Below are positions 1-64,000 of a DNA stretch of 64,000 nt, one piece after another (within the stretch, counting starts at the first letter, position 1; every line of letters begins with the position of its first letter). The stretch is from a virus. The stretch is from IMG/VR virus record IMGVR_UViG_3300032053_000009, positions 18,630-82,629 of that record; one strand, given 5' to 3'. The notes below the pieces were generated by a model. That model was not told the origin of the DNA, made no database searches, and saw nothing but the letters and a program-made list of their open reading frames with translations. Position numbers and translations under genes: made by a program.

Positions 1-599
1 TGCTCACACGACCATACCATCAAATCCATAACCGTATTTTTGGATGGCCGAAACTTTGAATCATCAGAAACACAATCCGCCAACAGCTCATCCAAATGCT
101 TATGAAGTAATTTGTGTCGAGCGATATGTTTTTTTCTTTTTTTATCACGTTCCGCAAGCACATTAAGGGTCATAACATCGTCAACCACACTAAATCCGTT
201 CGGTCTACACCCAACATAAACACCGCAACGTTTATCAAACATATTTGTCAAATCAACAGCTTGACCAACTTTTGGTCGGCGTCGATTAATCGCAGAACAC
301 CATCTATACGCCTTACTTGTTTCATGCAATGATCGAGAAGACATACCACGAATAATTCGTCCCCTGTACTTGCCGTGCGTAATCTTAAAACACCATACCC
401 ACGTGTCCATGTTACCCATGTTACTTCCATAATCTGGAACAGCAAATATAACGTCTTCTTCTATCGTCAACAGCATGGCTTTATAAAAACCAATCGGCAT
501 TTTGGTTGACGCACTATGAAGATACTGATGGTCTTTTCTGCGCTGTTGGATAATACATTCAATTTGATATGGAGACAGAATTGGTGATTTTTTATTCAT
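1..599 (-). CDS. Hypothetical phage protein, open at the left edge
   Basis: Reading the minus strand from the ATG at 597-599 gives an open frame of 199 codons with no stop before the window ends, so the C-terminus is missing. An AAGGAG box lies 10 bases upstream of the ATG. The middle of the protein (about residues 70-130) has a W-x-W-C-F-K-I then G-K-Y-x-G-R-x-I pattern, followed by a VDLTNMF-x-x-R-C-G-V-Y-V segment. This layout recalls small phage single-strand-DNA-binding or recombination-mediator proteins of the DUF669 kind, but the likeness is weak and is inference only. The last 60 residues are rich in Lys, Arg and His. It is the last visible gene of the leftward early-type group. Confidence 0.65.
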   Translation of the reverse strand, partial: MNKKSPILSPYQIECIIQQRRKDHQYLHSASTKMPIGFYKAMLLTIEEDVIFAVPDYGSNMGNMDTWVWCFKITHGKYRGRIIRGMSSRSLHETSKAYRWCSAINRRRPKVGQAVDLTNMFDKRCGVYVGCRPNGFSVVDDVMTLNVLAERDKKRKKHIARHKLLHKHLDELLADCVSDDSKFRPSKNTVMDLMVWSCE

Positions 600-613
600 A
601 ACATTTACGCTCC

Positions 614-1612
614 TTATATATTCTTCGGAACCCTGATCTCGTAATCTTTCGTGATCTCGCCTGCGCTCCGGTTGCCTTTCACAGTCGGGTGCCAGAACCA
701 GATTCCCTTATGCTTGCCAAACAGCGGCTTCTCATTGAAATTCTTAAAGTGACCACGCACCAAGTGAAGCGCCTGCGGCGTCAAATCCTCATTACCTTGG
801 TTGCCATCACGGATGATTCGCTTCGGCACGTCCAGAACGAGCGTATGGTGGCGAAATAGCGGGAGCCGCCCACGTCTGACCCTGGCTCGTTGCAAAGCGT
901 CTGGAATAGGTGGCGCAGCCTGCTCCTTGATCCCACGAGCGTGCAGAAACGACAAGCTCATGCACGGAACGCCTGCCAGCGAATGAGCGTAAGCGATGGC
1001 GCTTTGATGACCTTGTTCTGCTCGTCCTTTGAGCATTTCTACGATCCATGCCGATGGGTGACTCATGACACCCTTGCCGTTCATTTCAGGACTCGCAAAC
1101 GATTCGCCATTTTCTTTCACAAGTAAAAACGTGTTGCCGACAAACACGATCAACTTCTCCATATTAAACCGGACAAACGTGGTCATGTGCAAAATCCATT
1201 TCAACTGCTCTGGCGGCACGTCAGCCATTTCCAAAAGTGATTTCGCCACGTCATCCGTGTCCTTCAACCCAAACTTCATCAGCACCGTTAATTTCAATTG
1301 ACGCAAAGCATCAGCCGCTTCTTGCGTGGTTCGGCACTCGGCGCTGCTGATCAAAACACCAATGGTTTGACGGTTCTCATTTTTCAATTGCCACTCCATC
1401 CACATTGAGCGGTAAGCGGGCGCCACGTTTGGAAAATCGTTCCAATCCCATTCGTTCTTTTTCGCCTCCATATACTCGCAGACGTTATCGACTCTGAACA
1501 CAACTGGTTTCTCTCGGTCAAAAAAATCAGCCATAAAGTTCGTAGGCAACTCATTGAAGTTGCTCTGAGCTTTTGGATTGCGCCGCATCTCCGCAATGTC
1601 ATCAATAAGCAA
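614..1612 (-). CDS. Conserved phage protein of unknown function, TTG start
   Basis: 332 residues. The best start is a TTG at 1610-1612: it has GGAGGT five bases upstream and overlaps the end of the DUF3846-type gene. The first in-frame ATG (residue 9) has no usable ribosome binding site. The C-terminal 60 residues carry the pattern R-G-H-F-K, L-F-G-K-x-x-G-x-W-F-W-H-P-x-V-K-G-N, which I recognise from many hypothetical proteins of large phages. The function of that motif is not known to me. The central part is helical and Leu/Met-rich. No enzyme motif was found. It belongs to the leftward chain of small genes joined by short overlaps. Confidence 0.8.
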   Translation of the reverse strand: MLIDDIAEMRRNPKAQSNFNELPTNFMADFFDREKPVVFRVDNVCEYMEAKKNEWDWNDFPNVAPAYRSMWMEWQLKNENRQTIGVLISSAECRTTQEAADALRQLKLTVLMKFGLKDTDDVAKSLLEMADVPPEQLKWILHMTTFVRFNMEKLIVFVGNTFLLVKENGESFASPEMNGKGVMSHPSAWIVEMLKGRAEQGHQSAIAYAHSLAGVPCMSLSFLHARGIKEQAAPPIPDALQRARVRRGRLPLFRHHTLVLDVPKRIIRDGNQGNEDLTPQALHLVRGHFKNFNEKPLFGKHKGIWFWHPTVKGNRSAGEITKDYEIRVPKNI

Positions 1613-1904
1613 GTGGCACCTCCATCAACTCATGATCGGCAAGACCCTCAAAATTACCATCAACGTCAACGTGACCAACAAGAATGTTGCCCATGAGTTC
1701 GTTGAATCTCTTGTTCGGCTCCAACGGCATCAACCGTCCTTCCTCGTTGACGAAAACATCATAAGGCTTCATATCAATGCGAATACGAGTGTGCTCAATA
1801 TATCCGCCGACAATCTCTTGCATTTTTTTCAGCGGGCAAAATCCATCCGTCACGAACGAACTTAAATGACCGTCAACGTGAATGATGACGTAACGCTGTT
1901 TCAT
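1602..1904 (-). CDS. DUF3846-like protein
   Basis: 100 residues starting at the ATG 1902-1904, preceded by a GGAG box. The sequence follows the pattern of the DUF3846 family, small proteins common in phages and plasmids: a short beta N-terminus with a DG turn, then L-K-K-M-Q-E-I-V-G-G-Y-I-E, then VNEEGRLMPLEPNKR, and a G-H/N-V-x-V-x-G-N-F-E-G segment. The family has no established biochemical function. It is translationally linked to the downstream gene, whose TTG start overlaps its stop codon. Assignment rests on motif recognition. Confidence 0.75.
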   Translation of the reverse strand: MKQRYVIIHVDGHLSSFVTDGFCPLKKMQEIVGGYIEHTRIRIDMKPYDVFVNEEGRLMPLEPNKRFNELMGNILVGHVDVDGNFEGLADHELMEVPLAY

Positions 1905-1912
1905 GGACGCTC

Positions 1913-2461
1913 CTATCCCATCCGATCAGGCAACTCGCCTGGATATTGAAATTTCTCGCCCGAAGATTGTCCCGCCCAGCTTTGAATCTCTTTAACAATC
2001 TTAGGCGGTATCTCTTCCCGAAGCCAAGCCGATCCGTATTTGTATCCACAGGTCGGGCACGCTTTTGTGAGCAAGCCATCTTTATGCTCGGACGGCAAAA
2101 CCCAGATCGCCAACAAGCCCTTCTCATCTCGATTGCCCTTATGGTCTGGCAACTCCTTCGGATCAATTCGCCGATCTTCCAAGCGATCCGCCCGCTGATG
2201 TTCGCAGCCAGCTCGCATATCGTTCAGGTGCCAACGCTCCCAAATCTCAGCCATACGCTGCGCCTTGGCGTTGTCGGGGAAGTACGACACAACCTCATCC
2301 ACGCACTGACCGCCGCAGTAAATGTCAGTGTGACGTGGATTCCAAATCTCGGCGCTCATAGAGAAGTTTCCGTTCTCGAATTTCCACGTAATGACAGCCT
2401 GGCAGTTTTTCACTCCTGTCTGATCGTAGTCCACTTTGCCTAAGACCAATTTATGATTCAT
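1913..2461 (-). CDS. Hypothetical protein with CxxC pair
   Basis: 182 residues from the ATG at 2459-2461, chosen because AAGGAG lies 10 bases upstream; a longer reading from 2488 has no ribosome binding site. Residues 20-60 form a beta-rich segment (ITWKFENGNF, AEIWNPRHTDIYCGGQCVDEV) containing a CGGQC pair. A second CPTCGY pair lies around residue 137, so the protein may bind zinc. I do not recognise the family. It lies between two other small Cys-containing genes of the same strand, with gaps of only a few bases, and is probably in the same early operon. Confidence 0.7.
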   Translation of the reverse strand: MNHKLVLGKVDYDQTGVKNCQAVITWKFENGNFSMSAEIWNPRHTDIYCGGQCVDEVVSYFPDNAKAQRMAEIWERWHLNDMRAGCEHQRADRLEDRRIDPKELPDHKGNRDEKGLLAIWVLPSEHKDGLLTKACPTCGYKYGSAWLREEIPPKIVKEIQSWAGQSSGEKFQYPGELPDRMG

Positions 2462-2466
2462 ATCGC

Positions 2467-2775
2467 TCACGCTCCTTTGAATGTCCATAGTCGTCGAAAA
2501 GCGGCTTTCGTAACCTTCGAGCGGCGCTTGCTTCCGACCTCTTGAAAAATCACATCACCCAAATCAAATCCGGTCACGACCACTTCACGCTTACCTTTGA
2601 GATAATGTCCGCCAATCCCGATCTCCCGATCCTTCCACCGCTGTAAGCTCTGCCGAAGATGAGGGCACAAACCTTTCGATTCATCAATATCCGGTTTGCC
2701 CTGGGCGTCGATCCTGACTTCATGAAATTTGTGGATCGGACATTGCCAATTCTGTATGCCGCTGTTGATGCTCAT
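2467..2775 (-). CDS. Hypothetical small protein
   Basis: 102 residues. The start overlaps the stop of the preceding gene as ATGA. The N-terminus contains C-P-I-H-K-F-H and C-P-H-L-R, a Cys/His set that could hold one zinc ion, and the C-terminal half is basic (GSKRRSKVTKAAFRRLW). I do not recognise the family. It is part of the closely packed leftward series of small genes between 0.6 and 4.5 kb. Confidence 0.65.
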   Translation of the reverse strand: MSINSGIQNWQCPIHKFHEVRIDAQGKPDIDESKGLCPHLRQSLQRWKDREIGIGGHYLKGKREVVVTGFDLGDVIFQEVGSKRRSKVTKAAFRRLWTFKGA

Positions 2776-2969
2776 TTAAGACCATCCTCTTTGGCATCAA
2801 GAACAGTTTTCAAAGTCTCTTCCATTCCGCATAGACGCCCTTTGGTAAATTCATCGGAATTGCAAAACTGACGGAGACATTTAATCTTGCCTTGCAAAGC
2901 CTCTACCAAATCATCTATCGTCACAGAATTATTAGGAGCTAACATATACCACAGTTGTTTTAGTTTCAT
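2772..2969 (-). CDS. Hypothetical small protein
   Basis: 65 residues, linked on both sides by four-base ATGA overlaps, which is the main evidence that it is a real gene. It is mostly helical, with a central GKIKCLRQFCNSDEF segment. No known family is recognised. Confidence 0.6.
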   Translation of the reverse strand: MKLKQLWYMLAPNNSVTIDDLVEALQGKIKCLRQFCNSDEFTKGRLCGMEETLKTVLDAKEDGLK

Positions 2970-3190
2970 AACTTAACCTCCTGCCCATAGTTTTCAACTA
3001 TTTTTAATCCAGCAATTACAGTGGTTGCGTGGTATTTTTTTAACAATCGTTCAGCCTCTCTGATTGTGAAATGTAAGGCATCTGGATATTCAGGAGAAAA
3101 TTTGAATTTTCCGTTATGCTCGCTTCGGACAAAATTTCCTAACGCATCTTGAACAATAACCACTCCTGTTTTTATTGGTTCTGTTTTCAT
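2966..3190 (-). CDS. Hypothetical small protein
   Basis: 74 residues from the ATG at 3188-3190, chosen because AGGAGGAATATT stands directly upstream. An alternative ATG at 3236-3238 overlaps the preceding stop and has a GGAG box, so a 90-residue form is possible. The sequence is a mixed alpha/beta small domain (VVIVQDALGNF, HFTIREAERLLKKY). It ends in an ATGA overlap with the next gene. No family is recognised. Confidence 0.6.
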   Translation of the reverse strand: MKTEPIKTGVVIVQDALGNFVRSEHNGKFKFSPEYPDALHFTIREAERLLKKYHATTVIAGLKIVENYGQEVKL

Positions 3191-3230
3191 AATATTCCTC
3201 CTTCTCTCTCGTTCTTGTTTTCTGATCGCC

Positions 3231-3518
3231 TTATCCATTGGTCGGCTCCGCTCTATTAAACCCGCCCAAGTTCCTTTCCTGCTCATCGGGTGTTGGCTTC
3301 CTTTTATACTGACGTGGTTTGAACTGGGCGATGGCATCTTCCAGCTCATTCATAAACCGATTCTCAAAAAAGTTGCCATCGTTGTACCCATCAGTCTTGG
3401 CTATGTAATCTCTGGACTTGATCGCCAGCCGCACAAGCTCCTCGATGACGTGGCATTGACAAAGACATTCACTGCTGTGCGTTCCGTAAACAACCATGTC
3501 GTGACAAGCGCAAGTCAT
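3231..3518 (-). CDS. Cys-rich small protein
   Basis: 95 residues. The N-terminal 24 residues hold five Cys and three His (C-A-C-H, ECLCQCHVIEE), a probable metal-binding knuckle. The rest is a helical segment followed by a basic, disordered-looking tail. The start overlaps the preceding gene as ATGA, and AAGGAGAC lies just upstream. Function unknown. Confidence 0.65.
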   Translation of the reverse strand: MTCACHDMVVYGTHSSECLCQCHVIEELVRLAIKSRDYIAKTDGYNDGNFFENRFMNELEDAIAQFKPRQYKRKPTPDEQERNLGGFNRAEPTNG

Positions 3519-3781
3519 ATCGAAGTCTCCTTCTTGTCCTTATTATCCACCCATATGACGACATACGCTGACCCTGGATAAGCGTGCCAGCCGCCATGAC
3601 CCTTCGCCCGCTGGCAATACCCACGTCCTTTCGGATGAGGCTGTTTGCAATGCTTAGCCTTTTTGTGCCCAGTCTTCTCAGCGTGCTCATGCTGCTGAAA
3701 CTTGAAACCGAAATATCTGTCGCACGTCGGACAATCAAACTCAGCCCAGCGGTCGTACCATTCTGTCAGCACTCGACTCAT
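3515..3781 (-). CDS. Small zinc-finger-like protein
   Basis: 88 residues. CPTCDRYFGF near the N-terminus is followed by H-E-H and a GH-KKAKH-CKQPH-KGRGYC series, giving a dense Cys/His pattern expected to bind zinc. It sits in the chain of ATGA-overlapping small genes. A nucleic-acid or protein adaptor role would be typical of such phage proteins, but that is inference. Confidence 0.65.
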   Translation of the reverse strand: MSRVLTEWYDRWAEFDCPTCDRYFGFKFQQHEHAEKTGHKKAKHCKQPHPKGRGYCQRAKGHGGWHAYPGSAYVVIWVDNKDKKETSI

Positions 3782-4032
3782 GACGAACGCTCCTTTTTAT
3801 CGGAGCGAAATCTATCTAACCACTTCGTCACTTTTGCTTTTGATCCCCAACACCCAACTGGTATTTTGTTATAAACATAGGTGCAAATTTCAACCAAATC
3901 TTGAGAGTTTTGCGCATCTGCATGACCAACAGCACCAAACAGGTCATTGGTCAGTACAGAATATAGGAACCCGCCAGTAGGCGTGCCATGATAAACGTAA
4001 TCTTCGAGTGCCGTTAACGTTGAGTCCTTCAT
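3778..4032 (-). CDS. Conserved small phage protein (PTGGFL motif)
   Basis: 84 residues from the ATG at 4030-4032, which has AAGGAGGCG just upstream; the ATG five codons earlier (4047) overlaps the previous stop as TAATG and is an alternative start. The segment H-G-T-P-T-G-G-F-L-x-x-V-L-x-N-D-L followed by A-D-A-Q-N and I-C-T-Y-V-Y-N-K-I-P matches a small protein of unknown function that occurs widely in phages and prophages. The motif is well conserved but has no assigned role that I know of. Confidence 0.75.
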   Translation of the reverse strand: MKDSTLTALEDYVYHGTPTGGFLYSVLTNDLFGAVGHADAQNSQDLVEICTYVYNKIPVGCWGSKAKVTKWLDRFRSDKKERSS

Positions 4033-4046
4033 AATCGCCTCCTTCA

Positions 4047-4547
4047 TTATCTGCCGACAAAAATGGTCTCGACAGAATCACCGTACTTGGTTTCGATAGC
4101 CTTCTTCACGCCCTCACAATAAGGATGCTTCCACAACCGCCACTCATCCTTGGGATCGCCCTTTACTCGGAACGGCGTGGCTGTCTTGGAGCGGCGCAAA
4201 AGCATTTTGCGCTCATCGTATTTATCAAGCTCGTCATAGACCCACATATCCGCAACTTCAAAGTCCTGCTTGTTGTCGATGCCCCATTGCTTGATGAACG
4301 CCTCGAACTGCGAATTGTCATGCAAGTTGTCCATCAAATAACCACATGACCCGCCACAGCCTTCGTTGTAGACGGTTCCAATGACCTTCCCGTTCTCGGT
4401 AATCTTCGCCTCGAACCGTGGCGTCTCGTCGCCGCCCGCCATTTTGATTGCCTTGAGTCCGTAGATGTGAACCTCCTTGGCGGTCAAGACCGCCACGCCA
4501 CACTCACATCTATCGTTGCCCATGTTTTTGTGTTTATGGTTCGCCAT
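4047..4547 (-). CDS. Hypothetical protein with Cys pairs
   Basis: 166 residues, ATG preceded by AAGGAGGT. The N-terminus has a His/Cys cluster (HKHKN, CECG), and about residue 64 a second Cys cluster (EGCGGSCGYL) occurs. The C-terminal half is charged and contains a W-R-L-W-K-H-P-Y-C segment. No family is recognised. Gene order and spacing place it in the same operon as the DUF932 gene upstream, 79 bases away. Confidence 0.7.
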   Translation of the reverse strand: MANHKHKNMGNDRCECGVAVLTAKEVHIYGLKAIKMAGGDETPRFEAKITENGKVIGTVYNEGCGGSCGYLMDNLHDNSQFEAFIKQWGIDNKQDFEVADMWVYDELDKYDERKMLLRRSKTATPFRVKGDPKDEWRLWKHPYCEGVKKAIETKYGDSVETIFVGR

Positions 4548-4626
4548 AGTAACCTCCTTCGCTCTCGCTCTTGCTTTCTATCCCCGCCCACCGCTTTCCG
4601 GTCGATGGGCGAAGGAGAAAGCCTGC

Positions 4627-5787
4627 TTAGAACTCGATCTCCATCAGCTTCCCAGCCTGACGGTCAAGTTCCACTCTTTTGTCAGCGAAAGGCGTGTCTT
4701 GGCTTAAACGAGTTAAGCCCGACACCATGCCCCACACTGTGTTCGGTGCGCCATTGACGGACTCATGCTTCTCCGCCAACCCATACGCCTTCTCAAGGTT
4801 GGTGAACGTGGCGATCCGCTTGTCGAACAGTTTTTGCAACACGTCTTCTTTTTTCATTGCGATCTTAACTGTCCGTGCCCGCTTGATAGCCATCTCAATG
4901 TCGCCCACAGCCGATTGCGAATAACGGCTCAACTCAACTTGAAGCTCTTGAGTCGCCCGCTCATCGGCTGAACCAATGTGTCGAATACGAACTTCACGCA
5001 CGCCCTGAGCGCCCCACACGATGTGATTGCCACACACAGCATCATATAGGAACGTCATCAGTCCGAACGATGAAGCACCGACTTCCGAATTCCAGGCAAA
5101 CAATCCCTTATACATGGGCTTGCCTGATCCACTGTCGATGGGGTGCTTCTCATTCACCATGAAAGCAAACATATCATGGTCGGAAGCGTACAGCCCCGCA
5201 GGAGCGATGAGATCACCTTCGTGAATGCCAATGTCAAACAGTTTGGCACTGTCCAGAACGTCATCTTTGGTCGCTGAACGTGTCCCTGGTTGATCTGGCA
5301 AGGCAGGGCGGGCAGGTGGAACTCTCCAACCCATGTCTTGAAGTGAGATCAGACGCTTGGCGATAAGCCAATTCCATATGCGGGAGTATTGATCTGAGGT
5401 AACGCTTCGCAGAAGCAAATCCCCATTGGAGTGAAACAGAAGCTGAGCTTCTTTTGTGCCGAAGTCCTCAGCCTTGTTTTTCAAACCCCAGTTGAGATTT
5501 TGTGAGGCGAGCGTGGCGGGAACGGTACGCAAGTAATCGGCGGGTGCGCCGACCATGCGTGACAGTTGCCCAAACGCCCAGTGAGTCAATTTCGCAAACC
5601 TGCCAGCCTTGCCAGCGATTTGCACGTCGTCTTTAACTGCTTCCACTCTCAATTCGCCGTAAGGCACTTGAGAGACCTTAGCCGTGTCCGCATAACCCTT
5701 GCAGGCATCGTACATCGCTTGGGTGGTTGCGAACCTTTCATCTGCTGGTCGGGATGACCATTGTGAGGATGCTTTGAACAGTTCCAT
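4627..5787 (-). CDS. DUF932 (phage/plasmid-like) protein
   Basis: 386 residues with ATG preceded by GGAGAAA. The region G-x-L-S-R-M-V-G-A-P-A-D-Y-L-R, followed by L-N-W-G-L-K, then L-L-R-S-V-T-S-D-Q-Y-S-R-I-W-N and the late F-L-Y-D-A-V-C-G-N-H-I-V-W-G stretch, is characteristic of the DUF932 or phage/plasmid-like protein family. These proteins are frequent in large phages and mobile elements. Their biochemical role is not settled, although they are often found with early genes. Length is normal for the family. It is the first gene after the promoter-like element at 5855-5899 and probably leads the leftward early operon. Confidence 0.85.
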   Translation of the reverse strand: MELFKASSQWSSRPADERFATTQAMYDACKGYADTAKVSQVPYGELRVEAVKDDVQIAGKAGRFAKLTHWAFGQLSRMVGAPADYLRTVPATLASQNLNWGLKNKAEDFGTKEAQLLFHSNGDLLLRSVTSDQYSRIWNWLIAKRLISLQDMGWRVPPARPALPDQPGTRSATKDDVLDSAKLFDIGIHEGDLIAPAGLYASDHDMFAFMVNEKHPIDSGSGKPMYKGLFAWNSEVGASSFGLMTFLYDAVCGNHIVWGAQGVREVRIRHIGSADERATQELQVELSRYSQSAVGDIEMAIKRARTVKIAMKKEDVLQKLFDKRIATFTNLEKAYGLAEKHESVNGAPNTVWGMVSGLTRLSQDTPFADKRVELDRQAGKLMEIEF

Positions 5788-5854
5788 TTTCTTTCTCCAT
5801 TTTGTCCCTACCGTGGGCTGACTGCGCCCGACTGTGGGAGATTGGGGTATTGTT

Positions 5855-5899
5855 TGCCCCTATATACATATACGGGAAACATACCCAAATCGTGCAAGT
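5855..5899 (-). promoter_or_regulatory. Promoter-like repeat element, copy A
   Basis: Read on the minus strand: TTGCAC (complement of 5892-5897), 19 bases, then TATATG and TATATAGGGG. The same element recurs at 8319-8362 and 63334-63377, each time upstream of a gene in the same orientation. TTGCAC resembles a -35 box, and the TATA-rich block a -10 box, although 19 bases is longer than the usual 17. It lies 68-112 bases before the DUF932 start. Confidence 0.6.
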
Positions 5900-5953
5900 A
5901 ATCTCATATATTTTACGCATCGTTTTTAATAGAAGCCTGCAACTCGGCTCCGG

Positions 5954-6280
5954 TTACAGAGCCAAATCGTCATCATCTTCTCGTTCAAGGTCTTTGCGAA
6001 TATCCTTAAGCATGGACTCAAGCGACACCAGGGAGACGGTCTTTGTCACCTTCCTCACTCCGGTCATGAACATGGTTTTGAAAAAACGTGTGTCTAAATT
6101 TTCAACGCTCGAAGTCTTCTTGATAAAATAATCTTTAATGAAGAAGCGAGCGACCAGAAACATGATGAATTCCTTTTTGGTCAACTCCATTGTCGCTGCG
6201 ACCCGCACATTGTATTTGTCCTTGGTTTCCGCCATCACAACATCAATTTCGTTTTTGAGTTCTTTCATGCTTAACGCCAT
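5954..6280 (-). CDS. Hypothetical protein, acidic C-terminus
   Basis: 108 residues from the ATG 6278-6280, which has GGAGAGGTT upstream. A longer reading from 6370 has no such signal and would overlap the neighbour heavily. The protein is helical, with basic and hydrophobic stretches (FIMFLVARFFIKDYFIKK) and ends in an acidic tail (REDDDDLAL). No family is recognised. The start overlaps the end of the preceding gene by about ten bases. Its stop lies just upstream of promoter-like copy A. Confidence 0.65.
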   Translation of the reverse strand: MALSMKELKNEIDVVMAETKDKYNVRVAATMELTKKEFIMFLVARFFIKDYFIKKTSSVENLDTRFFKTMFMTGVRKVTKTVSLVSLESMLKDIRKDLEREDDDDLAL

Positions 6281-6579
6281 ATGCCCAACCTCTCCGGTTC
6301 CTTGTGCAGCAGTTCCATATGCCGATCCCGATCTGCCTTGGTGCGAATTGAAAACCAACAGGCGCCGCAACGCCGCTTAGCTGTCACGTCCCGCTTCCAT
6401 CGTTTGAACTCTGGCGTCGGTGGCACCGGAGTCTTAAATCCATTTCGTAAACATTCGTTCGTGACCGTTGATCCAATCAGCTTTCTGTTTTCATGTTCAA
6501 TAATGCTGTAGTACGCCACGTCATCTCCGGTATTGCCAAACCCTTCCAGGTAGAACACGAACCGAGCCTTATTCGACAT
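6271..6579 (-). CDS. Small protein with C2H2-type finger
   Basis: 102 residues, with a purine-rich AGAGGGGGG box before the ATG. The C-terminal third reads C-G-A-C-W-F-S-I-R-T-K-A-D-R-D-R-H-M-E-L-L-H, matching a C-x2-C ... H-x4-H zinc finger. The N-terminal part is beta-rich (RFVFYLEGFGNTGDDVAYYSI shape). A DNA- or protein-binding role is likely but unproven. It is divergent from the plus-strand gene starting at 6638. Confidence 0.7.
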   Translation of the reverse strand: MSNKARFVFYLEGFGNTGDDVAYYSIIEHENRKLIGSTVTNECLRNGFKTPVPPTPEFKRWKRDVTAKRRCGACWFSIRTKADRDRHMELLHKEPERLGIWR

Positions 6580-6637
6580 ACGCCCCCCTCTGTTATCTTG
6601 GTATCATGCAATGACGGCGATTTATTAAACTCAAAAA

Positions 6638-6844
6638 GTGTCTGACAACAAGCTCAAAATAATTACGTGCCCGAACTGTAAAAAGAAGATGACCATCATC
6701 CACGTTGAAGCCAGACGAATTTATCAATCCCGCTGCATCATCACGGGACGCTGCCAGCACTGCCAAGTCATCCACACCGATTTCTGTACGCACATGAAAG
6801 ACCCGAATCACAAATACGAACACGTAACATATATTCGTGATTAA
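6638..6844 (+). CDS. Zinc-ribbon small protein, GTG start
   Basis: 68 residues on the plus strand, inside an otherwise leftward region. It has the four-Cys pattern C-P-N-C-K-K-K-M ... C-Q-H-C expected of a zinc ribbon, plus further Cys and His residues (DFCTHMKDPNH). The start is a GTG with no clear ribosome binding site, which is odd; leaderless or reinitiated translation is possible. The opposite-strand frame across this region looks like a shadow because it has no motif and ends in a Ser/Arg-rich composition. The next plus-strand gene begins two bases after its stop codon. Confidence 0.65.
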   Translation: MSDNKLKIITCPNCKKKMTIIHVEARRIYQSRCIITGRCQHCQVIHTDFCTHMKDPNHKYEHVTYIRD

Positions 6845-6845
6845 A

Positions 6846-7073
6846 ATGAAACTCAAAGACCTCAAGCTAAACAAAAGACGATACAAGCGACCCAACTGCG
6901 TCACCAATGAGTTCTTCATCGTCCGGTTCATTGGCAAGGAATGGATCGTGGCAGAGAACGAAGCTGGCAAAGAAGTTGTGTTCTCGAAAGATGGCGCCGA
7001 TGATAATGACTGGGAATTTTTCGACGACGAAATTCTGTACCCCGATGAACCACGAAACAAATTTTCCATCTAA
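6846..7073 (+). CDS. Hypothetical small acidic-tailed protein
   Basis: 75 residues from the ATG at 6846-6848. The N-terminus is basic (KLNKRRYKRPN), the middle is beta-rich (EFFIVRFIGKEWIVAENEAGKEVVF), and the C-terminus is acidic (DGADDNDWEFFDDEILYPDE). It starts two bases after the zinc-ribbon gene, so the two are probably co-transcribed. Its stop codon overlaps the stop codon of the converging gene on the other strand (7070-7073). Function unknown. Confidence 0.65.
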   Translation: MKLKDLKLNKRRYKRPNCVTNEFFIVRFIGKEWIVAENEAGKEVVFSKDGADDNDWEFFDDEILYPDEPRNKFSI

Positions 7074-7333
7074 CCCCGCCTTCTTGATTTTCGTTTTTGA
7101 ATCCGATAAATGTGAGCCTTCGTCACTCCAAACCTCTTCGCAAGCTCAACGCCCGTGTGAACATGATCGGCTCTGATTTCCTTCACTTGAGCCTCGCTTA
7201 GCTTGCAATGACCATTCTTCTCGCCATAGCGTGGCTTCTGGGCGGGTACGACCACGTGCCTCATCCATTCTGCTGAATGATACCGAGTCAAGATACGACG
7301 GTCTCTGCCAAGACCAAATTTGTATTCTGGCAT
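7070..7333 (-). CDS. Small HTH protein
   Basis: 87 residues. Residues 44-83 form a helix-turn-helix of the resolvase/HTH_23 kind: K-L-S-E-A-Q-V-K-E-I-R, then G-V-E-L-A-K-R-F-G-V-T-K-A-H-I-Y-R-I, followed by a basic tail (KRKSRRRG). Such stand-alone HTHs with an upstream basic segment occur in phages as small regulators or as the DNA-binding part of HNH homing proteins; no nuclease motif is present here. The start lies inside the end of the upstream metalloprotease-like gene, overlapping it by 46 bases. The ribosome binding site is weak. Confidence 0.7.
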   Translation of the reverse strand: MPEYKFGLGRDRRILTRYHSAEWMRHVVVPAQKPRYGEKNGHCKLSEAQVKEIRADHVHTGVELAKRFGVTKAHIYRIQKRKSRRRG

Positions 7334-7983
7334 GGTTGCTCTATTGTCTCCTTCGCCTGACGACGCCGAGCCAAATGACCTTCACGAACCAATAAGACGT
7401 GCTTGGCTTTCTTGAGGGCTGTCTGTAACCGCTTCACCCGCATCTCAAGGCTCTTGACCCGCTTGCGTGTTTGATCAACCCTGTACTCAAGCGTGCGACG
7501 CATCTCTTTCAGCTTCGCCTTGCGATCTAAAATCTTCTGCGCCTTGATCTCCTTAGCTTCTCGCTCCGCACGCCACGTCGCTATTGCTTGTTCAGCTTCT
7601 GCTCTGGCGTCGGTAATGTATAACCTGTCACTGTCAATATAGACCTTGATCAACGCTCGCTTGAATGAACCTTTATGACCTGGGTGATAGTCTTTGTCAT
7701 CTTTGAATTTTTGTGTGTTCAGAACATGGGCAAGCTCATGATAGATCACGCCCAACGAACAAGGCACATCGAGCTTGGGCAATCGAATACGTGCGCTCCA
7801 CGTCGAAGACGTGGCATCGCCTTTGTTCGCTTTGCGAAATACAAACGCAACACTGATGTTATGAAGGTTGAATTTTTTGGCAAGAATGTGAGGAAGGAAT
7901 TTTCGTTCAGGATAAGGAATGTTGATTTTTTGTTCTTTGGGAAATTTATCATGCTCCCACCGATATACCAATAAGTGCGCCAT
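7288..7983 (-). CDS. HExxH metalloprotease-like (SprT-type) protein with coiled coil
   Basis: 231 residues, ATG preceded by AGAGGTATAACT. Residues 80-88 read I-Y-H-E-L-A-H-V-L, the HExxH zinc-protease signature, and a further histidine pair follows in YHPGHKGSF (H100, H103), a plausible third ligand, as in SprT-like proteins and related zincins. Residues 145-215 are a long, highly charged Lys/Arg/Glu helix, probably a coiled coil. SprT-type domains in phages are usually annotated as putative metallopeptidases without a proven substrate. It is in the leftward group downstream of promoter-like copy B. Confidence 0.75.
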   Translation of the reverse strand: MAHLLVYRWEHDKFPKEQKINIPYPERKFLPHILAKKFNLHNISVAFVFRKANKGDATSSTWSARIRLPKLDVPCSLGVIYHELAHVLNTQKFKDDKDYHPGHKGSFKRALIKVYIDSDRLYITDARAEAEQAIATWRAEREAKEIKAQKILDRKAKLKEMRRTLEYRVDQTRKRVKSLEMRVKRLQTALKKAKHVLLVREGHLARRRQAKETIEQPCQNTNLVLAETVVS

Positions 7984-8025
7984 AGTTATACCTCTCTCTC
8001 GCTCTCGCTCATATGAAGCGTTAGA

Positions 8026-8280
8026 TTATACCCCATCGTTAGATGATACCGCAACATTTTTAATTGGTCGATTCTTGCGCTCGTGTGCCAAGCGAATTTT
8101 CCGACGAGGTTCCCGAAGCAAGCTGGCGATGTTGTTCATGCTTGTCATGAACGCCTGCATCGCCTTCACGGTGTCCCGTACAGCCTTGTCGGTCTCGCCT
8201 TTTCGAGCAAAGTCCTCAGCCTGAGTCAAAAGCAACTTAGCCAGATTCTGCGCTCTCAGATACGTTGAAAACCTATTCAT
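8026..8280 (-). CDS. Hypothetical helical protein
   Basis: 84 residues with AGGAGGAACT before the ATG. The sequence is almost wholly alpha-helical (AKLLLTQAEDFARKGETDKAVRD shape, then MQAFMTSMNNIASLL) with a basic tail (REPRRKIRLAHERKNRP). It is the first gene after promoter-like copy B. No family is recognised. Confidence 0.65.
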   Translation of the reverse strand: MNRFSTYLRAQNLAKLLLTQAEDFARKGETDKAVRDTVKAMQAFMTSMNNIASLLREPRRKIRLAHERKNRPIKNVAVSSNDGV

Positions 8281-8318
8281 AGTTCCTCCTTATTATATAC
8301 AATACAAGGACGTAGTAC

Positions 8319-8362
8319 GCCCCTATATACATATACGGGAAAGGGGTCAAAACCGTGCAAAT
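8319..8362 (-). promoter_or_regulatory. Promoter-like repeat element, copy B
   Basis: Minus-strand TTGCAC (complement of 8355-8360), a 19-base spacer ending in TTTCCCG, then TATATGTATATAGGGG. It is nearly identical to copy A over the last 23 bases. It stands about 40 bases before the ATG at 8280 and within the divergent interval to the plus-strand helicase gene. Confidence 0.6.
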
Positions 8363-8452
8363 ATTCAGGTAGACAACTCAATATGTTTTTATAAATTGCC
8401 CGAACTTTACAAATCAGTTATCATCATCAGCTCTGTCAGGAGACCCGAAACC

Positions 8453-10126
8453 ATGAACGCCGAGCTTAAAGTACGAGACCGATATACCTTTCATCTCTTC
8501 TTCCCATACCACGCACCGACCGTAGAAGCTATCCGCAACACGCCTGGGTGCGCCTGGTCAAAAGCAACCTATAGTTGGATCTGCCGCTACATTTTTTACG
8601 ATCTCGTTATCAACACCTTAAACAAACAAGGTTTGGACATTACCGAAGGAAACAATTTCAAAAACGATCTGATCAGTTTCCACAACAGCGAAAAAGAATT
8701 GGAGAAAATAAAAGCCATTGACGGAAACGAGTGTTTAGAACTAACAAAAATAAAACTCGATCCGCATCAAAAAGTCGGCTCCACATTTATGGTGGTTGGT
8801 GAAAAGGTTTTGCTTGCTGATGCTGTCGGTCTTCAAAAAACATCTACAGCGCTGAACGCCTGCCTTATTTTGAAAAAGGTGAGAGACGTTAAAAAAGTTC
8901 TGTACGTGACCATCAACTCGTGCAAGTGGCAAGTGCAAACCGAGATCGAGCGCTTTACAAATCAAAAATCAATCGTGATTGATGGCACCAAAGAACAAAG
9001 ACACAACCAATTCAATCGCTGGCGAATTGGCAAAGATATGTTTCTCATCACCAACTACGAAGCCATTTACGCCAACATCAACCTATTCAAGAACGCTCTG
9101 CCGGACATCATCATCGCTGATGAGGTCAGCAAAGCCAAGAACTTCATGTCCAAGACAGCCAAGGCGCTGCGTCGCATCGAATCCCAATACTTCTGGGCGC
9201 TCGGCGCCACGCCGCTCGAAAACAACTTCGATGAAATCTTCAACATCCTCCGACTGGTCAACCCTGAACTCCTCGGCAACCTAACCAACTTCAAATCCTA
9301 TTATGCCAAGCTGGGCTTTTGGAACGAAATCAAAGGCTGGCACATCGACCGCATCAAAGATTTCATCAAGCGCATCCAGCCGTACATTTTGAAGCGCACC
9401 AATGAAGACGTGGGTCGTGTGCTGCCAAAGACAGACATCAAACATCATTGGATGGAACTGACCCCAGAACAACGAACCGTTTATGAGAATCTAAAAGTTC
9501 AATCAACGCTCACCGTGTCTGTCAACGGCACGACGTACAGCCAAATGATCTCAGTTTTGACTCGCCTACGAGAGACGTGCGACTTCTCTGACCTTGGCGA
9601 TCACAGCGCCGCCAGCGTCAGCTCGAAGCTGGAAGCCTTGGTTGACATTCTTAAAGCCACGCCGCCAGGCGACAAGACCATCATTTTCACGCAATGGGAG
9701 CAAGCCGCCCTGCGCATCGGCGAGCGCCTAAATAAGGAGAAGCTGGCTCATATTTTCGTGTCCGGCAGGGTTAAAGGAGCGCACAGGCAAATCGCTGTCA
9801 AAGATTTCAAAGAGAAAAGCGAGCTTGGCATCTTGCTCACGACCGATTGCTTGAGCTATGGCATGAACCTACAAGACGCCAACCACATCGTCATCTTTGA
9901 CTTGCTGTACACACCCAGCCGCATGACGCAGCGTGTCGGACGCATCCGGCGCCTTGGTCAAACCAAGGATATGACCATCCACACTCTCTTGTGCCGGAAC
10001 ACCGTGGAAGAGCGGATGCTGGACATCCTGGCACGCAAGCAAGGGTATCAGGATATGCTCTTTGATCCGTTCGCCAAAAACGTTAAATTGACGATGGACG
10101 ACCTGAAGAAGATAATTTTGAGCTAA
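8453..10126 (+). CDS. SNF2-like DEAD/DEAH helicase
   Basis: 557 residues from the ATG 8453-8455 (AGGAGA 9 bases upstream). A longer frame from a TTG at 8396 lacks a signal. The first 60 residues resemble the short HARP-like N-terminus seen in phage SNF2 proteins (F-P-Y-x-P-x-x-x-E-A-I-R-x-x-P-G-x-x-W). Motif I is A-D-A-V-G-L-Q-K-T at about residues 122-130, where SNF2 proteins normally have D-E-M-G-L-G-K-T. Motif II is I-I-A-D-E-V-S-K-A-K-N, motif III G-A-T-P-L-E-N-N, and motif VI Q-R-V-G-R-I-R-R-L-G-Q. It probably remodels protein-DNA complexes or forks during phage replication. The changed P-loop is discussed in the findings. Confidence 0.9.
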   Translation: MNAELKVRDRYTFHLFFPYHAPTVEAIRNTPGCAWSKATYSWICRYIFYDLVINTLNKQGLDITEGNNFKNDLISFHNSEKELEKIKAIDGNECLELTKIKLDPHQKVGSTFMVVGEKVLLADAVGLQKTSTALNACLILKKVRDVKKVLYVTINSCKWQVQTEIERFTNQKSIVIDGTKEQRHNQFNRWRIGKDMFLITNYEAIYANINLFKNALPDIIIADEVSKAKNFMSKTAKALRRIESQYFWALGATPLENNFDEIFNILRLVNPELLGNLTNFKSYYAKLGFWNEIKGWHIDRIKDFIKRIQPYILKRTNEDVGRVLPKTDIKHHWMELTPEQRTVYENLKVQSTLTVSVNGTTYSQMISVLTRLRETCDFSDLGDHSAASVSSKLEALVDILKATPPGDKTIIFTQWEQAALRIGERLNKEKLAHIFVSGRVKGAHRQIAVKDFKEKSELGILLTTDCLSYGMNLQDANHIVIFDLLYTPSRMTQRVGRIRRLGQTKDMTIHTLLCRNTVEERMLDILARKQGYQDMLFDPFAKNVKLTMDDLKKIILS

Positions 10127-10147
10127 GAAAACCGAAAGGAGATTAAT

Positions 10148-10357
10148 ATGAAAATGTCATACCTGAGAATCATCAGCGACAAAGACTCACGCACAAACGA
10201 AATCAACACGCAGCGTTTTTTGGCGGAACAGGAGATCAAAATTGATGGTCTTGATCCGCTTGCCAAACAAAAAGTGATGTCTGACGCCGCCAAAGACCTG
10301 CACCTCGCTGGCGCCATCATGCTGAAACAAATGATTCTTCAAAAAGGGGACGAATAA
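10148..10357 (+). CDS. Hypothetical small protein between helicase and loader
   Basis: 69 residues, AAAGGAG upstream of the ATG. It is charged and helical. The stop codon overlaps the start of the DnaC-like gene as TAATG, so the two are translationally coupled. A role as partner of the helicase or loader is suggested only by position. Confidence 0.65.
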   Translation: MKMSYLRIISDKDSRTNEINTQRFLAEQEIKIDGLDPLAKQKVMSDAAKDLHLAGAIMLKQMILQKGDE

Positions 10358-11184
10358 TGAATTACGAGAAAGCGCTGCAACTCGCTAAAGAGGATTTGAT
10401 TTACAAATGCACGGAGTGTACGAGAGCACACGACGTTTTAAGTCAATGCCGTCGCAAATGCCACGTCATTTACAGGAAGTACGTGAGCTATGCGTTCGCC
10501 AACATCCCACGGGAACTGTGGGATCTTGAAATTGACGACTTCAACGTGGCTGCGGCAGACGCAGAAGTGAAAGAGCGTCGCATCCTCGCCCTCAAAACAG
10601 TCCGGTTCTACATGGACAACCTCTTAAACGCTTACCGGAAGGGTCTGGGCATGGTTCTGTACGGCTTTCACGGCACCGGAAAGTCAATGCTGGCCGCCTG
10701 CGTGCTCAAAGAAGCTCTCCGGCTCGATAAAAAGGTGAAAATGATCGAATTTAATGACATGACCAGCATCATCCGGCGATCCAAGCAAGATCCAGAACCA
10801 ATGGATGAGCTGGAAAACCAAATTGAGACGCTGGACGTGCTCTGCATTGAGAATTTTGGCGTCAATCAGTTCCTTCGCAATCCTGACGAGATCAGCCGAG
10901 ACAAAGACGCCAGCAAAGAGAAGGAATTGGCACGGTTTGTGCGTGGTCCCGACTACATGACCCGTGAAATTGCCCGCCTTTTGAACAACCGCCGCCGTGC
11001 CATGCTACCCAACATTATCACCACCTACTACAACATCGAAGAGTTGATGAAATCACAGGATGACGAGGGTCGGCAGCTCATGAGCACGATCACTGGACAT
11101 TGCGAACAGATCTGGATTGATGGAGAAGATTACAGAAAATCTGTCCTGAGCAAAAATTGGGACAAAAGGGTGGCTAAACGCTAA
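10357..11184 (+). CDS. DnaC/IstB-like AAA+ ATPase (helicase loader)
   Basis: 275 residues. Walker A is G-F-H-G-T-G-K-S at residues 103-110; the Walker B-like strand is L-D-V-L-C-I-E-N-F-G at 159-168, with Glu-Asn in place of the usual Asp-Asp. An R-R-A-M-L-P-N-I-I-T-T-Y-Y-N segment near residue 220 fits the sensor-1 region of DnaC-like loaders. The N-terminus carries C-T-E-C ... C-R-R-K-C-H (residues 18-36), a likely zinc site. The family loads the replicative helicase on DNA. The gene starts as TAATG with the previous gene and ends as TAATG with the next, so the four-gene plus-strand cassette is tightly coupled. Confidence 0.85.
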   Translation: MNYEKALQLAKEDLIYKCTECTRAHDVLSQCRRKCHVIYRKYVSYAFANIPRELWDLEIDDFNVAAADAEVKERRILALKTVRFYMDNLLNAYRKGLGMVLYGFHGTGKSMLAACVLKEALRLDKKVKMIEFNDMTSIIRRSKQDPEPMDELENQIETLDVLCIENFGVNQFLRNPDEISRDKDASKEKELARFVRGPDYMTREIARLLNNRRRAMLPNIITTYYNIEELMKSQDDEGRQLMSTITGHCEQIWIDGEDYRKSVLSKNWDKRVAKR

Positions 11185-11585
11185 TGGCTGGAACAAATGA
11201 ATGGAAGCGAATACCGTCGTTCCCGAATTATTCTGTCAGCAAGGATGGAAAAGTCCGAAGAATACGACCCAGCGGCTTGAAGGGCATCAAAAGCAAGCTC
11301 CTAAAGCCGTTTCACTCCCTTAAGCCGTTCCATTATCAGAACTTCACCTGGTATTGGCTCTATCGTAACGGCGTGCGCCACAAAGTGGCGGCAACCAAGC
11401 TGGTAGCGAGCGCATTTATTGAGACGTATGAGGATTTGCGAACGCTTGAAGTGCAAATGATTGATCCGGCCAAGGGTGTTTATTACACGAACTTGCGCTG
11501 GGTGCCTCGACGCTTCAACGCTCGCCGGAACGAGCCAACCACGTTAGCCCTTCGCAGGTATGAACACAAAAAGCGGTATGGATGA
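11184..11585 (+). CDS. NUMOD4/HNH-family protein, probably inactive
   Basis: 133 residues. Residues 6-27 match NUMOD4 (E-W-K-R-I-P-S-F-P-N-Y-x-V-S-K-D-G-K-V-R-R), the usual N-terminus of phage HNH homing proteins. The downstream part keeps the framework (K-L-V-A-S-A-F-I, then N-L-R-W-V-P-R-R-F-N-A-R-R) but the conserved H-H-x-D/N-G of the HNH site is replaced by V-Q-M-I-D-P. It is therefore either a degenerate homing protein or one recruited as a DNA-binding protein. It begins as TAATG at the end of the DnaC-like gene. Confidence 0.8.
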   Translation: MAGTNEWKRIPSFPNYSVSKDGKVRRIRPSGLKGIKSKLLKPFHSLKPFHYQNFTWYWLYRNGVRHKVAATKLVASAFIETYEDLRTLEVQMIDPAKGVYYTNLRWVPRRFNARRNEPTTLALRRYEHKKRYG

Positions 11586-12175
11586 TAAAAAATAAAATTG
11601 GTCGCTGGACAGTTATTGCGCAAGCCAAATCAAAAGGGGTTTACAAACATTGGCTCTGTCAATGTCAATGTGGAACCAAAAAGATAGTTTCTCAAAGCGA
11701 TCTGCGCCGAGGAAACTCACGTTCATGCGGATGTTTACGAAAAGAATTATTAATAAAACGCTCGTCTATACATGGTCACGCCGCACGCACATATCATAGT
11801 CCTGAATATAAATCATGGACGAGTATGTTGTGTCGATGTCGAGACAAACAAGATCGGGATTATGGTGGACGAGGTGTTCAAGTATGCCGACAATGGCGCA
11901 AATTCAAGAACTTTTTAGCCGACATGGGATCGAAACCATCACGACAACATACCATTGAGCGCATTGACGTGAATGGCAACTATGAGCCAGGTAATTGTCG
12001 ATGGGCAACTCGAAAAGAGCAGACAAGAAATCAAAGAAATAATATTCGCATCACTGCGTTTGGAAACAATCTGCTATTGATTGAATGGTCTGAATTTACA
12101 GGAATCAAATATCAAACATTGTATAACAGAATTTTCTCTCAACGTTTAACGCCAGAACAAGCTCTTACCATCTAA
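11582..12175 (+). CDS. HNH-family endonuclease-like protein
   Basis: 197 residues, ATGA overlap with the upstream gene. The N-terminal part has a Cys-rich knuckle (C-Q-C-Q-C-G-T ... S-C-G-C-L). The C-terminal part contains Y-x-S-W-T-S-M-L-x-R-C, G-G-R-G-V-x-V-C-x-x-W, and T-I-E-R-I-D-V-N-G-N-Y-E-P-G-N-C-R-W-A-T-x-x-E-Q-x-R-N-Q-R-N. This last string is typical of a widespread group of mobile phage proteins related to HNH/AP2 homing enzymes. Base composition is more AT-rich than the preceding genes, consistent with independent acquisition. It ends the rightward cassette. Confidence 0.8.
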   Translation: MIKNKIGRWTVIAQAKSKGVYKHWLCQCQCGTKKIVSQSDLRRGNSRSCGCLRKELLIKRSSIHGHAARTYHSPEYKSWTSMLCRCRDKQDRDYGGRGVQVCRQWRKFKNFLADMGSKPSRQHTIERIDVNGNYEPGNCRWATRKEQTRNQRNNIRITAFGNNLLLIEWSEFTGIKYQTLYNRIFSQRLTPEQALTI

Positions 12176-12195
12176 AGGTAATCCAAACACCCCAA

Positions 12196-12245
12196 GCTCG
12201 CCTTCCGTCCACCACTTTCGTGATAGACACAGATGGAAGGCGAGC
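12196..12245. terminator. Large hairpin between converging gene groups
   Basis: 12196-12209 (GCTCGCCTTCCGTC) pairs with 12232-12245 (GATGGAAGGCGAGC) in a 14-pair stem with one G-T pair and a 22-base loop. It sits between the end of the plus-strand cassette (12175) and the end of the minus-strand lysis genes (12289). There is no clear U-tract on either side, so intrinsic termination is likely but not certain; it could act in both directions. Confidence 0.6.
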
Positions 12246-12288
12246 CACTAAAGTCTGGACTCGTTCAACCAGCGCCCACAGTCTTGAT

Positions 12289-12753
12289 TTAGGCGGGCTT
12301 GGCTGGCGCTGGGGTTGGAGCTGGCAAACCACTGTTGATGCTGGTCAGGTTTTGAGCAATTGACATAGCGCCAGCAAGAATCGTTCCTGCTATCGCCAAA
12401 TGTGCGCTCGACACGCCGCCCTGTTGTAACGCTAATACGGCATTGCTGAGCTGAGCCAAGAGACCCATCAAAAACTCTGTCGATCTCAATGGCGGATGTG
12501 GTATGGATTCATCGGTCTTATCAAAACCACGCATGATGTTGTACGACCCCACCAACACGGTTGTGATAATCAAGCTGATGTCAGCAGGGATGAACCCTTT
12601 AATGGAAGCCACCAACGCAATTCCAGATCCCAAAAGCGAGACCCAGAAGTGAATGGTTTTCCATCCACGCTTTACTTCTTTGACGTTCGCCAAGAAATCC
12701 GCAGCGGGCTTTCTGGCAACGAACAACAATTTGATCTTGTCTATCAGACTCAT
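12289..12753 (-). CDS. Putative holin
   Basis: 154 residues from the ATG 12751-12753, which has GGAGGG six bases upstream and overlaps the previous stop as ATGA; the longer frame from 12843 is not needed. Two hydrophobic segments are at residues 34-55 and 57-75, and a third weaker one at about 116-134. The N-terminus is basic and the C-terminus a Pro/Ala-rich tail (APTPAPAKPA). Size, membrane segments and location two genes after the endolysin support a holin that releases the endolysin. No specific holin family is recognised. Confidence 0.65.
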   Translation of the reverse strand: MSLIDKIKLLFVARKPAADFLANVKEVKRGWKTIHFWVSLLGSGIALVASIKGFIPADISLIITTVLVGSYNIMRGFDKTDESIPHPPLRSTEFLMGLLAQLSNAVLALQQGGVSSAHLAIAGTILAGAMSIAQNLTSINSGLPAPTPAPAKPA

Positions 12754-13070
12754 TTGACCCTCCTTGCTCTCTTTATCTGAGAAATGATCCGAATCTTTTG
12801 AATGTGCGCATTGCGTCGAAAGATCAGCCGCAAATTTGGGCACACAAATTCATACACCCTTGATATTGGTATGCCATCGCTTTCAGCGACATCGCACGCA
12901 GCAACGTAACCACAGCGCACTTCACTGTTCGATAAACTGTCGGTCGTGTTAATTTCCCAGACAAATCGTTCCCAATGATCAGGGTCTAAAAGAATGACTC
13001 GTGGACGAGACGATGATGGCAAACACCTCAATTCATCTTCGATTTTGGATGCAACCAGCACCTCGCTCAT
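12750..13070 (-). CDS. Hypothetical protein in lysis cluster
   Basis: 106 residues from the ATG 13068-13070. A GTG at 13079 is an alternative that overlaps the endolysin stop. The sequence contains a strand-rich region (RPRVILLDPDHWERFVWEI) and ends in a very basic helix (RRNAHIQKIRIISQIKRARRVK). No signal peptide or lipobox is visible, so a spanin is unlikely. It lies between endolysin and holin with overlaps on both sides; function unknown. Confidence 0.6.
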   Translation of the reverse strand: MSEVLVASKIEDELRCLPSSSRPRVILLDPDHWERFVWEINTTDSLSNSEVRCGYVAACDVAESDGIPISRVYEFVCPNLRLIFRRNAHIQKIRIISQIKRARRVK

Positions 13071-13075
13071 ACCCG

Positions 13076-13840
13076 TCACGCAATGGCATCCATCTTACTT
13101 TTAATGGATGCCAGCGCCGTCACCCTGTTATAAACGCCTGTGAGCGAGCTGACATACTGCGGATCTGTCGCCCACTGATATTTTCCATTCGCCAGCCAAA
13201 AGAAATACTTATCCGGCACGTTTCTGAAGCTATACGATTGAGGATACATCCGTTGGATCTTGTCGCAATACCAAATAACAGCCTCGTCCGTCGTCTCCCA
13301 ATCCACAAAAAGACGTGTCGTGGTCACTTTAACCCACAAAATACCTGGCTTGCCTGACTCCACTTCAAATTTGGTTATGTTCGGGAACTGCTTTTTGGCG
13401 TAAGCGATGGCTTTGTTCTTGAGATCAGGATCTTTAGAATCGGTATAGACGTACTTCACAAACTCGTGCGTGTCAATATCAAGCACCAGCCCTGTCCAGG
13501 CGTTTGGCCTGGTGATGCCGAAGAAATTGTTGTTGCCGATCACACGATCAAACCCGCCTGTTTCATGCCAAGCGTGTGCCAGCACGATGTACGGATCAAA
13601 ACCACGAATCTTTAATAGCGGCGCCGACGCCATAAACCGATCTAAAGGCGTTCCGAATGGTGGCGGAGGTGGCTTGGGTGGCGGCGGAGCGGTCTTAGGT
13701 GGTTCCGTTATCGTTATTCCGGTCAGGGAGGATAACGGTGAAACGGGTGGGGGCGGGATTATCGGAGCCGTAGGTTCCGTTGGCGGCTTTGGCTTCAGCC
13801 ACGTTATCAGAAATTGAATTATTTTCTTCAGTAGTTCCAT
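13076..13840 (-). CDS. Endolysin, glucosaminidase (FlgJ-like) type
   Basis: 254 residues. Residues 1-16 are a short hydrophobic helix (MELLKKIIQFLITWLK), 17-62 an extreme Pro-rich linker, and 70-250 a glucosaminidase-like domain. A-H-A-W-H-E-T-G-G-F at 88-97 supplies the presumed catalytic Glu93, and N-N-F-F-G-I at 104-109 is the typical second motif. The family cleaves peptidoglycan glycan strands. The N-terminal helix could tether the enzyme to the membrane. The first 146 bases overlap the upstream zinc-ribbon gene in another frame, and the start codon has only a weak ribosome binding site, suggesting coupled translation. The putative holin follows. Confidence 0.85.
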   Translation of the reverse strand: MELLKKIIQFLITWLKPKPPTEPTAPIIPPPPVSPLSSLTGITITEPPKTAPPPPKPPPPPFGTPLDRFMASAPLLKIRGFDPYIVLAHAWHETGGFDRVIGNNNFFGITRPNAWTGLVLDIDTHEFVKYVYTDSKDPDLKNKAIAYAKKQFPNITKFEVESGKPGILWVKVTTTRLFVDWETTDEAVIWYCDKIQRMYPQSYSFRNVPDKYFFWLANGKYQWATDPQYVSSLTGVYNRVTALASIKSKMDAIA

Positions 13841-13979
13841 AATAAACCGTTTTTGCGAACCCGCAATTACAAAGAAGATCGTATCCAGTGATCATGCCTG
13901 GCCAGTGCGTTTCCGTTAATATGGCACCACATTTTGGACAATTCACACTCAATCCATCAAGTGTTTGGCTGTTCCCCAT
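13695..13979 (-). CDS. Zinc-ribbon protein overlapping the endolysin gene
   Basis: 94 residues from the ATG 13977-13979; ATGs at 13985 and 14018 are alternatives and none has a strong ribosome binding site. The N-terminal half reads S-V-N-C-P-K-C-G-A-I ... L-L-C-N-C-G-F-A-K-T-V-Y-Y, a four-Cys zinc-ribbon pattern with an intervening THWPGMITGYD. The C-terminal half is low-complexity and runs out of frame across the first 146 bases of the endolysin gene. The CxxC pairs make it likely to be real. Function unknown. Confidence 0.6.
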   Translation of the reverse strand: MGNSQTLDGLSVNCPKCGAILTETHWPGMITGYDLLCNCGFAKTVYYGTTEENNSISDNVAEAKAANGTYGSDNPAPTRFTVILPDRNNDNGTT

Positions 13980-14406
13980 TACCATTATTGTTGACGCCAA
14001 CACGATTTTCAAGCTCATTAACGATGGCTTGCCCGATTGGGTTTGGCTTCACCTCTCCCTGCGTCAACGACGGTTCTGTGGACTGCACAAGCATCCGACG
14101 CATTGAGTTTTCAATCGCTCGCTCGGCAGCGTGCGGGGGCGACACATCCAATATCACGTTTCGCACTTCCTGAACAGCGACGCCCGTGTGCATAATGCGC
14201 TGAGTGTTTTCGATCAAGGCTTCCAAAACCCAAATGTGAACGCAATCAAATTTGTCAACAACTTCGTCACTTTGCGCTCTCTTGCCACGCACCTGGCGCC
14301 ACAACTGACATTTGCTTTGCGCTCCGGTCGCTGGATCGACTTCAAAATCGCTACGCCATCCGTCGATGCACCGTTTCCCGTTATAGGGACAGTTTTGATA
14401 GCTCAT
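13957..14406 (-). CDS. Hypothetical Cys-containing protein after fibre tip gene
   Basis: 149 residues; TAATG junction with the tip-fibre gene upstream. Cys residues at 6, 13 and 33 (NCPYNGKRCIDGW, SKCQLWR) suggest a small metal site. The middle is a helical region, and the C-terminus is Asn/Gly-rich (GVNNNGNGEQPNT). The sequence resembles small conserved proteins found near phage tail genes, but I cannot assign a function. Confidence 0.65.
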   Translation of the reverse strand: MSYQNCPYNGKRCIDGWRSDFEVDPATGAQSKCQLWRQVRGKRAQSDEVVDKFDCVHIWVLEALIENTQRIMHTGVAVQEVRNVILDVSPPHAAERAIENSMRRMLVQSTEPSLTQGEVKPNPIGQAIVNELENRVGVNNNGNGEQPNT

Positions 14407-16046
14407 TAGTTTTTCTGCGCCACAATCACGTCAATGTATTGAAGCGTGAACGTTCCCAAAATCGTATCCGTGCCAGGTGACGCAGCACTCGTCCCAGGAG
14501 ATTGAGCGTCGGTTGTGAGAGCTGTCGCACTCGTCCCAGGCGCCTGAGCGTCTGTCCCTGGCGCTGTTGCACCCGTAGCGGCGCCATGAGCATGAGCACC
14601 TTGTGAATCTGTGCCAGGACCTGCGCTACCCGTAGCTCCTGCATGGCTATGCGATCCATCATTCCCAATAGAATGTGTGTGGCTGTTCACAACATGAGAA
14701 TGCGAACCTTCAGGACTGGTCAACGCCCAAGAATATGTGGGACTTGTGAGTGATTGAGCAGTATAGGCAGAAAAAGTATGACCAGTGCAAGGATCGGCAA
14801 TAAACGATCTCGGATCGGGAGAGGCAGCGACGCCCCAAGGTCCTCGTTCCGGCCTATGATCATAAGCAGTATCGCTTATCTGAAAAGCCTCAGTGCCGCC
14901 AGTATTGCCAAACACAAACGATTCTTTGTGTTGGTGATCGGCAAACGTATCTGTGCCTGGCGCTGTTCCGCCACTTGCCCCAGTATGATTATGAGTTCCG
15001 TCCGCACCAATAGAGTGAGTATGCCCATTCACGGTATGAGCGTGTGTGCCATCCGAACTGACGCCATGCGTATGACTATTGACGGTATGGCTGTGGCTGT
15101 TCACGGTATGGCTATGACCAGTGATGCCGTGAGTATGGGCGTTCACGGTATGGCTGTGGCTGTTCACAGTGTGAGCATGAGCCAAATTGAATCCAGTTGA
15201 CATTGACGACGATCCGCCAACTCCACCCCCAGCACCGCTTACAATACGCAACGCCTTGTCATTATTGGTCACGAGCTGCGTCCAGCCGCTTGGTGGTGTC
15301 GCTTGATAGAAGACCTGAATCGTTCCGGTCTGATTAAAACCAATTCCAGACCCAACGAACGATGCCGTGTTTATACGATCCTGATTTACTGATCCAGCCA
15401 CCAAACGAGAACCATCCAATCCATAATCCGTTCCTCGTTGACGAAACGTAACAGGAAACGAACTCGATACCAGCATGGCGCTATCGACAAAGAACGTTCC
15501 GATCTGTAGGTCAGGAGCGAACGCTCGAAACACATTGACGTGGAGATAAGTGGCAGTGGTGGCAATGGTCTGCGTGACCGTCAACGTCTGATAAGCGCCG
15601 CCGCCAGGATGGAAGGCGCTAACAGTTTCCGTGATGCCGTCATCAATGGAGATTTTGACAGCGTTCGGCAGTGAGCTATAAACACGAACGGACAGAGAGA
15701 GCTTCAATCCCTTGAATTGTTGGTAATTGGAGAAGACTTGGTAAATCGCATACTGAACATCCGGCGACCCCGCTCCCGACACGACAAGTTTCATTGCATA
15801 ATTGCCGCTATCGACTTGAGCGCCAAGGTCAGTACGAGCTGCACGATTCACATTCACTGTTGGCAACGAGCTGCCAGCTTTAAGAACTTGCCACGAATCT
15901 AATGTGAAAGCACCATTGGCCGGATTCGTATAGACCGAACCATTGTTGGTTTGGTCTATTTCAAATCCACCATTTAGGAGGAGGTTTTCGTGTATCCCGT
16001 ATCCCTTAACGCTTCCGTCAGTACCAACTTCCCAGAATTGACCCAT
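14406..16046 (-). CDS. Tail fibre with galactose-binding-like domain and HxH-rich tip
   Basis: 546 residues, AAGGAG before the ATG. Residues 21-195 are one copy of the NGGFE/galactose-binding-like domain shared by this array. A collar-type segment follows (P-P-S-G-W-T-Q-L, near residue 250), then a long His-rich zone with ten HxH motifs (about 285-375) and a second with four (about 450-495), separated by a F-x-F-G-N-T-G-G insert. The end, L-Q-Y-I-D-V-I-V-A-Q-K-N, is typical of phage fibre tips. In T4 gp37 such HxH motifs in a trimer bind iron ions in a needle, so a metal-filled needle tip that touches the host receptor is the likely structure. It is the last fibre gene before the lysis genes. 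Confidence 0.85.
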   Translation of the reverse strand: MGQFWEVGTDGSVKGYGIHENLLLNGGFEIDQTNNGSVYTNPANGAFTLDSWQVLKAGSSLPTVNVNRAARTDLGAQVDSGNYAMKLVVSGAGSPDVQYAIYQVFSNYQQFKGLKLSLSVRVYSSLPNAVKISIDDGITETVSAFHPGGGAYQTLTVTQTIATTATYLHVNVFRAFAPDLQIGTFFVDSAMLVSSSFPVTFRQRGTDYGLDGSRLVAGSVNQDRINTASFVGSGIGFNQTGTIQVFYQATPPSGWTQLVTNNDKALRIVSGAGGGVGGSSSMSTGFNLAHAHTVNSHSHTVNAHTHGITGHSHTVNSHSHTVNSHTHGVSSDGTHAHTVNGHTHSIGADGTHNHTGASGGTAPGTDTFADHQHKESFVFGNTGGTEAFQISDTAYDHRPERGPWGVAASPDPRSFIADPCTGHTFSAYTAQSLTSPTYSWALTSPEGSHSHVVNSHTHSIGNDGSHSHAGATGSAGPGTDSQGAHAHGAATGATAPGTDAQAPGTSATALTTDAQSPGTSAASPGTDTILGTFTLQYIDVIVAQKN

Positions 16047-16075
16047 TGTTCAACTCCTTTCATTCGCCTTTCAAT

Positions 16076-16462
16076 TTAGAACTGTTGAAGATTGTAGTAA
16101 GACACTCCCTGCTTCGAGCACTCGTCAATGAGAATTGACACCGCCAATGCCGCTTGTGTGCCTGTGGTCGGAAGACCACGATCAGCAGCTTGCGCCTGTA
16201 CGTCGGCAAGGCTGAGCGTCATCATCTTCAGATAGTGAAGATATTGAGCAATTGGACCACCCGCCATCGGATACTGACTCACGGTATGGCACGTCTGACA
16301 CTCAACATTGATTTGCGTGTAATTGGTTAATCCATTTATGCCAACTGTGAAAGGCAAAGTGGACACGGCAATGTTTTGGCTGATGCCATCGTTGTGGACG
16401 ACATCAACTTTATACCCACCGACATCGGTCATGTTTGAAACGTAGACTGTTTGTACTGGCAT
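16076..16462 (-). CDS. Small protein with SAP-like motif, between fibre genes
   Basis: 128 residues, AGGAGG-type signal upstream of the ATG. Residues 83-113 read L-S-L-A-D-V-Q-A-Q-A-A-D-R-G-L-P-T-T-G-T-Q-A-A-L, which matches the SAP motif (helix, R-G-L-P-x-x-G-x-K-x-x-L, helix) usually involved in DNA or protein binding. The N-terminal 75 residues are beta-rich, with a VECQTCH pair. A virion-associated adaptor or accessory protein is possible. It is the only non-fibre gene within the array. Confidence 0.65.
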   Translation of the reverse strand: MPVQTVYVSNMTDVGGYKVDVVHNDGISQNIAVSTLPFTVGINGLTNYTQINVECQTCHTVSQYPMAGGPIAQYLHYLKMMTLSLADVQAQAADRGLPTTGTQAALAVSILIDECSKQGVSYYNLQQF

Positions 16463-16499
16463 TGTTATTCTCCTCCTATTAGAGAAATATGAGTCAAAA

Positions 16500-17432
16500 T
16501 TATGTTACCTCTGCCGTATAGCTGTAAGAGAGTTCAAGAACATTATAGGTTGTTTGCGAAGCGTTCCTGTCAAATCTGGTCGAACATCCTTGAACGTTTA
16601 CGCTGGCTGTGGTGGCAGTATAATTCGCCGTATCAACCAAAGAACCAGTCCCTTGTGTAGGGCTTTGCCAAAGCTGCGCCGTCGCCAACGACATAGTGAT
16701 AGTTGGAGTAGATGCTTTAGTTACCTTAAACGGATGAACGATACGTGCCGTACTCGATGAACTGGATTCTAACGCAACCACTGGATTGTATGAACCGGAA
16801 AGCTCATAATACCGTTGACACCGAGCCAGATCGTCCGCAATGACCAAAGGAACAAACGCTTGCGGCTCTGTCCCGACAACCATCATAGCTGAATCGGCAT
16901 AAAAAGTGCCAGTCTGGATGCCGCCACCTTCATTGCGCTGTCCAACGTAAATACCCAAAGCCGACGCATTAGATTCCACTGCGTATGTGATCGTTAAGGT
17001 TTCCCAATTCCCAGAACCTGAATGATAAGACGAGAAAGCGCCTGCGATACCAGTGTCGAGTTGAAGACGAACTTTGGTCATGGTTGTCTTCACTCGCACT
17101 GATGCCGAAATTATTTTACCTCGATAATAAATATAGTTCTCAACATAGTTAGCGACTGAGCAATTGCCAGCGGTGCCCGCATTCGTGACGGTGAGATTTA
17201 ACGAATAATTGCCGTTATCGACATTGCCAGCCCCAGGCTCTTGCGCAACAGTAAATGCCAATGCGCCAACACTGCTGCCGCTTGCCGCAAACCATCGGTC
17301 AGCGGTATACGTGAAATTAGCCGGACTGCTGAATGTCGTTCCTTTTTGCCAAATTTCAAAACCACCATTAACAAAAAGATTGGAATTGCCAATATTTTGC
17401 GCCACCCGTTCAAGTCCAGTAAGATAACTCAT
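16500..17432 (-). CDS. Tail fibre / receptor-binding protein, one NGGFE domain
   Basis: 310 residues from the ATG at 17430-17432, which overlaps the upstream stop as ATGA (TGGGGTG upstream). N-terminal 15 residues, then one galactose-binding-like domain (residues about 18-195): N-G-G-F-E-I-W-Q-K-G, T-A-D-R-W, N-Y-S-L, Y-H-S-G-S-G-N-W-E-T-L-T and F-Y-A-D-S-A-M-M. A linker L-A-R-C-Q-R-Y-Y-E then leads to a C-terminal beta domain of about 100 residues ending Y-T-A-E-V-T. The layout is shared by six of the array genes. Carbohydrate binding on the host surface is the expected role. Confidence 0.85.
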   Translation of the reverse strand: MSYLTGLERVAQNIGNSNLFVNGGFEIWQKGTTFSSPANFTYTADRWFAASGSSVGALAFTVAQEPGAGNVDNGNYSLNLTVTNAGTAGNCSVANYVENYIYYRGKIISASVRVKTTMTKVRLQLDTGIAGAFSSYHSGSGNWETLTITYAVESNASALGIYVGQRNEGGGIQTGTFYADSAMMVVGTEPQAFVPLVIADDLARCQRYYELSGSYNPVVALESSSSSTARIVHPFKVTKASTPTITMSLATAQLWQSPTQGTGSLVDTANYTATTASVNVQGCSTRFDRNASQTTYNVLELSYSYTAEVT

Positions 17433-19282
17433 TCTGCACCCCACTGAGTCCCATCATACGCAAGAATCACGGCTGCGTGATTGGTGGAAATAATTAAATT
17501 CGTGTTGCCATCAATGGTTCCGGCGGCTGGCTGAATAATGATCGGATTTGTCAACGCATCACCTTTTCCATCCTTAATAATAATCTGCTCGCCAATCAAA
17601 GGACTGGACATTAAATTAACAAACGTCGCTTCACTGGCTGCCTTGCGAACAATAATACGATAATCGGTAGACAAAACCGCTATCGCTCCCGAAGCCGTGA
17701 CAACTCGTGTCGTGCCAACCAAATTGGCAATCGAAATCGGATCAGACCCGCCAATATTATGAGTTGAAGCGTGTGCAAAATTTGGAGCCACACCCGTGCT
17801 TATAAACGAAACGTTTTCATTGAGCTGGCGACCTGTGAAGAACGTGACTGTGTTCTGATTCGTTTCCGTGTAATCAACGCCATTGACCATGATCAAGCCA
17901 CCGGAATAAACAACCAAACCACCCGTATTCATGGTATAGGAAAAATTCAAGGCAAAGACAGTCTGATTTGAGGTCGCAACAATTGTTTGACGCTGAAGTG
18001 CGGGAGCGACGACACCATTAGCAATGCGATAAAAAGCGTTCAGCGTGGCGTTGGAAGCAGGCGGCACAGTCATGGTAAAGCCTGGCAAAGACTGGCTTTC
18101 AAAAAAGTCTATGCCATTATCCAGCACCAATCCATTACGAGTCACCATCAGTGTTCCAGCCACAAACGTGGATGGCAGCGTATAGGTAATATTTGCTCCA
18201 TCCGTCGCCCCTGTAGGCAACACATAATCTTGTCGAAGTTCAGCCAACTGGTTGCCGAGAAAGGTAGCCTGAAGTTTATAGAACGCCAACAACGTGTCAT
18301 TCACCTGCGGTGCTACCGTCATTGTAAACCCTGGCTGAGTGGGCTGTTCTGCGTAGTCAACGCCACTCTTAAGCGTCAATCCATTTCTGGTGACAATTAA
18401 TGACCCAGGAACATAATTTTCAGCAAGCGTAAATATAGTATTGGCGCCATTCACCAATCCTGATGGTGTGATTTCAACCCGTGTAAATTCACCGCTGCCT
18501 TGAGTCACAATCCACGTCACGCCATTAAAAAATGAGAACGTCTGCACGTCTGTCCGGTATGCTGGCTGACCAGCAAGCGGACTGGATGGATAAGACGATG
18601 CTGAGCTGAATGGAATTCGGATGGGATCACTGCTCGTCCAGTTATGCGTTGATCCATGAGCCAAATTAGGCTGGATACCTGTGCCAATAAATTGGACGAT
18701 TTCACCAACTTGACGACCTGAAGAAAAGGTCACGGTCGTGCTGTTGGTTTCAGCATAATCAGTCGTGATCAGTTGCCTCAATCCAGTGGAATAAACTTCC
18801 AGACCACCGCTACCAGGCGTATAAGAAAAGTTCAGATTAAAAACTGTCTGACCAGCGGTAGCCACGAATGATTGAGCGACCTTGGTTGGTATGGTGGCGG
18901 TCGCTGTTAAGGAATAAAACGAGATGAGGATTGATCCGGTCAACGGTGCTGACGCCATCGTGAACCCTGGTATCCCAGGCTGCTCAAAAAAGTCCACTCC
19001 ATTTTGAAGCAGCAAACCGTTTCGAGACACCACCAACGAACCAGCATAAAATTGTTCAGGCAAGGTGTAGGTAATGTTGACGCCATTGACAGATCCGGTC
19101 GGGATAATGTTGTCACGTTCTAAAACGCCGCCACCGCTCGTGCCTTGAATCTGAGTCCACGTCACACCATCATAACCGTATAAAAGTTTCGTGTCGGTTT
19201 TGTAGAACAACCGACCGATCTTCAGATCGGTCTGAGGAAAGTTCAAACCTGAGATGTCAAGTTCTTGAGATAAAATACTCAT
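17429..19282 (-). CDS. Tail fibre with alternating beta repeats, no NGGFE domain
   Basis: 617 residues. It differs from its neighbours: three copies of a 70-residue unit (near residues 58-125, 268-340, 352-425) marked by G-A-N-I-T-Y-T-L-P, L-x-V-T-R-N-G-L, G-V-D-F and P-G-F-T-M. Two copies of a second unit (about 135-220 and 430-515) have Q-T-V-F-x-L-N-F-S-Y-T and D-Y-x-E-T-N, ending H-x-S-T-H-N-x-x-x-S-D-P-I. The C-terminus is a strand-rich domain with IIIKDGKGDA. Such units are common in phage fibre shafts. Its ATG follows directly after the stop codon of the upstream fibre gene, whose last codons supply AGAGGT. Confidence 0.8.
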   Translation of the reverse strand: MSILSQELDISGLNFPQTDLKIGRLFYKTDTKLLYGYDGVTWTQIQGTSGGGVLERDNIIPTGSVNGVNITYTLPEQFYAGSLVVSRNGLLLQNGVDFFEQPGIPGFTMASAPLTGSILISFYSLTATATIPTKVAQSFVATAGQTVFNLNFSYTPGSGGLEVYSTGLRQLITTDYAETNSTTVTFSSGRQVGEIVQFIGTGIQPNLAHGSTHNWTSSDPIRIPFSSASSYPSSPLAGQPAYRTDVQTFSFFNGVTWIVTQGSGEFTRVEITPSGLVNGANTIFTLAENYVPGSLIVTRNGLTLKSGVDYAEQPTQPGFTMTVAPQVNDTLLAFYKLQATFLGNQLAELRQDYVLPTGATDGANITYTLPSTFVAGTLMVTRNGLVLDNGIDFFESQSLPGFTMTVPPASNATLNAFYRIANGVVAPALQRQTIVATSNQTVFALNFSYTMNTGGLVVYSGGLIMVNGVDYTETNQNTVTFFTGRQLNENVSFISTGVAPNFAHASTHNIGGSDPISIANLVGTTRVVTASGAIAVLSTDYRIIVRKAASEATFVNLMSSPLIGEQIIIKDGKGDALTNPIIIQPAAGTIDGNTNLIISTNHAAVILAYDGTQWGAE

Positions 19283-21367
19283 TTATGTTACCTCTGCCGT
19301 CCACGCAAATTCAACATACAGTAGCTGATATGTGGATTGATCAGTAGACCGATTTGAGCCAACATAAAAGCTCTGCAACCCTGCCGTTGGCGTCAATGTC
19401 CAATTGGCTTGATCTGCCCCGCTCACGCCATTGCCTACCCCTGCCAGATAATACATCACAGCCGTGTAGCCTGAAATCGTTATTGTCGGCGCCGCCTGTT
19501 TAGCTGCAACGAATGGAATTGATTTATAAGAAATTGAATTTGTCGAAACGTTCCGTTGTATTGGCCACGTTCCTTCATAAACAGGACTGCTGACTTCGTA
19601 ATAACGCAAACATCTTTGCAGTTCGTCAGCCGGATGCTGAGGAACAAAAGCAATCGGAGTGGCGCCAGTGATCAGCATAATTGAATCTGTGTACATGGTG
19701 CCATTGGCTTGCGGTGATAAATATGAGCCAAATCCAACTTCGACTGTCGTCAACGATCCGCTCATAATCTGTGTCGCCGTCAACGTTTCCCAGTTGCCTG
19801 ATCCAGAATGATTAACGGAGAAAGTGGTCGTCACGCCATCCGATATATAAAGATGAAATAGATTTGCGGTTGATGTTTTCACTCTGGCGCTGACCGTCAT
19901 CGTCAGCCCTGCAAAATTTCTAAAATTCTCAAGTCGCTGATAAATCGCTATTTGGTTCCCGCCAACACTGCCTGTAATATCCAATTTTAACGACGCCCCG
20001 CCCTGATCAACAATTGAAGTTTCTTTAGACACCGTGAACGTTGGTGTTGAGTCTTTATACAGTCTCCATTTATCAGCCAGGTAAACAGCATTGGCAGGAC
20101 TCGAAAAAGACGTTCCTCGTTGCCAAATCTCCATTCCGCCGTTCGTTAGAATGTTGGTCGTGTTGTCTTGCAAATCCGACAAAGCTCCGCCCTTCACCTT
20201 ATCAAGTTCAGCAAGCGTCGGAGCGAAACTGATTGGATTGGTAGCCATCGTCAACATAGCAGAGTCGATATAAGTTGTTGACACCTTAACATCGCCAGCG
20301 CCATACATCCCAATCGAAATATCCAAGTTTGCCACAGACAGCGTTTTAACAGCAGTCAATGTCTGCCAGGTATTGTCGCCTGTGTGATATTGCGAATACG
20401 AAGGTCCATCAACCGAGTTGTACAAGCGGACACGTATGCAACTTGCTTGATTGGTTTTCACACGAACAGACAAGGACAGAGTTTTCCCGTTGTAAAATTC
20501 TGGATTGTCTAAATATTGAAGGATGACTATTCCTGTACATGACCCGACATTGGTCAGATTAAATTTCAAGCTATATAGACCAGAGTCAACGATAGACGCT
20601 TCTTGGCTGATTGAAAACGTTGGCGCCACGCCAAAGCTCGTTCGCCATTTATTTGCCAAAAACGTATTGCTAATCGGAGCCACGAACGAGGTTCCATAAT
20701 CCCACTGCTCAAACCCGCCGTTGGCGAGAATGTTCTGAGCATTGTTGCGTAAATCAGAAACTGCTCCGGCTTTAACTTTGTCAATTTCAGCGCTAATGGG
20801 TGTGAAATTTGAAGGATTGGAACTCACCACCAGCATAGCTGAATCAATATAAGTTGTGGCGATTTTCATGTCGCCAGAATCCGTACCGCCAATTTTTATC
20901 AGTAGTCGATTGGCTGTTGCTGATAAAGTTTTTGTGACGATAAGCGTTTGCCAAGTTCCATCGCCAGTGTGATAAGAGGAATACGTATTGGTCAATCCGT
21001 CATGGATCAGCATTCTGATTGAATTAGCAGTATTGGTTTTGATGCGGACAGACAAGCTCACGGTAGCGCCTATATAATTTTGCCAATCAACCACGTCTTG
21101 CGCCACATAGCATAAAAAGCTCCCGCTGGCTGCCGTCACGTCCATCTTCATAGAATAAACGCCAGAGTCAACATTGACGCTCTCTTGCGAGAAGTTGACA
21201 GTACCGCCGTTATGAAAATGAATCCATTTATCGTCAACGTATGAACCAGTGGGTGGATTAGGAAACGAAGTGCCCAAGCTCCATACTTCAAAGCCGCCAT
21301 TGACCAGCATATTTAACTGCGCTGGCGCCATTGCAAAATCTGTTCGAGGATCAAGTTGAGTTGTCAT
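19283..21367 (-). CDS. Tail fibre with three NGGFE domains
   Basis: 694 residues from the ATG 21365-21367 (TAATG with the upstream gene, AGAGGT eight bases earlier); the longer frame from 21388 lies inside the previous gene. Three galactose-binding-like domains follow one another, with signatures N-G-G-F-E-V-W, N-G-G-F-E-Q-W and N-G-G-M-E-I-W, each about 180-190 residues and each ended by Y-I-D-S-A-M-L (the third by Y-T-D-S-I-M-L). The first two are linked by helical D-K-V-K-x-G-A-x-S-D-L segments. A C-terminal beta head of about 100 residues ends F-A-W-T-A-E-V-T. The internal triplication points to avidity-based carbohydrate binding. Confidence 0.85.
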   Translation of the reverse strand: MTTQLDPRTDFAMAPAQLNMLVNGGFEVWSLGTSFPNPPTGSYVDDKWIHFHNGGTVNFSQESVNVDSGVYSMKMDVTAASGSFLCYVAQDVVDWQNYIGATVSLSVRIKTNTANSIRMLIHDGLTNTYSSYHTGDGTWQTLIVTKTLSATANRLLIKIGGTDSGDMKIATTYIDSAMLVVSSNPSNFTPISAEIDKVKAGAVSDLRNNAQNILANGGFEQWDYGTSFVAPISNTFLANKWRTSFGVAPTFSISQEASIVDSGLYSLKFNLTNVGSCTGIVILQYLDNPEFYNGKTLSLSVRVKTNQASCIRVRLYNSVDGPSYSQYHTGDNTWQTLTAVKTLSVANLDISIGMYGAGDVKVSTTYIDSAMLTMATNPISFAPTLAELDKVKGGALSDLQDNTTNILTNGGMEIWQRGTSFSSPANAVYLADKWRLYKDSTPTFTVSKETSIVDQGGASLKLDITGSVGGNQIAIYQRLENFRNFAGLTMTVSARVKTSTANLFHLYISDGVTTTFSVNHSGSGNWETLTATQIMSGSLTTVEVGFGSYLSPQANGTMYTDSIMLITGATPIAFVPQHPADELQRCLRYYEVSSPVYEGTWPIQRNVSTNSISYKSIPFVAAKQAAPTITISGYTAVMYYLAGVGNGVSGADQANWTLTPTAGLQSFYVGSNRSTDQSTYQLLYVEFAWTAEVT

Positions 21368-22293
21368 TAAGTTACCTCTGCTGTCCAATTAAATTGAATG
21401 GACAAAATGGGATACGTGGTTTGATCAGTGCTGCGACTTGAGTCTAACGAAAAACCGCTCACTGTTGGATTAGCGGTTTGATTTGACCAATTCGCACCAT
21501 CCGCTCCGCCATTGCCTGCACCAGTCGTTGGCGAATGAGCACGCACAGCGCTGACAATAGTGACGGTATTAGTTGGCACCGCTGCTTTTTTTGTGTTGAA
21601 CGGAACCCAAGTGATAACCTCATTTCCAGGCGTCGCATTACGATAGATAGGGATGAAAGTTGCCAAGAATCCATTTTCATAATAGCGCTGACACCGCACC
21701 AGTTCGTTGGCTGGATGTAGAGGAATAAAATTGATTAGCCCTGGGCTGACGGTCATCATCGCCGAATCAATATAAGTTGTGCTGACAAAACATGATGTAG
21801 GTAAGCCAAGAGTCACACGAAACGCTGTTGCGACAGCGCCAACGAGCGCAGATACCGTCAATATTTGCCAAGTGTTGTCGCCAGTATGGTACGACGAAAT
21901 CCAACTTGAAAATCCATCTGTGAGATAAATTATCGCCGCATTTGGCACATTGCATTTCATGGCAACAGAAACCGTCACGATCTTTCCTCTATATGATCGG
22001 GCGTTTTCTAAATCTTGAAAAATCGCCGCAGATGTTCCTGAGCCAACAACAGTAATGTCCAACTTCAATGACGTGGCTTCAGACTGGACAATAGATGTTT
22101 CTTTTGTGATTGAGAATGTTGGGCCGCCACCATAATTAGCTTGCCACTTATCAGCCGTGTACGCCGCAATAGCTGGATTAGAGAACGGTCCTGAGCCACG
22201 CTGCCATTGCTCAAAACCACCGTTCACAAGCAGATTGATCTGTGGCGGCAACGTCATTGAAAAATCAAGATTTGGATTCAGTTGAGTTGTCAT
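21367..22293 (-). CDS. Tail fibre / receptor-binding protein, one NGGFE domain
   Basis: 308 residues from the ATG 22291-22293 (TAATG junction, AGAGGT upstream). The 15-residue leader M-T-T-Q-L-N-P is shared with the neighbours. One galactose-binding-like domain (N-G-G-F-E-Q-W-Q-R-G ... Y-H-T-G-D-N-T-W-Q ... Y-I-D-S-A-M-M) is followed by R-C-Q-R-Y-Y-E and a C-terminal head ending F-N-W-T-A-E-V-T. The head differs strongly from those of neighbouring copies, as expected if it carries the specificity. Confidence 0.85.
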   Translation of the reverse strand: MTTQLNPNLDFSMTLPPQINLLVNGGFEQWQRGSGPFSNPAIAAYTADKWQANYGGGPTFSITKETSIVQSEATSLKLDITVVGSGTSAAIFQDLENARSYRGKIVTVSVAMKCNVPNAAIIYLTDGFSSWISSYHTGDNTWQILTVSALVGAVATAFRVTLGLPTSCFVSTTYIDSAMMTVSPGLINFIPLHPANELVRCQRYYENGFLATFIPIYRNATPGNEVITWVPFNTKKAAVPTNTVTIVSAVRAHSPTTGAGNGGADGANWSNQTANPTVSGFSLDSSRSTDQTTYPILSIQFNWTAEVT

Positions 22294-23252
22294 TAAGTTA
22301 CCTCTGCTGTCCAAGTAAAAATAAAATCTAAAATGTTGTACGTGGTTTGATCCCCGCCAGTTCTTTGACCGTAAATAGTAAACGCATCTTTATTGGTCGG
22401 AGTGGAGATCGCACTCCAATTAGCTTTATCGTCTGCACTGTTGGCATTACCGCTCGTAGGTAAATAACCCATGTAATAATTTACCTTCGTTATCGTCACG
22501 GTCGGTACAGCATATTTTTGAACACAAAATCGTTGAAGAACTTGGTAATAATTTTGAGAAGTGTATCGTTGCAAAGGGGCGACTGTTTCATTATTGCTCT
22601 CTGTTTTTTCATAATAGCGCTGACACCGCACCAAATCATCAGCAGGGTGCATGGAAATAAAATTAATTGGTACATTGCCAACCGTCAACATCACTGAGTC
22701 GATATAAGTTGTCGAAACAACAGTCGCTGCCAACCCGCCCAAATGACTTAAGCAACCAATAGCAGCGGTAAGCTCCCCATTAGAACCTACAGCCGATACC
22801 GTGGTTGTCAATGTAAGAGTTTCCCATCCCGTTCCTGCATTCGAGGAAGAAAATCTCCAACTCCCCGCATCAGCAAAACCAATCTGAATTTTATTTGCGA
22901 CAGAGCATTTGACTCTTGCGGAAATACTGATAACTCGCCCATTTAATGATCCGCCTATAAGCCCTTCCAAGGACTGAATAACCCCTATGCCGAGTCCGCC
23001 TGCCACCGTCACATCCAGTTTCAGGCTGTACGGGAACACATCATAATTGCCCGCACCCCCTTCTCTGGCGATTGTAAAGGTCGGAGATCCATTCTTGGTG
23101 CAATACCAACCATCTGCTGTGTAAACTCCAAGAGCGGGTGAACTAAAAGAGGTTCCTCTCTGCCAAAAAGCAAATCCACCATTAATTAACATATTGACCT
23201 GCGGTGCCAGCGTCACGCTAAGATCTTGATCAGGAATTAATTTTGTTGTCAT
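22293..23252 (-). CDS. Tail fibre / receptor-binding protein, one NGGFE domain
   Basis: 319 residues, start M-T-T-K-L. One galactose-binding-like domain has N-G-G-F-A-F-W-Q-R-G, Y-T-A-D-G-W-Y and T-Y-I-D-S-V-M-L. R-C-Q-R-Y-Y-E and a C-terminal head ending F-T-W-T-A-E-V-T follow. The preceding gene ends with an unrelated C-terminus, yet it still supplies TTAGAGGT in its last codons, just upstream of this ATG. Role as for the other array members. Confidence 0.85.
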   Translation of the reverse strand: MTTKLIPDQDLSVTLAPQVNMLINGGFAFWQRGTSFSSPALGVYTADGWYCTKNGSPTFTIAREGGAGNYDVFPYSLKLDVTVAGGLGIGVIQSLEGLIGGSLNGRVISISARVKCSVANKIQIGFADAGSWRFSSSNAGTGWETLTLTTTVSAVGSNGELTAAIGCLSHLGGLAATVVSTTYIDSVMLTVGNVPINFISMHPADDLVRCQRYYEKTESNNETVAPLQRYTSQNYYQVLQRFCVQKYAVPTVTITKVNYYMGYLPTSGNANSADDKANWSAISTPTNKDAFTIYGQRTGGDQTTYNILDFIFTWTAEVT

Positions 23253-23253
23253 G

Positions 23254-24192
23254 TCACAAAACCTCTAAAAGCAAATATTCGGATGTAGTTGACGAAAACA
23301 ATTCTGCTGCGTGAAACGCTGTCAATGGACTACCCGATACGCTGCTACCAGCAAAATATCCACTATGATTCGATTCCGCTGCAAAACCCAATGCTCCAAT
23401 AACCACCAAGCCGCCAGCCGGATTGCCCGTTTTCCAATTCGTTGAACTAAAAACTGTGGCTGTCGGCACGGCTGCCATTGGCACAAAATAGTGAATTGGA
23501 AATTCGCACGCTGACGTAGATAGAGCTATGCCGATTGCCACATCTTGATTAATTGCCCCGCCACCAAATTTTTGGCAATAACGCAAACACCGTGAAAAAT
23601 TATCAGCAGGTTGCAACGGCACAAATGATAACGATTGGCTACCAACACATAGCATGACATTATCAATATAAATCGTAGCCACATTAACGTCGCTGGAAAT
23701 CATACCGATCTCCAAATATAATTGGCTGGTTGCTGAATAAACAGTTTGCGTGGCGGTCAAGGTCTGCCAGGTATTATCTCCGGTATGATAATCCGACGGA
23801 GTGTTAAAGATACTATCCCGCAATCTGATCTTTGCCGTGTTAGCGACATTGCATTTTATTCTCGCCGACGCCGATACGGTCAAGCCAGCATACGCTGAAG
23901 CGTTTTCCACGAATCCAACAATGCGACACACGGTGGCGCCGCCAACCGCCGTCACGTTCAATTTAAGAGAATATGAACCCTTACCATCAATAATGCTTGA
24001 CTCTTGGCTAATGGTAAATGTTGGAGACCCAATTAGCGACACTTGCCACTTATCTGCCGTGTACGCATTAATGCTTGGATTAGAAAACGATATTCCTCTC
24101 TGCCACACTTCCATTCCTCCATTATTAAGAAGATTGAGAAATGGCGAAAACGCATTTGGATCTAAAGCCCGATTAACTACAGTCGTTCCCAT
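23254..24192 (-). CDS. Tail fibre / receptor-binding protein, variant C-terminus
   Basis: 312 residues from the ATG 24190-24192 (TAATG; GAGGTG in the last codons of the upstream gene). One galactose-binding-like domain (N-G-G-M-E-V-W-Q-R-G ... Y-H-T-G-D-N-T-W-Q) and R-C-L-R-Y-C-Q, then a head unlike the others, ending T-S-E-Y-L-L-L-E-V-L rather than W-T-A-E-V-T. This is the array member whose head looks most recently or most completely exchanged. Confidence 0.82.
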   Translation of the reverse strand: MGTTVVNRALDPNAFSPFLNLLNNGGMEVWQRGISFSNPSINAYTADKWQVSLIGSPTFTISQESSIIDGKGSYSLKLNVTAVGGATVCRIVGFVENASAYAGLTVSASARIKCNVANTAKIRLRDSIFNTPSDYHTGDNTWQTLTATQTVYSATSQLYLEIGMISSDVNVATIYIDNVMLCVGSQSLSFVPLQPADNFSRCLRYCQKFGGGAINQDVAIGIALSTSACEFPIHYFVPMAAVPTATVFSSTNWKTGNPAGGLVVIGALGFAAESNHSGYFAGSSVSGSPLTAFHAAELFSSTTSEYLLLEVL

Positions 24193-26333
24193 TAAGTCAC
24201 CTCGGCTACCCAATTAAATTCTATCGACGCCAGCGGATACGTGGTTTGATCACCTGTACGTGTTAAACCAACATAAAACCCATTTACTCCAACGCCTTTG
24301 CCAGCCGTCCAATTTGCTGTATCGCTGCTACTACTGTTGCCAGTCGTTGCCAAGTGCAACAAAACAACAGAAAGAGATGATAATGTTACCGTTGGCGTCG
24401 CAACTTTCGTGACACGAAACGGAATAGAAAAATAAGCACAGTAATTCACGCCAGCGTTGCGACTAATTGGCTCCACGGTTTCAAATATTGGACTCGACAC
24501 TTCATAATATCGTTGGCACCGAATCAAATCTTGATATGGTGCGACAGGTTGATAAGGAGCTGGTGAAGCGTTTTGCACCACCATCACTGCCGTGGCATCA
24601 ACGTAACACACCGCATTTGGCGCAAAAATCCCAAAAGCCACAGTCGAAGTGCTGTCATCTATAAAAGTTGTGACTGTCAACAAATGCCAATTCCCATCAC
24701 CTGGATGATAAGCGCTTCTATAAATACTTGGTGAGCTGGCTGCTCCTTGTAACAAAATTCCGCAACCATTTGAATTGGAACGAACATAGGCTGAAAACGT
24801 AATAGGCTTTGATCGGTGAGAAGCAGCCGTATCAAAATACTGAATAGCAAATCGAGCATCGTTAAGAACTCCTGTCCCGACCACCGTGCATTGAAAGCGC
24901 ATCGCATATGGACTTTGCGGATCTGGATAGGCTGTTCCAAGCCTACTGATCGTAAACGTTGGCTGAACCGTGGCAGTGTTATATTGATTTGTCCATCGGT
25001 CGGCTGTTTCGGCGCCATTGGCTGGATTGCTAAATGTTGTACCTCGTTGCCACCATAAAAATCCGCCATTGTCAGCCAAGTTATCGACCCCATGCCCGTA
25101 CTGAGTATAAAATGAATAGGATCGCATAGAGTCATTGTCTTGGCTTTCAGACACGTATGGAATTGAGACAGGTCCAATATTTGCTATTGCGTTATCGACA
25201 TAGACAACGCCTGTGCCAGGTACGTTCACATCATACCAGCCAGCTCTAAAACAAAGATAATTAGCGAGGGCGTAAACAGATAACGTCACCGACAACGTTT
25301 CCCATCCCCCACCGCCCGAATGCGCATTTGAATATTTAGTCGTGTTTAGATCTGTTATCTGTAATTTGAAACCAGCCAAGGTTGTTTTAACTCGCATCGC
25401 ATAAGAAACGGTACGATTACGAAACGAATTTCCATAAGTGGTTTGTATGATGCCAGCTTGCGTGGTTCCAGATCCAGCGCTGGTGACGCTAATATACAGC
25501 GCATTACGACCCGTCAATGGATCGAAATTCACTGTCTCTTGACCATAAGTAACAGTCGGAATGGAGCTTGTGGTGGTAGCTTCAGCAACCCACCCATCAG
25601 TGACAGACATATATCCTGATGGCTGTGGATTAACGCAAATATCACCCCGATTCCAAATTTCAAAACCGCCATTAATAAGAATGTTTCGAGTGTTCCCTTG
25701 AACAATAGACGAGTATCCCGTCTTCAACAATTCAACTTCAGCATGATCAGGCTCAAAAGTCGGAATTGTAGCGCCCAACATCAACATGGCCGAATCAACA
25801 TAAAATATTCCATTAGCTGGCGCAGCTCCGCCCGCCGTAGAATCAAAACCGACATGGACAGATAACCCAACTCCGCCAGGCGTAAATTTTACGCTTAGGG
25901 TCTGCCAAGTGTTATCGCCAGTATGGGCAGTGGACAAAATGGTTCCGCCAGACCAAAACGCCATCACACACACTCCGGCAACATTGCTTTTTACCCGCAT
26001 CGAAAGAGAAAGCTGTTTTCCATTCAAAGAAGCAGAATTGTTGGAAGTAATAGGAGTTTGACCAACACGCAAACGTGTTCCGCTGCCAGCGTTGGTGATA
26101 TTGACTTTCATGGAATAAGCGCCATTGTCAATAGTGGTTGCTTCCTGAGAAATCGTATACGCCGTTACGCCAACTACTCGTACTGCCCACCCATCGGCTG
26201 CGTTTTGCTGATCAGGAGGATTGGTGAAAAGTGTCCCACCATTCCATTGTTCAAACCCGCCATTGGTTAAGAGGTTCTGATATGGGCTATTGACCGGATC
26301 TAACGCTCTTGATGGTACGAATGTCTCACTCAT
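24192..26333 (-). CDS. Tail fibre with three NGGFE domains
   Basis: 713 residues from the ATG 26331-26333 (GAGGAT upstream; the 19 extra codons of the longer frame lie inside the previous gene). Three galactose-binding-like domains are marked by N-G-G-F-E-Q-W-N, N-G-G-F-E-I-W-N-R-G and N-G-G-F-L-W-W-Q-R-G. Each carries the A-H/Y-H-x-G-D/G-x-W motif. The C-terminal head of about 100 residues ends F-N-W-V-A-E-V-T. It is the second triple-domain fibre and is only distantly similar to the one at 19283-21367, suggesting separate or old triplications. Confidence 0.85.
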   Translation of the reverse strand: MSETFVPSRALDPVNSPYQNLLTNGGFEQWNGGTLFTNPPDQQNAADGWAVRVVGVTAYTISQEATTIDNGAYSMKVNITNAGSGTRLRVGQTPITSNNSASLNGKQLSLSMRVKSNVAGVCVMAFWSGGTILSTAHTGDNTWQTLSVKFTPGGVGLSVHVGFDSTAGGAAPANGIFYVDSAMLMLGATIPTFEPDHAEVELLKTGYSSIVQGNTRNILINGGFEIWNRGDICVNPQPSGYMSVTDGWVAEATTTSSIPTVTYGQETVNFDPLTGRNALYISVTSAGSGTTQAGIIQTTYGNSFRNRTVSYAMRVKTTLAGFKLQITDLNTTKYSNAHSGGGGWETLSVTLSVYALANYLCFRAGWYDVNVPGTGVVYVDNAIANIGPVSIPYVSESQDNDSMRSYSFYTQYGHGVDNLADNGGFLWWQRGTTFSNPANGAETADRWTNQYNTATVQPTFTISRLGTAYPDPQSPYAMRFQCTVVGTGVLNDARFAIQYFDTAASHRSKPITFSAYVRSNSNGCGILLQGAASSPSIYRSAYHPGDGNWHLLTVTTFIDDSTSTVAFGIFAPNAVCYVDATAVMVVQNASPAPYQPVAPYQDLIRCQRYYEVSSPIFETVEPISRNAGVNYCAYFSIPFRVTKVATPTVTLSSLSVVLLHLATTGNSSSSDTANWTAGKGVGVNGFYVGLTRTGDQTTYPLASIEFNWVAEVT

Positions 26334-26340
26334 TTTATCC

Positions 26341-27825
26341 TCACGACGTTGCCGTCCAATTAAACGCCATACGCACAGGACGTTGCCCACCTATGGTCTT
26401 GCTGGCTCTCAACGAAAAGCCACGCAACAAATGATCGGTGATGCCTAAAAGCAAAGTGTAGGCCGCCACAGCGTTTGTTATCCCCAAACCGTCTTCATAG
26501 ATCTGCACGTTCGTTAATGCTATCACGGGCGCCGATGCCTTGACCACATTAAAATCAATGTCATCATCAATATAATAGGTCGTGTCGTCGGAAGCGCCAT
26601 ATTTTGAAAAATCATTGTAACCCACTTCAAAGTATCGCTGGCTCCGATCCCAATCTTCCGCAGGACTGAGCGCTGCGAACGTAAGTGGATCAGTGTTTTG
26701 AACAGCCATAGCGCCATCGACGTAACACGTTTGGCTGGCGTTGATTTCAATCGAAAACGTGAGTGACGTGATCCCAACCGCAGGCGTGCGTGTGACGGAA
26801 AGCGTCTCATATGACCCCGTGCCTGTGTTGGCTGCCGATGACGTGGAGCCATTGCTGTCCGTGATTTTGGCGACAATGCTGGTGGCTGCACCAGGTCGCA
26901 CCCGAATCGTGAACGCCACCGCACGATTCTGATAATCCAAATAGTTTTCAATGGTCTGCGACAGCGATACCACGCCAGACGAAATAGTAACCACAGCCTT
27001 CAATGCCGCAGGCGAGTTGTCAACAAACGTCATCTCTTTTGAAATTGACGCCGTGTTGCTGCCGAGCGCCAGCGTCCAGCGATCTGCGGTAAAGCCATTG
27101 GTCGTGAACGCTCCGCCGCCACGCTGCCAAATCGAGAATCCGCCATTGGTAAGAAGATTGATCGCTGCTGAGCCACCCACATTTGAAATCCGAATCTTGT
27201 TACCAACGGTCAGGGTCTCAAGAAGGATATTGGTGCCGCCCTCCAAGCTAACGTTATCGGTCAACGTCAGTCCGCCCACTTGGGCTAACGTTTTAACCAC
27301 TTGACCAGAAGCTATCTTGTCAGAGGTGACGGCATTCACAGCCAATTTTGAATTGGTAATGGCTGAATCAGAAACGTCTGTTTGAACAATGGTTCCAGGG
27401 GCGATTTTGTCAGATGTGACCGAATCGGGCGCCAGCTTGATGTTGGTGATGGCATAGTTTTCAATCTGGGTAATTCCCACCGCTCCGGTCGCCAGCTTGG
27501 ATTGAATTACAGCGGTGTCAGAAATGTTCGTGCTCGTGACAGCATTCACCGCCAACTTCGGATTAGTAACAGCCGAGTTTGACAGCTCAAGAGTATCGAC
27601 AGCGCTGGGCGCTATGTCAACGGCAATAACTGTCCCGTCAGCGATCTTGTCCGACGTAACGGAACTGGGAGCCAGCTTATCGTTGGTGACAGCCAGATCT
27701 CTAATCTTGCCCGTGATAACGGATTGGTCTTCAAGCTGTGTCAGACCAACCGCACCGTTAGCGATAACGGGCTGCGTTACCGATTGGCTGGCGTACTCTT
27801 GTGTTTGAACAAATGTTCTGGACAT
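26341..27825 (-). CDS. Tail fibre: beta-repeat shaft plus NGGFE domain
   Basis: 494 residues; AAGAGGT follows the upstream stop codon and precedes the ATG. Residues 1-190 are shaft repeats of the form A-V-T-x-x-K-L/I-A-x-x-A-V, also present in the 1,406-residue fibre next door. Residues 225-395 are one galactose-binding-like domain (N-G-G-F-S-I-W-Q-R-G-G). The C-terminal head ends A-F-N-W-T-A-T-S. The N-terminus M-S-R-T-F-V-Q-T is nearly the same as that of the neighbouring long fibre (M-S-R-T-F-I-Q-T), so both may attach to the same baseplate site. Confidence 0.85.
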   Translation of the reverse strand: MSRTFVQTQEYASQSVTQPVIANGAVGLTQLEDQSVITGKIRDLAVTNDKLAPSSVTSDKIADGTVIAVDIAPSAVDTLELSNSAVTNPKLAVNAVTSTNISDTAVIQSKLATGAVGITQIENYAITNIKLAPDSVTSDKIAPGTIVQTDVSDSAITNSKLAVNAVTSDKIASGQVVKTLAQVGGLTLTDNVSLEGGTNILLETLTVGNKIRISNVGGSAAINLLTNGGFSIWQRGGGAFTTNGFTADRWTLALGSNTASISKEMTFVDNSPAALKAVVTISSGVVSLSQTIENYLDYQNRAVAFTIRVRPGAATSIVAKITDSNGSTSSAANTGTGSYETLSVTRTPAVGITSLTFSIEINASQTCYVDGAMAVQNTDPLTFAALSPAEDWDRSQRYFEVGYNDFSKYGASDDTTYYIDDDIDFNVVKASAPVIALTNVQIYEDGLGITNAVAAYTLLLGITDHLLRGFSLRASKTIGGQRPVRMAFNWTATS

Positions 27826-27835
27826 TATTTACCTC

Positions 27836-30800
27836 TTAGTAAATCCCGCTTGCCACGATTCGACTCGAACCCGATGGCGCAAACGTAAATGTCACTGACA
27901 ACTGATTGGTCAGATAGGCTGCCGTGTAGTCATTACCTACCCCTGAATATCTTAAAACACCATTGATAAATACCGATTCCTGCCCGCTCACGGGCGTCCC
28001 AGGAACAGTGAAGGCAAAGAATGTGGTGATGCCGTCCGGCGCACTCACCGGAGAAACATTGGTGTAATGGTGATGGACAGAAGCGAAAACGCTTGGCTCC
28101 AATTGTGTCAAGCCAACCGCTCCATCTGCAATCTTTGGCTGCGTCACCGCCTGATCACGAATCAACGTAGTGATGATGGCTTGCGATTCGATCTGCGTCA
28201 GCCCTACCGCTCCATTGGCAATTTTGCCTTGGGTGACGTTCAGATTCCTAATGGCAGCCGTGGTAACGGATTGATTTTCAAGCTGGGTCAATCCCACAGC
28301 ACCAACAGAAATCTTGGTTTGCGTCACGGCTGAATCGCTGATATTGGTTGACGTGACCGCATTAACGGACAGTTTTGGATTGGTCACAGACGAATCAGAA
28401 AGCTGAAGTGTGTCAATAGCGTTCGCTGCCACCTTTGGATTGGTGATGGCGCCATCTCTGATCAAACCTGTAATAATGGCCTGGCTTTCAATTTGTGTCA
28501 GCCCCACGGCGCCCGCAGCAATTTTAGAATTGGTGACAGCGCTGTCGCTGATATTGGTTGAGGTGACTGCGTTCACTGCCAGTTTTGGATTCGTCACGGC
28601 TGAGTTGGACAGCTCTAAGGTGTCCACTGCCCCAGGCGCTATGTCAACCGCAATCACAGTGCCATCAGCAATTTTATCGGTTGTGACCGAGTTAGGAGCC
28701 AGTTTGATATTTGTGACCGCATAATCACGCAGCAAAGACTCAACAATGGCCTGAAGCTCAATTTGAGTCGTCCCAACGGCTGCGTTAGCAATTTTTGGCT
28801 GCGTCACAGCTTGATTTTGGATTCCGTTGGTGTTGACTAAATTCCAAGCCAGATTACCGCTCCCATCATTTTGCGGGAACGTATCGGATAACCCCTGCAC
28901 GGCAGGCACAGTTATCGGATATGGCGTTACAGACGCAGGCGCTTTGACTGAAACGGCGCTGGTGCCGACGCCGCTCTGTTGCAAGTTCAAACTGCCTTTC
29001 AGATTCACGTCCTGAACAGGCTTGCTTGGCGAGCCGATGCTGCGAGTATTGCCCGTGTCGGGCGTCAGGTCTTGATTGAAGGCGACATTGGTTAGATTGT
29101 TAAGCGTCGTAGAAGCCTTGGCGTTCAATTGATCCTGAACGTTGCTGGATATTGTCGATAGATAGGATGATTGCGTGGCGGTCAAATGATAACGTTCGTC
29201 GCCAGCTCCGCCTTGCAACCCAGCCAAATCATTGTGGCGAGTAACAAGCGGTGTGTGAATGTGGGAATAATGAAGCGTGCCGTCATGCGTTTGGCTAACG
29301 GTCGTGTTGGAAGTATTGGTTGTTCGTCCATAATACCGAACCGACAATTCATCGGTTAAGCTCAGACCAGTGTAAGCAGGCTGAGCTGTGATAACGTTTT
29401 CAAGCGTAACCGTGGTGTCATTGATTTCGCCCGTCTCTGCCTGAAACAAATAACGATGTACCGAATAAGCAACACCAGATTCACTTACGTACCCGTTTGG
29501 CGTGGCGATAGTGACCACTGAAGATGAAGTCCACCCCGTTATTTGAAACGTCTGTGTCGGCGTTTCCAAATAACCCGCCAGCGTCATGTCTGCATTGGCA
29601 TCTCCGGCAAGGAATGGCGTACCGCCAGTGACAGTAGCTGTTCGACTTGTGCCTGGACCTGCCGATATGGATAACGTGCCCGTGCCAACAAAACGTTTCA
29701 ACACTTGGGCAACAATGGTGGAGACTCCGGCTGTGGTATCAACGTACCTGTAAATATCAAATTCCCAGATACCGCCATCAATTTGAGTGCGACCCAACGC
29801 AGCGGACAAATACCCATCCATGAACCCTGTAGAATTGTTGACCACAACGTTGTCAGAATGTTCAGCATTGGTATTTGGTGCAAATGTTAAAGATGAATTT
29901 CCATCCGATGACGGCGCATCGTCCAAGAAATAAACCACACCAGCGCCAGCCGATGTGTTGACCGGAGTTCCGCTGATCCAATCTGCGCCGTTCCATTGCA
30001 GGACATCATTGACCACAGGCGATATGATGGACACGTCGCTCAATTGCGACAGATTCAAAGACATGACTTCAATACGAACAGCGTTTGAGAGTCCGTCCGT
30101 GGTGACGACAATGGCTGAGCTGCCTTCCAGCTTCACATTGTCAGTCAAAGTAGATTGACCATAAGCACCAAGCGATTTCACAACCTGACCAGATGCAATC
30201 TTCCCGCTCGTGATCGTGGCGTCCAATATCTTTGCGTTCGTCACGGATGAGTTTTGAAGCTCGGTTGTTCCAACGGCATTGGCGGATAACTTGGCTTCGG
30301 TTATGGTTCCATTGGCAATTTTCGCTGCGGTGACTGCCAGATCCCGAAGCTGAGCCGTGTCCACGGCTTGTAATTCGATTTGAGTCAAGCCAACAGCCTG
30401 GTTCCCGATTTTTGGCTGAGTCACGTTCAGATCTCGAATGAGAGTGGTAACGATGGATTGAGGCTCGATCTGAGTCAAACCAACGGCGCCTGCCGCTATT
30501 TTGCTCTGCGTGACTGCCGTATCGCTGATATTCGTGCTCGTCACGGCATTGACCGCCAGTTTTGGATTGGTAACAGCCGAATTGGACAGCTCAAGCGTGT
30601 CCACGGCGCCAGGAGCAATATCAACAGCGATTACGGTTCCGTCCGCAATCTTGTCCGTGGTAACGGAGTTAGCTGCCAGTTTTTGGTTGGTGACGGCGAA
30701 ATCCCTAAGTAAATTGCTGACGATGGCTTGAAGCTCAATTTGCGTGACGCCAACAGCCTCAGCCCCAATTTTGGGCATGGTGACGGCGCCATCACGAAGC

Positions 30801-32056
30801 TCTGGCGTGTCTACAGCCTGGGCTTCGATTTGTGTGATCCCAACCGCTCCGGCTGAAATTTTGGATTGTGAAACAGCGCCATCTCGAATTTTGGTGTTGG
30901 TCACGGCTTGATTCTCAAGCTGAGTCAAGCCCACGGCTGCACTGGCTATTTTGGCTTGGATAACAGCATCGTCTTCAATCTTGGACGTGATAACATTAAA
31001 GTCCGCAATCTTGTCCGTGGTGACGCTTAAATTCGCCAGCTTGTCCGTGGTAACGTTGAGATCACGCAGCGCTACCGTCACAATAGATTGGTCTTCAATT
31101 TGTGTCAGACCGACCGAACCAGACGACATATGAAGTTGAGTGATGGCGTTGATTTGAATCGCCAAACCAGGCACAGACCGTGGCGCCAGCGTGGGAGTGA
31201 TTGTGGTCAGCCCCGTTACGATGTCACGAATTTGAGTCTCAAGCGGCTCCGCCAAATGAGCATTGCCCAAATTGGTCAACACGGGAGTGGTGTAAATGTC
31301 TTTGGAAAGCTGATTGATGTTCAGGACTTCTGTCAGGTCAACCGTGCCGTTGAAGAACTTGTCATCCGCAGCCCACGATTCATCAACCACGTTAAGGTTA
31401 AAGCGTTGGAGATATTGCCAGTCAATGATGGTCAATCCAGGCGGAATCGGAGTGATAACTTCAGGTCCACCCACAGGTTGAGTATAAAACGTCATTGACC
31501 ATTCGGTTGTGCCTGGATTGGTCACTGACAATCGTCCATAAATTTCTAATGAGTTCGTTACCGCTGGCAATCCCGTGAAGGAGTTGCGAATAGGGCTGTA
31601 GTTCTTTGGTTCATCAACGAGGATACCTTCAGTGACACCGCCCGAATAAGCCGGAATCGTGGTCACGCCAATAATGGTGGTCACGTCAACATTGGTCATG
31701 TTTTGGACAATTTGAGTTTCATTGACCTGAACATAGCCAGTGACTTTTTTATATGTCAAAACGGCTTGTTTGGCTGAGGAGGACAAAGCGGTGTCTATGA
31801 CGGCATTGGGAGCGATAGACGTGCTGATGACAGCACTTGGAGCGATCAAAGCTGAGGTAATGGCGTTCAGCTCAATTTGAGTGGTTCCGACAGCCTGGTT
31901 CGCAATTTTAACTTGCGAGACCGATAGGCTGGCCAGCTTGGAATTGGTAACAGCGGAATCCGTTATGGCTGAGTTCGTGACCGAATTAACAGCCAACTTC
32001 GGCGCTGTTATGTCGCCGTCTTGAAGGTCATCAGTTTGTATAAATGTTCGTGACAT
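27836..32056 (-). CDS. Giant tail fibre with AVTxxKIAxGAVGLTQIE repeats
   Basis: 1,406 residues, GAGGAGA before the ATG. Three repeat zones (about residues 10-95, 300-660 and 1095-1340) consist of short beta-type units alternating A-V-T-x-x-K-I-A-x-G with A-V-G-L-T-Q-I-E-x-Q-A-I. They are separated by globular regions (about 95-300 and 665-1095). The C-terminus is F-I-N-G-V-L-R-Y-S-G ... F-T-F-A-P-S-G-S-S-R-I-V-A-S-G. The repeats suit a trimeric beta-helical shaft. A block of more than 40 residues (from T-T-D-K-I-A-D-G-T to T-S-T-N-I-S-D) occurs twice here and once, nearly unchanged, in the next gene. This is probably the main side fibre. Confidence 0.85.
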   Translation of the reverse strand: MSRTFIQTDDLQDGDITAPKLAVNSVTNSAITDSAVTNSKLASLSVSQVKIANQAVGTTQIELNAITSALIAPSAVISTSIAPNAVIDTALSSSAKQAVLTYKKVTGYVQVNETQIVQNMTNVDVTTIIGVTTIPAYSGGVTEGILVDEPKNYSPIRNSFTGLPAVTNSLEIYGRLSVTNPGTTEWSMTFYTQPVGGPEVITPIPPGLTIIDWQYLQRFNLNVVDESWAADDKFFNGTVDLTEVLNINQLSKDIYTTPVLTNLGNAHLAEPLETQIRDIVTGLTTITPTLAPRSVPGLAIQINAITQLHMSSGSVGLTQIEDQSIVTVALRDLNVTTDKLANLSVTTDKIADFNVITSKIEDDAVIQAKIASAAVGLTQLENQAVTNTKIRDGAVSQSKISAGAVGITQIEAQAVDTPELRDGAVTMPKIGAEAVGVTQIELQAIVSNLLRDFAVTNQKLAANSVTTDKIADGTVIAVDIAPGAVDTLELSNSAVTNPKLAVNAVTSTNISDTAVTQSKIAAGAVGLTQIEPQSIVTTLIRDLNVTQPKIGNQAVGLTQIELQAVDTAQLRDLAVTAAKIANGTITEAKLSANAVGTTELQNSSVTNAKILDATITSGKIASGQVVKSLGAYGQSTLTDNVKLEGSSAIVVTTDGLSNAVRIEVMSLNLSQLSDVSIISPVVNDVLQWNGADWISGTPVNTSAGAGVVYFLDDAPSSDGNSSLTFAPNTNAEHSDNVVVNNSTGFMDGYLSAALGRTQIDGGIWEFDIYRYVDTTAGVSTIVAQVLKRFVGTGTLSISAGPGTSRTATVTGGTPFLAGDANADMTLAGYLETPTQTFQITGWTSSSVVTIATPNGYVSESGVAYSVHRYLFQAETGEINDTTVTLENVITAQPAYTGLSLTDELSVRYYGRTTNTSNTTVSQTHDGTLHYSHIHTPLVTRHNDLAGLQGGAGDERYHLTATQSSYLSTISSNVQDQLNAKASTTLNNLTNVAFNQDLTPDTGNTRSIGSPSKPVQDVNLKGSLNLQQSGVGTSAVSVKAPASVTPYPITVPAVQGLSDTFPQNDGSGNLAWNLVNTNGIQNQAVTQPKIANAAVGTTQIELQAIVESLLRDYAVTNIKLAPNSVTTDKIADGTVIAVDIAPGAVDTLELSNSAVTNPKLAVNAVTSTNISDSAVTNSKIAAGAVGLTQIESQAIITGLIRDGAITNPKVAANAIDTLQLSDSSVTNPKLSVNAVTSTNISDSAVTQTKISVGAVGLTQLENQSVTTAAIRNLNVTQGKIANGAVGLTQIESQAIITTLIRDQAVTQPKIADGAVGLTQLEPSVFASVHHHYTNVSPVSAPDGITTFFAFTVPGTPVSGQESVFINGVLRYSGVGNDYTAAYLTNQLSVTFTFAPSGSSRIVASGIY

Positions 32057-32068
32057 AATCTCTCCTCA

Positions 32069-32836
32069 TCACATTGGGTTATAGCTGGCCAAGATTTTTG
32101 ATGTCGCCGCCGGAGCGAACGTAAATGAAATCCCATTCACTCCGAACAGGGTATAGTCCTCAGTCGCCCCAGAATTTCGCAATACGCCGTCAACATAAAT
32201 CTCCTCTGAACCAGAAACAAAATTGTCAGGCGTCGTGAACAAGGCATTTAACCCATCAGGCGCTGGTGAAAGCGATTGCCTAAATTTTCTATTAATTGAG
32301 CCACCGTTCACATCAAAAATGAACCTATTATTTGGAGAATCTTGCGTGATAGTGATGTTGGCGCCCTCAATTAAAATGATGTCGCCCTGCAAACCAACGA
32401 TGGCGCCTATAATGGACAAGGTATTGACGCCAGCCGCCACAGAGCCGCCAGGACCTCCCAAGAATGAACGTGAGTCAACAACAGAGATAACGTTCGTTGC
32501 TCCGGTATAAACACGAGCAAGAGGCACAGAAAGAGTTGGAAACCCAGTAGTATTTACGGTGATGACGCCGATGTTGTTGACAAAAATAAAATTGGTCGTG
32601 TTGGCGGTCATCGTCTTCGTGGCTTGACCGAGGAACGGAAACACGGCGCCGCCAATCTGACATTGACCAGGAGCAACGACGACGTTCAGCCCACCGCCCG
32701 ACGTAACCTGCAACGCTATATTGACTGCTGACAGCGAGTCGGCAATATCAAAATTGCGACGTAAAGGAGAGTCCCAATTTTGGTCGCCGTGAGCTGGCTT
32801 TTCGTATCCTGCGTTTGGTGTAAATGTGCTTGCCAT
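32069..32836 (-). CDS. Fibre-associated baseplate protein
   Basis: 255 residues. The N-terminus, F-T-P-N-x-G-Y-E-K-P-A-H-G-D-Q-N-W-D-x-P, is a pattern common in phage tail and fibre-adaptor proteins. The last 60 residues (E-I-Y-V-D-G-V-L-R-N-S-G, F-T-F-A-P-A-A-T-S-K-I-L-A-S-Y) are homologous to the C-terminus of the 1,406-residue fibre encoded just downstream. It may be a short fibre or an adaptor anchoring that fibre. Its ribosome binding site is modest. Confidence 0.7.
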   Translation of the reverse strand: MASTFTPNAGYEKPAHGDQNWDSPLRRNFDIADSLSAVNIALQVTSGGGLNVVVAPGQCQIGGAVFPFLGQATKTMTANTTNFIFVNNIGVITVNTTGFPTLSVPLARVYTGATNVISVVDSRSFLGGPGGSVAAGVNTLSIIGAIVGLQGDIILIEGANITITQDSPNNRFIFDVNGGSINRKFRQSLSPAPDGLNALFTTPDNFVSGSEEIYVDGVLRNSGATEDYTLFGVNGISFTFAPAATSKILASYNPM

Positions 32837-32843
32837 AGTATAG

Positions 32844-34211
32844 TTATCCTAAAATAACAATCGTTCCGCCCGTGTCTTTAACAGCCTTGAACTGACCATC
32901 CACGATGTTCAGCCATTTACGACCAGGAAATAAATCCACCAGAAGTGGATCGCTGTACCGCACTTCAATATTATTTTCTCCCAGAAACGGTCTCATGTCT
33001 TTTGCTGTCCTTGATGTCGGAGCGTCTGGATTGCGAATGTTCCCACCGCCTCCGGCAGGGTCAAACGGAAGCCAATTGACCGAAAACAAAGGAAGATATT
33101 TGTTCGTGTAAACGATGTTGAAATAGTCGGTCGTGATCGCAATCGTACCGCTGTTGTCCAAATACCCGTAATAAAGATTGGTTGCTTGGCCAAGAAACGA
33201 AATCGTAATTGGGTTAGCGCCGCCCATGATGTTGGTTGCTGCTTTTCGGATTCCGTTCACATACAAGGATTCCGCAGTGGACAAATTTGGAATTGACAGA
33301 TAGTCATTCCCAGGATCGACAATGATCACCTGCGGATAAAGAGCGCTGGCGACGCTGGTTATGTCGGGTGTTTCAATAATATTGTTGTGTGTTTCTTTCT
33401 GATACAGCTCGTTCAATGGCTCCAAAGCAGACACCACACCAAGGTCAGCCAGAGTCAATCCGTGCGGGTTGACAGGCGTGATCGTGCCTGTCCCTATCGC
33501 CATGACGTGATCATCCGCCACGTGAGTTTCGTCTGCGTTATAAACTGTCGTTGCGTTTGACCGATCCGCTTTGGGGGTCTTGACTTTGACGGCATTAAAA
33601 TGAGTCACAGCGAAGGTTCGATTAACGAGGCTGATATGAGATGGAGTGAGTGGGTTGCCCGTGCCTTGCGCTGTCACTGATCCCAAATAAACCGAATTGG
33701 CTAATGGCAACGAAATTGGATTGTTGGTTGTGCTGACAATGATCCAATACCCATCGGTTTGGCGAGTGAAGAATTTTTCAGCCGTGATGGGATGGATAGC
33801 AATTTGGCTGATGTCGATGGTCTGAAGGTATTGAATCCAAAAATAGTTGACCGTGCCAAGCGTGTAATTGGCAAGCGAGACAGAAATATTCCCAGTCGAT
33901 TGTGGCGTCGGCTTGCCGGACGAGAGGTCTGTTTTGTACGGATTGGTCGGATCGTATAAAACGTTAGCATCAACAAAAATTCTTTCGCCGCTAAAGTATG
34001 CCGTGCCCAAGCTGACATCAATTTTCGTGTTGTCCAGCGTATTGGGAGTCAAAGCGAACTCAAACGTCGAGCCAGCTTCTTGATGAACGATGCCGTTATC
34101 AACGTAATCGGTTAAACGTTCTTTGACAGCCTGTTGCGTAAACTGGCTGAGGCTGATGTTAAAATCATCAACCACTGGCTCAATTCCTGAATATAAAGCA
34201 AGTCCTTTCAT
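32844..34211 (-). CDS. Probable baseplate/fibre attachment protein
   Basis: 455 residues, GGAAGAGAG upstream. The N-terminus (LYSGIEPVVDDFNISLSQFTQQAV) and the beta-rich domain that follows (T-P-N-T-L-D-N-T-K-I-D-V-S-L-G-T-A-Y-F-S-G) resemble baseplate periphery proteins that come just before the fibre genes in contractile-tailed phages. A V-N-P-H-G-L-T-L-A-D-L-G motif (near residue 255) is also common in such proteins. No catalytic site is visible. Function is assigned from position and composition. Confidence 0.65.
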   Translation of the reverse strand: MKGLALYSGIEPVVDDFNISLSQFTQQAVKERLTDYVDNGIVHQEAGSTFEFALTPNTLDNTKIDVSLGTAYFSGERIFVDANVLYDPTNPYKTDLSSGKPTPQSTGNISVSLANYTLGTVNYFWIQYLQTIDISQIAIHPITAEKFFTRQTDGYWIIVSTTNNPISLPLANSVYLGSVTAQGTGNPLTPSHISLVNRTFAVTHFNAVKVKTPKADRSNATTVYNADETHVADDHVMAIGTGTITPVNPHGLTLADLGVVSALEPLNELYQKETHNNIIETPDITSVASALYPQVIIVDPGNDYLSIPNLSTAESLYVNGIRKAATNIMGGANPITISFLGQATNLYYGYLDNSGTIAITTDYFNIVYTNKYLPLFSVNWLPFDPAGGGGNIRNPDAPTSRTAKDMRPFLGENNIEVRYSDPLLVDLFPGRKWLNIVDGQFKAVKDTGGTIVILG

Positions 34212-34221
34212 TCTCTCTTCC

Positions 34222-35340
34222 TTATGGTGTGAAGATAAATTCCGCTTTCGTTTCTGCTGGCATCAATTCCAGTATAAGCTCTTTCAAAAGATTTTCATCA
34301 ATCGTCAAACCAAAAATATTATCCACCGTGATCATAAACGCATGAGCTTTCTCGGCTTTGCTGTACGTGCTGATGATGATGGTTAGGCTGGGATGGATGG
34401 AATCTTGGATGTAATAATGCGGTCGGTTGGGTTCTAAATCAGACGGACTGAAAATTCTCCAACCAGTCAAATCCTTGATTTCAACGATCTTTGGCGTTTG
34501 GCAGGTGAAGATTCTAATGATGTCGATGAGCGCTTGATACGTGCCGGAAGTTTCGTAGGCGCCGATAAGCTGAATCAATTGCTCTCGATATTCTTGGAGA
34601 GTTTGCGTACTTTGGGCAAAGTTATACAAAGCGCCAAAATTATTATATAGCGCTTCGTCACGCACGTCGGTAAGATAAATATCCCGCTTAGCCCTTAACG
34701 CCTCAAATTGCATTTCCTCAATTTGACGAGAATGCTCCTTGGCTACAAGGAACGTATAAGTGCTATCGGTATCCTTCGTGTAGACGTTCTCATCAGGATA
34801 AGTTGTGTAAATTCGGTTTGTAGTTTCTTTTTTCTGACTCGAATCCCTTACAAACGTCTGGGTGTCCGTCCAAGGACTTTCCAGCGTTTGGCTCAAAACC
34901 TTGACCCTCCAATAATATTGAATCGTTTGGGCTTCGGCTCTTATCGGAAAAGCTATTTCATAACCTGTTACAAGTTGACCCTTGGTAAATCCTACCAAAC
35001 CACGGGTGCCTCCTGCAAAGCCTCCGATGCCAAATCCGTCCTCCCCGAACCCCCCAATACCGAATCCTGTGACGGTATCATCGCCTGAAAAGCACCTTAA
35101 ATTAGGGCTGTTAAAATTTGGGTCTGTGTCTATGCAAAGCTCGTAATCATATTGCGAAATCGGGGCAGGCAGTCCGCCCAGACAATCGTTGCAGCACGCC
35201 AATGTCCAGAAGAAGACATACGAATTCTCCGACGTGCCCAAATAAGACCGTGGATTAAGCACGGTCGGAACAGCAATTTTAGGAGCAAATTGCGTGTTAA
35301 ACAGGCTCGTATTAAATAAAGATGTGTTAAATAAAGCCAT
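34222..35340 (-). CDS. Baseplate protein, tail protein I-like position
   Basis: 372 residues from the ATG 35338-35340 (TGAGGT formed by the previous stop). The longer frame from 35451 lies in the previous gene. The N-terminus has a tandem L-F-N-T-S-L-F-N-T-S-L-F-N-T stretch. A fibronectin-III-like region follows (Y-D-Y-E-L-C-I-D-T ... Y-Y-W-R-V-K-V ... S-P-W-T), with a Gly-rich loop G-I-G-G-F-G-E-D-G-F-G inserted. The C-terminal half is helical (L-T-D-V-R-D-E-A-L-Y-N-N-F-G ... Y-R-E-Q-L), like the P2 gpI-type baseplate proteins that follow J in gene order. Confidence 0.65.
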   Translation of the reverse strand: MALFNTSLFNTSLFNTQFAPKIAVPTVLNPRSYLGTSENSYVFFWTLACCNDCLGGLPAPISQYDYELCIDTDPNFNSPNLRCFSGDDTVTGFGIGGFGEDGFGIGGFAGGTRGLVGFTKGQLVTGYEIAFPIRAEAQTIQYYWRVKVLSQTLESPWTDTQTFVRDSSQKKETTNRIYTTYPDENVYTKDTDSTYTFLVAKEHSRQIEEMQFEALRAKRDIYLTDVRDEALYNNFGALYNFAQSTQTLQEYREQLIQLIGAYETSGTYQALIDIIRIFTCQTPKIVEIKDLTGWRIFSPSDLEPNRPHYYIQDSIHPSLTIIISTYSKAEKAHAFMITVDNIFGLTIDENLLKELILELMPAETKAEFIFTP

Positions 35341-35347
35341 CAATACC

Positions 35348-36571
35348 TCAAGTAGTTTCCGCTGTCCATAAAATGTTAGCTCTGTAAGTCCCAGCCACAT
35401 AACTGGAACGATGCAAACGAAACGAGAACTCATCCACCGACACATTCTCATTAGCCTGCACCGACCAATTCACACTATCGTCAGAATCTGACGACGTTAA
35501 TACGCTCAGCCCTGATGAAGTGAGAGTTGGAATGTTTGCCTTGGTGACTTTGAAAACTCGTGGCGTCCACAAAAATGAAGTCGTTGATATGCTATACAAC
35601 CCAGCCGATGTTATCCGTCCAGCCTCATAATAACGCTGGCAGCGAATGAAATCGTCTGCAATGCGAGTCGGCTGATAATCAACAGCCTTCGATCCCAACA
35701 CCAGAACAGCGGAATCGAGATAAAACGTGCTGAGCGTTGGCGCCACGTCAACGTACCCCACACCAACAATTAAATTCGTTGATCCTGCCGGAACCGTGTA
35801 CGAACACGTCAAGCGTTGAAAATTTGATCCGCCCGCATGAGCCACTGATAATGACGTGGAGATCGTGCCATTGGTAATGAACGCTTTAATGCCTGGGTTA
35901 GTGGAGTTGACCCAAATCGAAAAAGAGACGGTCTTGCCAATGAAGTCATAATAATTTTCAATTGATTGTCGAACGGAAAACGTCGTCGCTCCGCCAACAG
36001 AGCCGATCTGACATTGAAGAGAATACTGACCCAAATTAAGAAAAAGCGCTGTTGAGTTGCGAGACACGAGAGTGACTGGCGCCCCTGTATAATTCATCTT
36101 CCACTTATCTGCCGTGTAAGCATTATTGGCTGGGCTGGCAAATATGCCACCCCGCTGCCATATTTCAAATCCAGAGTTCACAAGCAGGTTTGGGAACGCA
36201 TTGACACGAATACCATTCACAAGATCGTCTTCAATAGCTTTGATTTCATCTTTGAGAGCGTTGTGGTGCATGGCAATGTATTCGATGCCGATGAGCTTGC
36301 CGCTGTCATGGGAAACCGCAAGCGTGTTGTCGAAACCACGAATGATTCCGGTCAGATTATTGCCAAATATGCCTGAGTAATAAACCACCTCGTCTTCAAT
36401 CGTGGCTACCCCTGCTATCGGAAACCCAACCGTGGTCAACAAAGCGATTCCGCTTCCCCCCGTGTTGTCGCCCGTGGCGCCCATAGCGCCATTAATTGCC
36501 GTTTGCAAATTGTTGACGCCAGTTAAAAGCTCAGCATCAGTCGCTACGCTGTTCGGATATAGTGCAGTCAT
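35348..36571 (-). CDS. Baseplate-linked fibre with one NGGFE domain
   Basis: 407 residues, TAATG junction with the gp25-like gene. The first 125 residues are not fibre-like. They contain V-G-F-P-x-A-G-V-A-T-I-E-D-E-V-V-Y-Y-S-G and G-I-I-R-G-F-D-N-T, a pattern found in phage baseplate and tail proteins. Residues 128-305 are the galactose-binding-like domain (N-S-G-F-E-I-W-Q-R-G-G), followed by R-C-Q-R-Y-Y-E and a head ending L-W-T-A-E-T-T. It carries the array domain inside the baseplate gene block, 8 kb away from the rest. Confidence 0.8.
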   Translation of the reverse strand: MTALYPNSVATDAELLTGVNNLQTAINGAMGATGDNTGGSGIALLTTVGFPIAGVATIEDEVVYYSGIFGNNLTGIIRGFDNTLAVSHDSGKLIGIEYIAMHHNALKDEIKAIEDDLVNGIRVNAFPNLLVNSGFEIWQRGGIFASPANNAYTADKWKMNYTGAPVTLVSRNSTALFLNLGQYSLQCQIGSVGGATTFSVRQSIENYYDFIGKTVSFSIWVNSTNPGIKAFITNGTISTSLSVAHAGGSNFQRLTCSYTVPAGSTNLIVGVGYVDVAPTLSTFYLDSAVLVLGSKAVDYQPTRIADDFIRCQRYYEAGRITSAGLYSISTTSFLWTPRVFKVTKANIPTLTSSGLSVLTSSDSDDSVNWSVQANENVSVDEFSFRLHRSSYVAGTYRANILWTAETT

Positions 36572-37329
36572 TATTGTACCCTCATTTGTAGATTTGTCGT
36601 CACGGAGTCAAACGTCCCCACCAGCACGTCGATAACGATGTTGATCAGTCTCGGATCAACCTGATCAATATCAATGGATAGATTGTTTAGACCAAGAAGA
36701 ATCTCATCGGCTGGCAAGGTGTCCACCTCCTGCGCTTGAATTTCAATCAACCCTTGAATGGCGTTGACAATCGACTGTTGAAGTTTGAAAAAGATGGTCG
36801 GTGTCAACTTCTCTCCAATCGCAAATGACAGCGTACTCCCATAATCAGGGTTAAAAACGTTATTTCCAATGACCGTCAATAAAGCCTTTGAAACATTCTG
36901 ACGAACTCGATTCGTGCTCGTCACCTCAGCAAGCTGCCCCATCTGGTTAAATCCAATGTCCCGAAACGATTTTGCGCTTAAACATTTTGGGCATACCGCC
37001 AGCGGCGCTATATAGTTCGCCAAATAAATCCGATTCGGTATAACAAACGTGCTCCCTTCCACAAAATTGACGCCAGGCGCAAAAAGCAATTCATTGAACT
37101 CCAATCTCTGATCACCAATCAGCTTGAAGTCCGTTATGCCGTCCAAAATATAGACGTAATGTTGGTTCGACTCTGTTGTAAAAAATTCACGAACTTCAAT
37201 TTGCTGAGCGTTCAAATTCGTCGGAAAGCGCAAGTCAGAATAATAATAAGGACTTAACCCATTCAGCGTCAGGGTCTCATCCGTTATTCTGTGATCGCAC
37301 ACTCTTCCGATCTGAACATCAATAGGCAT
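36571..37329 (-). CDS. gp25/W-like baseplate wedge protein
   Basis: 252 residues, TAATG junctions at both ends. The C-terminal 115 residues match the gp25-like fold: R-Q-N-V-S-K-A-L-L-T-V-I-G-N-N-V-F-N-P-D-Y-G-S-T, then L-Q-Q-S-I-V-N-A-I. The N-terminal half is an extra beta domain with a C-P-K-C pair (near residue 113), longer than the 130-residue canonical gp25. In contractile tails gp25 links sheath to the baseplate wedge. Adjacent to the J-like gene, as usual. Confidence 0.8.
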   Translation of the reverse strand: MPIDVQIGRVCDHRITDETLTLNGLSPYYYSDLRFPTNLNAQQIEVREFFTTESNQHYVYILDGITDFKLIGDQRLEFNELLFAPGVNFVEGSTFVIPNRIYLANYIAPLAVCPKCLSAKSFRDIGFNQMGQLAEVTSTNRVRQNVSKALLTVIGNNVFNPDYGSTLSFAIGEKLTPTIFFKLQQSIVNAIQGLIEIQAQEVDTLPADEILLGLNNLSIDIDQVDPRLINIVIDVLVGTFDSVTTNLQMRVQ

Positions 37330-38774
37330 TAGATCACCGTTATTCCGGTCAGACTTGTTCCATCCAGCCTAAAATACTCAGTCTGCTTCGCTTGCAAATA
37401 TTGATTCGCTCCTGGCGTTGCTCGACGAGAAAGCGTAGTGAATGGCAACAAAATCGACGCAATGCCAGGTATCGTATTCCTCAACCGAAACACCAAATCG
37501 CTTTGTTCAATACGCACGCCAAGCCCTGTGCTGTTTATGTACAGATTCAACGCATCGACAATTTGCGTCAACAACACCGCCTTGTCATATCCACCATTGG
37601 CTGTTGTCTGAAAACCAATATCAATAAAGACTTCGGTCGCCTCTTTGGTCAACACGTCAGCCGTTAAAACTTTATTGGCCGGATCTTCCAAAATCAACTG
37701 CGTGTCCGGCACATTCTTATCGTAAATGTACGCAATCGTGAACGGCGAACTATTGTCCGGTCTGCTTCCAAACGGAAGCCATTGAATCAGATCCGACGCC
37801 CTAATTGAATGAGCGTAAGGTGTTGTGTTGTCAAGGGCAAGCACATAATCAATGTTTTGAGAAAACGTAAACGGTATGGCATTGGAAAGACCAACGACGC
37901 CAATGATAGCGACCGCAGGTTTGAAATCCAAACCATAAGTCAGTTGAGAATTATAAAACGTTGTCACCTGCTGCGCCTGTACTGGATTCGTGCCCAACAA
38001 GTAAATGTCCACTTCGTTCCCATATTGTGTCCGCACCGCATCGACATCGCCAGGACCAACCACAGACGCATCCAAAACGCCAGGTTGCGAAATAACGAGG
38101 CTGCGATAGCCAGGCTTGGTTCCAAGGTTGCGAGCTTGCGCCTTTGCCACAATTCGATTAGCCAAATCAGTATTGCTTTCAATGTCTGTCCCGCCCGATG
38201 TCGCCAAGCGATTGGTAACGGTGTTGATGCCAGCGATTGGCTGCTGAAGGACGACAATATTATTGGCGCCCACGTTGCCGGACGCTCCGGCGAACACGGC
38301 TATGACAGGTGCCGTCACGTCATAAGTTCCATACGTTGGGTCAATAATCGCTGTCGTTCTTAAGAAAACCGTTGCCGTGGTCACAAATTGAATAACGGCT
38401 CCATTAGAGAGCGTTCTGGTGCTGACTATCGTGCCCCCAGATCCATCCCCCGATCCGATCTGGATGTCGGCGATAGGTTTATTGAAGGCTGAAAAAGTTA
38501 CAAAGCCAGTCGCAAACGTGGCTTGTTTGCGAGTCAAAGCATAATTGGCAGCCAAGGCATCCATCTCGTCAGTGGTTAAAGAATTGGCGAACACCACAGA
38601 CTGAGCTTGCTGCAAGGTTGAGATATTTCCATATGCGCTCGCTATTTCATTGGAAACAGCTTCCACTACCAAATCACGCAAAACCGTTCCCTCCAAAACA
38701 TCAGCGTCGGGACGTTTCAGTTTGATGAAATTGATCATGTCTGTGACAATATCTGCGAATGACTTGATTGCCAT
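37329..38774 (-). CDS. Baseplate J-like protein
   Basis: 481 residues. The segment L-A-T-S-G-G-T-D-I-E-S-N-T-D-L-A-N-R-I (near residues 190-210) is the hallmark of the baseplate J family. The N-terminus (D-V-L-E-G-T-V-L-R-D-L-V-V-E-A-V-S) and the central G-A-S-G-N-V-G-A-N-N-I also fit. J-like proteins (T4 gp6 family) form the baseplate wedge that initiates sheath contraction. It couples to the downstream gp25-like gene by TAATG. Confidence 0.88.
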   Translation of the reverse strand: MAIKSFADIVTDMINFIKLKRPDADVLEGTVLRDLVVEAVSNEIASAYGNISTLQQAQSVVFANSLTTDEMDALAANYALTRKQATFATGFVTFSAFNKPIADIQIGSGDGSGGTIVSTRTLSNGAVIQFVTTATVFLRTTAIIDPTYGTYDVTAPVIAVFAGASGNVGANNIVVLQQPIAGINTVTNRLATSGGTDIESNTDLANRIVAKAQARNLGTKPGYRSLVISQPGVLDASVVGPGDVDAVRTQYGNEVDIYLLGTNPVQAQQVTTFYNSQLTYGLDFKPAVAIIGVVGLSNAIPFTFSQNIDYVLALDNTTPYAHSIRASDLIQWLPFGSRPDNSSPFTIAYIYDKNVPDTQLILEDPANKVLTADVLTKEATEVFIDIGFQTTANGGYDKAVLLTQIVDALNLYINSTGLGVRIEQSDLVFRLRNTIPGIASILLPFTTLSRRATPGANQYLQAKQTEYFRLDGTSLTGITVI

Positions 38775-38785
38775 TTCGATTCTCC

Positions 38786-39082
38786 CTATCCTAAATTTGA
38801 AAGAGGGGCGACCTTTTTCTCAAAAATCACGTTCCCTCCCCGTTTAAGTTTCAACGTAATCGTCGCACCTGTAACCGTACCGACCGCCTTTTGAATCGTG
38901 CCGACAATCTTCTGCATCTTTGCAACAAATTTCATCGCATTCGCCTGAGCTTTCGTGGCGCTCGCTGGCGTCTTCGGCAGCTTAGTCGTTGGCGCTGTCG
39001 GAATACCGCTACCAGGCGTCACCGTCGGCGCAGCTTTTGTCTTCGGCTTCGGAAGCGGTATCACAATATCTAAATTCGCCAT
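38786..39082 (-). CDS. Small Pro/Ala/Lys-rich baseplate-region protein
   Basis: 98 residues. The N-terminal half is a Pro/Thr/Lys/Ala low-complexity stretch, the second half a helix (NAMKFVAKMQKIVGTIQKAV) and a short basic beta hairpin (TITLKLKRGGNVIFEKKV). It lies between spike and J genes with only a few bases on either side. It may be a small structural adaptor; no family is recognised. Confidence 0.65.
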   Translation of the reverse strand: MANLDIVIPLPKPKTKAAPTVTPGSGIPTAPTTKLPKTPASATKAQANAMKFVAKMQKIVGTIQKAVGTVTGATITLKLKRGGNVIFEKKVAPLSNLG

Positions 39083-39084
39083 AT

Positions 39085-40383
39085 CTATAACGCCAATGCC
39101 ACAGTTGATGAAATTTGTACAGGCGTAACAGGCACCGCCGGAATCACAGGAGGGGGCGTCAAAACCCCAGTCACCGGACCTGCGCTATAAACGTGCGTAT
39201 GTGTATTGAATGCCGTCACCAAAGCATTAAACGCTGTCGCCATCAAATCTGAAACCGTAACCGGATGTGTCGCCGACTGCCCCAACGAAATCACGCCCCC
39301 ATTAACCACCACGTTTTGAGCATTGATGCTGACCTGCTGCGATGTTTCATCGACAACAATGCCCGTCCCGCCCGACGTTGTGATCTGAACATTATCATCC
39401 TCGACATCAAGACTTGTTCCATTGGGAGACGTTACGTTAATCTTACCCGCACCGTCACAAGCAATAACAGATCCGGCGCCGTCGGTGATGTTGATGTCAC
39501 CATCTTCGCCCAAAGTAACGGTGATCGTGCCGTTGGCGCCATTAACCACAATCGTATACCCCTTGGTCGCCATATGGATTTCTTCGCCAGCGGTATTCGT
39601 CACAACATCTTTTGGTGACGTTAGACCGATACTGCCTTCTTTATCGATCTGTAAATTCATGCCGGACGCATGAGTTAAGTCCAAATTCACGTCCTTGCCA
39701 TTGAATGAGACTTTTTTATTATCAGCTCGCTTGAGCGTCGCTGTCTCCTCATCAACAGCTAACAAATATAAATCATCCTCACGAACCGTTCCCATCCATA
39801 ATTCAAAAATCTTATTCGTCTCTTTGACCGCATCCAGTGTTAAATGATTAGGATCATTTATTTCAGTGTCGTCACGAGACTCACGAACGATCATGCGCAT
39901 ATTGGCAAACCGATCCATGTAAATCTCAGCGCCTTGATATGACTTGAACAAAACTTCACCACCCGTCAAATAACGAGTAGGACGATATAAAACTTCAGTG
40001 CCTGACAACGCCGATGGTGGCTGTCTGGTGCCATCTGGTTGAACCGCTCCACGCTCATAATAGGGATTGCCCATTAAATAACCCAACACAACAGCAAACC
40101 CACCAGGACGAAACCCAGCCACAACAACATCGCCCGCTCGTGGATAAGAAAATATACCCCAACCTTGTCCTGCCATCGGACACGACAAAGCGATTTGGTC
40201 TAACGTTCCGAGCCGAACATCCGCCCATTGTATCTGAGCTGTTCCGTATGTGATTCGACGAGACGCACCGCCTTTCTGCGGCGAGTTGTAGTCAATCTTG
40301 ACGATTGTACCGACACGCAGGTATTCATAATAATTGGTATTTTCAATCCCCGCATATCCTTGTGTTATGATCCGATTGATCAT
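39085..40383 (-). CDS. Baseplate central spike (gpV/gp5-like)
   Basis: 432 residues; ATGA overlap with the hub gene. Residues 20-115 fit the OB-fold that sits on the hub (V-G-T-I-V-K-I-D-Y, S-Y-P-R-A-G-D-V-V-V-A-G-F, V-V-L-G-Y-L-M-G). From about 230 to 370 come beta-helix strands (I-T-V-T-L-G-E-D-G-D-I-N-I-T, V-Q-I-T-T-S-G-G-T, V-S-I-N-A-Q-N-V-V-V-N-G-G). The end has T-H-T-H-V and a Pro-rich tail. This is the membrane-piercing spike; the HTH near the end may bind a metal ion. No lysozyme domain is present, unlike T4 gp5. Confidence 0.85.
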   Translation of the reverse strand: MINRIITQGYAGIENTNYYEYLRVGTIVKIDYNSPQKGGASRRITYGTAQIQWADVRLGTLDQIALSCPMAGQGWGIFSYPRAGDVVVAGFRPGGFAVVLGYLMGNPYYERGAVQPDGTRQPPSALSGTEVLYRPTRYLTGGEVLFKSYQGAEIYMDRFANMRMIVRESRDDTEINDPNHLTLDAVKETNKIFELWMGTVREDDLYLLAVDEETATLKRADNKKVSFNGKDVNLDLTHASGMNLQIDKEGSIGLTSPKDVVTNTAGEEIHMATKGYTIVVNGANGTITVTLGEDGDINITDGAGSVIACDGAGKINVTSPNGTSLDVEDDNVQITTSGGTGIVVDETSQQVSINAQNVVVNGGVISLGQSATHPVTVSDLMATAFNALVTAFNTHTHVYSAGPVTGVLTPPPVIPAVPVTPVQISSTVALAL

Positions 40384-42680
40384 GCGACTTGTCCTGTCAT
40401 AGAATTTGTTTTGTCAAAATTGGTGTCTATTTGCATTCCTTTATTTTTAGTGTTCCGCAAACGTTGATTCTGTAAATCAGCAGCGCTCAAGCCTTTCTCA
40501 AACGCCTCTTGAATGAGAAGAGCGTCATTAAAATCAATATCGACTCCAAATTCCCAAATATATCCGGCACAATAAAAGAGCGACAAACTTGATGCCAACT
40601 TGGGCGATGCAAAACTATTGGTTGGATTATAAATGTGCTGAAGCTCATCAGCGCTATATCCATCATTTTCTAAATTAGCCACAACGTTTCTGTACGACAA
40701 ATTAATGCTCAATGGCGTTAAGCGAGTAAAGGTTTTGTTTTTTGCAACATCACTGTCGAGAAAATTACGAGCCAAAGTTCGTTTTGATTCAGTCGTGGCT
40801 CGATACAGCGTCCCAATCGAAGTGCCAACTTGACTGGCGAAAAGTTGAGCCACGTCATACACAGGCATCCGACGATAAGTCAAACTCAAACGAACTCGAT
40901 AACTTCCGCCAGGAGAAATCGTATGCTCGATGGAGTCAATATAAAACAGCATATTGTTTGACTCCAAAAGCACATACGTCCCGACCCGATACCGAGAATC
41001 GCCCACCACTTCAACAGAGCCACCCGCAAATGCTTTGCTGTTAATCCGGTTCAAAACCGAGCTTGCCCAAACATTCAATGCTGCGTTGGTGGTTAAACCG
41101 ATCACAGGCTGAAGGCTGGTCATTTTGTCACCATATTTTTGAATCAACCGATTGTCCTTGATGTACCCAAAAATGCCCAACGAATCCAAGCTCGTGCCAA
41201 GTCGCACTTTCCAATCACCTGTCGCAACAGCGACGCTGGCGATCTCTGTGTTGTCTTCATATGTGTTTTGTTGATAGATATTGTAATCGTGTAAAATGTG
41301 AACATCAGTTGGGTCTAATAAATGAGAAAGCGTGGTATTGACTGGACGAAAACGAATAATGCCTTCTTCGTTCGCAAAAAATTCAAAATTGACAGTATTG
41401 GCAAATTCGTGACACAGCCTGTTTGCCTCTTTCCACTCCGACATCCACAAATTAAATCCATTTCGGAACGCCACAGTGTAAGCGGGCTGATTTGTTCCGT
41501 CGATAATCATGACAGGCTTCTTGATGAAATTTTCCTCCTGCGCCAACACAGTTGCTTTGGTGTTCTTAAACACCTTAACGCCCTTAGCTGACATCCCGAC
41601 ACTATCTCTTAAGTCGATATACAATTCCGTAAAGCCAAGACGATCTTTCTCTATTGTCTCTCTGAGCACACCAATTTGCTCTTCAATGCCCTTGGTGTCT
41701 ACTCCAACAACGCCAGGAATGGCAGTGCTGAACGACGGCTGAACTGAAAATACATTTCTCTCTTTATACAGAGAATTATACTGGTTCACATTCGCAGACA
41801 AATCTGGCAAATTATAAATTGTGGACAGCGCAAGCACTCCGACGCTGCTAATGATTTTCTGTACCGCTTCAGCCTCTCCGCCTTCACCCTGCACCCACGG
41901 AAACACGAAAGCACTCAGAGGGACGAAATGAGCTTGCTGATCCCTATCCAATAACGCTTTTTGAATTGCCACCCGTGAATATCGCAATCGCTTGGTCACG
42001 TCTTCACATTCAAGAGTGATTGTATTTTGAGCTGGCGCCCGATTGCGCTGAACTTGATTAATGTACCCTGTAAAGCAAACATTCAAATTGGCGTCACGAT
42101 CCGGCAACCTCACAACAACAATGTCATCCGGCTCAAAAATAGTCTTTCCGAGGAGGAGGTCATTATTTCGGAAACAATACCTGTCTAAATCATTTTTAAT
42201 TGTAATCGACGCTTGACCCGTTCCACTGACCGACAAACGCACGGACGCACTTAATATATCCTCTATGCCGTCTATTTTGGATGAGCGCACACGCACCATC
42301 CACGCTGGACGAGTTAAATCAACAATCCCCAAAGCGATGGTGTCAATATAACGAGCGTTACCATACAGCAAAGAAAAATCAGTAGTTTCCGTCGTGCCAA
42401 ACTGACTCGTGTTCAGATAAATAGGAAAATACCCTGTACTGTTTTTAACAGACAACAACTCTTGAAGAATCACCTCTTTACGCTGTATCACAAAATCAAG
42501 TTTGTTACGAACCGTAGTCAAAAATTCTGCATACTTGGCATTGAATTGCTGAATTGCGGTCGATAAATCCGAACGAGTAGGCGGAATTTGTTTAATGACA
42601 ATGACATCAAAGGAGCGGTCAAAAGCGTACTGCTTTTCAACCAACGCATCCTTGCCACCCGCTATGTATTCGTTAGCCAT
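40380..42680 (-). CDS. Baseplate hub protein (gpD/gp27-like)
   Basis: 766 residues. It follows the tape-measure region and precedes the spike, the usual position of the hub. The pattern D-D-I-V-V-V-R-L-P, G-Y-I-N-Q-V-Q-R, I-T-L-E-C-E-D-V-T-K-R-L (residues about 175-230) is typical of hub beta-barrel domains. A late segment Y-V-L-L-E-S-N-N-M-L-F-Y-I-D-S-I-E-H-T and a final helical region with L-S-A-A-D-L-Q-N-Q-R follow. At 766 residues it is longer than P2 gpD (about 390), implying added domains. Confidence 0.75.
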   Translation of the reverse strand: MANEYIAGGKDALVEKQYAFDRSFDVIVIKQIPPTRSDLSTAIQQFNAKYAEFLTTVRNKLDFVIQRKEVILQELLSVKNSTGYFPIYLNTSQFGTTETTDFSLLYGNARYIDTIALGIVDLTRPAWMVRVRSSKIDGIEDILSASVRLSVSGTGQASITIKNDLDRYCFRNNDLLLGKTIFEPDDIVVVRLPDRDANLNVCFTGYINQVQRNRAPAQNTITLECEDVTKRLRYSRVAIQKALLDRDQQAHFVPLSAFVFPWVQGEGGEAEAVQKIISSVGVLALSTIYNLPDLSANVNQYNSLYKERNVFSVQPSFSTAIPGVVGVDTKGIEEQIGVLRETIEKDRLGFTELYIDLRDSVGMSAKGVKVFKNTKATVLAQEENFIKKPVMIIDGTNQPAYTVAFRNGFNLWMSEWKEANRLCHEFANTVNFEFFANEEGIIRFRPVNTTLSHLLDPTDVHILHDYNIYQQNTYEDNTEIASVAVATGDWKVRLGTSLDSLGIFGYIKDNRLIQKYGDKMTSLQPVIGLTTNAALNVWASSVLNRINSKAFAGGSVEVVGDSRYRVGTYVLLESNNMLFYIDSIEHTISPGGSYRVRLSLTYRRMPVYDVAQLFASQVGTSIGTLYRATTESKRTLARNFLDSDVAKNKTFTRLTPLSINLSYRNVVANLENDGYSADELQHIYNPTNSFASPKLASSLSLFYCAGYIWEFGVDIDFNDALLIQEAFEKGLSAADLQNQRLRNTKNKGMQIDTNFDKTNSMTGQVA

Positions 42681-43354
42681 TAGCCTGCCGCTCCCAATGA
42701 AAGTAATCCTGGCGCTTGACTGATTGACGACACGGCTCCCATTAATCCAATTTTCGCCGCATCAGGAAAATTCACCAACAACTTACGAGCAATATAATCT
42801 GTCGATGAAAACGTCACCACAAATTCAAAGCTGTAATCGTACAGCCGTGGTCGATCAATCTGTTCCGACCAGGCGAAAGATGTAAAAAAACCAAGATAAA
42901 GCGTATACCGATAAACAATAAATGACTGAGCCAAGTCCTTCAGGCTCTTGTTTTTCTTTCCCGTGATCTGGTCTTGAACGGATTTGTCGCCAGATTGAAG
43001 ATTGGTAGATGTGGTTCCGGTTGGTAAATTATTTTTATTAAACATTTTCAAGAAGCTCACCATGCGCTCCTTATCTATTTTGAAAATTTGCTGAAGTTTC
43101 AAAATCTGAAAATCAACCAACGCAAAATCAGCAGCGCCGCCAACCTTGCGTGTCGTCCACCCCACGCATTGCATGACATCGGGTCTATTGCCCCAATGCT
43201 CAAACACAAATGACGCCAACGTTTGAGACTCGCTGACCACCTTGCGAGAGTTAAGGCGAAAATTCTGCGGGTTGGGTTTCATTAAAATAAGAAACGGAAC
43301 CGTTGAGTTTCCGATGATCATTTGCGATACAAGATCACGTGTGCTAAATGCCAT
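42680..43354 (-). CDS. Tail tube/baseplate junction protein
   Basis: 224 residues; the last codons of the tape-measure gene supply GAGAGGT upstream of the ATG. The sequence has L-M-K-P-N-P-Q-N-F-R (residues 24-33), R-L-Y-D-Y-S-F-E-F-V-V-T-F and a hydrophobic Gly/Ser-rich C-terminus. The gene lies between tape measure and hub, where contractile-tailed phages encode tube-initiator or LysM-type proteins; no LysM motif is visible. Assignment to the family is positional. Confidence 0.65.
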   Translation of the reverse strand: MAFSTRDLVSQMIIGNSTVPFLILMKPNPQNFRLNSRKVVSESQTLASFVFEHWGNRPDVMQCVGWTTRKVGGAADFALVDFQILKLQQIFKIDKERMVSFLKMFNKNNLPTGTTSTNLQSGDKSVQDQITGKKNKSLKDLAQSFIVYRYTLYLGFFTSFAWSEQIDRPRLYDYSFEFVVTFSSTDYIARKLLVNFPDAAKIGLMGAVSSISQAPGLLSLGAAG

Positions 43355-43356
43355 AT

Positions 43357-45753
43357 TTAATGACCTCTCCCTAAAACATTATCTCGTCGCAATGCTTTTT
43401 CAACTTCTTCAACTGTGCGCCTAATCAATCCTTCCTTGTCGTCACCTGTTAAACCAACCTTGACATCAACATTGACGTTACTGCCTGAATCAGGCTGCGG
43501 CGCCATACTTCGTGATGGCATTGCCCCAGCTCCCACGGGCTGCTGCTGAGGTCGAGGCGTTTGCGCAAGAGGAGTTTTCAACAAAGCAGTAAAATCAAAA
43601 CGCTCAGGTCCATCCTCTCCGGCTAAAAACAATGTTGGTTGTGTCACTACGCCAGAGCCACCTTGAGCCATTTTTTTAACAGGAGCAAGCGTCTTCTTCT
43701 TTGCACGATCTTCCTTCAAAGCTGGTGATGGAGTCGTCGGCGCAAGTGGTACAGTCATCTCCTCTTCCATAGGAAACGTTGGGAATTTCTCTTCTACCTG
43801 TTCACGATACCGAGTGCTTGCTTTCGCCTCAAACGACTTTGTAATTGCTTTGTTGATTTCGTCTTGAGCCTGCTTCATAGCCAGCGGATCGCCGCTTTTA
43901 CCCAACGCCTCTAACGCCGCCAAACGATGAGCTTCTGCACCAGGCACGTTCATTGTTCTCAAACCCTGTTCTCGAACATCCTGTTCTTTTTTCTGTACTT
44001 GTAAACGTTCCGTCCGTTCAGATAAAAATTTCTTAGCCTCTACTTGCTGCTCCGGCGTGCCTCGTGCAGCCAAACTCTCCATACGTTTCACATCAGACAT
44101 TTCTTTTTGCTGTCTCTGTTGAAACTCACGCTGCTTTTTCATGAGTTCCATTTGTTCCTGTTCTTTTGGTCCTATCTGAATCGTAAACACACGAAACGCA
44201 TTGCCAAGAATGGTGGTCTGAATGGCGTCAGCAAGCGTTTGCGTACTCAGATTTATATTCTCAGCAACAGAGATCAAATTATTCATCTGAACAGTCGGGT
44301 CTGGTGGCTCTACGGCGGCAATTTGTTTTTGTAAATCGGTCATATTGATTGTGTTCTTCAAAACCTTTTCCAAAATATCATTATTGAGATTCTGTAACTG
44401 TTTCAGAGCTGGAAATTCCGGCATCGCTAAACGCACCGCCCCCATAGCACGCAACGATCCTGGCTCAGCACCAGGCGCCACCTGCGCAGCCAATTTTCTC
44501 AAAACGCCAACTTGCAATTGCAACAAATTCGCTTGCATATCTTTCTGACCAACAAGACCTATGGATTCTAATGGACCCATCCCTGGTCTCATGCCAGGCA
44601 TTTTCACGCCAAATTGCTGCGCCAACGCCAAAATACCTGCCTGGCGACCAAAATCAGCGCTCCGCATAGCGCCAGTCATTTGCGCAAATTGCTGAACGGA
44701 TAAAACGCCGCTTTGTAGTTCTTTCGCAAACTTACCAACGACAGCCTGAGAAAAATGAATGTCTTTTGTGTAATTAACGGTGGCTTGGGAAAGCTCCGTA
44801 ACCCAGCTCGTATACAACTCTGTCCCCATGCCCGCTTTCTTAGCCTCCCGATCAAAACTCATCAGCGTTGACGACGCTTGCTGAGCGGACATACCTAACC
44901 TCTGCGTGAGATGAATAGTTGCGGCACGGGAGGTCTGTTCTGATACGTTAGCCGCCTTCGCAAACGCTGTCGCCACCAAAGCTGCCTCCATGCTGACAAA
45001 ATGCAAAGTTGTTCCAATAAGACGTGTCGCCCCACCAAATACCTGAGTCATGGACATGATGTCAGAAGCAGCCTGTTCAGTGCTTTTGCCCATAAACATC
45101 ATGCTTATCATTGCTTGACTTGCCGCCAAGCGCAGATCTTCAGTGGCTTGATACTGACGAAGACCAAACTCTTGACCACCCAATCCTTGAGCACCACGCA
45201 CACGACCTTCACCAAGACCCATCATGCCAATAGTGGCTTTACGAACATTGATGTCCATTCGCTCCATACCTTTGCCAAATTCTGCAAACACTGAAACAAA
45301 TCCATATCGAAACTTTCCAGTGCTTTGCAAAAGCTGGTCGGCAAACTCCTTATAGCTAAGAGTTCCGCCAACAATGCGTTTACTGAATTCGCTCACCTTC
45401 ATTGTGGTGATGTCAAAATCCGAACTTAAGGATTTCACAGCGTCGCCAAAACGACTAAGCAGCTCTTTTCGTTTTTCAAATGCCACTTCTTGTTCTCTCA
45501 TCTGTTCTTTTAGCTTTGAAAGAGCCTGTCCGGTATCAAAGGTTTTACGCAAAAGTTCAGTGGCTGCCACGCCAGCACGTTGAGCTTCTGGCGACAGATC
45601 AGAAAAGAACTTAGCCAAATCAGTGGCATCCCTGAGAAAAGTACGAGCCATGCCGCCAACAATGCCAAGAGTTTTACCCAACTCCATCACTGACCGTTGG
45701 AGTTGCTGAAACGAATCTTGAATCGCTGACGGGTCTGGTATTGGATCAGCCAT
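43357..45753 (-). CDS. Tail tape measure protein
   Basis: 798 residues, immediately after the G/GT chaperone genes, as in most tailed phages. The N-terminal 190 residues and much of the rest are long helices rich in Ala, Gln, Lys and Met. Around 480-650 is a charged coiled-coil stretch (QMELMKKQREFQQRQQKEMSD type). The C-terminus is Pro/Gly-rich and ends in an acidic-basic helix (RRTVEEVEKALRRDN). No peptidase domain is seen. At about 1.5 angstrom per residue, this length would suit a tail of about 120 nm. The ATG is coupled to the T stop codon as TAATG. Confidence 0.82.
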   Translation of the reverse strand: MADPIPDPSAIQDSFQQLQRSVMELGKTLGIVGGMARTFLRDATDLAKFFSDLSPEAQRAGVAATELLRKTFDTGQALSKLKEQMREQEVAFEKRKELLSRFGDAVKSLSSDFDITTMKVSEFSKRIVGGTLSYKEFADQLLQSTGKFRYGFVSVFAEFGKGMERMDINVRKATIGMMGLGEGRVRGAQGLGGQEFGLRQYQATEDLRLAASQAMISMMFMGKSTEQAASDIMSMTQVFGGATRLIGTTLHFVSMEAALVATAFAKAANVSEQTSRAATIHLTQRLGMSAQQASSTLMSFDREAKKAGMGTELYTSWVTELSQATVNYTKDIHFSQAVVGKFAKELQSGVLSVQQFAQMTGAMRSADFGRQAGILALAQQFGVKMPGMRPGMGPLESIGLVGQKDMQANLLQLQVGVLRKLAAQVAPGAEPGSLRAMGAVRLAMPEFPALKQLQNLNNDILEKVLKNTINMTDLQKQIAAVEPPDPTVQMNNLISVAENINLSTQTLADAIQTTILGNAFRVFTIQIGPKEQEQMELMKKQREFQQRQQKEMSDVKRMESLAARGTPEQQVEAKKFLSERTERLQVQKKEQDVREQGLRTMNVPGAEAHRLAALEALGKSGDPLAMKQAQDEINKAITKSFEAKASTRYREQVEEKFPTFPMEEEMTVPLAPTTPSPALKEDRAKKKTLAPVKKMAQGGSGVVTQPTLFLAGEDGPERFDFTALLKTPLAQTPRPQQQPVGAGAMPSRSMAPQPDSGSNVNVDVKVGLTGDDKEGLIRRTVEEVEKALRRDNVLGRGH

Positions 45754-46513
45754 TACTCAATCACCTCCATCGACTCTCCTGAGTCTTCGCTTTCCTCTTC
45801 GTCTTCTGCGAACACGATGTTTTCCATTTTGATCTTCGTTATGTCGATACCCTGTTGTCGCAACAGATCAAGATACTCAGCTTTACGCTGATCTCGATAA
45901 TGCTGCTTCGACTCTTTTTCCTTTTCGATGCTTGACCAAAGCTCGTAATTAATCCAGGGCAACAAGCTCTTAATCTTGTCTCTCAATTCCTCCTCGTCGG
46001 CAATAAGGTTTTGCTGGGACCAATCCCAATGTACATCCTCAAACTCGCTTGCTAAGCGGGCTGGGGTTGTGCCGAGCTTGGTGCAGATTTTCCAGAGGAC
46101 TCTGCCGACTGATCCCTTGAGGAGTTTTTTAGTGCGTCCAGCTCCTTCGCCCTTTCTTGTACCAGATCGGAGTAGCAATAGTTGAAAATGTACTCTATCG
46201 TGCTCCAATCAAATTCGCTGAGCACCTGCTCAACGACTTGCACAGATGACAGCGTAGGATCTTGCCGCATCTTTTCTCGAACCTCTGGTTGTGCCTCAAT
46301 AGGAACATCATTGATGGACACCAAAGCACGAGCAAGAATAGGCACCTTGGCAACCTCAGCCTGGGAAGCAAAATCCAGGTTGCGACTGCCAATGATCCTG
46401 CTGATCTCTATTTGTTCTCCTGCCGTCAACGTCTGCAAGACAACTTTGCTACTTCCGATCTGGTACGTCTTGTCCTTGCGCTGACCTAACAGCGCCTCTA
46501 CGAGCTTTTGCAT
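45753..46513 (-). CDS. Tail assembly chaperone GT fusion (by -1 frameshift)
   Basis: Predicted product of a -1 slip at A_AAA_AAC (46130 down to 46124). Reading starts at 46513 in the G frame for 130 codons, then continues in the T frame for about 123 codons to 45753, giving about 253 residues. The T part has L-L-P-W-I-N-Y-E-L-W-S-S-I-E and a highly charged tail (AEDEEESEDSGESMEVIE). An independent T start at 46208 is not needed; its first 26 codons overlap G. In lambda-type phages GT binds the tape measure, and only a small fraction of ribosomes make it. Confidence 0.82.
46052..46513 (-). CDS. Tail assembly chaperone G
   Basis: 153 residues, AGGGGGAAGT before the ATG, situated between the tail tube and tape measure genes, the conserved place for the G chaperone. 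The N-terminal half is a beta-rich domain (L-Q-T-L-T-A-G-E-Q-I-E-I) followed by helices (A-R-A-L-V-S-I-N-D-V-P ... V-V-E-Q-V-L-S-E-F-D-W-S-T-I). Past the slippery site the zero-frame product has a disordered Ser/Gln/Pro tail. G and GT help tail-tube subunits assemble on the tape measure and are not part of the virion. Confidence 0.82.
   Translation of the reverse strand: MQKLVEALLGQRKDKTYQIGSSKVVLQTLTAGEQIEISRIIGSRNLDFASQAEVAKVPILARALVSINDVPIEAQPEVREKMRQDPTLSSVQVVEQVLSEFDWSTIEYIFNYCYSDLVQERAKELDALKNSSRDQSAESSGKSAPSSAQPQPA
46124..46130 (-). promoter_or_regulatory. Ribosomal -1 frameshift site A_AAA_AAC
   Basis: On the minus strand the zero frame reads CTA AAA AAC, so the heptamer A_AAA_AAC is exactly in the X_XXY_YYZ register. 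The -1 frame continues as AAA AAA CTC into the T open frame. It lies between the tube and tape-measure genes, where tail chaperone frameshifts are conserved in tailed phages. Confidence 0.85.
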
Positions 46514-46544
46514 ACTTCCCCCTTCAGTGTTCAGTTTTCGACTT

Positions 46545-46563
46545 ATAGGCGATTACCGCCTAT
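46545..46563 (-). promoter_or_regulatory. Small hairpin after tail tube gene
   Basis: On the minus strand, ATAGGCG and CGCCTAT form a seven-pair stem with a five-base loop, starting two bases after the tube stop codon and lying about 30 bases before the G start. No U-run follows, so it may be a processing or attenuation site that lowers chaperone expression relative to the tube rather than a full terminator. Confidence 0.5.
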
Positions 46564-46565
46564 GA

Positions 46566-47102
46566 TTACGCTCCTGTCGTTCCTTGAGCGGGCGTTTCCG
46601 ACGTTCCGTAAACAATCGTGGCGGTTTCAGTTTCCCGAATATCGCCAGTGATGTCACGGGTTGATCCGTAACGGCTGATCCAAGCATCTTTGTAGATCTT
46701 CTGCGTTATCGCAGTTGGAGCCGCATTTGGATTTGGCGTTCCGTCTTGATTGAACACGGGAACGTTGACGATTTCATGGATCTCGAAAGGCGTATCCATC
46801 TCAAACAATGTCCCAACACCCACAGCGGCGCCAAGCGCCTCCATGATGTTTTTCGTGTACAGCCGCAGACGCCGAACTTCCAACGTCTTCTCACGGACGA
46901 GACCAGGCACCATTTCAAATGGTTCCCCGATCTTCTTTCCGAGAGTCGTCCCGATTTCAAACGAAGGCGTGATGTCCCTCGTTTCGGACGGATTGATGCT
47001 TTGAATCGAGCCGACTTCCACCAATGCTCCCGCATCGTTCAGGATTTTGATGGTATAGGAAGTCGCTAACTGTATTCTCGTTGTTGCTGGTTTGATAGCC
47101 AT
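46566..47102 (-). CDS. Tail tube protein
   Basis: 178 residues with GGAGGAGAA upstream, directly downstream of the sheath gene. The N-terminus S-Y-T-I-K-I-L, central R-D-I-T-P-S-F-E-I-G, and C-terminal Y-K-D-A-W-I-S-R-Y-G-S-T form a beta-rich domain of the size expected for tube subunits of contractile tails. The central insertion L-R-L-Y-T-K-N-I-M-E-A-L-G-A-A-V-G-V-G may form the tube loop. It builds the inner tube through which DNA passes. Confidence 0.8.
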   Translation of the reverse strand: MAIKPATTRIQLATSYTIKILNDAGALVEVGSIQSINPSETRDITPSFEIGTTLGKKIGEPFEMVPGLVREKTLEVRRLRLYTKNIMEALGAAVGVGTLFEMDTPFEIHEIVNVPVFNQDGTPNPNAAPTAITQKIYKDAWISRYGSTRDITGDIRETETATIVYGTSETPAQGTTGA

Positions 47103-47129
47103 TTTTCATTCTCCTCCTTTGGCGTAAAC

Positions 47130-48488
47130 TTAGACCGCAGTGTTGACGAAGATGCTGAACGTCACTTGAATGAAGCGCAACGGAAACACCGGAGCCACTT
47201 CAAACGACACGTTCACCTGGCGAGGATCAACAAGGTCGAGCTTCGCCGTGATGTTACGGAACGCTGTGATGATGCTTGAGCTGATGAAGTTTTGGAGTAT
47301 CGACTGCACGCTGGCTTCGATGTTCTTCGTCGTGCCGCCAAGCAGTTTCGTTCCAATGTACCTCGCATCAAGCGCTGCCCTCACAGTTTTTCGCAACACA
47401 TCTTTTATTCTCCGAACACTGGGTTCCACTCGCTCAATACTGGACACGTCCGTGGTTGATGCTTCTTTCACGTACACGCCACTATCATTCTGTTGGAGAA
47501 TTGTGACCCCAGAGCGAAGCATGAACAGAATTTCGCTTCGGATATATTTGAAGTTGTTGACATCCAATCTTGCTGGCAACTTTTTGCGCAGCAGCGGCGT
47601 GGCAACATCATTGGCTGCTTCAACGCCAGCGAAGGCTGCACCTGCGTAGATGGAAGACACAACCAAACGAACATCTTGGGTCGTGCCAATATCTTTCACG
47701 GTGACGCCAACTGACGCCGGAGCAATGAGATTCACACGGTCGCTTGCGATTTGAGTCGCCATACCGCCAATGGTTTGCACGGTATCATTCAGATTGCTTG
47801 ACGCAATCCAAGCATGACGCTCTTTTTGGTTGAAGTCAGTCGATTGCAATTCGACATGATTGATGACAGCGGTGCGAACTTGTGAGTTCGTCACGCCAGT
47901 CACGATCACGGTATCGACTTCTTCTCTTTCTAATTTCGCCAATGCGTCAATGTAAGAGCTTGTTTGCCCATCCACCGCTTGAACAGCCACAACCACGGTT
48001 CCGTCTCCGCCCGCTTCAAACGCCAACAAAGACGCCAGCGTTATTTCGCTGATGACTCCATTGTTTAATTCAGCGCCATACGTCGCTCTCACGTCGTCGA
48101 TGCTGAAGAACGTTTTTGCGTCATAATAGGAAGCGTCCTTCACTAAGTTGTAAGACACATAGTACGACGCACCTGTGTTCGGCTGTTGTCCTGACGGCAA
48201 CCACTGAACTTGATTATCGTTTTGATTGAAGTCAGTTCCGGCGACAAAGTTGAAATACCCTGGCGCCTCACCAACCCCAATGATCGAAGCTACTTCGCCC
48301 GTGAGCGTGTCTGGAATAATGTCAGAGCCATTGGTTAAGCCTTTGACCGTTTCCACGTTATCAACTTCAACGGTCGCACTGCCTGTACCAACGATTCCGG
48401 CGATATTCTGCACGCCAGGACCAAGAGCCAATGATGGATTTTCGATTTCCGATACAATCACACCAGATTCTTTAACGTTAATAGACAT
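47130..48488 (-). CDS. Tail sheath protein
   Basis: 452 residues, strong AGGAGGAG upstream. N-terminal V-I-V-S-E-I-E-N-P-S, a central G-V-T-V-K-D, I-Y-A-G-A-A-F-A-G-V, then T-I-L-Q-Q-N-D-S-G-V-Y-V-K-E, and the C-terminal block F-I-S-S-S-I-I-T-A-F-R-N-I-T-A, D-P-R-Q-V-N-V-S-F-E-V and P-L-R-F-I-Q-V-T-F match contractile sheath proteins, whose C-terminal strands link neighbouring subunits. It is the contractile outer layer. The strong ribosome binding site fits a highly expressed gene. Confidence 0.88.
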   Translation of the reverse strand: MSINVKESGVIVSEIENPSLALGPGVQNIAGIVGTGSATVEVDNVETVKGLTNGSDIIPDTLTGEVASIIGVGEAPGYFNFVAGTDFNQNDNQVQWLPSGQQPNTGASYYVSYNLVKDASYYDAKTFFSIDDVRATYGAELNNGVISEITLASLLAFEAGGDGTVVVAVQAVDGQTSSYIDALAKLEREEVDTVIVTGVTNSQVRTAVINHVELQSTDFNQKERHAWIASSNLNDTVQTIGGMATQIASDRVNLIAPASVGVTVKDIGTTQDVRLVVSSIYAGAAFAGVEAANDVATPLLRKKLPARLDVNNFKYIRSEILFMLRSGVTILQQNDSGVYVKEASTTDVSSIERVEPSVRRIKDVLRKTVRAALDARYIGTKLLGGTTKNIEASVQSILQNFISSSIITAFRNITAKLDLVDPRQVNVSFEVAPVFPLRFIQVTFSIFVNTAV

Positions 48489-48503
48489 GATGTACTCCTC
48501 CTC

Positions 48504-49190
48504 TTAAAAGTTCGGGTCTGTAATACCATCGACAATCGTAATGAGACCGCCGATGTCTGGTATTTGAATCTTTTTAATCAGTTCAGCTTCGGCTATGGAC
48601 AATGTTTCTTCAAATTCGGTATAAATATCAACGTTCACTTCATGCGTCGTAATCGGGTCATTCCCTATCTTTTCAACGCCTTCCATCCCTAAATTTATAT
48701 CCAGTATTTCGATACCCGAAATCCTGAGCTTTTCAAACACCAAAAATCTCAGACCGGATATAATCTTGTCAACAATGCGCTCTACCTTCTTCGGGTCGTA
48801 ATCGTACACCTTGATATTGACGGTTAAGTTAAGCGGACCTCCATATCGTTCCGCAACAACGCCAGTTCTCGTCAATCCATCAATGAGCACGTCACCAAGC
48901 AACGGCTCTTGGAACTCTCGATTGAGACTCCTGAAGAATCCTTTGCCGACGACTGTATCAACAGTGACAATCGGATAGATCCTAAACTGAACAGGGAAAT
49001 GTTCAAAAACCGTGATCTTTGTGACCCTATTATCAGGATTCCATGTGAAATCGCCAGCCGATGGCGGCACAGCGCCCGTGGGCTGCACCTGCTCAATAAA
49101 TTGCGGATCTGGCAACCCAAATGCCTGAAAAAATTGCTGCAAAACACTGACAAACGTAAGACGAACATAACGTGACGCTCGCAAAATCAT
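48504..49190 (-). CDS. Neck or tail-terminator-like protein
   Basis: 228 residues from the ATG 49188-49190 (CAGGTG upstream); the longer frame from 49277 overlaps the previous gene and is not favoured. Mixed alpha/beta: V-L-Q-Q-F-F-Q-A-F-G, D-V-L-I-D-G-L-T-R-T-G, V-N-I-K-V-Y-D-Y-D, and a final E-A-E-L-I-K-K-I-Q-I-P. It is the gene immediately before the sheath, where tail terminator/connector proteins are commonly encoded. No direct family recognition. Confidence 0.6.
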   Translation of the reverse strand: MILRASRYVRLTFVSVLQQFFQAFGLPDPQFIEQVQPTGAVPPSAGDFTWNPDNRVTKITVFEHFPVQFRIYPIVTVDTVVGKGFFRSLNREFQEPLLGDVLIDGLTRTGVVAERYGGPLNLTVNIKVYDYDPKKVERIVDKIISGLRFLVFEKLRISGIEILDINLGMEGVEKIGNDPITTHEVNVDIYTEFEETLSIAEAELIKKIQIPDIGGLITIVDGITDPNF

Positions 49191-49191
49191 A

Positions 49192-50070
49192 TCAACACAC
49201 CTGTTGGTACGGCGCCAGCGTTCCAGGCACAATAAGTTGCGGGTGCTTGTACGCTGCGTCCGTTCTCTCAAGCTCATTCATTTCAAAATCTTGGTGCGTG
49301 ATCAAATTCCTGAAAAAATAAGGTGTCACGTTCAGAATTTCGTACCTTCGGTTCTCGCCATCAATGATAATGTCACGATCATGAAGCCTGGGCGTCCATA
49401 AAGTCCACGATCTGGGTAATCTTTGCTTGCGCCAGCCGTAAGAAGCCAGCTCTTTCATGGCTTGCATATTGTAATACCGGATTTTCACCCGCACGGGCTG
49501 AAAATACGTGTTCGTGTCTGATCGTCCATAGTCTTCGCTTAACGTGGCGTCATTGATGTCCTTCTGCTTGCGCTTGAACAGCCAAAAATCGCCCCCATCC
49601 TGCTCAAGCAACCACAGCGTGCGACGCCGCATCTCCTGAAAGAAATATTCCTGCTGCAAATTCGTCGGGTACATCCCGCTTTGGGACTTGATATTGATCG
49701 TGGACACCTGCGGAGGCGTCGTGAACGTCATGTTCACGTCTCCAAAGGGTGACGTGCTGAACGCCTGCAAATTTTCATACGTCACTGGCTCCGACGGCGT
49801 GCTTTCGCCCAGTACATTCACGGAAGTCACCGAATAATACGGGTCCGTGTCAATAATAATGGGCACATTGCTGTCCACGAACCCCGTGGCTCCTATCAAT
49901 GACACATTCAGCTTCGTAAATGCGCCATAGGGCGTGTAATTCCGGTACACGTTGAACCCGCTGACGCCATTAACGGCATCCCAGGTCAATTGCACCTGCG
50001 TCTCTGGCAGGTTTTGACCTGTCACCAGCAGATTGCGAGCTATGATGTTTTTAGGTGGAAGACATGACAT
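49192..50070 (-). CDS. Fibronectin-III-containing neck protein
   Basis: 292 residues from the ATG 50068-50070 (GAGGTG seven bases upstream), overlapping the previous gene by 20 bases. Residues 12-100 are a fibronectin-III-like domain (V-Q-L-T-W-D-A-V-N-G-V-S-G-F-N-V-Y-R-N, Y-S-V-T-S-V-N-V-L-G-E-S-T-P-S). The rest contains R-R-R-T-L-W-L-L-E-Q-D-G-G-D-F-W-L-F-K-R-K and D-R-D-I-I-I-D-G-E-N-R-R-Y-E-I-L-N-V-T-P, as in head-tail joining proteins. FN3 domains on phage particles often bind surfaces weakly. Confidence 0.65.
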   Translation of the reverse strand: MSCLPPKNIIARNLLVTGQNLPETQVQLTWDAVNGVSGFNVYRNYTPYGAFTKLNVSLIGATGFVDSNVPIIIDTDPYYSVTSVNVLGESTPSEPVTYENLQAFSTSPFGDVNMTFTTPPQVSTINIKSQSGMYPTNLQQEYFFQEMRRRTLWLLEQDGGDFWLFKRKQKDINDATLSEDYGRSDTNTYFQPVRVKIRYYNMQAMKELASYGWRKQRLPRSWTLWTPRLHDRDIIIDGENRRYEILNVTPYFFRNLITHQDFEMNELERTDAAYKHPQLIVPGTLAPYQQVC

Positions 50071-50545
50071 AATCAAGCACCTCGCTCGAAGCCAGCTCAT
50101 TTGGACTGATCAATTTGTCCAACATTGGCGTTAATGGGAAGCCCGATTCCTTAAAAGCCGTATCCACCCAGCCAGAACACACCTTGTGGCACTGGGTCAC
50201 GCCAAATTTTCCCAAAATCATGTTCAAAAAACTGTAGTGGTCGTTGATGTTCATATAGCACCAGTAAATCGCCCGTATTTTGACAGCATCCGAGCACATC
50301 GGGCGATAAATTACTTTCGGTCTCATGTCATCGGCAAAAAACTCAAAATTGGGCCGAGGCCACTTCATCTGAATAATAATGTCCGGCTCCGAACTCACCA
50401 TAGCCACGTGCGTATAGCCTGGGTATTGAACCTTGCCCATTTCCCCGCCGATCTTCTGAAGCCAGGCAAAGAAATTGTGCTTCCAGGCATCATCGTCTGG
50501 ATAAAAAATCAAATCTCCTGGCTTCAGAACATTCACTGCGTTCAT
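50051..50545 (-). CDS. Permuted NlpC/P60 (YiiX-like) papain-fold protein
   Basis: 164 residues. The order of motifs is that of circularly permuted NlpC/P60 proteins: K-P-G-D-L-I-F-Y at 8-15, Y-T-H-V-A-M-V at 44-50 (His46), and H-K-V-C-S-G-W-V-D-T-A-F at 120-131 (Cys123) as nucleophile. Members of the family cleave amide or ester bonds in peptidoglycan, lipid or protein substrates. Here it lies in the neck region between two unknown structural genes and the FN3 protein, with ATGA and 20-base overlaps. It could be a virion enzyme or a late modifying enzyme; the substrate is unknown. Confidence 0.75.
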   Translation of the reverse strand: MNAVNVLKPGDLIFYPDDDAWKHNFFAWLQKIGGEMGKVQYPGYTHVAMVSSEPDIIIQMKWPRPNFEFFADDMRPKVIYRPMCSDAVKIRAIYWCYMNINDHYSFLNMILGKFGVTQCHKVCSGWVDTAFKESGFPLTPMLDKLISPNELASSEVLDYVMSST

Positions 50546-51171
50546 TGAAAATACTCCGACAGAATGTTGAAGTACCGAGTCTCGGTTTCGCTCAATCCAT
50601 CAGGACAATGCACGTGAACACGGAGCTTGAGCGACGTTGGAAAGGCCATAGATTCGTCACTAATAAACGGAATTAAAATTCCTTTTGCCAGATAGACATT
50701 TTGAATCATGTTTGGCATATACACCTGGCTGGTGGCAGCCAAAAGAACATCCGTATTGATGTATTCGTCTGGGTCATCCGAGTTCGTGTAACAATATCCG
50801 CCACGGAAATAAACTTGGGTCGGCCAAGAGATATCAACAAACGAATAGGTCATCCCAGGGTCCATGACGACCTGATACCCTTTCCACTTGTTATAAGTGT
50901 TCATGGGCTGTGGCGACATTGACAATCGTTCTGGACGACCTGTGCCAGCTTTCACTTCCAAAGGAGCATTGGCAGTTGATTTGAAATTGGCTTCAAAATC
51001 TGTTTGGTCCGAACCACCATCCTTGGGAATAGTGGTATGCCACAAGAAAGCACCCGCTTCTGGGGCGAACAGGTCATAATTGTCCGGCATTTCTGAATAC
51101 TGAATCAATAACGCCTTGGAAGTCACCAAAGCCTTAAATGCTGTCCAAGATGAAAGCTCCATAATCTGCAT
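50542..51171 (-). CDS. Virion-type protein, paralogue of next upstream gene
   Basis: 209 residues from the ATG 51169-51171 (TAATG junction; GGAGGGAAG upstream). The N-terminal 70 residues match the neighbouring gene: M-Q-I-M-x-x-x-S-W-T-x-x-K-A, L-L-x-Q-Y-x-E, Y-D-x-x-A-P-E, F-L-W-x-x-x-I-x-K-D, D-Q-x-D-F-E-A-N. The remainder is beta-rich and different, with D-I-S-W-P-T-Q-V-Y-F-R-G-G. Probably a structural protein; family unknown. Confidence 0.65.
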   Translation of the reverse strand: MQIMELSSWTAFKALVTSKALLIQYSEMPDNYDLFAPEAGAFLWHTTIPKDGGSDQTDFEANFKSTANAPLEVKAGTGRPERLSMSPQPMNTYNKWKGYQVVMDPGMTYSFVDISWPTQVYFRGGYCYTNSDDPDEYINTDVLLAATSQVYMPNMIQNVYLAKGILIPFISDESMAFPTSLKLRVHVHCPDGLSETETRYFNILSEYFQ

Positions 51172-51839
51172 TAGACTTCCCTCCATGTCAGGTTAATTCC
51201 AGCCGGACGGCTGTTCCCGAAACAAGTCAGCGTAAACAGGATGGTATGATTCGGGTCGATGATTAACGGGTCGTCACCAAAATCATATTCCTTAGTTTCC
51301 CCTGTCATGCTATGAAGCGTTTTTGTTTTTGTCCCAAAAGCTGATGTCGTCGGGCTAAGAAACAGGTTCATGGCAGATGATGGCGGTGAGGTCATTGCCT
51401 TTCCCCAAATGGGCGTGTATGCTGTCCCATTCGCTGTCACCGTCGGGTCGTAATAAATCCTGGCCGTGATTGCGCCAGACGTGTTGGACTGGCAAGCAAA
51501 CAGAACTTCATCCATGCGAATAATCTTTCCGCTTGCCGCAGGATTTTTAACCAAAATAATCGGCACTTCGGTTTGGCTTACCGTCACTTCATAGGTCAAA
51601 CGGAATCCATAATTGCCTTCCGCAAAGATGGTCTTGTTGGCGTATGGCTTGTAGTTCGCCTCAAAATCTATCTGGTCAGCTCCACTATCCTTGTAAATCT
51701 TGATATTCCAAAGGAAAATGTCGCCCTCTGGTGCGTAGACATCGTAAAAATTGTCCACCTCCGCATATTGCATCAACAATTGCTTTGCAACAGCCATTGC
51801 CTTGTAGCTTGTCCATGATGTCATTGCCATTATTTGCAT
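51171..51839 (-). CDS. Virion-type protein, paralogue of next downstream gene
   Basis: 222 residues; the last codons of the upstream repeat protein (E-V) supply GAGGTA before this ATG. N-terminal 70 residues paralogous to the product at 50542-51171, then a beta domain (T-A-R-I-Y-Y-D-P, H-T-I-L-F-T-L-T-C-F-G). The beta domain recalls the C-terminal jelly-roll-like domain of the upstream repeat protein, although I cannot align them with confidence. Possibly a decoration or whisker subunit; inference only. Confidence 0.65.
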   Translation of the reverse strand: MQIMAMTSWTSYKAMAVAKQLLMQYAEVDNFYDVYAPEGDIFLWNIKIYKDSGADQIDFEANYKPYANKTIFAEGNYGFRLTYEVTVSQTEVPIILVKNPAASGKIIRMDEVLFACQSNTSGAITARIYYDPTVTANGTAYTPIWGKAMTSPPSSAMNLFLSPTTSAFGTKTKTLHSMTGETKEYDFGDDPLIIDPNHTILFTLTCFGNSRPAGINLTWREV

Positions 51840-51842
51840 AAT

Positions 51843-54800
51843 TTATACCTCGTACCCGCCAAAATTACCCACCCATATCCTGCTTGATGCGCCCGCTGGC
51901 GTCGTCACCCAACGAATGACCGTTCCAGCGGCCACAGGAAGCGGATCACTAAATGGATAAACACCAGGACCGTGGCCAGGCCATTGTCGATAATCACCCA
52001 ATACTTTTGTTCCGCTTGGATTTTCAAAGCTCGCAAGCCCCAAAATATCATTGGAATTGGATGCGGTCGTAAGCGATGCTCCGACCCCGACATATTCAAG
52101 ATAAAGCGTTTTCCCAGCCGTCACCGTATAGGTCAAAATTATTTGGTCTGCGGTTGTCGCTGTTGTCGTCAAACTTCCTGTCTTCATAACGACGGTTTTC
52201 TTGCCAGTCGAAGCGTTAAGACTGGTCGTCAATCCAACCACCTCGTCAAAAATCATTATCGACAGTTGAGCCACTTCTTGAGAAAGCAATGGTCGCAAAT
52301 CAATACCAGAAACAGCCGTATTTGTAATGATTTGGGACAGCTGCTCCACTTCTTGAGAGCCGTAGAGCTGAAGCGTGGTGAGCTGTTGAATTTCAACAAC
52401 AACCGCCGTATTAAGATTGGAAAGCTGTGTAACCTCTTGGCTCAATAGGGGTCTAATGTCGATTCCAGAAGTCGCTGTGTTGGTAATGATTTGGGACAGC
52501 TGGGCCACTTCTTGCGCCAACAGCGTCACTTGGCTGTCGTTTGACACATTCAAAGTTGTCAGCTGTCCAACTTCTTGAGCAAGCGTCACATTGACCGTTG
52601 TGAGTTGAGTTATTTCCAAAGCCACGGCAAGATTCAAGTCGGAAAGCTGAGTCACTTCTTGGCTCAGAAGCGGACGAATGTCAATTCCTGAAACAGACGT
52701 GTTTGTAACAATGCTCGACAGCTGTCCAACTTCCTGCGCCAACAAAGTTATTTGTGCTGTTTGGTTTGCCGCCGTCGCCACGTTCAAATTAAGCGTTGAA
52801 AGCTGGGCAACCTCTTGCGAGCCATAAAGCTGCAAAGTCGTGAGCTGAGTAACTTCCTGCGTCAGCAAGATCACCTGACTGTCATTGGACGCATTTAAGG
52901 TTGATAACTGAGCAACTTCTTGGACCAAGGTCGTATTGACAGTCGTTAATTGCGTCACCTCCAAGGCGACCGCCGCATTGAGATCCGAAAGTTGAGTCAC
53001 TTCTTGCGAAAGCAATGGTCGTATGTCAATACCGGAAACGCTGGTGTTGGTAATAATCTCAGATAGTTGCGCAACTTCCTGCGTCAATAAAGTGGTAAGC
53101 GGCGCAGAACTCGCATCCGCTGTAAGGGTGATAATTGTTGAAAGCTGCCCCACTTCTTGTGACCCATATAATTGAAGCGTTGAAAGTTGAGTGATCTCAT
53201 GAGCCAAATACGCACGAGTATCAATGCCAGACACTGCCGTATTGACAATTATTTGAGACAACTGCGCCACTTCTTGTGAACCGTAGAGCTGAAGCGTTGT
53301 CAATTGAGTGACTTCAACAACAATGGCCGTATTCAAATCGGAAAGCTGTGTGACTTCCTGTGAGAGCAGAGGGCGCAGGTCGATATCAGAAACGCCAGTG
53401 TTAGTGATGATTTGGCTTAACTGGCCCACTTCTTGAGCCAGAATAATCATGGTATCCGTGAAGCCAGCCGCTGTCGTGGCTATCTGCGTCCGAGCCAAGC
53501 CTTCCAACTCATCGGTGTTTACATCAATGTCGCCAATGTTAATGGACAAACCCTTCAACTCCTGAAGCACACTTAATTGAGTGACTTCAGTCGCCACACG
53601 AATTTGCAGATCAGAAAGTTGGCCAACCCCTTGCGCCAGCAAAACATTTCCATCGGTTTGGTTAATTTCAACCACACTCAACTGGGACACGGCTTGAAAT
53701 CCATAAAGCTCAAGCGTGGATAATTGTTCAACCTGATGACTCAAAATAGGCGTCGTATCGACAGCAACTGTTCCAGTGTTGGTTATTATTTGGCTAAGCT
53801 GAGCTACTTCCTGGGCAACCAAATTCTGAACATTGGTAAATCCATTAGCGATTGTGGCTGTCTGAAGTCTTGTTAAATTTTCCAAGTCGTCAGTATTGAG
53901 ATCGATATCGCCAATGTTAATGGACAGCCCGCTCAGCGATTGAAGCACACTCAGCTGAGTCACCTCGGTTGCTAAACTGGTTTGTAAATCCGAAAGCTGA
54001 GCCACCTCTTGTGCCAACAATGCCCCGCTATCAATTTGGTTAATCTCCACCTGGCTGAGCTGGCTCACCATTTGAGACTCATAAAGCAAGGTCGTGGACA
54101 GCTGAGTGATCTGATTCATCGTTGTCAGGTCGATGGTTGTCAGCTGCGAAATCTCCAACGAAACGGACACATTCAAGTTGCTAAGCTGGTCCACCTGCTG
54201 CGAGCCATAAAGTTCAAGCGTTGAGAGCTGCGTCACTTGATGGCTAAGGAGCTGGGTCGTATCGATTCCGCTTGCGCTCGTGTTGGTAATGATTTGGCTT
54301 AGCTGTGCAATCTCTTGAGACATCAAAGCGCTGTTGCTGACTTGATTGAGTTCAATTTGGCTGAGCTGAGATACTTCTTGGCCGAGCAATAAATAAACAT
54401 TGGTGAACCCTTCCACGGTCGCCAAGATAACGTTGGTCAATCCCTCCGCATTGGACGCTTGGAACTGGCGTGTCAAATCTTCAAGCTGGTCAGTGTTTAC
54501 ATCCACATCCCCAATCGTAATGGACAATCCTTGAAGCTCACTGATGATGGTAGAAAGTTGTCCAACTTCAAAGGCAACATTCGGAGACAGCAAACTGGTG
54601 TTGATTTCAATTTGTGAAAGCTGAGCCACTTGCTGGTCCAGGCTGGGGCTGGTGACGGTCGCAACCGTGTTAATTTTGGCTATGAAATAAGTGACACGGA
54701 CATTGTTGGCTGGTGAGGCCGGAATCGCAGCCGTTGTTACGATTATTTGTCCAGACACTGTAAACGACGTAAAACCTGTCCAATTGATTCCATCAGCCGT

Positions 54801-54998
54801 TATTTCAATGACAACATTGGTTAGGACGGGAGTGTGGGACAAAAGAAATTGCTGCCCAACGGCGTTGTTTCCAGTATATTTTTCCTGAATAGAAAAGAAC
54901 GCACCAATGACTTGGAGCGAATTGTCTCTGACCCGTGCCGCTTCTTTCGTAAGCGGGTCTCTAATGAATAAATCCGAAGATACGCCTTCAAAGCTCAT
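51843..54998 (-). CDS. Giant QLS-repeat protein (37 copies) with C-terminal beta domain
   Basis: 1,051 residues, GGAGG upstream; ATGA overlap with the related gene before it. Residues 1-120 are a globular head. From about residue 121 to 920 the protein is built of units carrying E-V-x-Q-L-S/T, 37 by my count. Most repeats are 14, 21 or 25 residues apart, the last containing N-T-x-V-S-G-I-D-x-R-P-L-L-S-Q. Longer inserts, G-L-S-I-N-I-G-D-I-D-x-N-T-D-x-L-E, occur three times. The heptad-like spacing with hydrophobic residues suggests a long trimeric coiled-coil or mixed fibre. The last 115 residues are a beta-sandwich-like domain, possibly receptor-binding. No known family recognised. Confidence 0.75.
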   Translation of the reverse strand: MSFEGVSSDLFIRDPLTKEAARVRDNSLQVIGAFFSIQEKYTGNNAVGQQFLLSHTPVLTNVVIEITADGINWTGFTSFTVSGQIIVTTAAIPASPANNVRVTYFIAKINTVATVTSPSLDQQVAQLSQIEINTSLLSPNVAFEVGQLSTIISELQGLSITIGDVDVNTDQLEDLTRQFQASNAEGLTNVILATVEGFTNVYLLLGQEVSQLSQIELNQVSNSALMSQEIAQLSQIITNTSASGIDTTQLLSHQVTQLSTLELYGSQQVDQLSNLNVSVSLEISQLTTIDLTTMNQITQLSTTLLYESQMVSQLSQVEINQIDSGALLAQEVAQLSDLQTSLATEVTQLSVLQSLSGLSINIGDIDLNTDDLENLTRLQTATIANGFTNVQNLVAQEVAQLSQIITNTGTVAVDTTPILSHQVEQLSTLELYGFQAVSQLSVVEINQTDGNVLLAQGVGQLSDLQIRVATEVTQLSVLQELKGLSINIGDIDVNTDELEGLARTQIATTAAGFTDTMIILAQEVGQLSQIITNTGVSDIDLRPLLSQEVTQLSDLNTAIVVEVTQLTTLQLYGSQEVAQLSQIIVNTAVSGIDTRAYLAHEITQLSTLQLYGSQEVGQLSTIITLTADASSAPLTTLLTQEVAQLSEIITNTSVSGIDIRPLLSQEVTQLSDLNAAVALEVTQLTTVNTTLVQEVAQLSTLNASNDSQVILLTQEVTQLTTLQLYGSQEVAQLSTLNLNVATAANQTAQITLLAQEVGQLSSIVTNTSVSGIDIRPLLSQEVTQLSDLNLAVALEITQLTTVNVTLAQEVGQLTTLNVSNDSQVTLLAQEVAQLSQIITNTATSGIDIRPLLSQEVTQLSNLNTAVVVEIQQLTTLQLYGSQEVEQLSQIITNTAVSGIDLRPLLSQEVAQLSIMIFDEVVGLTTSLNASTGKKTVVMKTGSLTTTATTADQIILTYTVTAGKTLYLEYVGVGASLTTASNSNDILGLASFENPSGTKVLGDYRQWPGHGPGVYPFSDPLPVAAGTVIRWVTTPAGASSRIWVGNFGGYEV
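52240..54660 (-). repeat. Coding repeat region for QLS units
   Basis: About 2.4 kb of DNA made of related units of 42, 63 and 75 bases encoding the E-V-x-Q-L-S motif. The DNA copies differ often at third codon positions while the amino acids are conserved. A second, shorter set lies in the upstream gene at about 55280-55830. Confidence 0.75.
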
Positions 54999-56152
54999 GC
55001 TGTGCCTCCATTGGCATAAATCTGCAAATCAACGGGAATCGTTGATGTCGTCACAAACATTGTGTCCGTGTTTTGCTCCTCAAAAGTAAATCTCCCGTTC
55101 GCCAAATTGATTGCCGGATTGGATATAGAGCCAAACTTTACCGACACCGGATTGCTCGTCGCAAAATACACATCCTGCATCCGAACCCCAAAATTGTATG
55201 TCACATCCGTTAAGCCCGCTGGCTGCGTTGTCTCAAAAGCATAATACTTTCCGTGCGGAGCCGATGTCGTTATTGACAGCCCTTCCAATGTCTGCAACAC
55301 GCTCAGTTGTGTGACTTCTTGATTCAGCGTGGTGGAACTGAAGTTAAAGCACAGCCCTTCCAAATCATAAAGGATGCTGAGTTGAGTGACCTCCTGCGCC
55401 AGTGACGTAGAATCCAAATTAACACAGAGACCCGACAGCTCTTGGAAAATGCTGAGCTGTGTTTGTTCCGTCGCCAGCCGCATCTGCAAATCAGAGAGTT
55501 GAGTCACCTCCTGCGCTTCAAGCGCCAGAACATTGGTTAAGCCTTCCGCAATCGTCCCTGTTTGAATTCGAGTCAGGGTTTCCAGCTCGTCCGTATTGAC
55601 ATTTACATCCCCAACAGAAACAGACAACCCATCCATTGCCGCCAGGATACTCAGCTGCGTCACTTCCTGGTTGAGCGATGGTGCGTTAAAGCACAACCCC
55701 TTCAACTCTTGAAGGACGCTCAACTGTGTAGCTTCCGTGGCGACGGTCGTTATCAGGTCAGACATCTGCGCCACCTGCTGCGAAGCCAGGACCAGTCCTT
55801 GTAAGATCAAATCAATCTGCGTCAGCTGGCTGGCCTCCAACGCCAACGTGGGACTGGTCAAGCTCAAATTCCAAGTCCCATCAAGGTTAGGCGTGGCCAA
55901 AAGGTCGTGCTTGTTCCCCAGTGAATCAACGCCCTGAATGATGACCTTTCCAATCGTTATGGGCGGCAGCGCTATTTCCGTGTTGGATGCCAGGGCATAC
56001 TGATCCGTGGTCCCATCTATCAACGAAACGTTGATGGGAACAATAACACCATCCGAGCGCTGGCCCGCCAATACAGCAACGTATTCGGAGTCAGCACTCC
56101 GTGGAAAGTGCTTCTTGTTTAGATCAGGATGCCAAGTTGGAAATATCTCCAC
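54995..56152 (-). CDS. QLS-repeat protein, short paralogue, GTG start
   Basis: 385 residues from a GTG at 56150-56152, with GGGGGTGAG upstream. Residues 1-105 form a beta-rich domain (V-P-I-N-V-S-L-I-D-G-T-T-D, I-G-K-V-I-I-Q-G-V-D-S-L-G-N). Residues 105-290 contain eight QLS-type motifs, including E-V-T-Q-L-S, and one G-L-S-V-S-V-G-D-V-N-V-N-T-D-E-L-E insert identical in plan to those in the giant neighbour. The last 95 residues are a distinct beta domain. The two proteins probably act together in the particle. Confidence 0.7.
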   Translation of the reverse strand: MEIFPTWHPDLNKKHFPRSADSEYVAVLAGQRSDGVIVPINVSLIDGTTDQYALASNTEIALPPITIGKVIIQGVDSLGNKHDLLATPNLDGTWNLSLTSPTLALEASQLTQIDLILQGLVLASQQVAQMSDLITTVATEATQLSVLQELKGLCFNAPSLNQEVTQLSILAAMDGLSVSVGDVNVNTDELETLTRIQTGTIAEGLTNVLALEAQEVTQLSDLQMRLATEQTQLSIFQELSGLCVNLDSTSLAQEVTQLSILYDLEGLCFNFSSTTLNQEVTQLSVLQTLEGLSITTSAPHGKYYAFETTQPAGLTDVTYNFGVRMQDVYFATSNPVSVKFGSISNPAINLANGRFTFEEQNTDTMFVTTSTIPVDLQIYANGGTA

Positions 56153-56155
56153 CTA

Positions 56156-58618
56156 TCAACTCACCCCCGCTGGTTGAAGCTCTTTTTTGGCCTGAGCTTC
56201 TTTAAGCCGTTGCAGCGTCAGCTCAATCGCTTTCAAATTATCGTCAATCTTTTTAATGTGAGACGGATGACTATTGGTTCCGATATTCATTTTTGCTTTC
56301 GAGAACGCCTCATGAGCTTCATCATATTGGCCACGATTAAACAAGATGACGCCAATATCATTCCAGGCACCCCACAACTTTGGATCAAGCTCAACCGTCT
56401 TCCTGTACAGGATAAGCGCTTCATCAAACTTTTTCGTGTGATAAAGATGAATCGCCCGAATAAAAAACGGACGAGGATCTTTAGGCGTCAGCTCGCACTG
56501 ACGTTCAGCCAGCTTGTAATACCAATCATGCTTGGCGTTCAGGGAATGCTTCTCTTTCAAATATCCAAAATGATAGAGAGGCGTTTCTGTTCGCACGATA
56601 TTGACCTTGCGCACTTTGCCCAACTCAACCAAGCTGTCGTCAATGTCTTCATGCACAAGTCTCGTGTAGAAAATACGAGGATCGTTGACGAACATTCGCA
56701 GTGTTTCAGATAACACCCAATTTGAATCCCATCCTTTCACGTGCGGATCTTCCTGATAGTTACGAATCGGGAACAGATAAGCATCCACGTTTTCTCGTTG
56801 CGCCAACTTCCAAATGTTAAAGAGTTGATCCCGTGGTATCACTTCATCCGCATCAAGCCGCAATATCCAAGGCTTTGTGCACGAACGCACCGCTGCGTTA
56901 CGAGGCTCGGCAAAGCCTTGCGTTGGAATGTCCCAAGGAAATTCAATCACCCTGGCGCCAAGCGATTTGGCGATTTCAACAGTCTTGTCCGTGCTTCCGG
57001 TATCGCACACCACCACTTCGTCAGCGATAGCCAGCCCGCTTTTAATCGCTCGCTCAATGTTTTCCTCTTCATTTTTAGCCATGATGCTTAAGCTAAGTTG
57101 ATTGTACCGAGGCAGCTTTTTCTTCCAGTCATTGAATTTGGTCAGCTCGTCATTAAACCGTTTGTCCTCATCTTCAATGCGCTTAGCCTCAATTTCTGGC
57201 GACTCTTTATAGCCGTCCGGCTTCTCCAAATGATCCGGCGTACAGTGCGTGTCTGCCCAGAGCTTATAGCCAGCACAGATCGCCCGTGTGCAGAAGTCCC
57301 GATCTTCACCACGCATATTGCTTGGCAAATTTGGCACCCTGGTATAGCTGACGCCCTTCTCTACTACCTCTTTCCATATCAGCGTGCACGCCCCCAAGCC
57401 ACCCACTGGATACATCCCAGGACGCTTCAACATAGAGATAAAATCATTGCTGATTTCATACCCGCCACGAATCCAAACGTTCGGAAGCGGCTGAGCATCT
57501 TTGTGACCCCAAATCGCCCAAAACACTTCGGACACGATTGGTCGTTCAAGCCCAACCATATGCTTCACAATGCGTGGGTGGCGAATAATGATGTCTGAGT
57601 CGATCATGAACAGCGCTTCCGAGCTGAACTTGTGCAGCGACGCCAGCGCACGATTCCTCATGTAAGCCATGTTTGCCAGCTTCTGATCTTCCCACGTGTG
57701 CTCTTTGTCAGAAGCGTTGCCGAAGTTGATGGTCTCGATCTCAATGAGCTTGTATATTTTGTCCTTCAACGCCGCCCACGTTTTCAGCTTTTCATGCGTG
57801 TCATCATAAGAGTCATTGACAATAAAATAGAAACTCAGCTTGTCCTTGGGGTAATCAATACTCTCCAACCCTTCCAAGAACCGATCCAAAACCCAGCCAC
57901 GATTGCGCAAAAGCGAAGCCACCAAAATCGGCGGCCACTCAATCTCGTCCTTAAATGGCTTGAGCTTGGGCGCCATAAAAATGGAATGAGCGTGCTCAAG
58001 ATTGATCCCTGTCGCCCGCTGAAGATAGAACTCGTACTTGCGCTCCTTATCAGCGTCTTTTGCCCATCCCCAATGATTCAAAAACAGATCCGAACGAGCT
58101 GTACCATTTAGAGTCTCGGCAATGTACCGAGGCACGCAGCCGCAATGAATGGCGCCCGCAAAGCCAAACGGCTGATCCTTGTACCGGAAGAGCCGTGTGA
58201 TGAGCGGACTCCAATACCCATCCACCCTGTACTCGTTCTCATTCCACATATCCAAGAGCCGAACCGAATACCAATCGTACTTGTCGGTCTTGATCAGCTC
58301 CGGCAGCTCCTTTATAAAGCTGTCGCTGAATGTTTCGTCAGCGTCTTGACTGATGATCCAATCCCCTTCTTTGGCAAACTTCTTTGTCAATTCCCATTGC
58401 ACGTTGCGAAGTTTTGATTCATCAATTCCGAACATAGACTGGTCAAACGGCGACGTAAAAAACGTCACCTTGGGATACGACCGACAAATTTCCTCGGTCT
58501 TGTCCGTGCTGCGATCATCCAGAACAAGAATCTTGTCTGCAAACTTCGACGCATTGTCAAGAACCCGTTTCAGGTATCTGTCGGCTTCATTGCGAAGCAT
58601 TATTTGAGTAATGATCAT
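56156..58618 (-). CDS. Multi-domain family-2 glycosyltransferase with TPR
   Basis: 820 residues, AAGGAGA before the ATG. Domain 1 (1-220) is GT2-like: L-R-N-E-A-D, L-D-D-R-S-T-D-K-T, and D-A-D at 92-94. Domain 2 (230-475) is a second GT fold, N-D-S-Y-D-D-T, D-S-D at 340-342 and a late R-G-E-D-R-D-F-C. Domain 3 (505-690) has S-I-M-A-K-N-E-E-E-N-I, C-D-T-G-S-T-D-K-T-V-E-I-A and D-A-D at 589-591. Residues 705-790 are two TPRs (A-I-H-L-Y-H-T-K-K-F-D-E-A, D-I-G-V-I-L-F-N-R-G-Q-Y-D-E-A). It probably transfers sugars to a virion or host surface target. Confidence 0.85.
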   Translation of the reverse strand: MIITQIMLRNEADRYLKRVLDNASKFADKILVLDDRSTDKTEEICRSYPKVTFFTSPFDQSMFGIDESKLRNVQWELTKKFAKEGDWIISQDADETFSDSFIKELPELIKTDKYDWYSVRLLDMWNENEYRVDGYWSPLITRLFRYKDQPFGFAGAIHCGCVPRYIAETLNGTARSDLFLNHWGWAKDADKERKYEFYLQRATGINLEHAHSIFMAPKLKPFKDEIEWPPILVASLLRNRGWVLDRFLEGLESIDYPKDKLSFYFIVNDSYDDTHEKLKTWAALKDKIYKLIEIETINFGNASDKEHTWEDQKLANMAYMRNRALASLHKFSSEALFMIDSDIIIRHPRIVKHMVGLERPIVSEVFWAIWGHKDAQPLPNVWIRGGYEISNDFISMLKRPGMYPVGGLGACTLIWKEVVEKGVSYTRVPNLPSNMRGEDRDFCTRAICAGYKLWADTHCTPDHLEKPDGYKESPEIEAKRIEDEDKRFNDELTKFNDWKKKLPRYNQLSLSIMAKNEEENIERAIKSGLAIADEVVVCDTGSTDKTVEIAKSLGARVIEFPWDIPTQGFAEPRNAAVRSCTKPWILRLDADEVIPRDQLFNIWKLAQRENVDAYLFPIRNYQEDPHVKGWDSNWVLSETLRMFVNDPRIFYTRLVHEDIDDSLVELGKVRKVNIVRTETPLYHFGYLKEKHSLNAKHDWYYKLAERQCELTPKDPRPFFIRAIHLYHTKKFDEALILYRKTVELDPKLWGAWNDIGVILFNRGQYDEAHEAFSKAKMNIGTNSHPSHIKKIDDNLKAIELTLQRLKEAQAKKELQPAGVS

Positions 58619-58636
58619 TTGTTTCTCCTTGTGTTT

Positions 58637-59332
58637 TCAGTTTTCATTTACGTATTCCTCTACAGTCGCCGGAGTAGTGATTGATTTGGCATGTTCCAAA
58701 TTAACCCCATCCGCACGACCGTCAAGATAAAATTGTTGTTTGGCTAACCGTTTGTCTTCGTTAGCCCAGCCCCAATGAATAATCTTTATGTCCCGCCGCT
58801 CAGTGCCGTTTGCACTGTCCACGATATACTTCGGCAAAAGCGGAACGTGATTAACCGCTGTCGGCAACTCCGCTGGCAAATTCTTATATCGAAAGAAAAC
58901 CTCTTTCACTGGCGACCAATATCCATCCACCCTGTACGTTGTCGGCGACCACATATCCAAAAGCCGAAACCGGAACCAATCGTGTTCAGATGCCATCAGC
59001 TCCTTAACTTTTAAGGTGAATGACTTTTCTATTTCTTCATCAGCGTCAAGCGCCAAAATCCAATCCCCATCTTTGGCAATCTCGCACGTTTTCTGCCACT
59101 GCACTTCACGAAACTTCGGCTCATTGATCGGATACATCGGAACATCAAAGGGCGATTCACGAAATAGAATATTCGGAAACGACCGACACACCGATCTCGT
59201 GGCGCCTCCGTCATCGCTCTTATCGTCCAAGATCATGACGTAATCAACAGCGTCGGTAATAGAAGTCAGCACCTTCACAAAGTAAGAATTGTGAGCTTCA
59301 TTACGCACGATCATGGATGCCACGATAGCCAT
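58637..59332 (-). CDS. Family-2 glycosyltransferase, single domain
   Basis: 231 residues, GGAGAAAT before the ATG. It parallels domain 1 of the upstream large enzyme throughout: M-I-V-R-N-E-A, I-L-D-D-K-S-D-D, S-P-F-D-V-P-M, V-Q-W-Q-K, D-A-D at 96-98, Y-R-V-D-G-Y-W-S-P and H-W-G-W-A. The two are thus paralogues that arose by duplication or splitting. The DAD motif binds the metal-nucleotide sugar. Substrate unknown. Confidence 0.85.
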   Translation of the reverse strand: MAIVASMIVRNEAHNSYFVKVLTSITDAVDYVMILDDKSDDGGATRSVCRSFPNILFRESPFDVPMYPINEPKFREVQWQKTCEIAKDGDWILALDADEEIEKSFTLKVKELMASEHDWFRFRLLDMWSPTTYRVDGYWSPVKEVFFRYKNLPAELPTAVNHVPLLPKYIVDSANGTERRDIKIIHWGWANEDKRLAKQQFYLDGRADGVNLEHAKSITTPATVEEYVNEN

Positions 59333-59962
59333 TTATTTCTCCAACACTACGCCATAGACAGCCAATTGATCGACATGACAATCAATGTCGAACTCACGAC
59401 TGGTCAACACATCCACGGGAAGCACCGGAGTAATACCAAGATTTCCTGCGAACTTGGTAAAGTCGGCCAACGAGAACTGATACGGGCTTGGCTCAATGCT
59501 GACATCCACGGTGAGATAAAAACGACACCCTGGCTTGAGCACTCTCATACACTCATTGAACGTCTCCATCGGATCATTGCCTACGTGCTCCAAAACGCTG
59601 ATGCAAAAAACAGCATCAAAGTTATTGTCTGGGAACGGCATTTTTCTAACATCCGAAACACACGGAACGAGATTTGGAAGCTCTTGTTCGTGCACAGCAA
59701 TCGCTGGGTCGATGTCAACATTAACGACCTTCTTCACTTTCTTGCACAGATACCGCTGAAACACGGAATGACCGCCGCCCGCATCCAGCACGACATGATC
59801 AATGTCCAGATAAGTGTCCTGAAGTATGATCCACGGGTACTCCCATTGACGGCTCCACGCCAGCCGACCTTTGTTCAGCATCTCCAAGTCTTTCTTCATG
59901 GAGACGAACTCCGGCTTAAGCAGATCCGTTTTGAGTCCATATGTATGCGATATGACTTTCAT
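59333..59962 (-). CDS. SAM-dependent methyltransferase, class I
   Basis: 209 residues. Motif I is V-L-D-A-G-G-G-H-S at 58-66, a G-x-G-type loop; N-V-D-I-D at 81-85 is motif II; F-C-I-S-V-L-E-H-V at 119-127 and R-V-L-K-P-G-C-R-F-Y-L at 140-150 complete the class I pattern. It resembles methyltransferases found next to glycosyltransferases in surface-sugar clusters, so a sugar O-methyltransferase is plausible. It ends just at the start of the GT gene and is very probably co-translated. Confidence 0.82.
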   Translation of the reverse strand: MKVISHTYGLKTDLLKPEFVSMKKDLEMLNKGRLAWSRQWEYPWIILQDTYLDIDHVVLDAGGGHSVFQRYLCKKVKKVVNVDIDPAIAVHEQELPNLVPCVSDVRKMPFPDNNFDAVFCISVLEHVGNDPMETFNECMRVLKPGCRFYLTVDVSIEPSPYQFSLADFTKFAGNLGITPVLPVDVLTSREFDIDCHVDQLAVYGVVLEK

Positions 59963-59965
59963 CGT

Positions 59966-60847
59966 TTATCCGACAACATTCAACTCGTGCGCCCAGTACG
60001 CACCTTCAACGCCGTTTTCCCACTTCACCATAAACGAGCCGTCCTTGTTTTTCTTCTGAACGATCCCTTGATGAGCACCTTTCGCCACCGTCGCTAACCG
60101 AGTCACGGGCTTGTACCCTTCTTCTTTGGGAACGACAAATGAGGCTTTCTTGTCCATCTTCGGAACCGACAACGCATTCAACACCGCCGTCGCTATACGT
60201 AACGACGCCTCTCTCTTTTTGTTTTTGTCTATGAATTCATCGAGAGTTGTTTTCTCGTTGGCGTTCCCAAACTTCTTAAATGAACAATATTCCTTTTGCT
60301 CCGCCTTCATGTAGAACGGACAAGCGCTGTCACCGAATGTGCCTCGGCACGCATGAATCTCAATTTTGACCTCATCCATCGGACAAATGGGAGCTTCTGA
60401 CTTCAGCTCTGCAAACACTTCAACGCCAGCCTTCGCTACCTTGGCGTTGTCGATACGAACCAAAGCGAATCCAGATTCCCAATCCAAATCAATAATGGAT
60501 GCCTTTTTTTGATATTTCTTGTTCACGTAAGCCAGCACTTCACGAGAAATGGTATTAGCATCCCAGTTTGTACTGTTCGTGTTTTTCAAGTCCCATTGCG
60601 CCGCCACAAAAAGAGCGTCATCTGCTGCCGCATAATGAGACCATTGCTCTGTCACTTTGCCAGACTCCACGGCTTGGAATTCTGTTGGTTCGTTCTGAGG
60701 TCGTGCCTCCCATACCGTCTTCGTCATATTCCACTTCCAAGACTTACCAGCACCAGGATCGGTCGTCGGTTTTGGAACGGATGGACGCTGTGCCACCCTA
60801 TGATGTCTTTGCTCCTTTAATGTTTGGAGCCGATCTTTAATGTTCAT
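59966..60847 (-). CDS. Hypothetical protein with Cys cluster and SH3-like C-terminus
   Basis: 293 residues, AGGAGGAA upstream. The N-terminal 60 residues are basic and look disordered. The middle has A-C-R-G-T-F-G-D-S-A-C-P-F-Y and Y-C-S-F, a three-Cys group that could bind metal. The C-terminal 45 residues (A-T-V-A-K-G-A-H-Q-G-I-V-Q-K-K-N-K-D-G-S, V-K-W-E-N-G-V) fit a small SH3/KOW-like barrel. Position between the ART-like and methyltransferase genes suggests a virion or head-associated role. Family not recognised. Confidence 0.65.
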   Translation of the reverse strand: MNIKDRLQTLKEQRHHRVAQRPSVPKPTTDPGAGKSWKWNMTKTVWEARPQNEPTEFQAVESGKVTEQWSHYAAADDALFVAAQWDLKNTNSTNWDANTISREVLAYVNKKYQKKASIIDLDWESGFALVRIDNAKVAKAGVEVFAELKSEAPICPMDEVKIEIHACRGTFGDSACPFYMKAEQKEYCSFKKFGNANEKTTLDEFIDKNKKREASLRIATAVLNALSVPKMDKKASFVVPKEEGYKPVTRLATVAKGAHQGIVQKKNKDGSFMVKWENGVEGAYWAHELNVVG

Positions 60848-60878
60848 TGAGTGTTCCTCCTCCTTAAATCAGAAACCA

Positions 60879-62858
60879 TTACTTCGACGGCTGCTCTGAC
60901 ATACAAAGCGACCGACGTTGCAGGTAATCTTCTATTTCTAAAGCCTCATATACGTCAGGATCTTTCAGTGTCGGTTCTCTAAATTGGACAAATACCATCC
61001 ACTTCTTATGTTCCGTGCTCAACTCCGCTTGCGCCTGAACAAATGAAATGCACTCTGACCCGTCATCGTTAGCAATCAAACCATTCAGATCAGGCTTGCT
61101 CCTGGTGGGGGTTCCTGGGGGTAAATCGGGAGCGGACTCTCCTGGCTTGGCGGCCTCTCCTCGTCCTTCTTCTTTCGTCGTTTTTTCTTCGGGAGCGGTT
61201 TCGGTTCTTCGGGTAGAGGGTTTTTCTTGTCCTCCGGCTTTGACTCTATCGAGTCTTGCATTGGCAACCTCCAAAATAATTTTCGAGGCATCGGCAATCA
61301 TTTCGGCGGCGTTTCCATATTCCTGTTTCATGCTGGTTCGGAAATCAACCAACCCAACAGTGATGTCTTCAGGATCAATAAATCGTAGTTCGCCACTCGG
61401 CGTCTCGTTATCGACAGCCCAATAACGAATGCTGTCCACGGTGTCAATGTGTCCCAGCGCCTTGTAATATTCCAAATTGGCGTCATAGGAATCCCAAAGG
61501 ATCTGAAATTGATCCGGCGACAATGATTGATCCGCCGCAGACCGCACACCGTAATCAAGTCTGCTCTTCAAGCCTTTGCCTTCTAAAATGCTTTCGTCGT
61601 AATAGCGACGATCAATATCCTTCATGATCTCGTCTTCGGTTTTGTGACGCACAAATTCAATTTCATTCGGATGAACTTCAAAAATCTCCTGACCGTTAAT
61701 CGGTCTGTTCCAGCGAACCACGATGTCGATGTCGGCTTCGTGGTGCATCTTCGATATGGCAATCACCTCGCCCTCGGTGCTGGTGTTGATGTCCTTAACA
61801 ATATCCCCGACCGTTATCAAAAGCGTCTTCTCATCTTCAGCGCTAAATCGGTTCAAAGAATAATTGCCGTACCCGTCCTGAACCATTGTGCCTTTGCGCA
61901 TCAAGCCAAAGAGATGTTCTGGCGGATAAGCTAAATTGGATTTCTTCATTAAGGAAAGAAGGTACGGCGCCGCACGCTGAACGAACGACGGAATGTTCCT
62001 GGGATGAACTTCGCCGCAGTCGTTCACGAGTCCGTGAAATACAGCCAGCTCTTTTTTATCAGACACGACCGACAGCAAGTCCTCAAGGCTGAACGCCACG
62101 TCAAACGCCGACATCTTAAATGCCCTGCGACACCACGGGTTATAAACAGCCCTCACAAACAGCGGCGAAATGGCTGCTTTGGGCACGAAAAACGACACAT
62201 CTGCGTCACCATCTGACGGCACGCCTTCAACCGCATTGGGGGGCACTTTCACGATCACGACCTGATAGCCACGATGATTGGCTGCCACGCCAATTGAATC
62301 CGTCAAGGTCTCACTCTCCGGCACCCCGTTAGCCACCGGATCAGCAAAGCGGCTCACAGCGGCGTACAGCGTCAGCGACGCCTGCGTAGATGACAGCTCG
62401 TGATGAGGCAGGTTCAAAAACAATTCCACCATCTCCCACGCTTCATCAAATTTACCTTTGTCGATCAGATCCTTGAACTTCCTCAAATCCTCTTCATCCG
62501 CCCGTTGAATAAACTGAGCCGTCTCCATGACACCCATCCAACCAGGATAAAACAGGGATTGACGCTTTATGGATGACCGGATGTGAATCGGTGGGTTGTA
62601 AATAGACAATATGCGGTCGGCAGCAATCACTTTTTTGGTGTACATTCCGAGAGATCCAACCGACACAATGTGCTCGCCAGGAACGTCAACCTCAACCACC
62701 ACGGGCTTGCCTCCCGACAGCGCCCGCAACGAAGCGAAGAAAACGGCTTCATTGAGCGATGATGTCAACCACGCTGGCTGCTTATTTTCCCAGTCCCAAA
62801 GCCCATGTTTTGAAATCTTGTCTACGAGTGCGTCTGTTGTTCCGTGATAAACTTTCAT
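60879..62858 (-). CDS. ADP-ribosyltransferase-like N-terminal domain fused to large virion-type protein
   Basis: 659 residues. Residues 1-92 match the ART-like pattern of short YHGT proteins: V-Y-H-G-T-T at 3-8, a G-L at 19-20, P-A-W-L-T-S-S-L-N-E-A-V-F-F-A at 28-42, then V-V-V-E-V-D-V, and a terminal A-A-D-R-I-L-S-I-Y. Residues 100-480 are helical/beta and unfamiliar, with a DPEDITVG segment near 495. A Glu/Lys/Pro-rich linker is at 550-600, and a last domain follows to 659. The enzyme could modify host proteins at infection if packaged. Invariant catalytic Glu is not clear; assignment is from motif order. Confidence 0.6.
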   Translation of the reverse strand: MKVYHGTTDALVDKISKHGLWDWENKQPAWLTSSLNEAVFFASLRALSGGKPVVVEVDVPGEHIVSVGSLGMYTKKVIAADRILSIYNPPIHIRSSIKRQSLFYPGWMGVMETAQFIQRADEEDLRKFKDLIDKGKFDEAWEMVELFLNLPHHELSSTQASLTLYAAVSRFADPVANGVPESETLTDSIGVAANHRGYQVVIVKVPPNAVEGVPSDGDADVSFFVPKAAISPLFVRAVYNPWCRRAFKMSAFDVAFSLEDLLSVVSDKKELAVFHGLVNDCGEVHPRNIPSFVQRAAPYLLSLMKKSNLAYPPEHLFGLMRKGTMVQDGYGNYSLNRFSAEDEKTLLITVGDIVKDINTSTEGEVIAISKMHHEADIDIVVRWNRPINGQEIFEVHPNEIEFVRHKTEDEIMKDIDRRYYDESILEGKGLKSRLDYGVRSAADQSLSPDQFQILWDSYDANLEYYKALGHIDTVDSIRYWAVDNETPSGELRFIDPEDITVGLVDFRTSMKQEYGNAAEMIADASKIILEVANARLDRVKAGGQEKPSTRRTETAPEEKTTKEEGRGEAAKPGESAPDLPPGTPTRSKPDLNGLIANDDGSECISFVQAQAELSTEHKKWMVFVQFREPTLKDPDVYEALEIEDYLQRRSLCMSEQPSK

Positions 62859-63289
62859 AGCTGAGCTTCCCCTTTCAGTCCAAAACTGTCCACACGAACT
62901 GGTTTTAACTCGGCCTTGTCACGGCAATAAACGATAACCGAGCAATTCTTGTCCCCTGGATGGCTCCTTTCAAAGAGCGGAGCGTCATGAGACAATCCCG
63001 ACAAAAACTGGTTCAGATCCCACCGCTGGCCGTGCAAGGCCACACACACGTCATGCACCGACGCCCCACTGTCCCATTGCACGGTGTCGTACCCTTTGGA
63101 CATAAGCGCTTGCAAAACTGGTCTGGACAGATCCTTTCTATGGTTCCCACGACCCCGCCCTGGCGTCTTACTTGGCTCTTTGATCGTGTCTTGTTTCTTG
63201 CGAACGAATTTCTCTTTGAACCTGCGCCACAACCCGCCCCAGTCTATGGCCTTTCTCTCCATCGGCTGTTCAATGGCTGTCCAAGGCAT
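62855..63289 (-). CDS. Hypothetical protein, first gene of structural cluster
   Basis: 144 residues from the ATG 63287-63289; GGGAGA stands eight bases upstream, whereas the ATG at 63298 directly abuts that box. The N-terminal 60 residues are strongly basic (RRFKEKFVRKKQD, KTPGRGRGNHRKD), followed by a mixed domain (V-Q-W-D-S-G-A-S-V-H-D-V-C-V-A-L-H-G). ATGA overlap with the ART-like gene. Function unknown. Confidence 0.65.
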   Translation of the reverse strand: MPWTAIEQPMERKAIDWGGLWRRFKEKFVRKKQDTIKEPSKTPGRGRGNHRKDLSRPVLQALMSKGYDTVQWDSGASVHDVCVALHGQRWDLNQFLSGLSHDAPLFERSHPGDKNCSVIVYCRDKAELKPVRVDSFGLKGEAQL

Positions 63290-63333
63290 TTTTCGCATCT
63301 CCCTTAAAAAACGAATCTAAAAATCAACTCAAA

Positions 63334-63377
63334 TACTTGCACAGTTTCGACCCTCTCCCCGTATATGTTATAGGGAG
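63334..63377 (+). promoter_or_regulatory. Promoter-like repeat element, copy C
   Basis: Plus-strand TTGCAC at 63337-63342, a 19-base spacer ending CTCCCCG, then TATATGTTATAGGG. It keeps the spacing of copies A and B but differs by one base in the TATA block. The adjoining GGGAGGA serves as ribosome binding site of the gene at 63387. It lies in an 88-97 bp divergent interval with the structural cluster. Confidence 0.6.
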
Positions 63378-63386
63378 GACAACTTT

Positions 63387-63911
63387 ATGAAAACAGCTAA
63401 AATATGGCGCCCAGATCTGGGACGGTACGTCGAAGTTGACGCCGCCGTCGTTGAAAAAATCAAAGCCGCCTCAAAAATCAAGAACGCTCGCAACCTCTTA
63501 CACAAAGAATCAGCACAAACATTCTTTCAGCGAGTCAACATCATTGATCTTGCGTTTCGCCTCTTCTTCTTTTTCGGTATTGTCTGCCCGTGTGTCGGGA
63601 TTGTTATTTACGGCTTCGTTCAATCCGTCGGTACACAAACCTCTCTCCAAGTGCTGGCTCTTCTTGGCGTTCTTGTTGGCATCATGTTCGTACTTGTCGT
63701 GCTCTGCTACCTCAGCCAATTGCCCGCCAACGAGCTTTCTCTTGGCTTAACTGTCGGCACCTTCATCAAAGCTATTGTCATGACGCCAATCGCCTTAATC
63801 GGCTCGTTCTTTGTCGCCAAAGCCCCCAAAGGCACCGTGGGCGCTGGCGGCATCGTCTCCGACATGATTAATGACGCTGGCGAAATCATTGACAAGGTGA
63901 AACACAGATGA
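63387..63911 (+). CDS. Three-TM membrane protein
   Basis: 174 residues, GGGAGGA upstream. A soluble, basic N-terminus (1-50) precedes three hydrophobic segments: about 53-79 (I-I-D-L-A-F-R-L-F-F-F-F-G-I-V-C-P-C-V), 87-109 and 121-145. The C-terminal 25 residues are polar (I-V-S-D-M-I-N-D-A-G-E-I-I-D-K). No family recognised. It is directed away from the structural cluster by promoter-like copy C and overlaps the next gene as ATGA. An early host-membrane function is possible. Confidence 0.75.
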   Translation: MKTAKIWRPDLGRYVEVDAAVVEKIKAASKIKNARNLLHKESAQTFFQRVNIIDLAFRLFFFFGIVCPCVGIVIYGFVQSVGTQTSLQVLALLGVLVGIMFVLVVLCYLSQLPANELSLGLTVGTFIKAIVMTPIALIGSFFVAKAPKGTVGAGGIVSDMINDAGEIIDKVKHR

Positions 63912-64000
63912 GATCGCTCAAGCTCATCAAACACTTCGTCGGCTACAAGCTCGGTCTATATCAAACATCAATCCGAGGGCGTCCGTGGGCGATCCTGTTA
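63908..64000 (+). CDS. Partial CDS at right edge
   Basis: An ATG at 63908-63910 overlaps the stop codon of the membrane-protein gene as ATGA and opens a frame of 31 codons that reaches the end of the window without a stop. The visible N-terminus is basic (RSLKLIKHFVGYKLGLYQT). Not enough remains to name it. Confidence 0.55.
   Translation, partial: MRSLKLIKHFVGYKLGLYQTSIRGRPWAILL

Follow-up and report, generated by a model that had tools for sequence, protein, structure and literature searches.

A nine-gene family of tail adhesins carrying thirteen copies of a domain with a predicted galactose-binding-like fold, and its variation among related viruses

The adhesin genes and their setting in the tail module

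The window analysed here, a stretch of 64,000 nucleotides, corresponds to bases 18630-82629 of a 146,629-base record of an uncultured virus (IMGVR_UViG_3300032053_000009) and contains nine genes which between them carry 13 copies of one domain of ~180 residues (Table 1; genes are named by their lower coordinate in the window). All 13 were recovered when the genes of the window were searched with a single seed copy, that of gene 21367, the weakest of them at E = 9e-13. A search of the full record returned the same 13 copies and none beyond the window, and leave-one-out profiles scored 106-215 bits on real copies versus -1.4 to 0.7 on shuffled ones, confirming the count and the positions given in a preliminary description of this DNA. 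Pairwise identity among the copies is 22-47%; two of the nine genes (19283 and 24192) have three copies each and the others have one.

Table 1. Features of the adhesin cluster and the adjoining tail module (positions in the window)
Feature	Position	Strand	Domain copies	Head	Remark
Adhesin gene 9	14406..16046	-	15459-15986		no RCQRYYE head
Adhesin gene 8	16500..17444	-	16830-17384	type A, 16503-16829	
Structural gene, 617 aa	17429..19282	-			without the domain; left border of variable zone
Adhesin gene 7	19283..21388	-	20792-21325, 20216-20734, 19619-20158	type A, 19286-19618	
Gene-junction repeat	21348..21426	-			end of gene 6 and start of gene 7
Adhesin gene 6	21367..22314	-	21700-22248	type A, 21370-21699	
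Adhesin gene 5	22293..23252	-	22632-23204	type A, 22296-22631	
Adhesin gene 4	23254..24213	-	23602-24144	type C, 23257-23601	
Adhesin gene 3	24192..26390	-	25734-26285, 25152-25685, 24564-25082	type A, 24195-24563	
Adhesin gene 2	26341..27825	-	26656-27165	type D, 26344-26655	right border of variable zone
Long repeat-rich tail fibre, 1406 aa	27836..32056	-			without the domain
Adhesin gene 1	35348..36571	-	35657-36190	35351-35656	adjoins baseplate wedge genes
Baseplate wedge subunit, gp25/W-like	36571..37329	-			
Baseplate wedge subunit, phrog_6	37329..38774	-			
Tail sheath protein	47130..48488	-			marks contractile tail

The preliminary description had all nine genes continue from the domain into a segment with the signature RCQRYYE and then a head, which is true of eight. 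In these, a segment of this kind and a head of ~100 residues follow the last domain of the gene only, and the tail fibre profile phrog_4492 matches the products over both domain and head (E from 1.9e-16 to 8.3e-48). The exception is 14406, whose product has no match to this profile; it terminates in a collar-like region in which H-x-H repeats, read directly from the sequence, are numerous. Two of the eight have heads of other types: 23254, with RCLRYCQ in the place of RCQRYYE, and 26341, with RSQRYFE. The gene end, described earlier as conserved, is WTAEVT or a close form in 16500, 19283, 21367, 22293, 24192 and 35348, and roughly so in 26341, but 23254 ends differently, in LLLEVL.

Counted from the first listed start codon, the products of 16500, 21367, 22293 and 23254 have 16-25 residues ahead of the domain, and are therefore compact domain-head proteins rather than shafted or long fibres. 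Gene 35348 has an N-terminal part of ~125 residues, and 26341 is the sole adhesin with a repeat shaft, of ~220 residues, which it has in common with the long fibre gene 27836. Some of the genes probably start not at the listed TTG but at an ATG that overlaps the stop codon of the gene before it as TAATG; the likely starts are the ATG at 21367 for gene 19283, at 22293 for 21367, at 24192 for 23254 and at 26333 for 24192.

All nine adhesin genes are co-directional and separated by short gaps or overlaps, several of the latter being TAATG stop-start overlaps; given the single strand and these junctions, co-translation is likely. The DNA of the repeat listed in Table 1, at the 21367/19283 junction, is 82% identical over 79 bases to 22274-22352, at the 22293/21367 junction, and 71% identical to 24173-24251, at a third adhesin gene junction, as against ~44% identity of the products of those genes, a similarity that could partly reflect translation constraint. 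Promoter-like sites numbered 38, versus 27.5 (sd 4.9) in shuffles, and were too unspecific to define transcription units; a terminator scan showed no excess, and searches for Rfam elements and tRNAs found none in the window.

The sheath gene (E = 4e-38) and the two wedge genes (E = 1e-35 and 1.5e-8) show that the adhesin cluster belongs to the tail module of a phage with a contractile tail. The sheath protein is distantly similar, at 27-28% identity, to sheaths of actinobacterial myoviruses, and the best bacterial matches of the domain are in Chloroflexi MAGs; neither similarity suffices to assign a host.

Predicted fold and role of the domain

An AlphaFold model of the monomer, built from a deeper alignment (60 sequences), reached a mean pLDDT of 86.8, with residues 21-170 mostly at 93-98, whereas a shallow-alignment model reached 76.7. 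Both match structures of CBM4-2, CBM16 and CBM22 with TM-scores of about 0.6-0.75 over the target, and for the deeper model the CBM4-2 and CBM16 matches lie at 0.67-0.75. The models support the galactose-binding-like fold proposed earlier, the domain being predicted to form a CBM4/16/22-like beta-sandwich. It would thus have its fold in common with CBM families 4, 16 and 22 of the galactose-binding-like superfamily, though at 11-19% sequence identity. A weak profile match was seen to a laminarinase CBM4 (1gui, E = 1e-3), and in Pfam no CBM family lay above the cut-off and none was listed at E up to 1.

In the model the RCQRYYE segment lies within a helix (residues 179-189), after which six strands make up the head. 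A viral structure library shows this domain-head fold in many phage tail fibres. No beta-helix depolymerase family of Pfam was found in the nine adhesins, and the domain-head model is a beta-sandwich.

It may be that the domain is a structural spacer or docking module in which sugar binding has been lost, so that the heads alone are specific and the copy number sets the distance between head and baseplate. Most of the positions that relatives conserve are small residues or belong to structural motifs (N, G and P, and the W of WQRG and of ADxW), with no obvious common platform of exposed aromatics among them (exposure was not computed), the three-domain genes could simply be adding length, and the lack of a Pfam CBM match at the cut-off points the same way. 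However, the nearest folds are CBMs that bind polysaccharide, and thirteen copies as diverged as these exceed the needs of one spacer design; we consider a role in spacing or docking alone unlikely.

Heads and gene numbers among related viruses

Two other IMG/VR records, G001 (144 kb) and G005 (90 kb), are syntenic with this virus over the tail module, with protein identities of roughly 43-78%. No further close relatives were found, and each of the three records may be incomplete. Queries of IMG/VR with a single protein yielded two loci and those with alignments 80 loci each; gene 32069 as the query recovered only the relative G001, and a sheath alignment recovered G001 and G005 only.

The preliminary description had the heads differing while the domain is conserved. 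Within the window this is not so: mean identity is 35.7% for the last domains and 31.3% for the heads, or 36.0% and 37.1%, respectively, for the six type-A genes, and no correlation is seen between the similarity of heads and that of last domains (r = 0.17, p = 0.28, from too few genes for a firm conclusion). Hypervariability of the heads within the genome is ruled out by these figures, head identities being about equal to domain identities. Across relatives the pattern does appear. Among 125 proteins of the family, median head identity is 32-33% whether the domains are about 45%, 53% or 61% identical, and in an alignment of 60 proteins the columns average 1.86 bits of entropy over the domain and 2.78 bits over the head. 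In all four pairs of different contigs with domains 83-93% identical, the heads are 34-46% identical; a single trio of contigs supplies three of the pairs, which leaves two independent cases. At the DNA level, contigs L049 and L056 are mostly 80-98% identical in the domain, mostly 39-68% (near background) in the head and 100% identical downstream. Their N-terminal part differs too; the gene is thus a mosaic in which the domain stands out as conserved.

Further to that, the domain of 35348 is 57-61% identical to those of its orthologues in G001 and G005, and its head 30-31%. Against the type-A profile, the type of the genome's other adhesins, this head scores 23.3 bits, versus 6.4 bits against type B, whereas for the orthologues' heads the type-B scores are 36.5 and 22.8 bits and the type-A scores 2.9 and 8.9. 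An AU test on the short head alignment did not reject vertical descent (p = 0.24), and head exchange at this gene is accordingly suggestive only. Type-A heads were also found in three other viral contigs (74-82 bits), and the type-C head of 23254 has a counterpart in a gene of G001. The head of 26341 is 65-80% conserved across all three viruses; not every adhesin, therefore, takes part in head exchange. Taken at the level of the family, the sequence comparisons indicate that heads have in general been exchanged between viruses.

The same differences could be produced with no exchange at all, by faster point mutation of the heads under receptor selection while the domains stay similar. The heads do retain 30-46% identity and a conserved A-x-P-T core, no sharp mosaic is seen inside the window, and the AU test is compatible with a vertical history of the 35348 head. 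Point mutation does not, however, readily explain the case of L049 and L056, where the head DNA is close to background although the domain before it is conserved and the flank after it identical, nor head types A and C that are common to distant viruses, nor a 35348 head whose type has changed relative to its orthologues. We regard it as a rather improbable account of the heads.

Comparison with the relatives, which the preliminary description had proposed, revealed gain and loss of genes: the domain is present in 13 copies in nine genes in this virus, in eight copies in six genes in G001 and in five copies in four genes in G005. Most of this difference arises in the zone between 17429 and 26341. 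In this virus the zone contains five adhesin genes with nine domain copies; its counterpart has three genes and five copies in G001, and a single two-copy gene in G005. The bordering gene 17429 is itself conserved, at about 50-58% in the relatives, and 16500 has no orthologue at the matching position in either of them. The variable zone of G001 also holds a different adhesin, with C1q/BclA-like matches. Neither relative, then, carries the same nine genes with invariant heads; both have fewer genes, and different heads.

Genes 14406, 26341 and 35348 have orthologues in both relatives, with domains 53-63% identical (53-59% in 14406). That these three occupy fixed places in all three viruses, and that 35348 adjoins the baseplate wedge genes, would suit paralogues that serve as structural parts at fixed separate positions (baseplate, collar, neck) rather than as a receptor-binding repertoire. 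The other six genes vary in number and presence between the relatives, and for the family as a whole we find such a division of structural roles hard to accept.

The preliminary description compared the genes to an exchangeable cassette system, which holds in the sense of slow exchange between viruses but not in that of a programmed switch. No reverse transcriptase (PF00078), serine resolvase/invertase (PF00239) or tyrosine recombinase (PF00589) was found in the 146,629-base record by searches whose controls were positive, and RecT and ERF annealing proteins were not found in it either; RecA is encoded. No diversity-generating retroelement, invertase or integrase switch was found by these searches, and the absences together make programmed switching unlikely, with the proviso that the record may be incomplete. 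Repeated conserved gene ends beside variable heads are what a retroelement, an invertible shufflon or a site-specific cassette system that picks or mutates heads might leave, but with those enzymes absent, all adhesin genes on one strand, and heads that differ over their whole length with no near-identical copies among them, we attach next to no probability to this explanation.

Interpretation and comparison with known systems

We think it probable, if some way from certain, that all nine are paralogues of one adhesin family, arranged in a co-directional operon which grows by duplication, and whose heads are replaced by homologous recombination. The genes would be expressed together and several of the products mounted together on the virion, which would provide avidity and a broad binding range. 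The set would grow and shrink mainly between 17429 and 26341, through tandem duplication of genes and in-frame duplication of domains. Replacement of heads would proceed over evolutionary time by homologous recombination, with the conserved domain and helix offering homology upstream of the head and the conserved gene end or junction offering it downstream. Most likely, the head would be the receptor-specific tip, and the domain a module that binds sugar weakly or acts as a spacer.

A bolder reading, which we put forward tentatively, is that the domain and the RCQRYYE helix are a widespread standard adaptor through which largely unrelated receptor-binding heads are swapped between unrelated phages by homologous recombination. 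This virus would then have enlarged it into an operon of compact adhesins, most of them without a shaft and a few with three domains, co-displayed as a multi-specific tip. The step from 13 to eight to five copies is a clear natural series of adhesin gain and loss at one syntenic spot, and at the DNA level there are examples of conserved domains that carry different fibre heads. Together, the series and these cases make the idea of adaptor and head testable across a very common family of tail fibres, where it could help to predict phage host range from sequence.

The closest known arrangement of the protein itself is PHROG 4492, in which the same domain is followed by the same head at profile positions ~770-1085. 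There, the domain-head part is the C-terminal third of a 1096-residue protein, whereas most genes of this virus lack an N-terminal shaft and two have three domain copies. The set of genes had been called unusually large, and 13 copies are indeed the maximum among the IMG/VR records examined, most of which have one and the next of which, G001, has eight. A tblastn search of cultured phages with the consensus hit 642 places, spread over 350 records; each record among the matches listed had one or two. A more sensitive profile, however, detected seven domain-head genes each in the Synechococcus phages S-N03 and MC09 (Kyanoviridae), and other phages have 11-14 fibres, which tempers the claim.

In S-N03 and MC09, six of the seven genes lie in a run adjoining baseplate wedge genes, and so these cyanophages are like this virus in having a multi-gene domain-head set at that place. 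They differ in having one domain per gene and longer N-terminal parts, with other fibre genes interleaved, and their sequences are distant (E about 1e-8 to 1e-20). The Klebsiella phages PhiK64-1/RaK2, with 11 receptor-binding proteins, and phiKp24, with 14 fibres, likewise combine many related proteins of this kind in a single module of the virion (PMC6872550, PMC9700779). The set described here is predicted from genes, and its nine adhesins show none of the beta-helix depolymerases which those phages carry.

Duplication of tail-fibre domains within a gene has been linked to changed host range in Xanthomonas phage OP1 (PMC2248197) and, as cited there, in T4 (Tetart 1996); the OP1h fibre is the fourth-best fold match to our model. 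In OP1 and T4 the duplicated units are small and tied to host range by experiment, whereas here they are whole 180-residue domains known from sequence. Considering the sets of S-N03 and MC09, the published multi-fibre phages and the duplications in OP1 and T4, the system is of a known kind: it enlarges on an established means of varying virus attachment and reveals no new kind of system. Its nine genes and thirteen copies are at the top of the family's range, and the three-domain genes are its most distinctive feature.

Long fibre and the chimera-like adhesin 26341

The long tail fibre 27836 is made up of ~30-residue repeats (VTxxKIA... type), and its gene contains many direct repeats of 60–90 nt each. 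As these repeats are common to the fibre and the shaft of adhesin gene 26341, the latter looks like a chimera in which the fibre's shaft is joined to a domain-head unit (the galactose-binding-like domain with its C-terminal head). A small repeated module (GSLxVxRNGLxLxxGxDxxE-like) is found at the C-terminus of 27836 and again in two nearby structural proteins, 17429 and 32069.

Features of the window and of L161, a sequence of relative G001
Coordinates	Feature	Detail
13076-13840	Endolysin, glucosaminidase-type	Immediately downstream of fibre cluster
17429-19282	Structural protein	Contains repeated module
27836-32056	Long tail fibre	1406 aa
32069-32836	Structural protein	Contains repeated module
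34222-35451	Listed ORF	Probable start 35340
50542-51186	Paralogue of next gene	First ~70 residues in common
51171-51839	Paralogue of preceding gene
56156-58618	Protein with glycosyltransferase-like region (phrog_13126, E = 1e-31)	820 aa; within structural gene block
L161:6676-8610	Different adhesin	C-terminal matches BclA_C/C1q-like

Gene starts and neighbouring genes

The overlap of the listed ORF with adhesin gene 35348 is due solely to an upstream ATG. Since its orthologues align only from residue 38 (MALFNTSLF), translation probably begins at the tabulated start, and the two genes would therefore not overlap. The paralogous neighbours likewise occur as two genes in G001. Small genes following the endolysin may encode holins.

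Unrelated adhesin in the variable zone, and possible hosts

In G001, the different adhesin lies in the same variable zone (17429 to 26341 in the window), which therefore also accepts unrelated adhesins. Among bacterial genomes, the domain's best matches, L170 (39%) and L171 (35%), come from Chloroflexi MAGs, weakly hinting at possible hosts.

Follow-up and report, generated by a model that had tools for sequence, protein, structure and literature searches.

A candidate protein glycosylation cassette with a three-domain glycosyltransferase in a phage structural gene cluster

Described glycosylation systems and the locus studied here

To date, virion glycosylation has apparently been proven for few tailed phages, the cited passages naming mycobacteriophages alone (Che8 gp110, Corndog gp38 and Myrna; Freeman et al. 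2023), in which capsid and tail-tube subunits are given as the acceptors (PMC12363180, PMC12619734). The A111/114R protein of chlorovirus PBCV-1 is described in its abstract as a single polypeptide with three glycosyltransferase (GT) domains, which are proposed to attach one sugar after another to the virion glycan (PMC7826918), and GmaR transfers GlcNAc onto flagellin, with its TPR proposed in the passage cited to bind the acceptor (PMC9638930).

A locus that can be compared with these systems lies in a 64,000-nucleotide stretch of viral DNA (the window; positions 18,630 to 82,629 of IMG/VR record IMGVR_UViG_3300032053_000009), where the gene for a large GT with TPRs (GTL) is found with those of a smaller GT (GTS), a methyltransferase (MT) and two repeat proteins, QLS-S and QLS-L (Table 1). 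With mycobacteriophages, as presented in the passages cited, this locus shares phage-encoded GTs, a distant capsid kinship to Myrna and, as proposed here, virion proteins as acceptors, and it differs by description in having a three-GT chain with TPRs inside the structural cluster and adjoining repeat proteins. Likened again by description, A111/114R and GTL each combine three GT domains in a single viral polypeptide, but the former comes from an algal virus, concerns the N-glycan of the major capsid protein and has domains of about 300 aa, and its abstract does not name a TPR (PMC7826918). GmaR (Listeria flagellin GlcNAc transferase, 22ao) and SunS (sublancin S-glycosyltransferase, 7msp) resemble GTL in having a GT2 domain followed by a helical or TPR part, but contain a single GT domain, accompanied in GmaR by an antirepressor part. 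Phage GX15bay (MK557849) also has several GTs and a methyltransferase in one gene run, but there the GTs are separate genes, located upstream of terminase and not beside fibre genes. No report of such an arrangement was listed among open-licence papers on the glycosylation of tail fibres or on phage GTs with three domains. GTL is an unusual three-in-one enzyme, extending the known but rare theme of phages sugar-coating their particles. The best reading of the locus, to which we give about an even chance, is a phage-encoded protein glycosylation cassette that would work in the cytoplasm of the host while virions assemble, with fibre proteins, QLS-S and QLS-L in particular, as the likeliest acceptors and possibly their Q-L-(S/T) repeats as the sites.

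Table 1. Features of the locus, in window coordinates
Feature	Position	Strand	Description
Tail sheath	47130..48488	-	Marker of structural cluster, downstream; phrog_2839, 3.9e-38
222-aa protein	51171..51839	-	C-terminal part homologous to that of QLS-L of phage G002 (35%, 3e-20)
QLS-L	51843..54998	-	Repeat protein, 1051 aa; 38 strict units; exchangeable ends; candidate acceptor
QLS-S	54995..56152	-	Repeat protein, 385 aa; 7 strict QLS units; beta domain at C-terminus (residues 301-385); candidate acceptor
GTL	56156..58618	-	Three-domain glycosyltransferase with TPRs, 820 aa; ORF and Pfam profiles
GTL TPR region	56291..56506	-	Residues 705-776; Pfam TPR matches around residues 720-776
GTL domain 3	56519..57103	-	Residues 506-700; GmaR/SunS-like GT2; DADE at 56846-56854; H-E-D at residues 656-658
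GTL domain 2	57179..57943	-	Residues 226-480; Anp1/procollagen-galactosyltransferase-like; D-S-D at 57593-57601; G-E-D at residues 437-439
GTL domain 1	57944..58618	-	Residues 1-225; DADE at 58337-58345; without the H-E-D of domain 3
GTS	58637..59332	-	Single-domain paralogue of GTL domain 1, 231 aa; 43% identity over 229 columns
MT	59333..59962	-	Class I methyltransferase, 209 aa; Methyltransf_11, 4e-20
293-aa protein	59966..60847	-	Conserved; directly upstream in same gene run (context)

Domains of the large glycosyltransferase and the accompanying genes

An earlier note on this DNA had described a chain with three GT-like domains and TPRs, a single-domain paralogue and a class I methyltransferase set among structural genes, and each of these was borne out, the last by capsid-like and portal-like genes upstream of the glycosylation genes and the tail sheath gene downstream. 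Pfam matches on GTL cover residues 10-98 (Glyco_tranf_2_4), 230-365 (Anp1, PF03452; 40.3 bits against a cut-off of 28.8) and 511-644 (Glycos_transf_2; 2.3e-32 for the chain), with PF13704, PF03452 and PF00535 all above their cut-offs, so that each domain has a GT2 or Anp1 match. A DxD motif at residues 92-94, 340-342 and 589-591 is invariant in all three related phages and is present in their three GTS sequences too. An acidic motif, H-E-D in domain 3 and G-E-D in domain 2, which we take to be residues of the catalytic-base type, had no equivalent that could be seen in domain 1 or GTS, H-E-D being absent from all six sequences of these two, and hence domain 1 and GTS may differ from ordinary transferases.

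When domain 3 with the TPR region was compared with the structural database, the best matches were GmaR (3e-20) and SunS (2.1e-12), and GTL thus agrees with GmaR-type O-glycosyltransferases both in sequence and in the placing of a GT2 domain next to TPRs; the cut-off of the SunS family (NCBIfam TIGR04195) was missed with 64.9 against 350 bits. The TPR region is a probable acceptor-binding scaffold. Domain 2, which passes the PF03452 cut-off, matched procollagen galactosyltransferase 1 at 5.4e-8 with only about its first 140 residues aligned; Pfam detected no collagen repeats in QLS-S or QLS-L, and collagen-like fibres adjoin some of the enzymes of a second phage lineage. The AlphaFold2 model of GTL was weak (mean pLDDT 48.5), and a structure search with it returned mostly TPR proteins, the domain 2 match 9u7h (Z 13.0) being among the matches listed.

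GTS by itself gave a weak Pfam GT match (0.0029), and its match in the phage collection was to one record, GX15bay (26%, tblastn). Profile matches of MT indicated a generic methyltransferase class without a specific substrate family. The genes for the 293-aa protein, MT, GTS, GTL, QLS-S and QLS-L are separated, in this order, by 3, 0, 18, 3 and -4 nt, and because of this tight head-to-tail packing they are probably co-transcribed. Promoter and terminator scans were uninformative, promoter-like matches (16) being not above those in shuffled sequences (19.5, s.d. 4.4). The sequence AAGGAGA precedes the GTL ATG.

Conservation of the locus and its repeat proteins

Three related phage genomes are known in all, including G002, and MT (67% and 73% identical to its relatives), GTL and both QLS proteins are kept in each of them. 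Gene order beside the structural cluster is identical in all three except for endonuclease insertions and for GTS, which is in place in two and located far from the structural genes in G002. Hence, of the glycosylation island proposed in the earlier note, the linkage of MT, GTL and the QLS genes holds throughout, but GTS does not share it. GTL is 75-77% identical among the phages, which places it 6th among 87 and 7th among 66 genes shared; MT does not figure in this ranking, being masked by a longer shadow ORF of the opposite strand. The dN of GTL, 0.16-0.19, is comparable to that of the tail sheath (0.18-0.19), and its three domains are similarly constrained (dS is saturated). A reading of GTL as a passing moron was therefore rejected, as few of the shared genes are more conserved and its partners are the same in all three phages. 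A profile search of host-genome contigs with the GTL alignment gave no relative, and tblastn against the phage collection gave partial matches in 14 records, none with 80% coverage; domain 2 had no tblastn match in this collection, and searches of viral contigs with GTL alone or QLS-L alone found nothing.

The QLS proteins are presumed virion components, although the phage collection contained nothing that matched them in sequence. With a search pattern that fixes Gln and nearly fixes Leu, the residue following Q-L/M is Ser or Thr in 110 of 117 repeat units (codons TCN 48, AGY 33, ACN 29), and Ser/Thr is carried by 35 of the 38 strict QLS-L units. Q-L-(S/T) repeats are common to the three phages, while the protein ends vary, and in each phage no protein other than QLS-S and QLS-L has more than one such repeat. 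The co-occurrence of QLS proteins with such GTs, suggested as a check in the earlier note, is thus found within this lineage but not outside it: neither the 28 single-GT-like loci (537 ORFs) nor the 25 domain-2-like loci (483 ORFs) contained a QLS-repeat protein. Helical (0.77) and beta (0.85) periodicities of the repeats are of similar strength and do not decide between a coiled coil and a beta structure. The AlphaFold2 model of QLS-S was weak (mean pLDDT 45.4), and its C-terminal domain has a weak fold likeness to virus spike and turret proteins (Z 8.6-9.5); the modest size of this match, and a possible structural role of the repeat Ser/Thr, speak against a fibre acceptor.

Acceptor of the putative cassette and related enzymes elsewhere

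That the Q-L-(S/T) motif is purely structural, for instance a Gln ladder with a Ser/Thr stack or a coiled-coil flank, and that GTL has its target elsewhere is quite possible, though not favoured, and this explanation overlaps the others. Repeat proteins often conserve polar stacks, and the fixing of Gln and nearly of Leu by the search pattern, together with the presence of both periodicities, fits such a role, which would leave the lasting linkage to GTL in three of three phages unexplained. One such target could be capsid or tail-tube proteins, with the QLS neighbours coincidental. Mycobacteriophages including Myrna glycosylate both according to the passages cited (PMC12363180, PMC12619734), and the capsid protein here has distant homologues (25-28% identity) in Myrna and related phages; the adjacency of GTL and both QLS genes in all three phages, even with endonuclease genes inserted nearby, makes this explanation unlikely. 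Modification of wall polymer, LPS or capsule at the host surface, which could serve to prevent superinfection or re-adsorption to debris, draws on a match of domain 3 to the GtrB-like O-antigen conversion family phrog_841 (2.8e-6), on other phages whose GT clusters are interspersed with sulfotransferase and epimerase genes and on the GT and methyltransferase array of GX15bay. It is nevertheless doubtful in view of the position in the structural cluster in all three phages with structural-gene-like conservation, the action on proteins of the nearest characterised relatives of domain 3 with TPRs, and the absence of a GtrA-type flippase from family matches in the part of the ORFs scanned.

Far less probable is glycosylation of phage DNA on a modified base for protection from restriction, which phage GTs perform in other systems according to the passage cited (PMC12619734). 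The thymidylate synthase/hydroxymethylase family PF00303, required for T4-type glucosylation via hydroxymethylated bases, is absent from all three phages, whose records may be incomplete, and present in 9 of 14 control genomes, which weakens the hydroxymethylase route and bears on PF00303-dependent routes only. Among 58 further ORFs, Pfam found no DNA-modification family beyond generic methyltransferases, and GTL is linked to structural genes. The interpretation in the earlier note is partly supported, modification of the particle being better supported than that of DNA on the grounds of the head/tail-junction position in all three phages, structural-gene-like conservation, likeness to protein glycosyltransferases, fibre neighbours in part of the second lineage and the missing PF00303. 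On the side of DNA is the wider GTS-like family, which lies in a replication-type block at 28 of 28 other loci and, with the distant GTS of G002, also counts against a fibre acceptor.

If virion fibre proteins are the acceptors, the TPRs would hold GTL to the protein, domain 3 would put the first sugar on Ser/Thr and domain 2 would extend it, while domain 1 and/or GTS might add a further sugar or help with binding and MT might methylate the sugar or the protein, the foremost targets being the neighbouring QLS-S and QLS-L. The activities of the enzymes, the sequence of the steps, the protein that receives the sugar, what is methylated and any influence on adsorption or shielding are all presumed. 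A more elaborate and rather improbable version would make GTL a one-chain assembly line that equips Q-L-(S/T) sites with a short oligosaccharide, which may be O-methylated, giving a mucin-like fibre at the head-tail junction with dozens of glycans per chain, its enzyme and shaft fixed and its ends swapped. Were the QLS repeats indeed the acceptors, they could provide a simple repeat sequon for glycoprotein production in bacteria.

A signature of TPR-bearing protein-type GTs, fused to or overlapping with Anp1-type GTs beside fibre genes, in two phage lineages would offer a means of predicting which phage fibres are glycosylated and might account for some of the many GTs of environmental phages, which are usually ascribed to modification of DNA or the host surface. 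In the second lineage, domain-3-like and domain-2-like enzymes are encoded by separate genes, with a 14-nt overlap between them at all 19 loci. Among 16 loci with upstream ORFs, only four have clusters scanned as clear tail fibre or spike, another four have cluster c21, whose one scanned member gave a weak tail-fibre-assembly match, and the remaining eight have neither. At some of these eight there are genes for a sulfotransferase or an epimerase, which could be used for glycans of the host surface. The fibre genes scanned comprise collagen-like, S74-chaperone and tail-spike genes, and at locus L091 a further Anp1-like GT lies between two spike genes.

Layout of the island and domains of its glycosyltransferases

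The putative glycosylation island, present in a virus record of 146,629 bases of which the window is a part, comprises six genes separated, in the order of transcription, by 3, 0, 18, 3 and -4 nt, a packing from which we infer co-transcription. Upstream of the island are located a portal-like gene and a capsid-like gene (weak Pfam match), whose product is a distant relative of proteins annotated as major capsid protein in Myrna and others, and tail sheath, baseplate and tail fibre genes are located downstream; thus, the island is situated between head and tail genes. The earlier description of three GT-like domains with TPRs, a single-domain paralogue and a class I methyltransferase was found to be correct, based on Pfam matches and the identity of GTS to domain 1 of GTL. 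A 659-aa protein (window 60879-62858), conserved at 51-52% in both related phages, gave no Pfam match above the cut-off and no NCBIfam match, and its N-terminus (YHGT...) resembles, by eye, an ADP-ribosyltransferase-type fold.

Genes of the island in order of transcription
Gene	Position in the window	Strand	Remarks
293-aa gene	59966-60847	minus	first in transcription order
MT	59333-59962	minus	class I methyltransferase, 4e-20 (Pfam)
GTS	58637-59332	minus	43% identity to GTL domain 1
GTL	56156-58618	minus	Pfam domains and TPRs
QLS-S	54995-56152	minus	repeat protein
QLS-L	51843-54998	minus	repeat protein, last in transcription order

Pfam domains of GTL are arranged in the order Glyco_tranf_2_4 (domain 1), Anp1 (domain 2) and Glycos_transf_2 (domain 3), followed by TPRs, with one D-x-D per domain that is invariant across three phages. 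A comparison with solved structures linked domain 3 with the start of the TPRs to GmaR (3e-20) and SunS (2.1e-12), without GTL reaching the SunS family cut-off, domain 2 to procollagen galactosyltransferase 1 (5.4e-8, a match of approximately 140 residues) and, weakly, domain 1 to GmaR (2.3e-5). None of the six sequences of domain 1 and GTS has the H-E-D seen in domain 3, although D-A-D-E and histidines are retained, and hence the two may not be ordinary transferases. Since GmaR is described in passages of PMC9638930 as transferring N-acetylglucosamine to flagellin, with its TPR proposed to recognise the protein acceptor, a protein is by analogy the natural first guess for the GTL acceptor. 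The closest analogue for three GTs on one chain, as far as described in parts of PMC7826918, is chlorovirus A111/114R, and no report of an arrangement like that of the island in a tailed phage was found in the open-licence literature.

Conservation in two related phages

Scans of viral contigs with GTL alone or QLS-L alone revealed no relatives, those with GTS or a two-row GTL alignment revealed the related phage G001 (90 kb), and those with QLS-S, a three-row GTL alignment or the capsid protein revealed both G001 and a second relative, G002 (144 kb). The order MT, GTL, QLS-S, QLS-L is the same in both, with GTS in place in G001 and located far from the structural genes in G002 (13965-14786). 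In G002, MT and GTL are separated by an endonuclease-like ORF of 182 aa (HNH by eye). Considering both relatives, endonuclease-like ORFs (L017:7005-7553 and L003:8619-9374; HNH-like and NUMOD3-like by eye) have inserted around the methyltransferase gene at different places, so that mobile endonucleases seem to target the island. Counting the shared genes that align over 100 columns or more, GTL identity ranks 7th of 66 in one comparison (77%, median 62%) and 6th of 87 in the other (75%, median 54%). GTL and tail sheath have similar dN (0.16-0.19 vs 0.18-0.19), used without dN/dS because synonymous sites are saturated, and the three domains and TPRs are under similar constraint, with a less constrained linker.

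Related glycosyltransferases in other lineages

The scan with domain 2 revealed 27 loci, including G001 and G002. In 19 of the 25 others, which represent one lineage with several contigs of the same gene arrangement and hence fewer independent cases, a domain-3-like GT gene of 354-356 aa (263 aa in L079, where the contig end cuts the gene) overlaps a 287-aa Anp1-type gene, always by 14 nt; the L091 copy of the domain-3-like gene matches phrog_13126 (3.8e-70). Of these loci, 16 have at least one upstream ORF: four carry clusters identified by scan as tail proteins, collagen-like or tail-spike, another four carry cluster c21, whose single scanned member best matches an unknown family besides a weak tail-fibre-assembly match, and the remaining eight lack both kinds, with sulfotransferase or epimerase genes present at some of them. 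L091 contains an additional Anp1-like GT between two spike genes. Thus, two of the three activities predicted to be fused in GTL would exist elsewhere as an overlapping gene pair, partly beside fibre genes; the other six domain 2 loci are in other contexts.

The three-row GTL alignment had its patterns in domain 1; beyond G001/G002, it revealed 28 loci with a single-domain GTS-like gene (37-39% identity), followed by the same three genes in 28/28, in a block with dCMP deaminase, helicase and DNA polymerase III alpha genes (recognised by eye, not by scan). Hence, the GTS-type family is not tied to virion genes. These contigs (L040-L067) constitute a phage group with the gene fixed within the replication-type block.

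Candidate acceptors and target of the modification

The six QLS proteins of the three phages contain 117 strict repeat units, in which the residue after Q-L/M is S in 81, T in 29, Y in 5, N in 1 and A in 1 (binomial figure 3e-64, a calculation ignoring kinship among repeats). Both serine codon families are used, indicating that the hydroxyl residue is kept at the protein level. In all three genomes, the only ORFs with two or more such repeats are those of the QLS proteins, and 0/1,020 ORFs at the loci of the other lineages have them. The repeat may form either a beta structure or a coiled coil. In the QLS-S model, the C-terminal domain is the only confident part, with modest matches to spike or turret proteins of viruses, namely HCIV-1 VP9 (Z 9.5), SH1 (9.2) and the HFTV1 turret (8.6), among which unrelated beta proteins appear with comparable Z. 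The QLS-L N-terminus is common to the window phage and G002 (74%), without a match in G001, and the C-terminal parts of the three QLS-L proteins do not match one another. That of G002 matches the 222-aa neighbour in the window (51171-51839; 35%, 3e-20), which shares its N-terminal 78 residues (49%) with the adjacent protein (50542-51186); taken together, the two likenesses amount to domain shuffling among fibre-like genes. Shuffled ends are typical of adhesin-like fibres.

The earlier note preferred modification of the particle over that of host DNA, and this is still the best supported reading, at roughly even chances, with the virion link not extending to the GTS-type family. The classical route to glucosylated DNA is unlikely, because the thymidylate synthase/hydroxymethylase family PF00303 was not found in any of the three phages and no nucleotide-sugar gene was found among Pfam matches of 58 further ORFs (68 proteins of the window phage scanned, 10 + 58, out of 195 ORFs picked); sugars for the GTs would hence come from the host pool. 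Modification of the host surface is conceivable. If the particle is modified, the QLS repeats as acceptor are less certain than particle modification itself, with glycosylation of capsid or tail tube a serious rival, since these are the acceptors in the closest functional analogue, mycobacteriophage virion glycosylation, as described in parts of PMC12363180 and PMC12619734.

Elsewhere in the window, a gene run at 16500-26390 (314, 701, 315, 319, 319 and 732 aa), having the same few genes of the relatives as best matches, is probably a tandem family that has expanded at the tail-fibre end. One of 20 ORFs of L007 and window 614-16046 encodes a TROVE/Ro60-like protein that has a vWA domain (6.5e-16) and is not expected in a phage, and a 1277-aa protein at L009:6813-10646 with a match to the DarA_C (defence against restriction) domain (1.6e-6) is possibly an ejected antirestriction protein.
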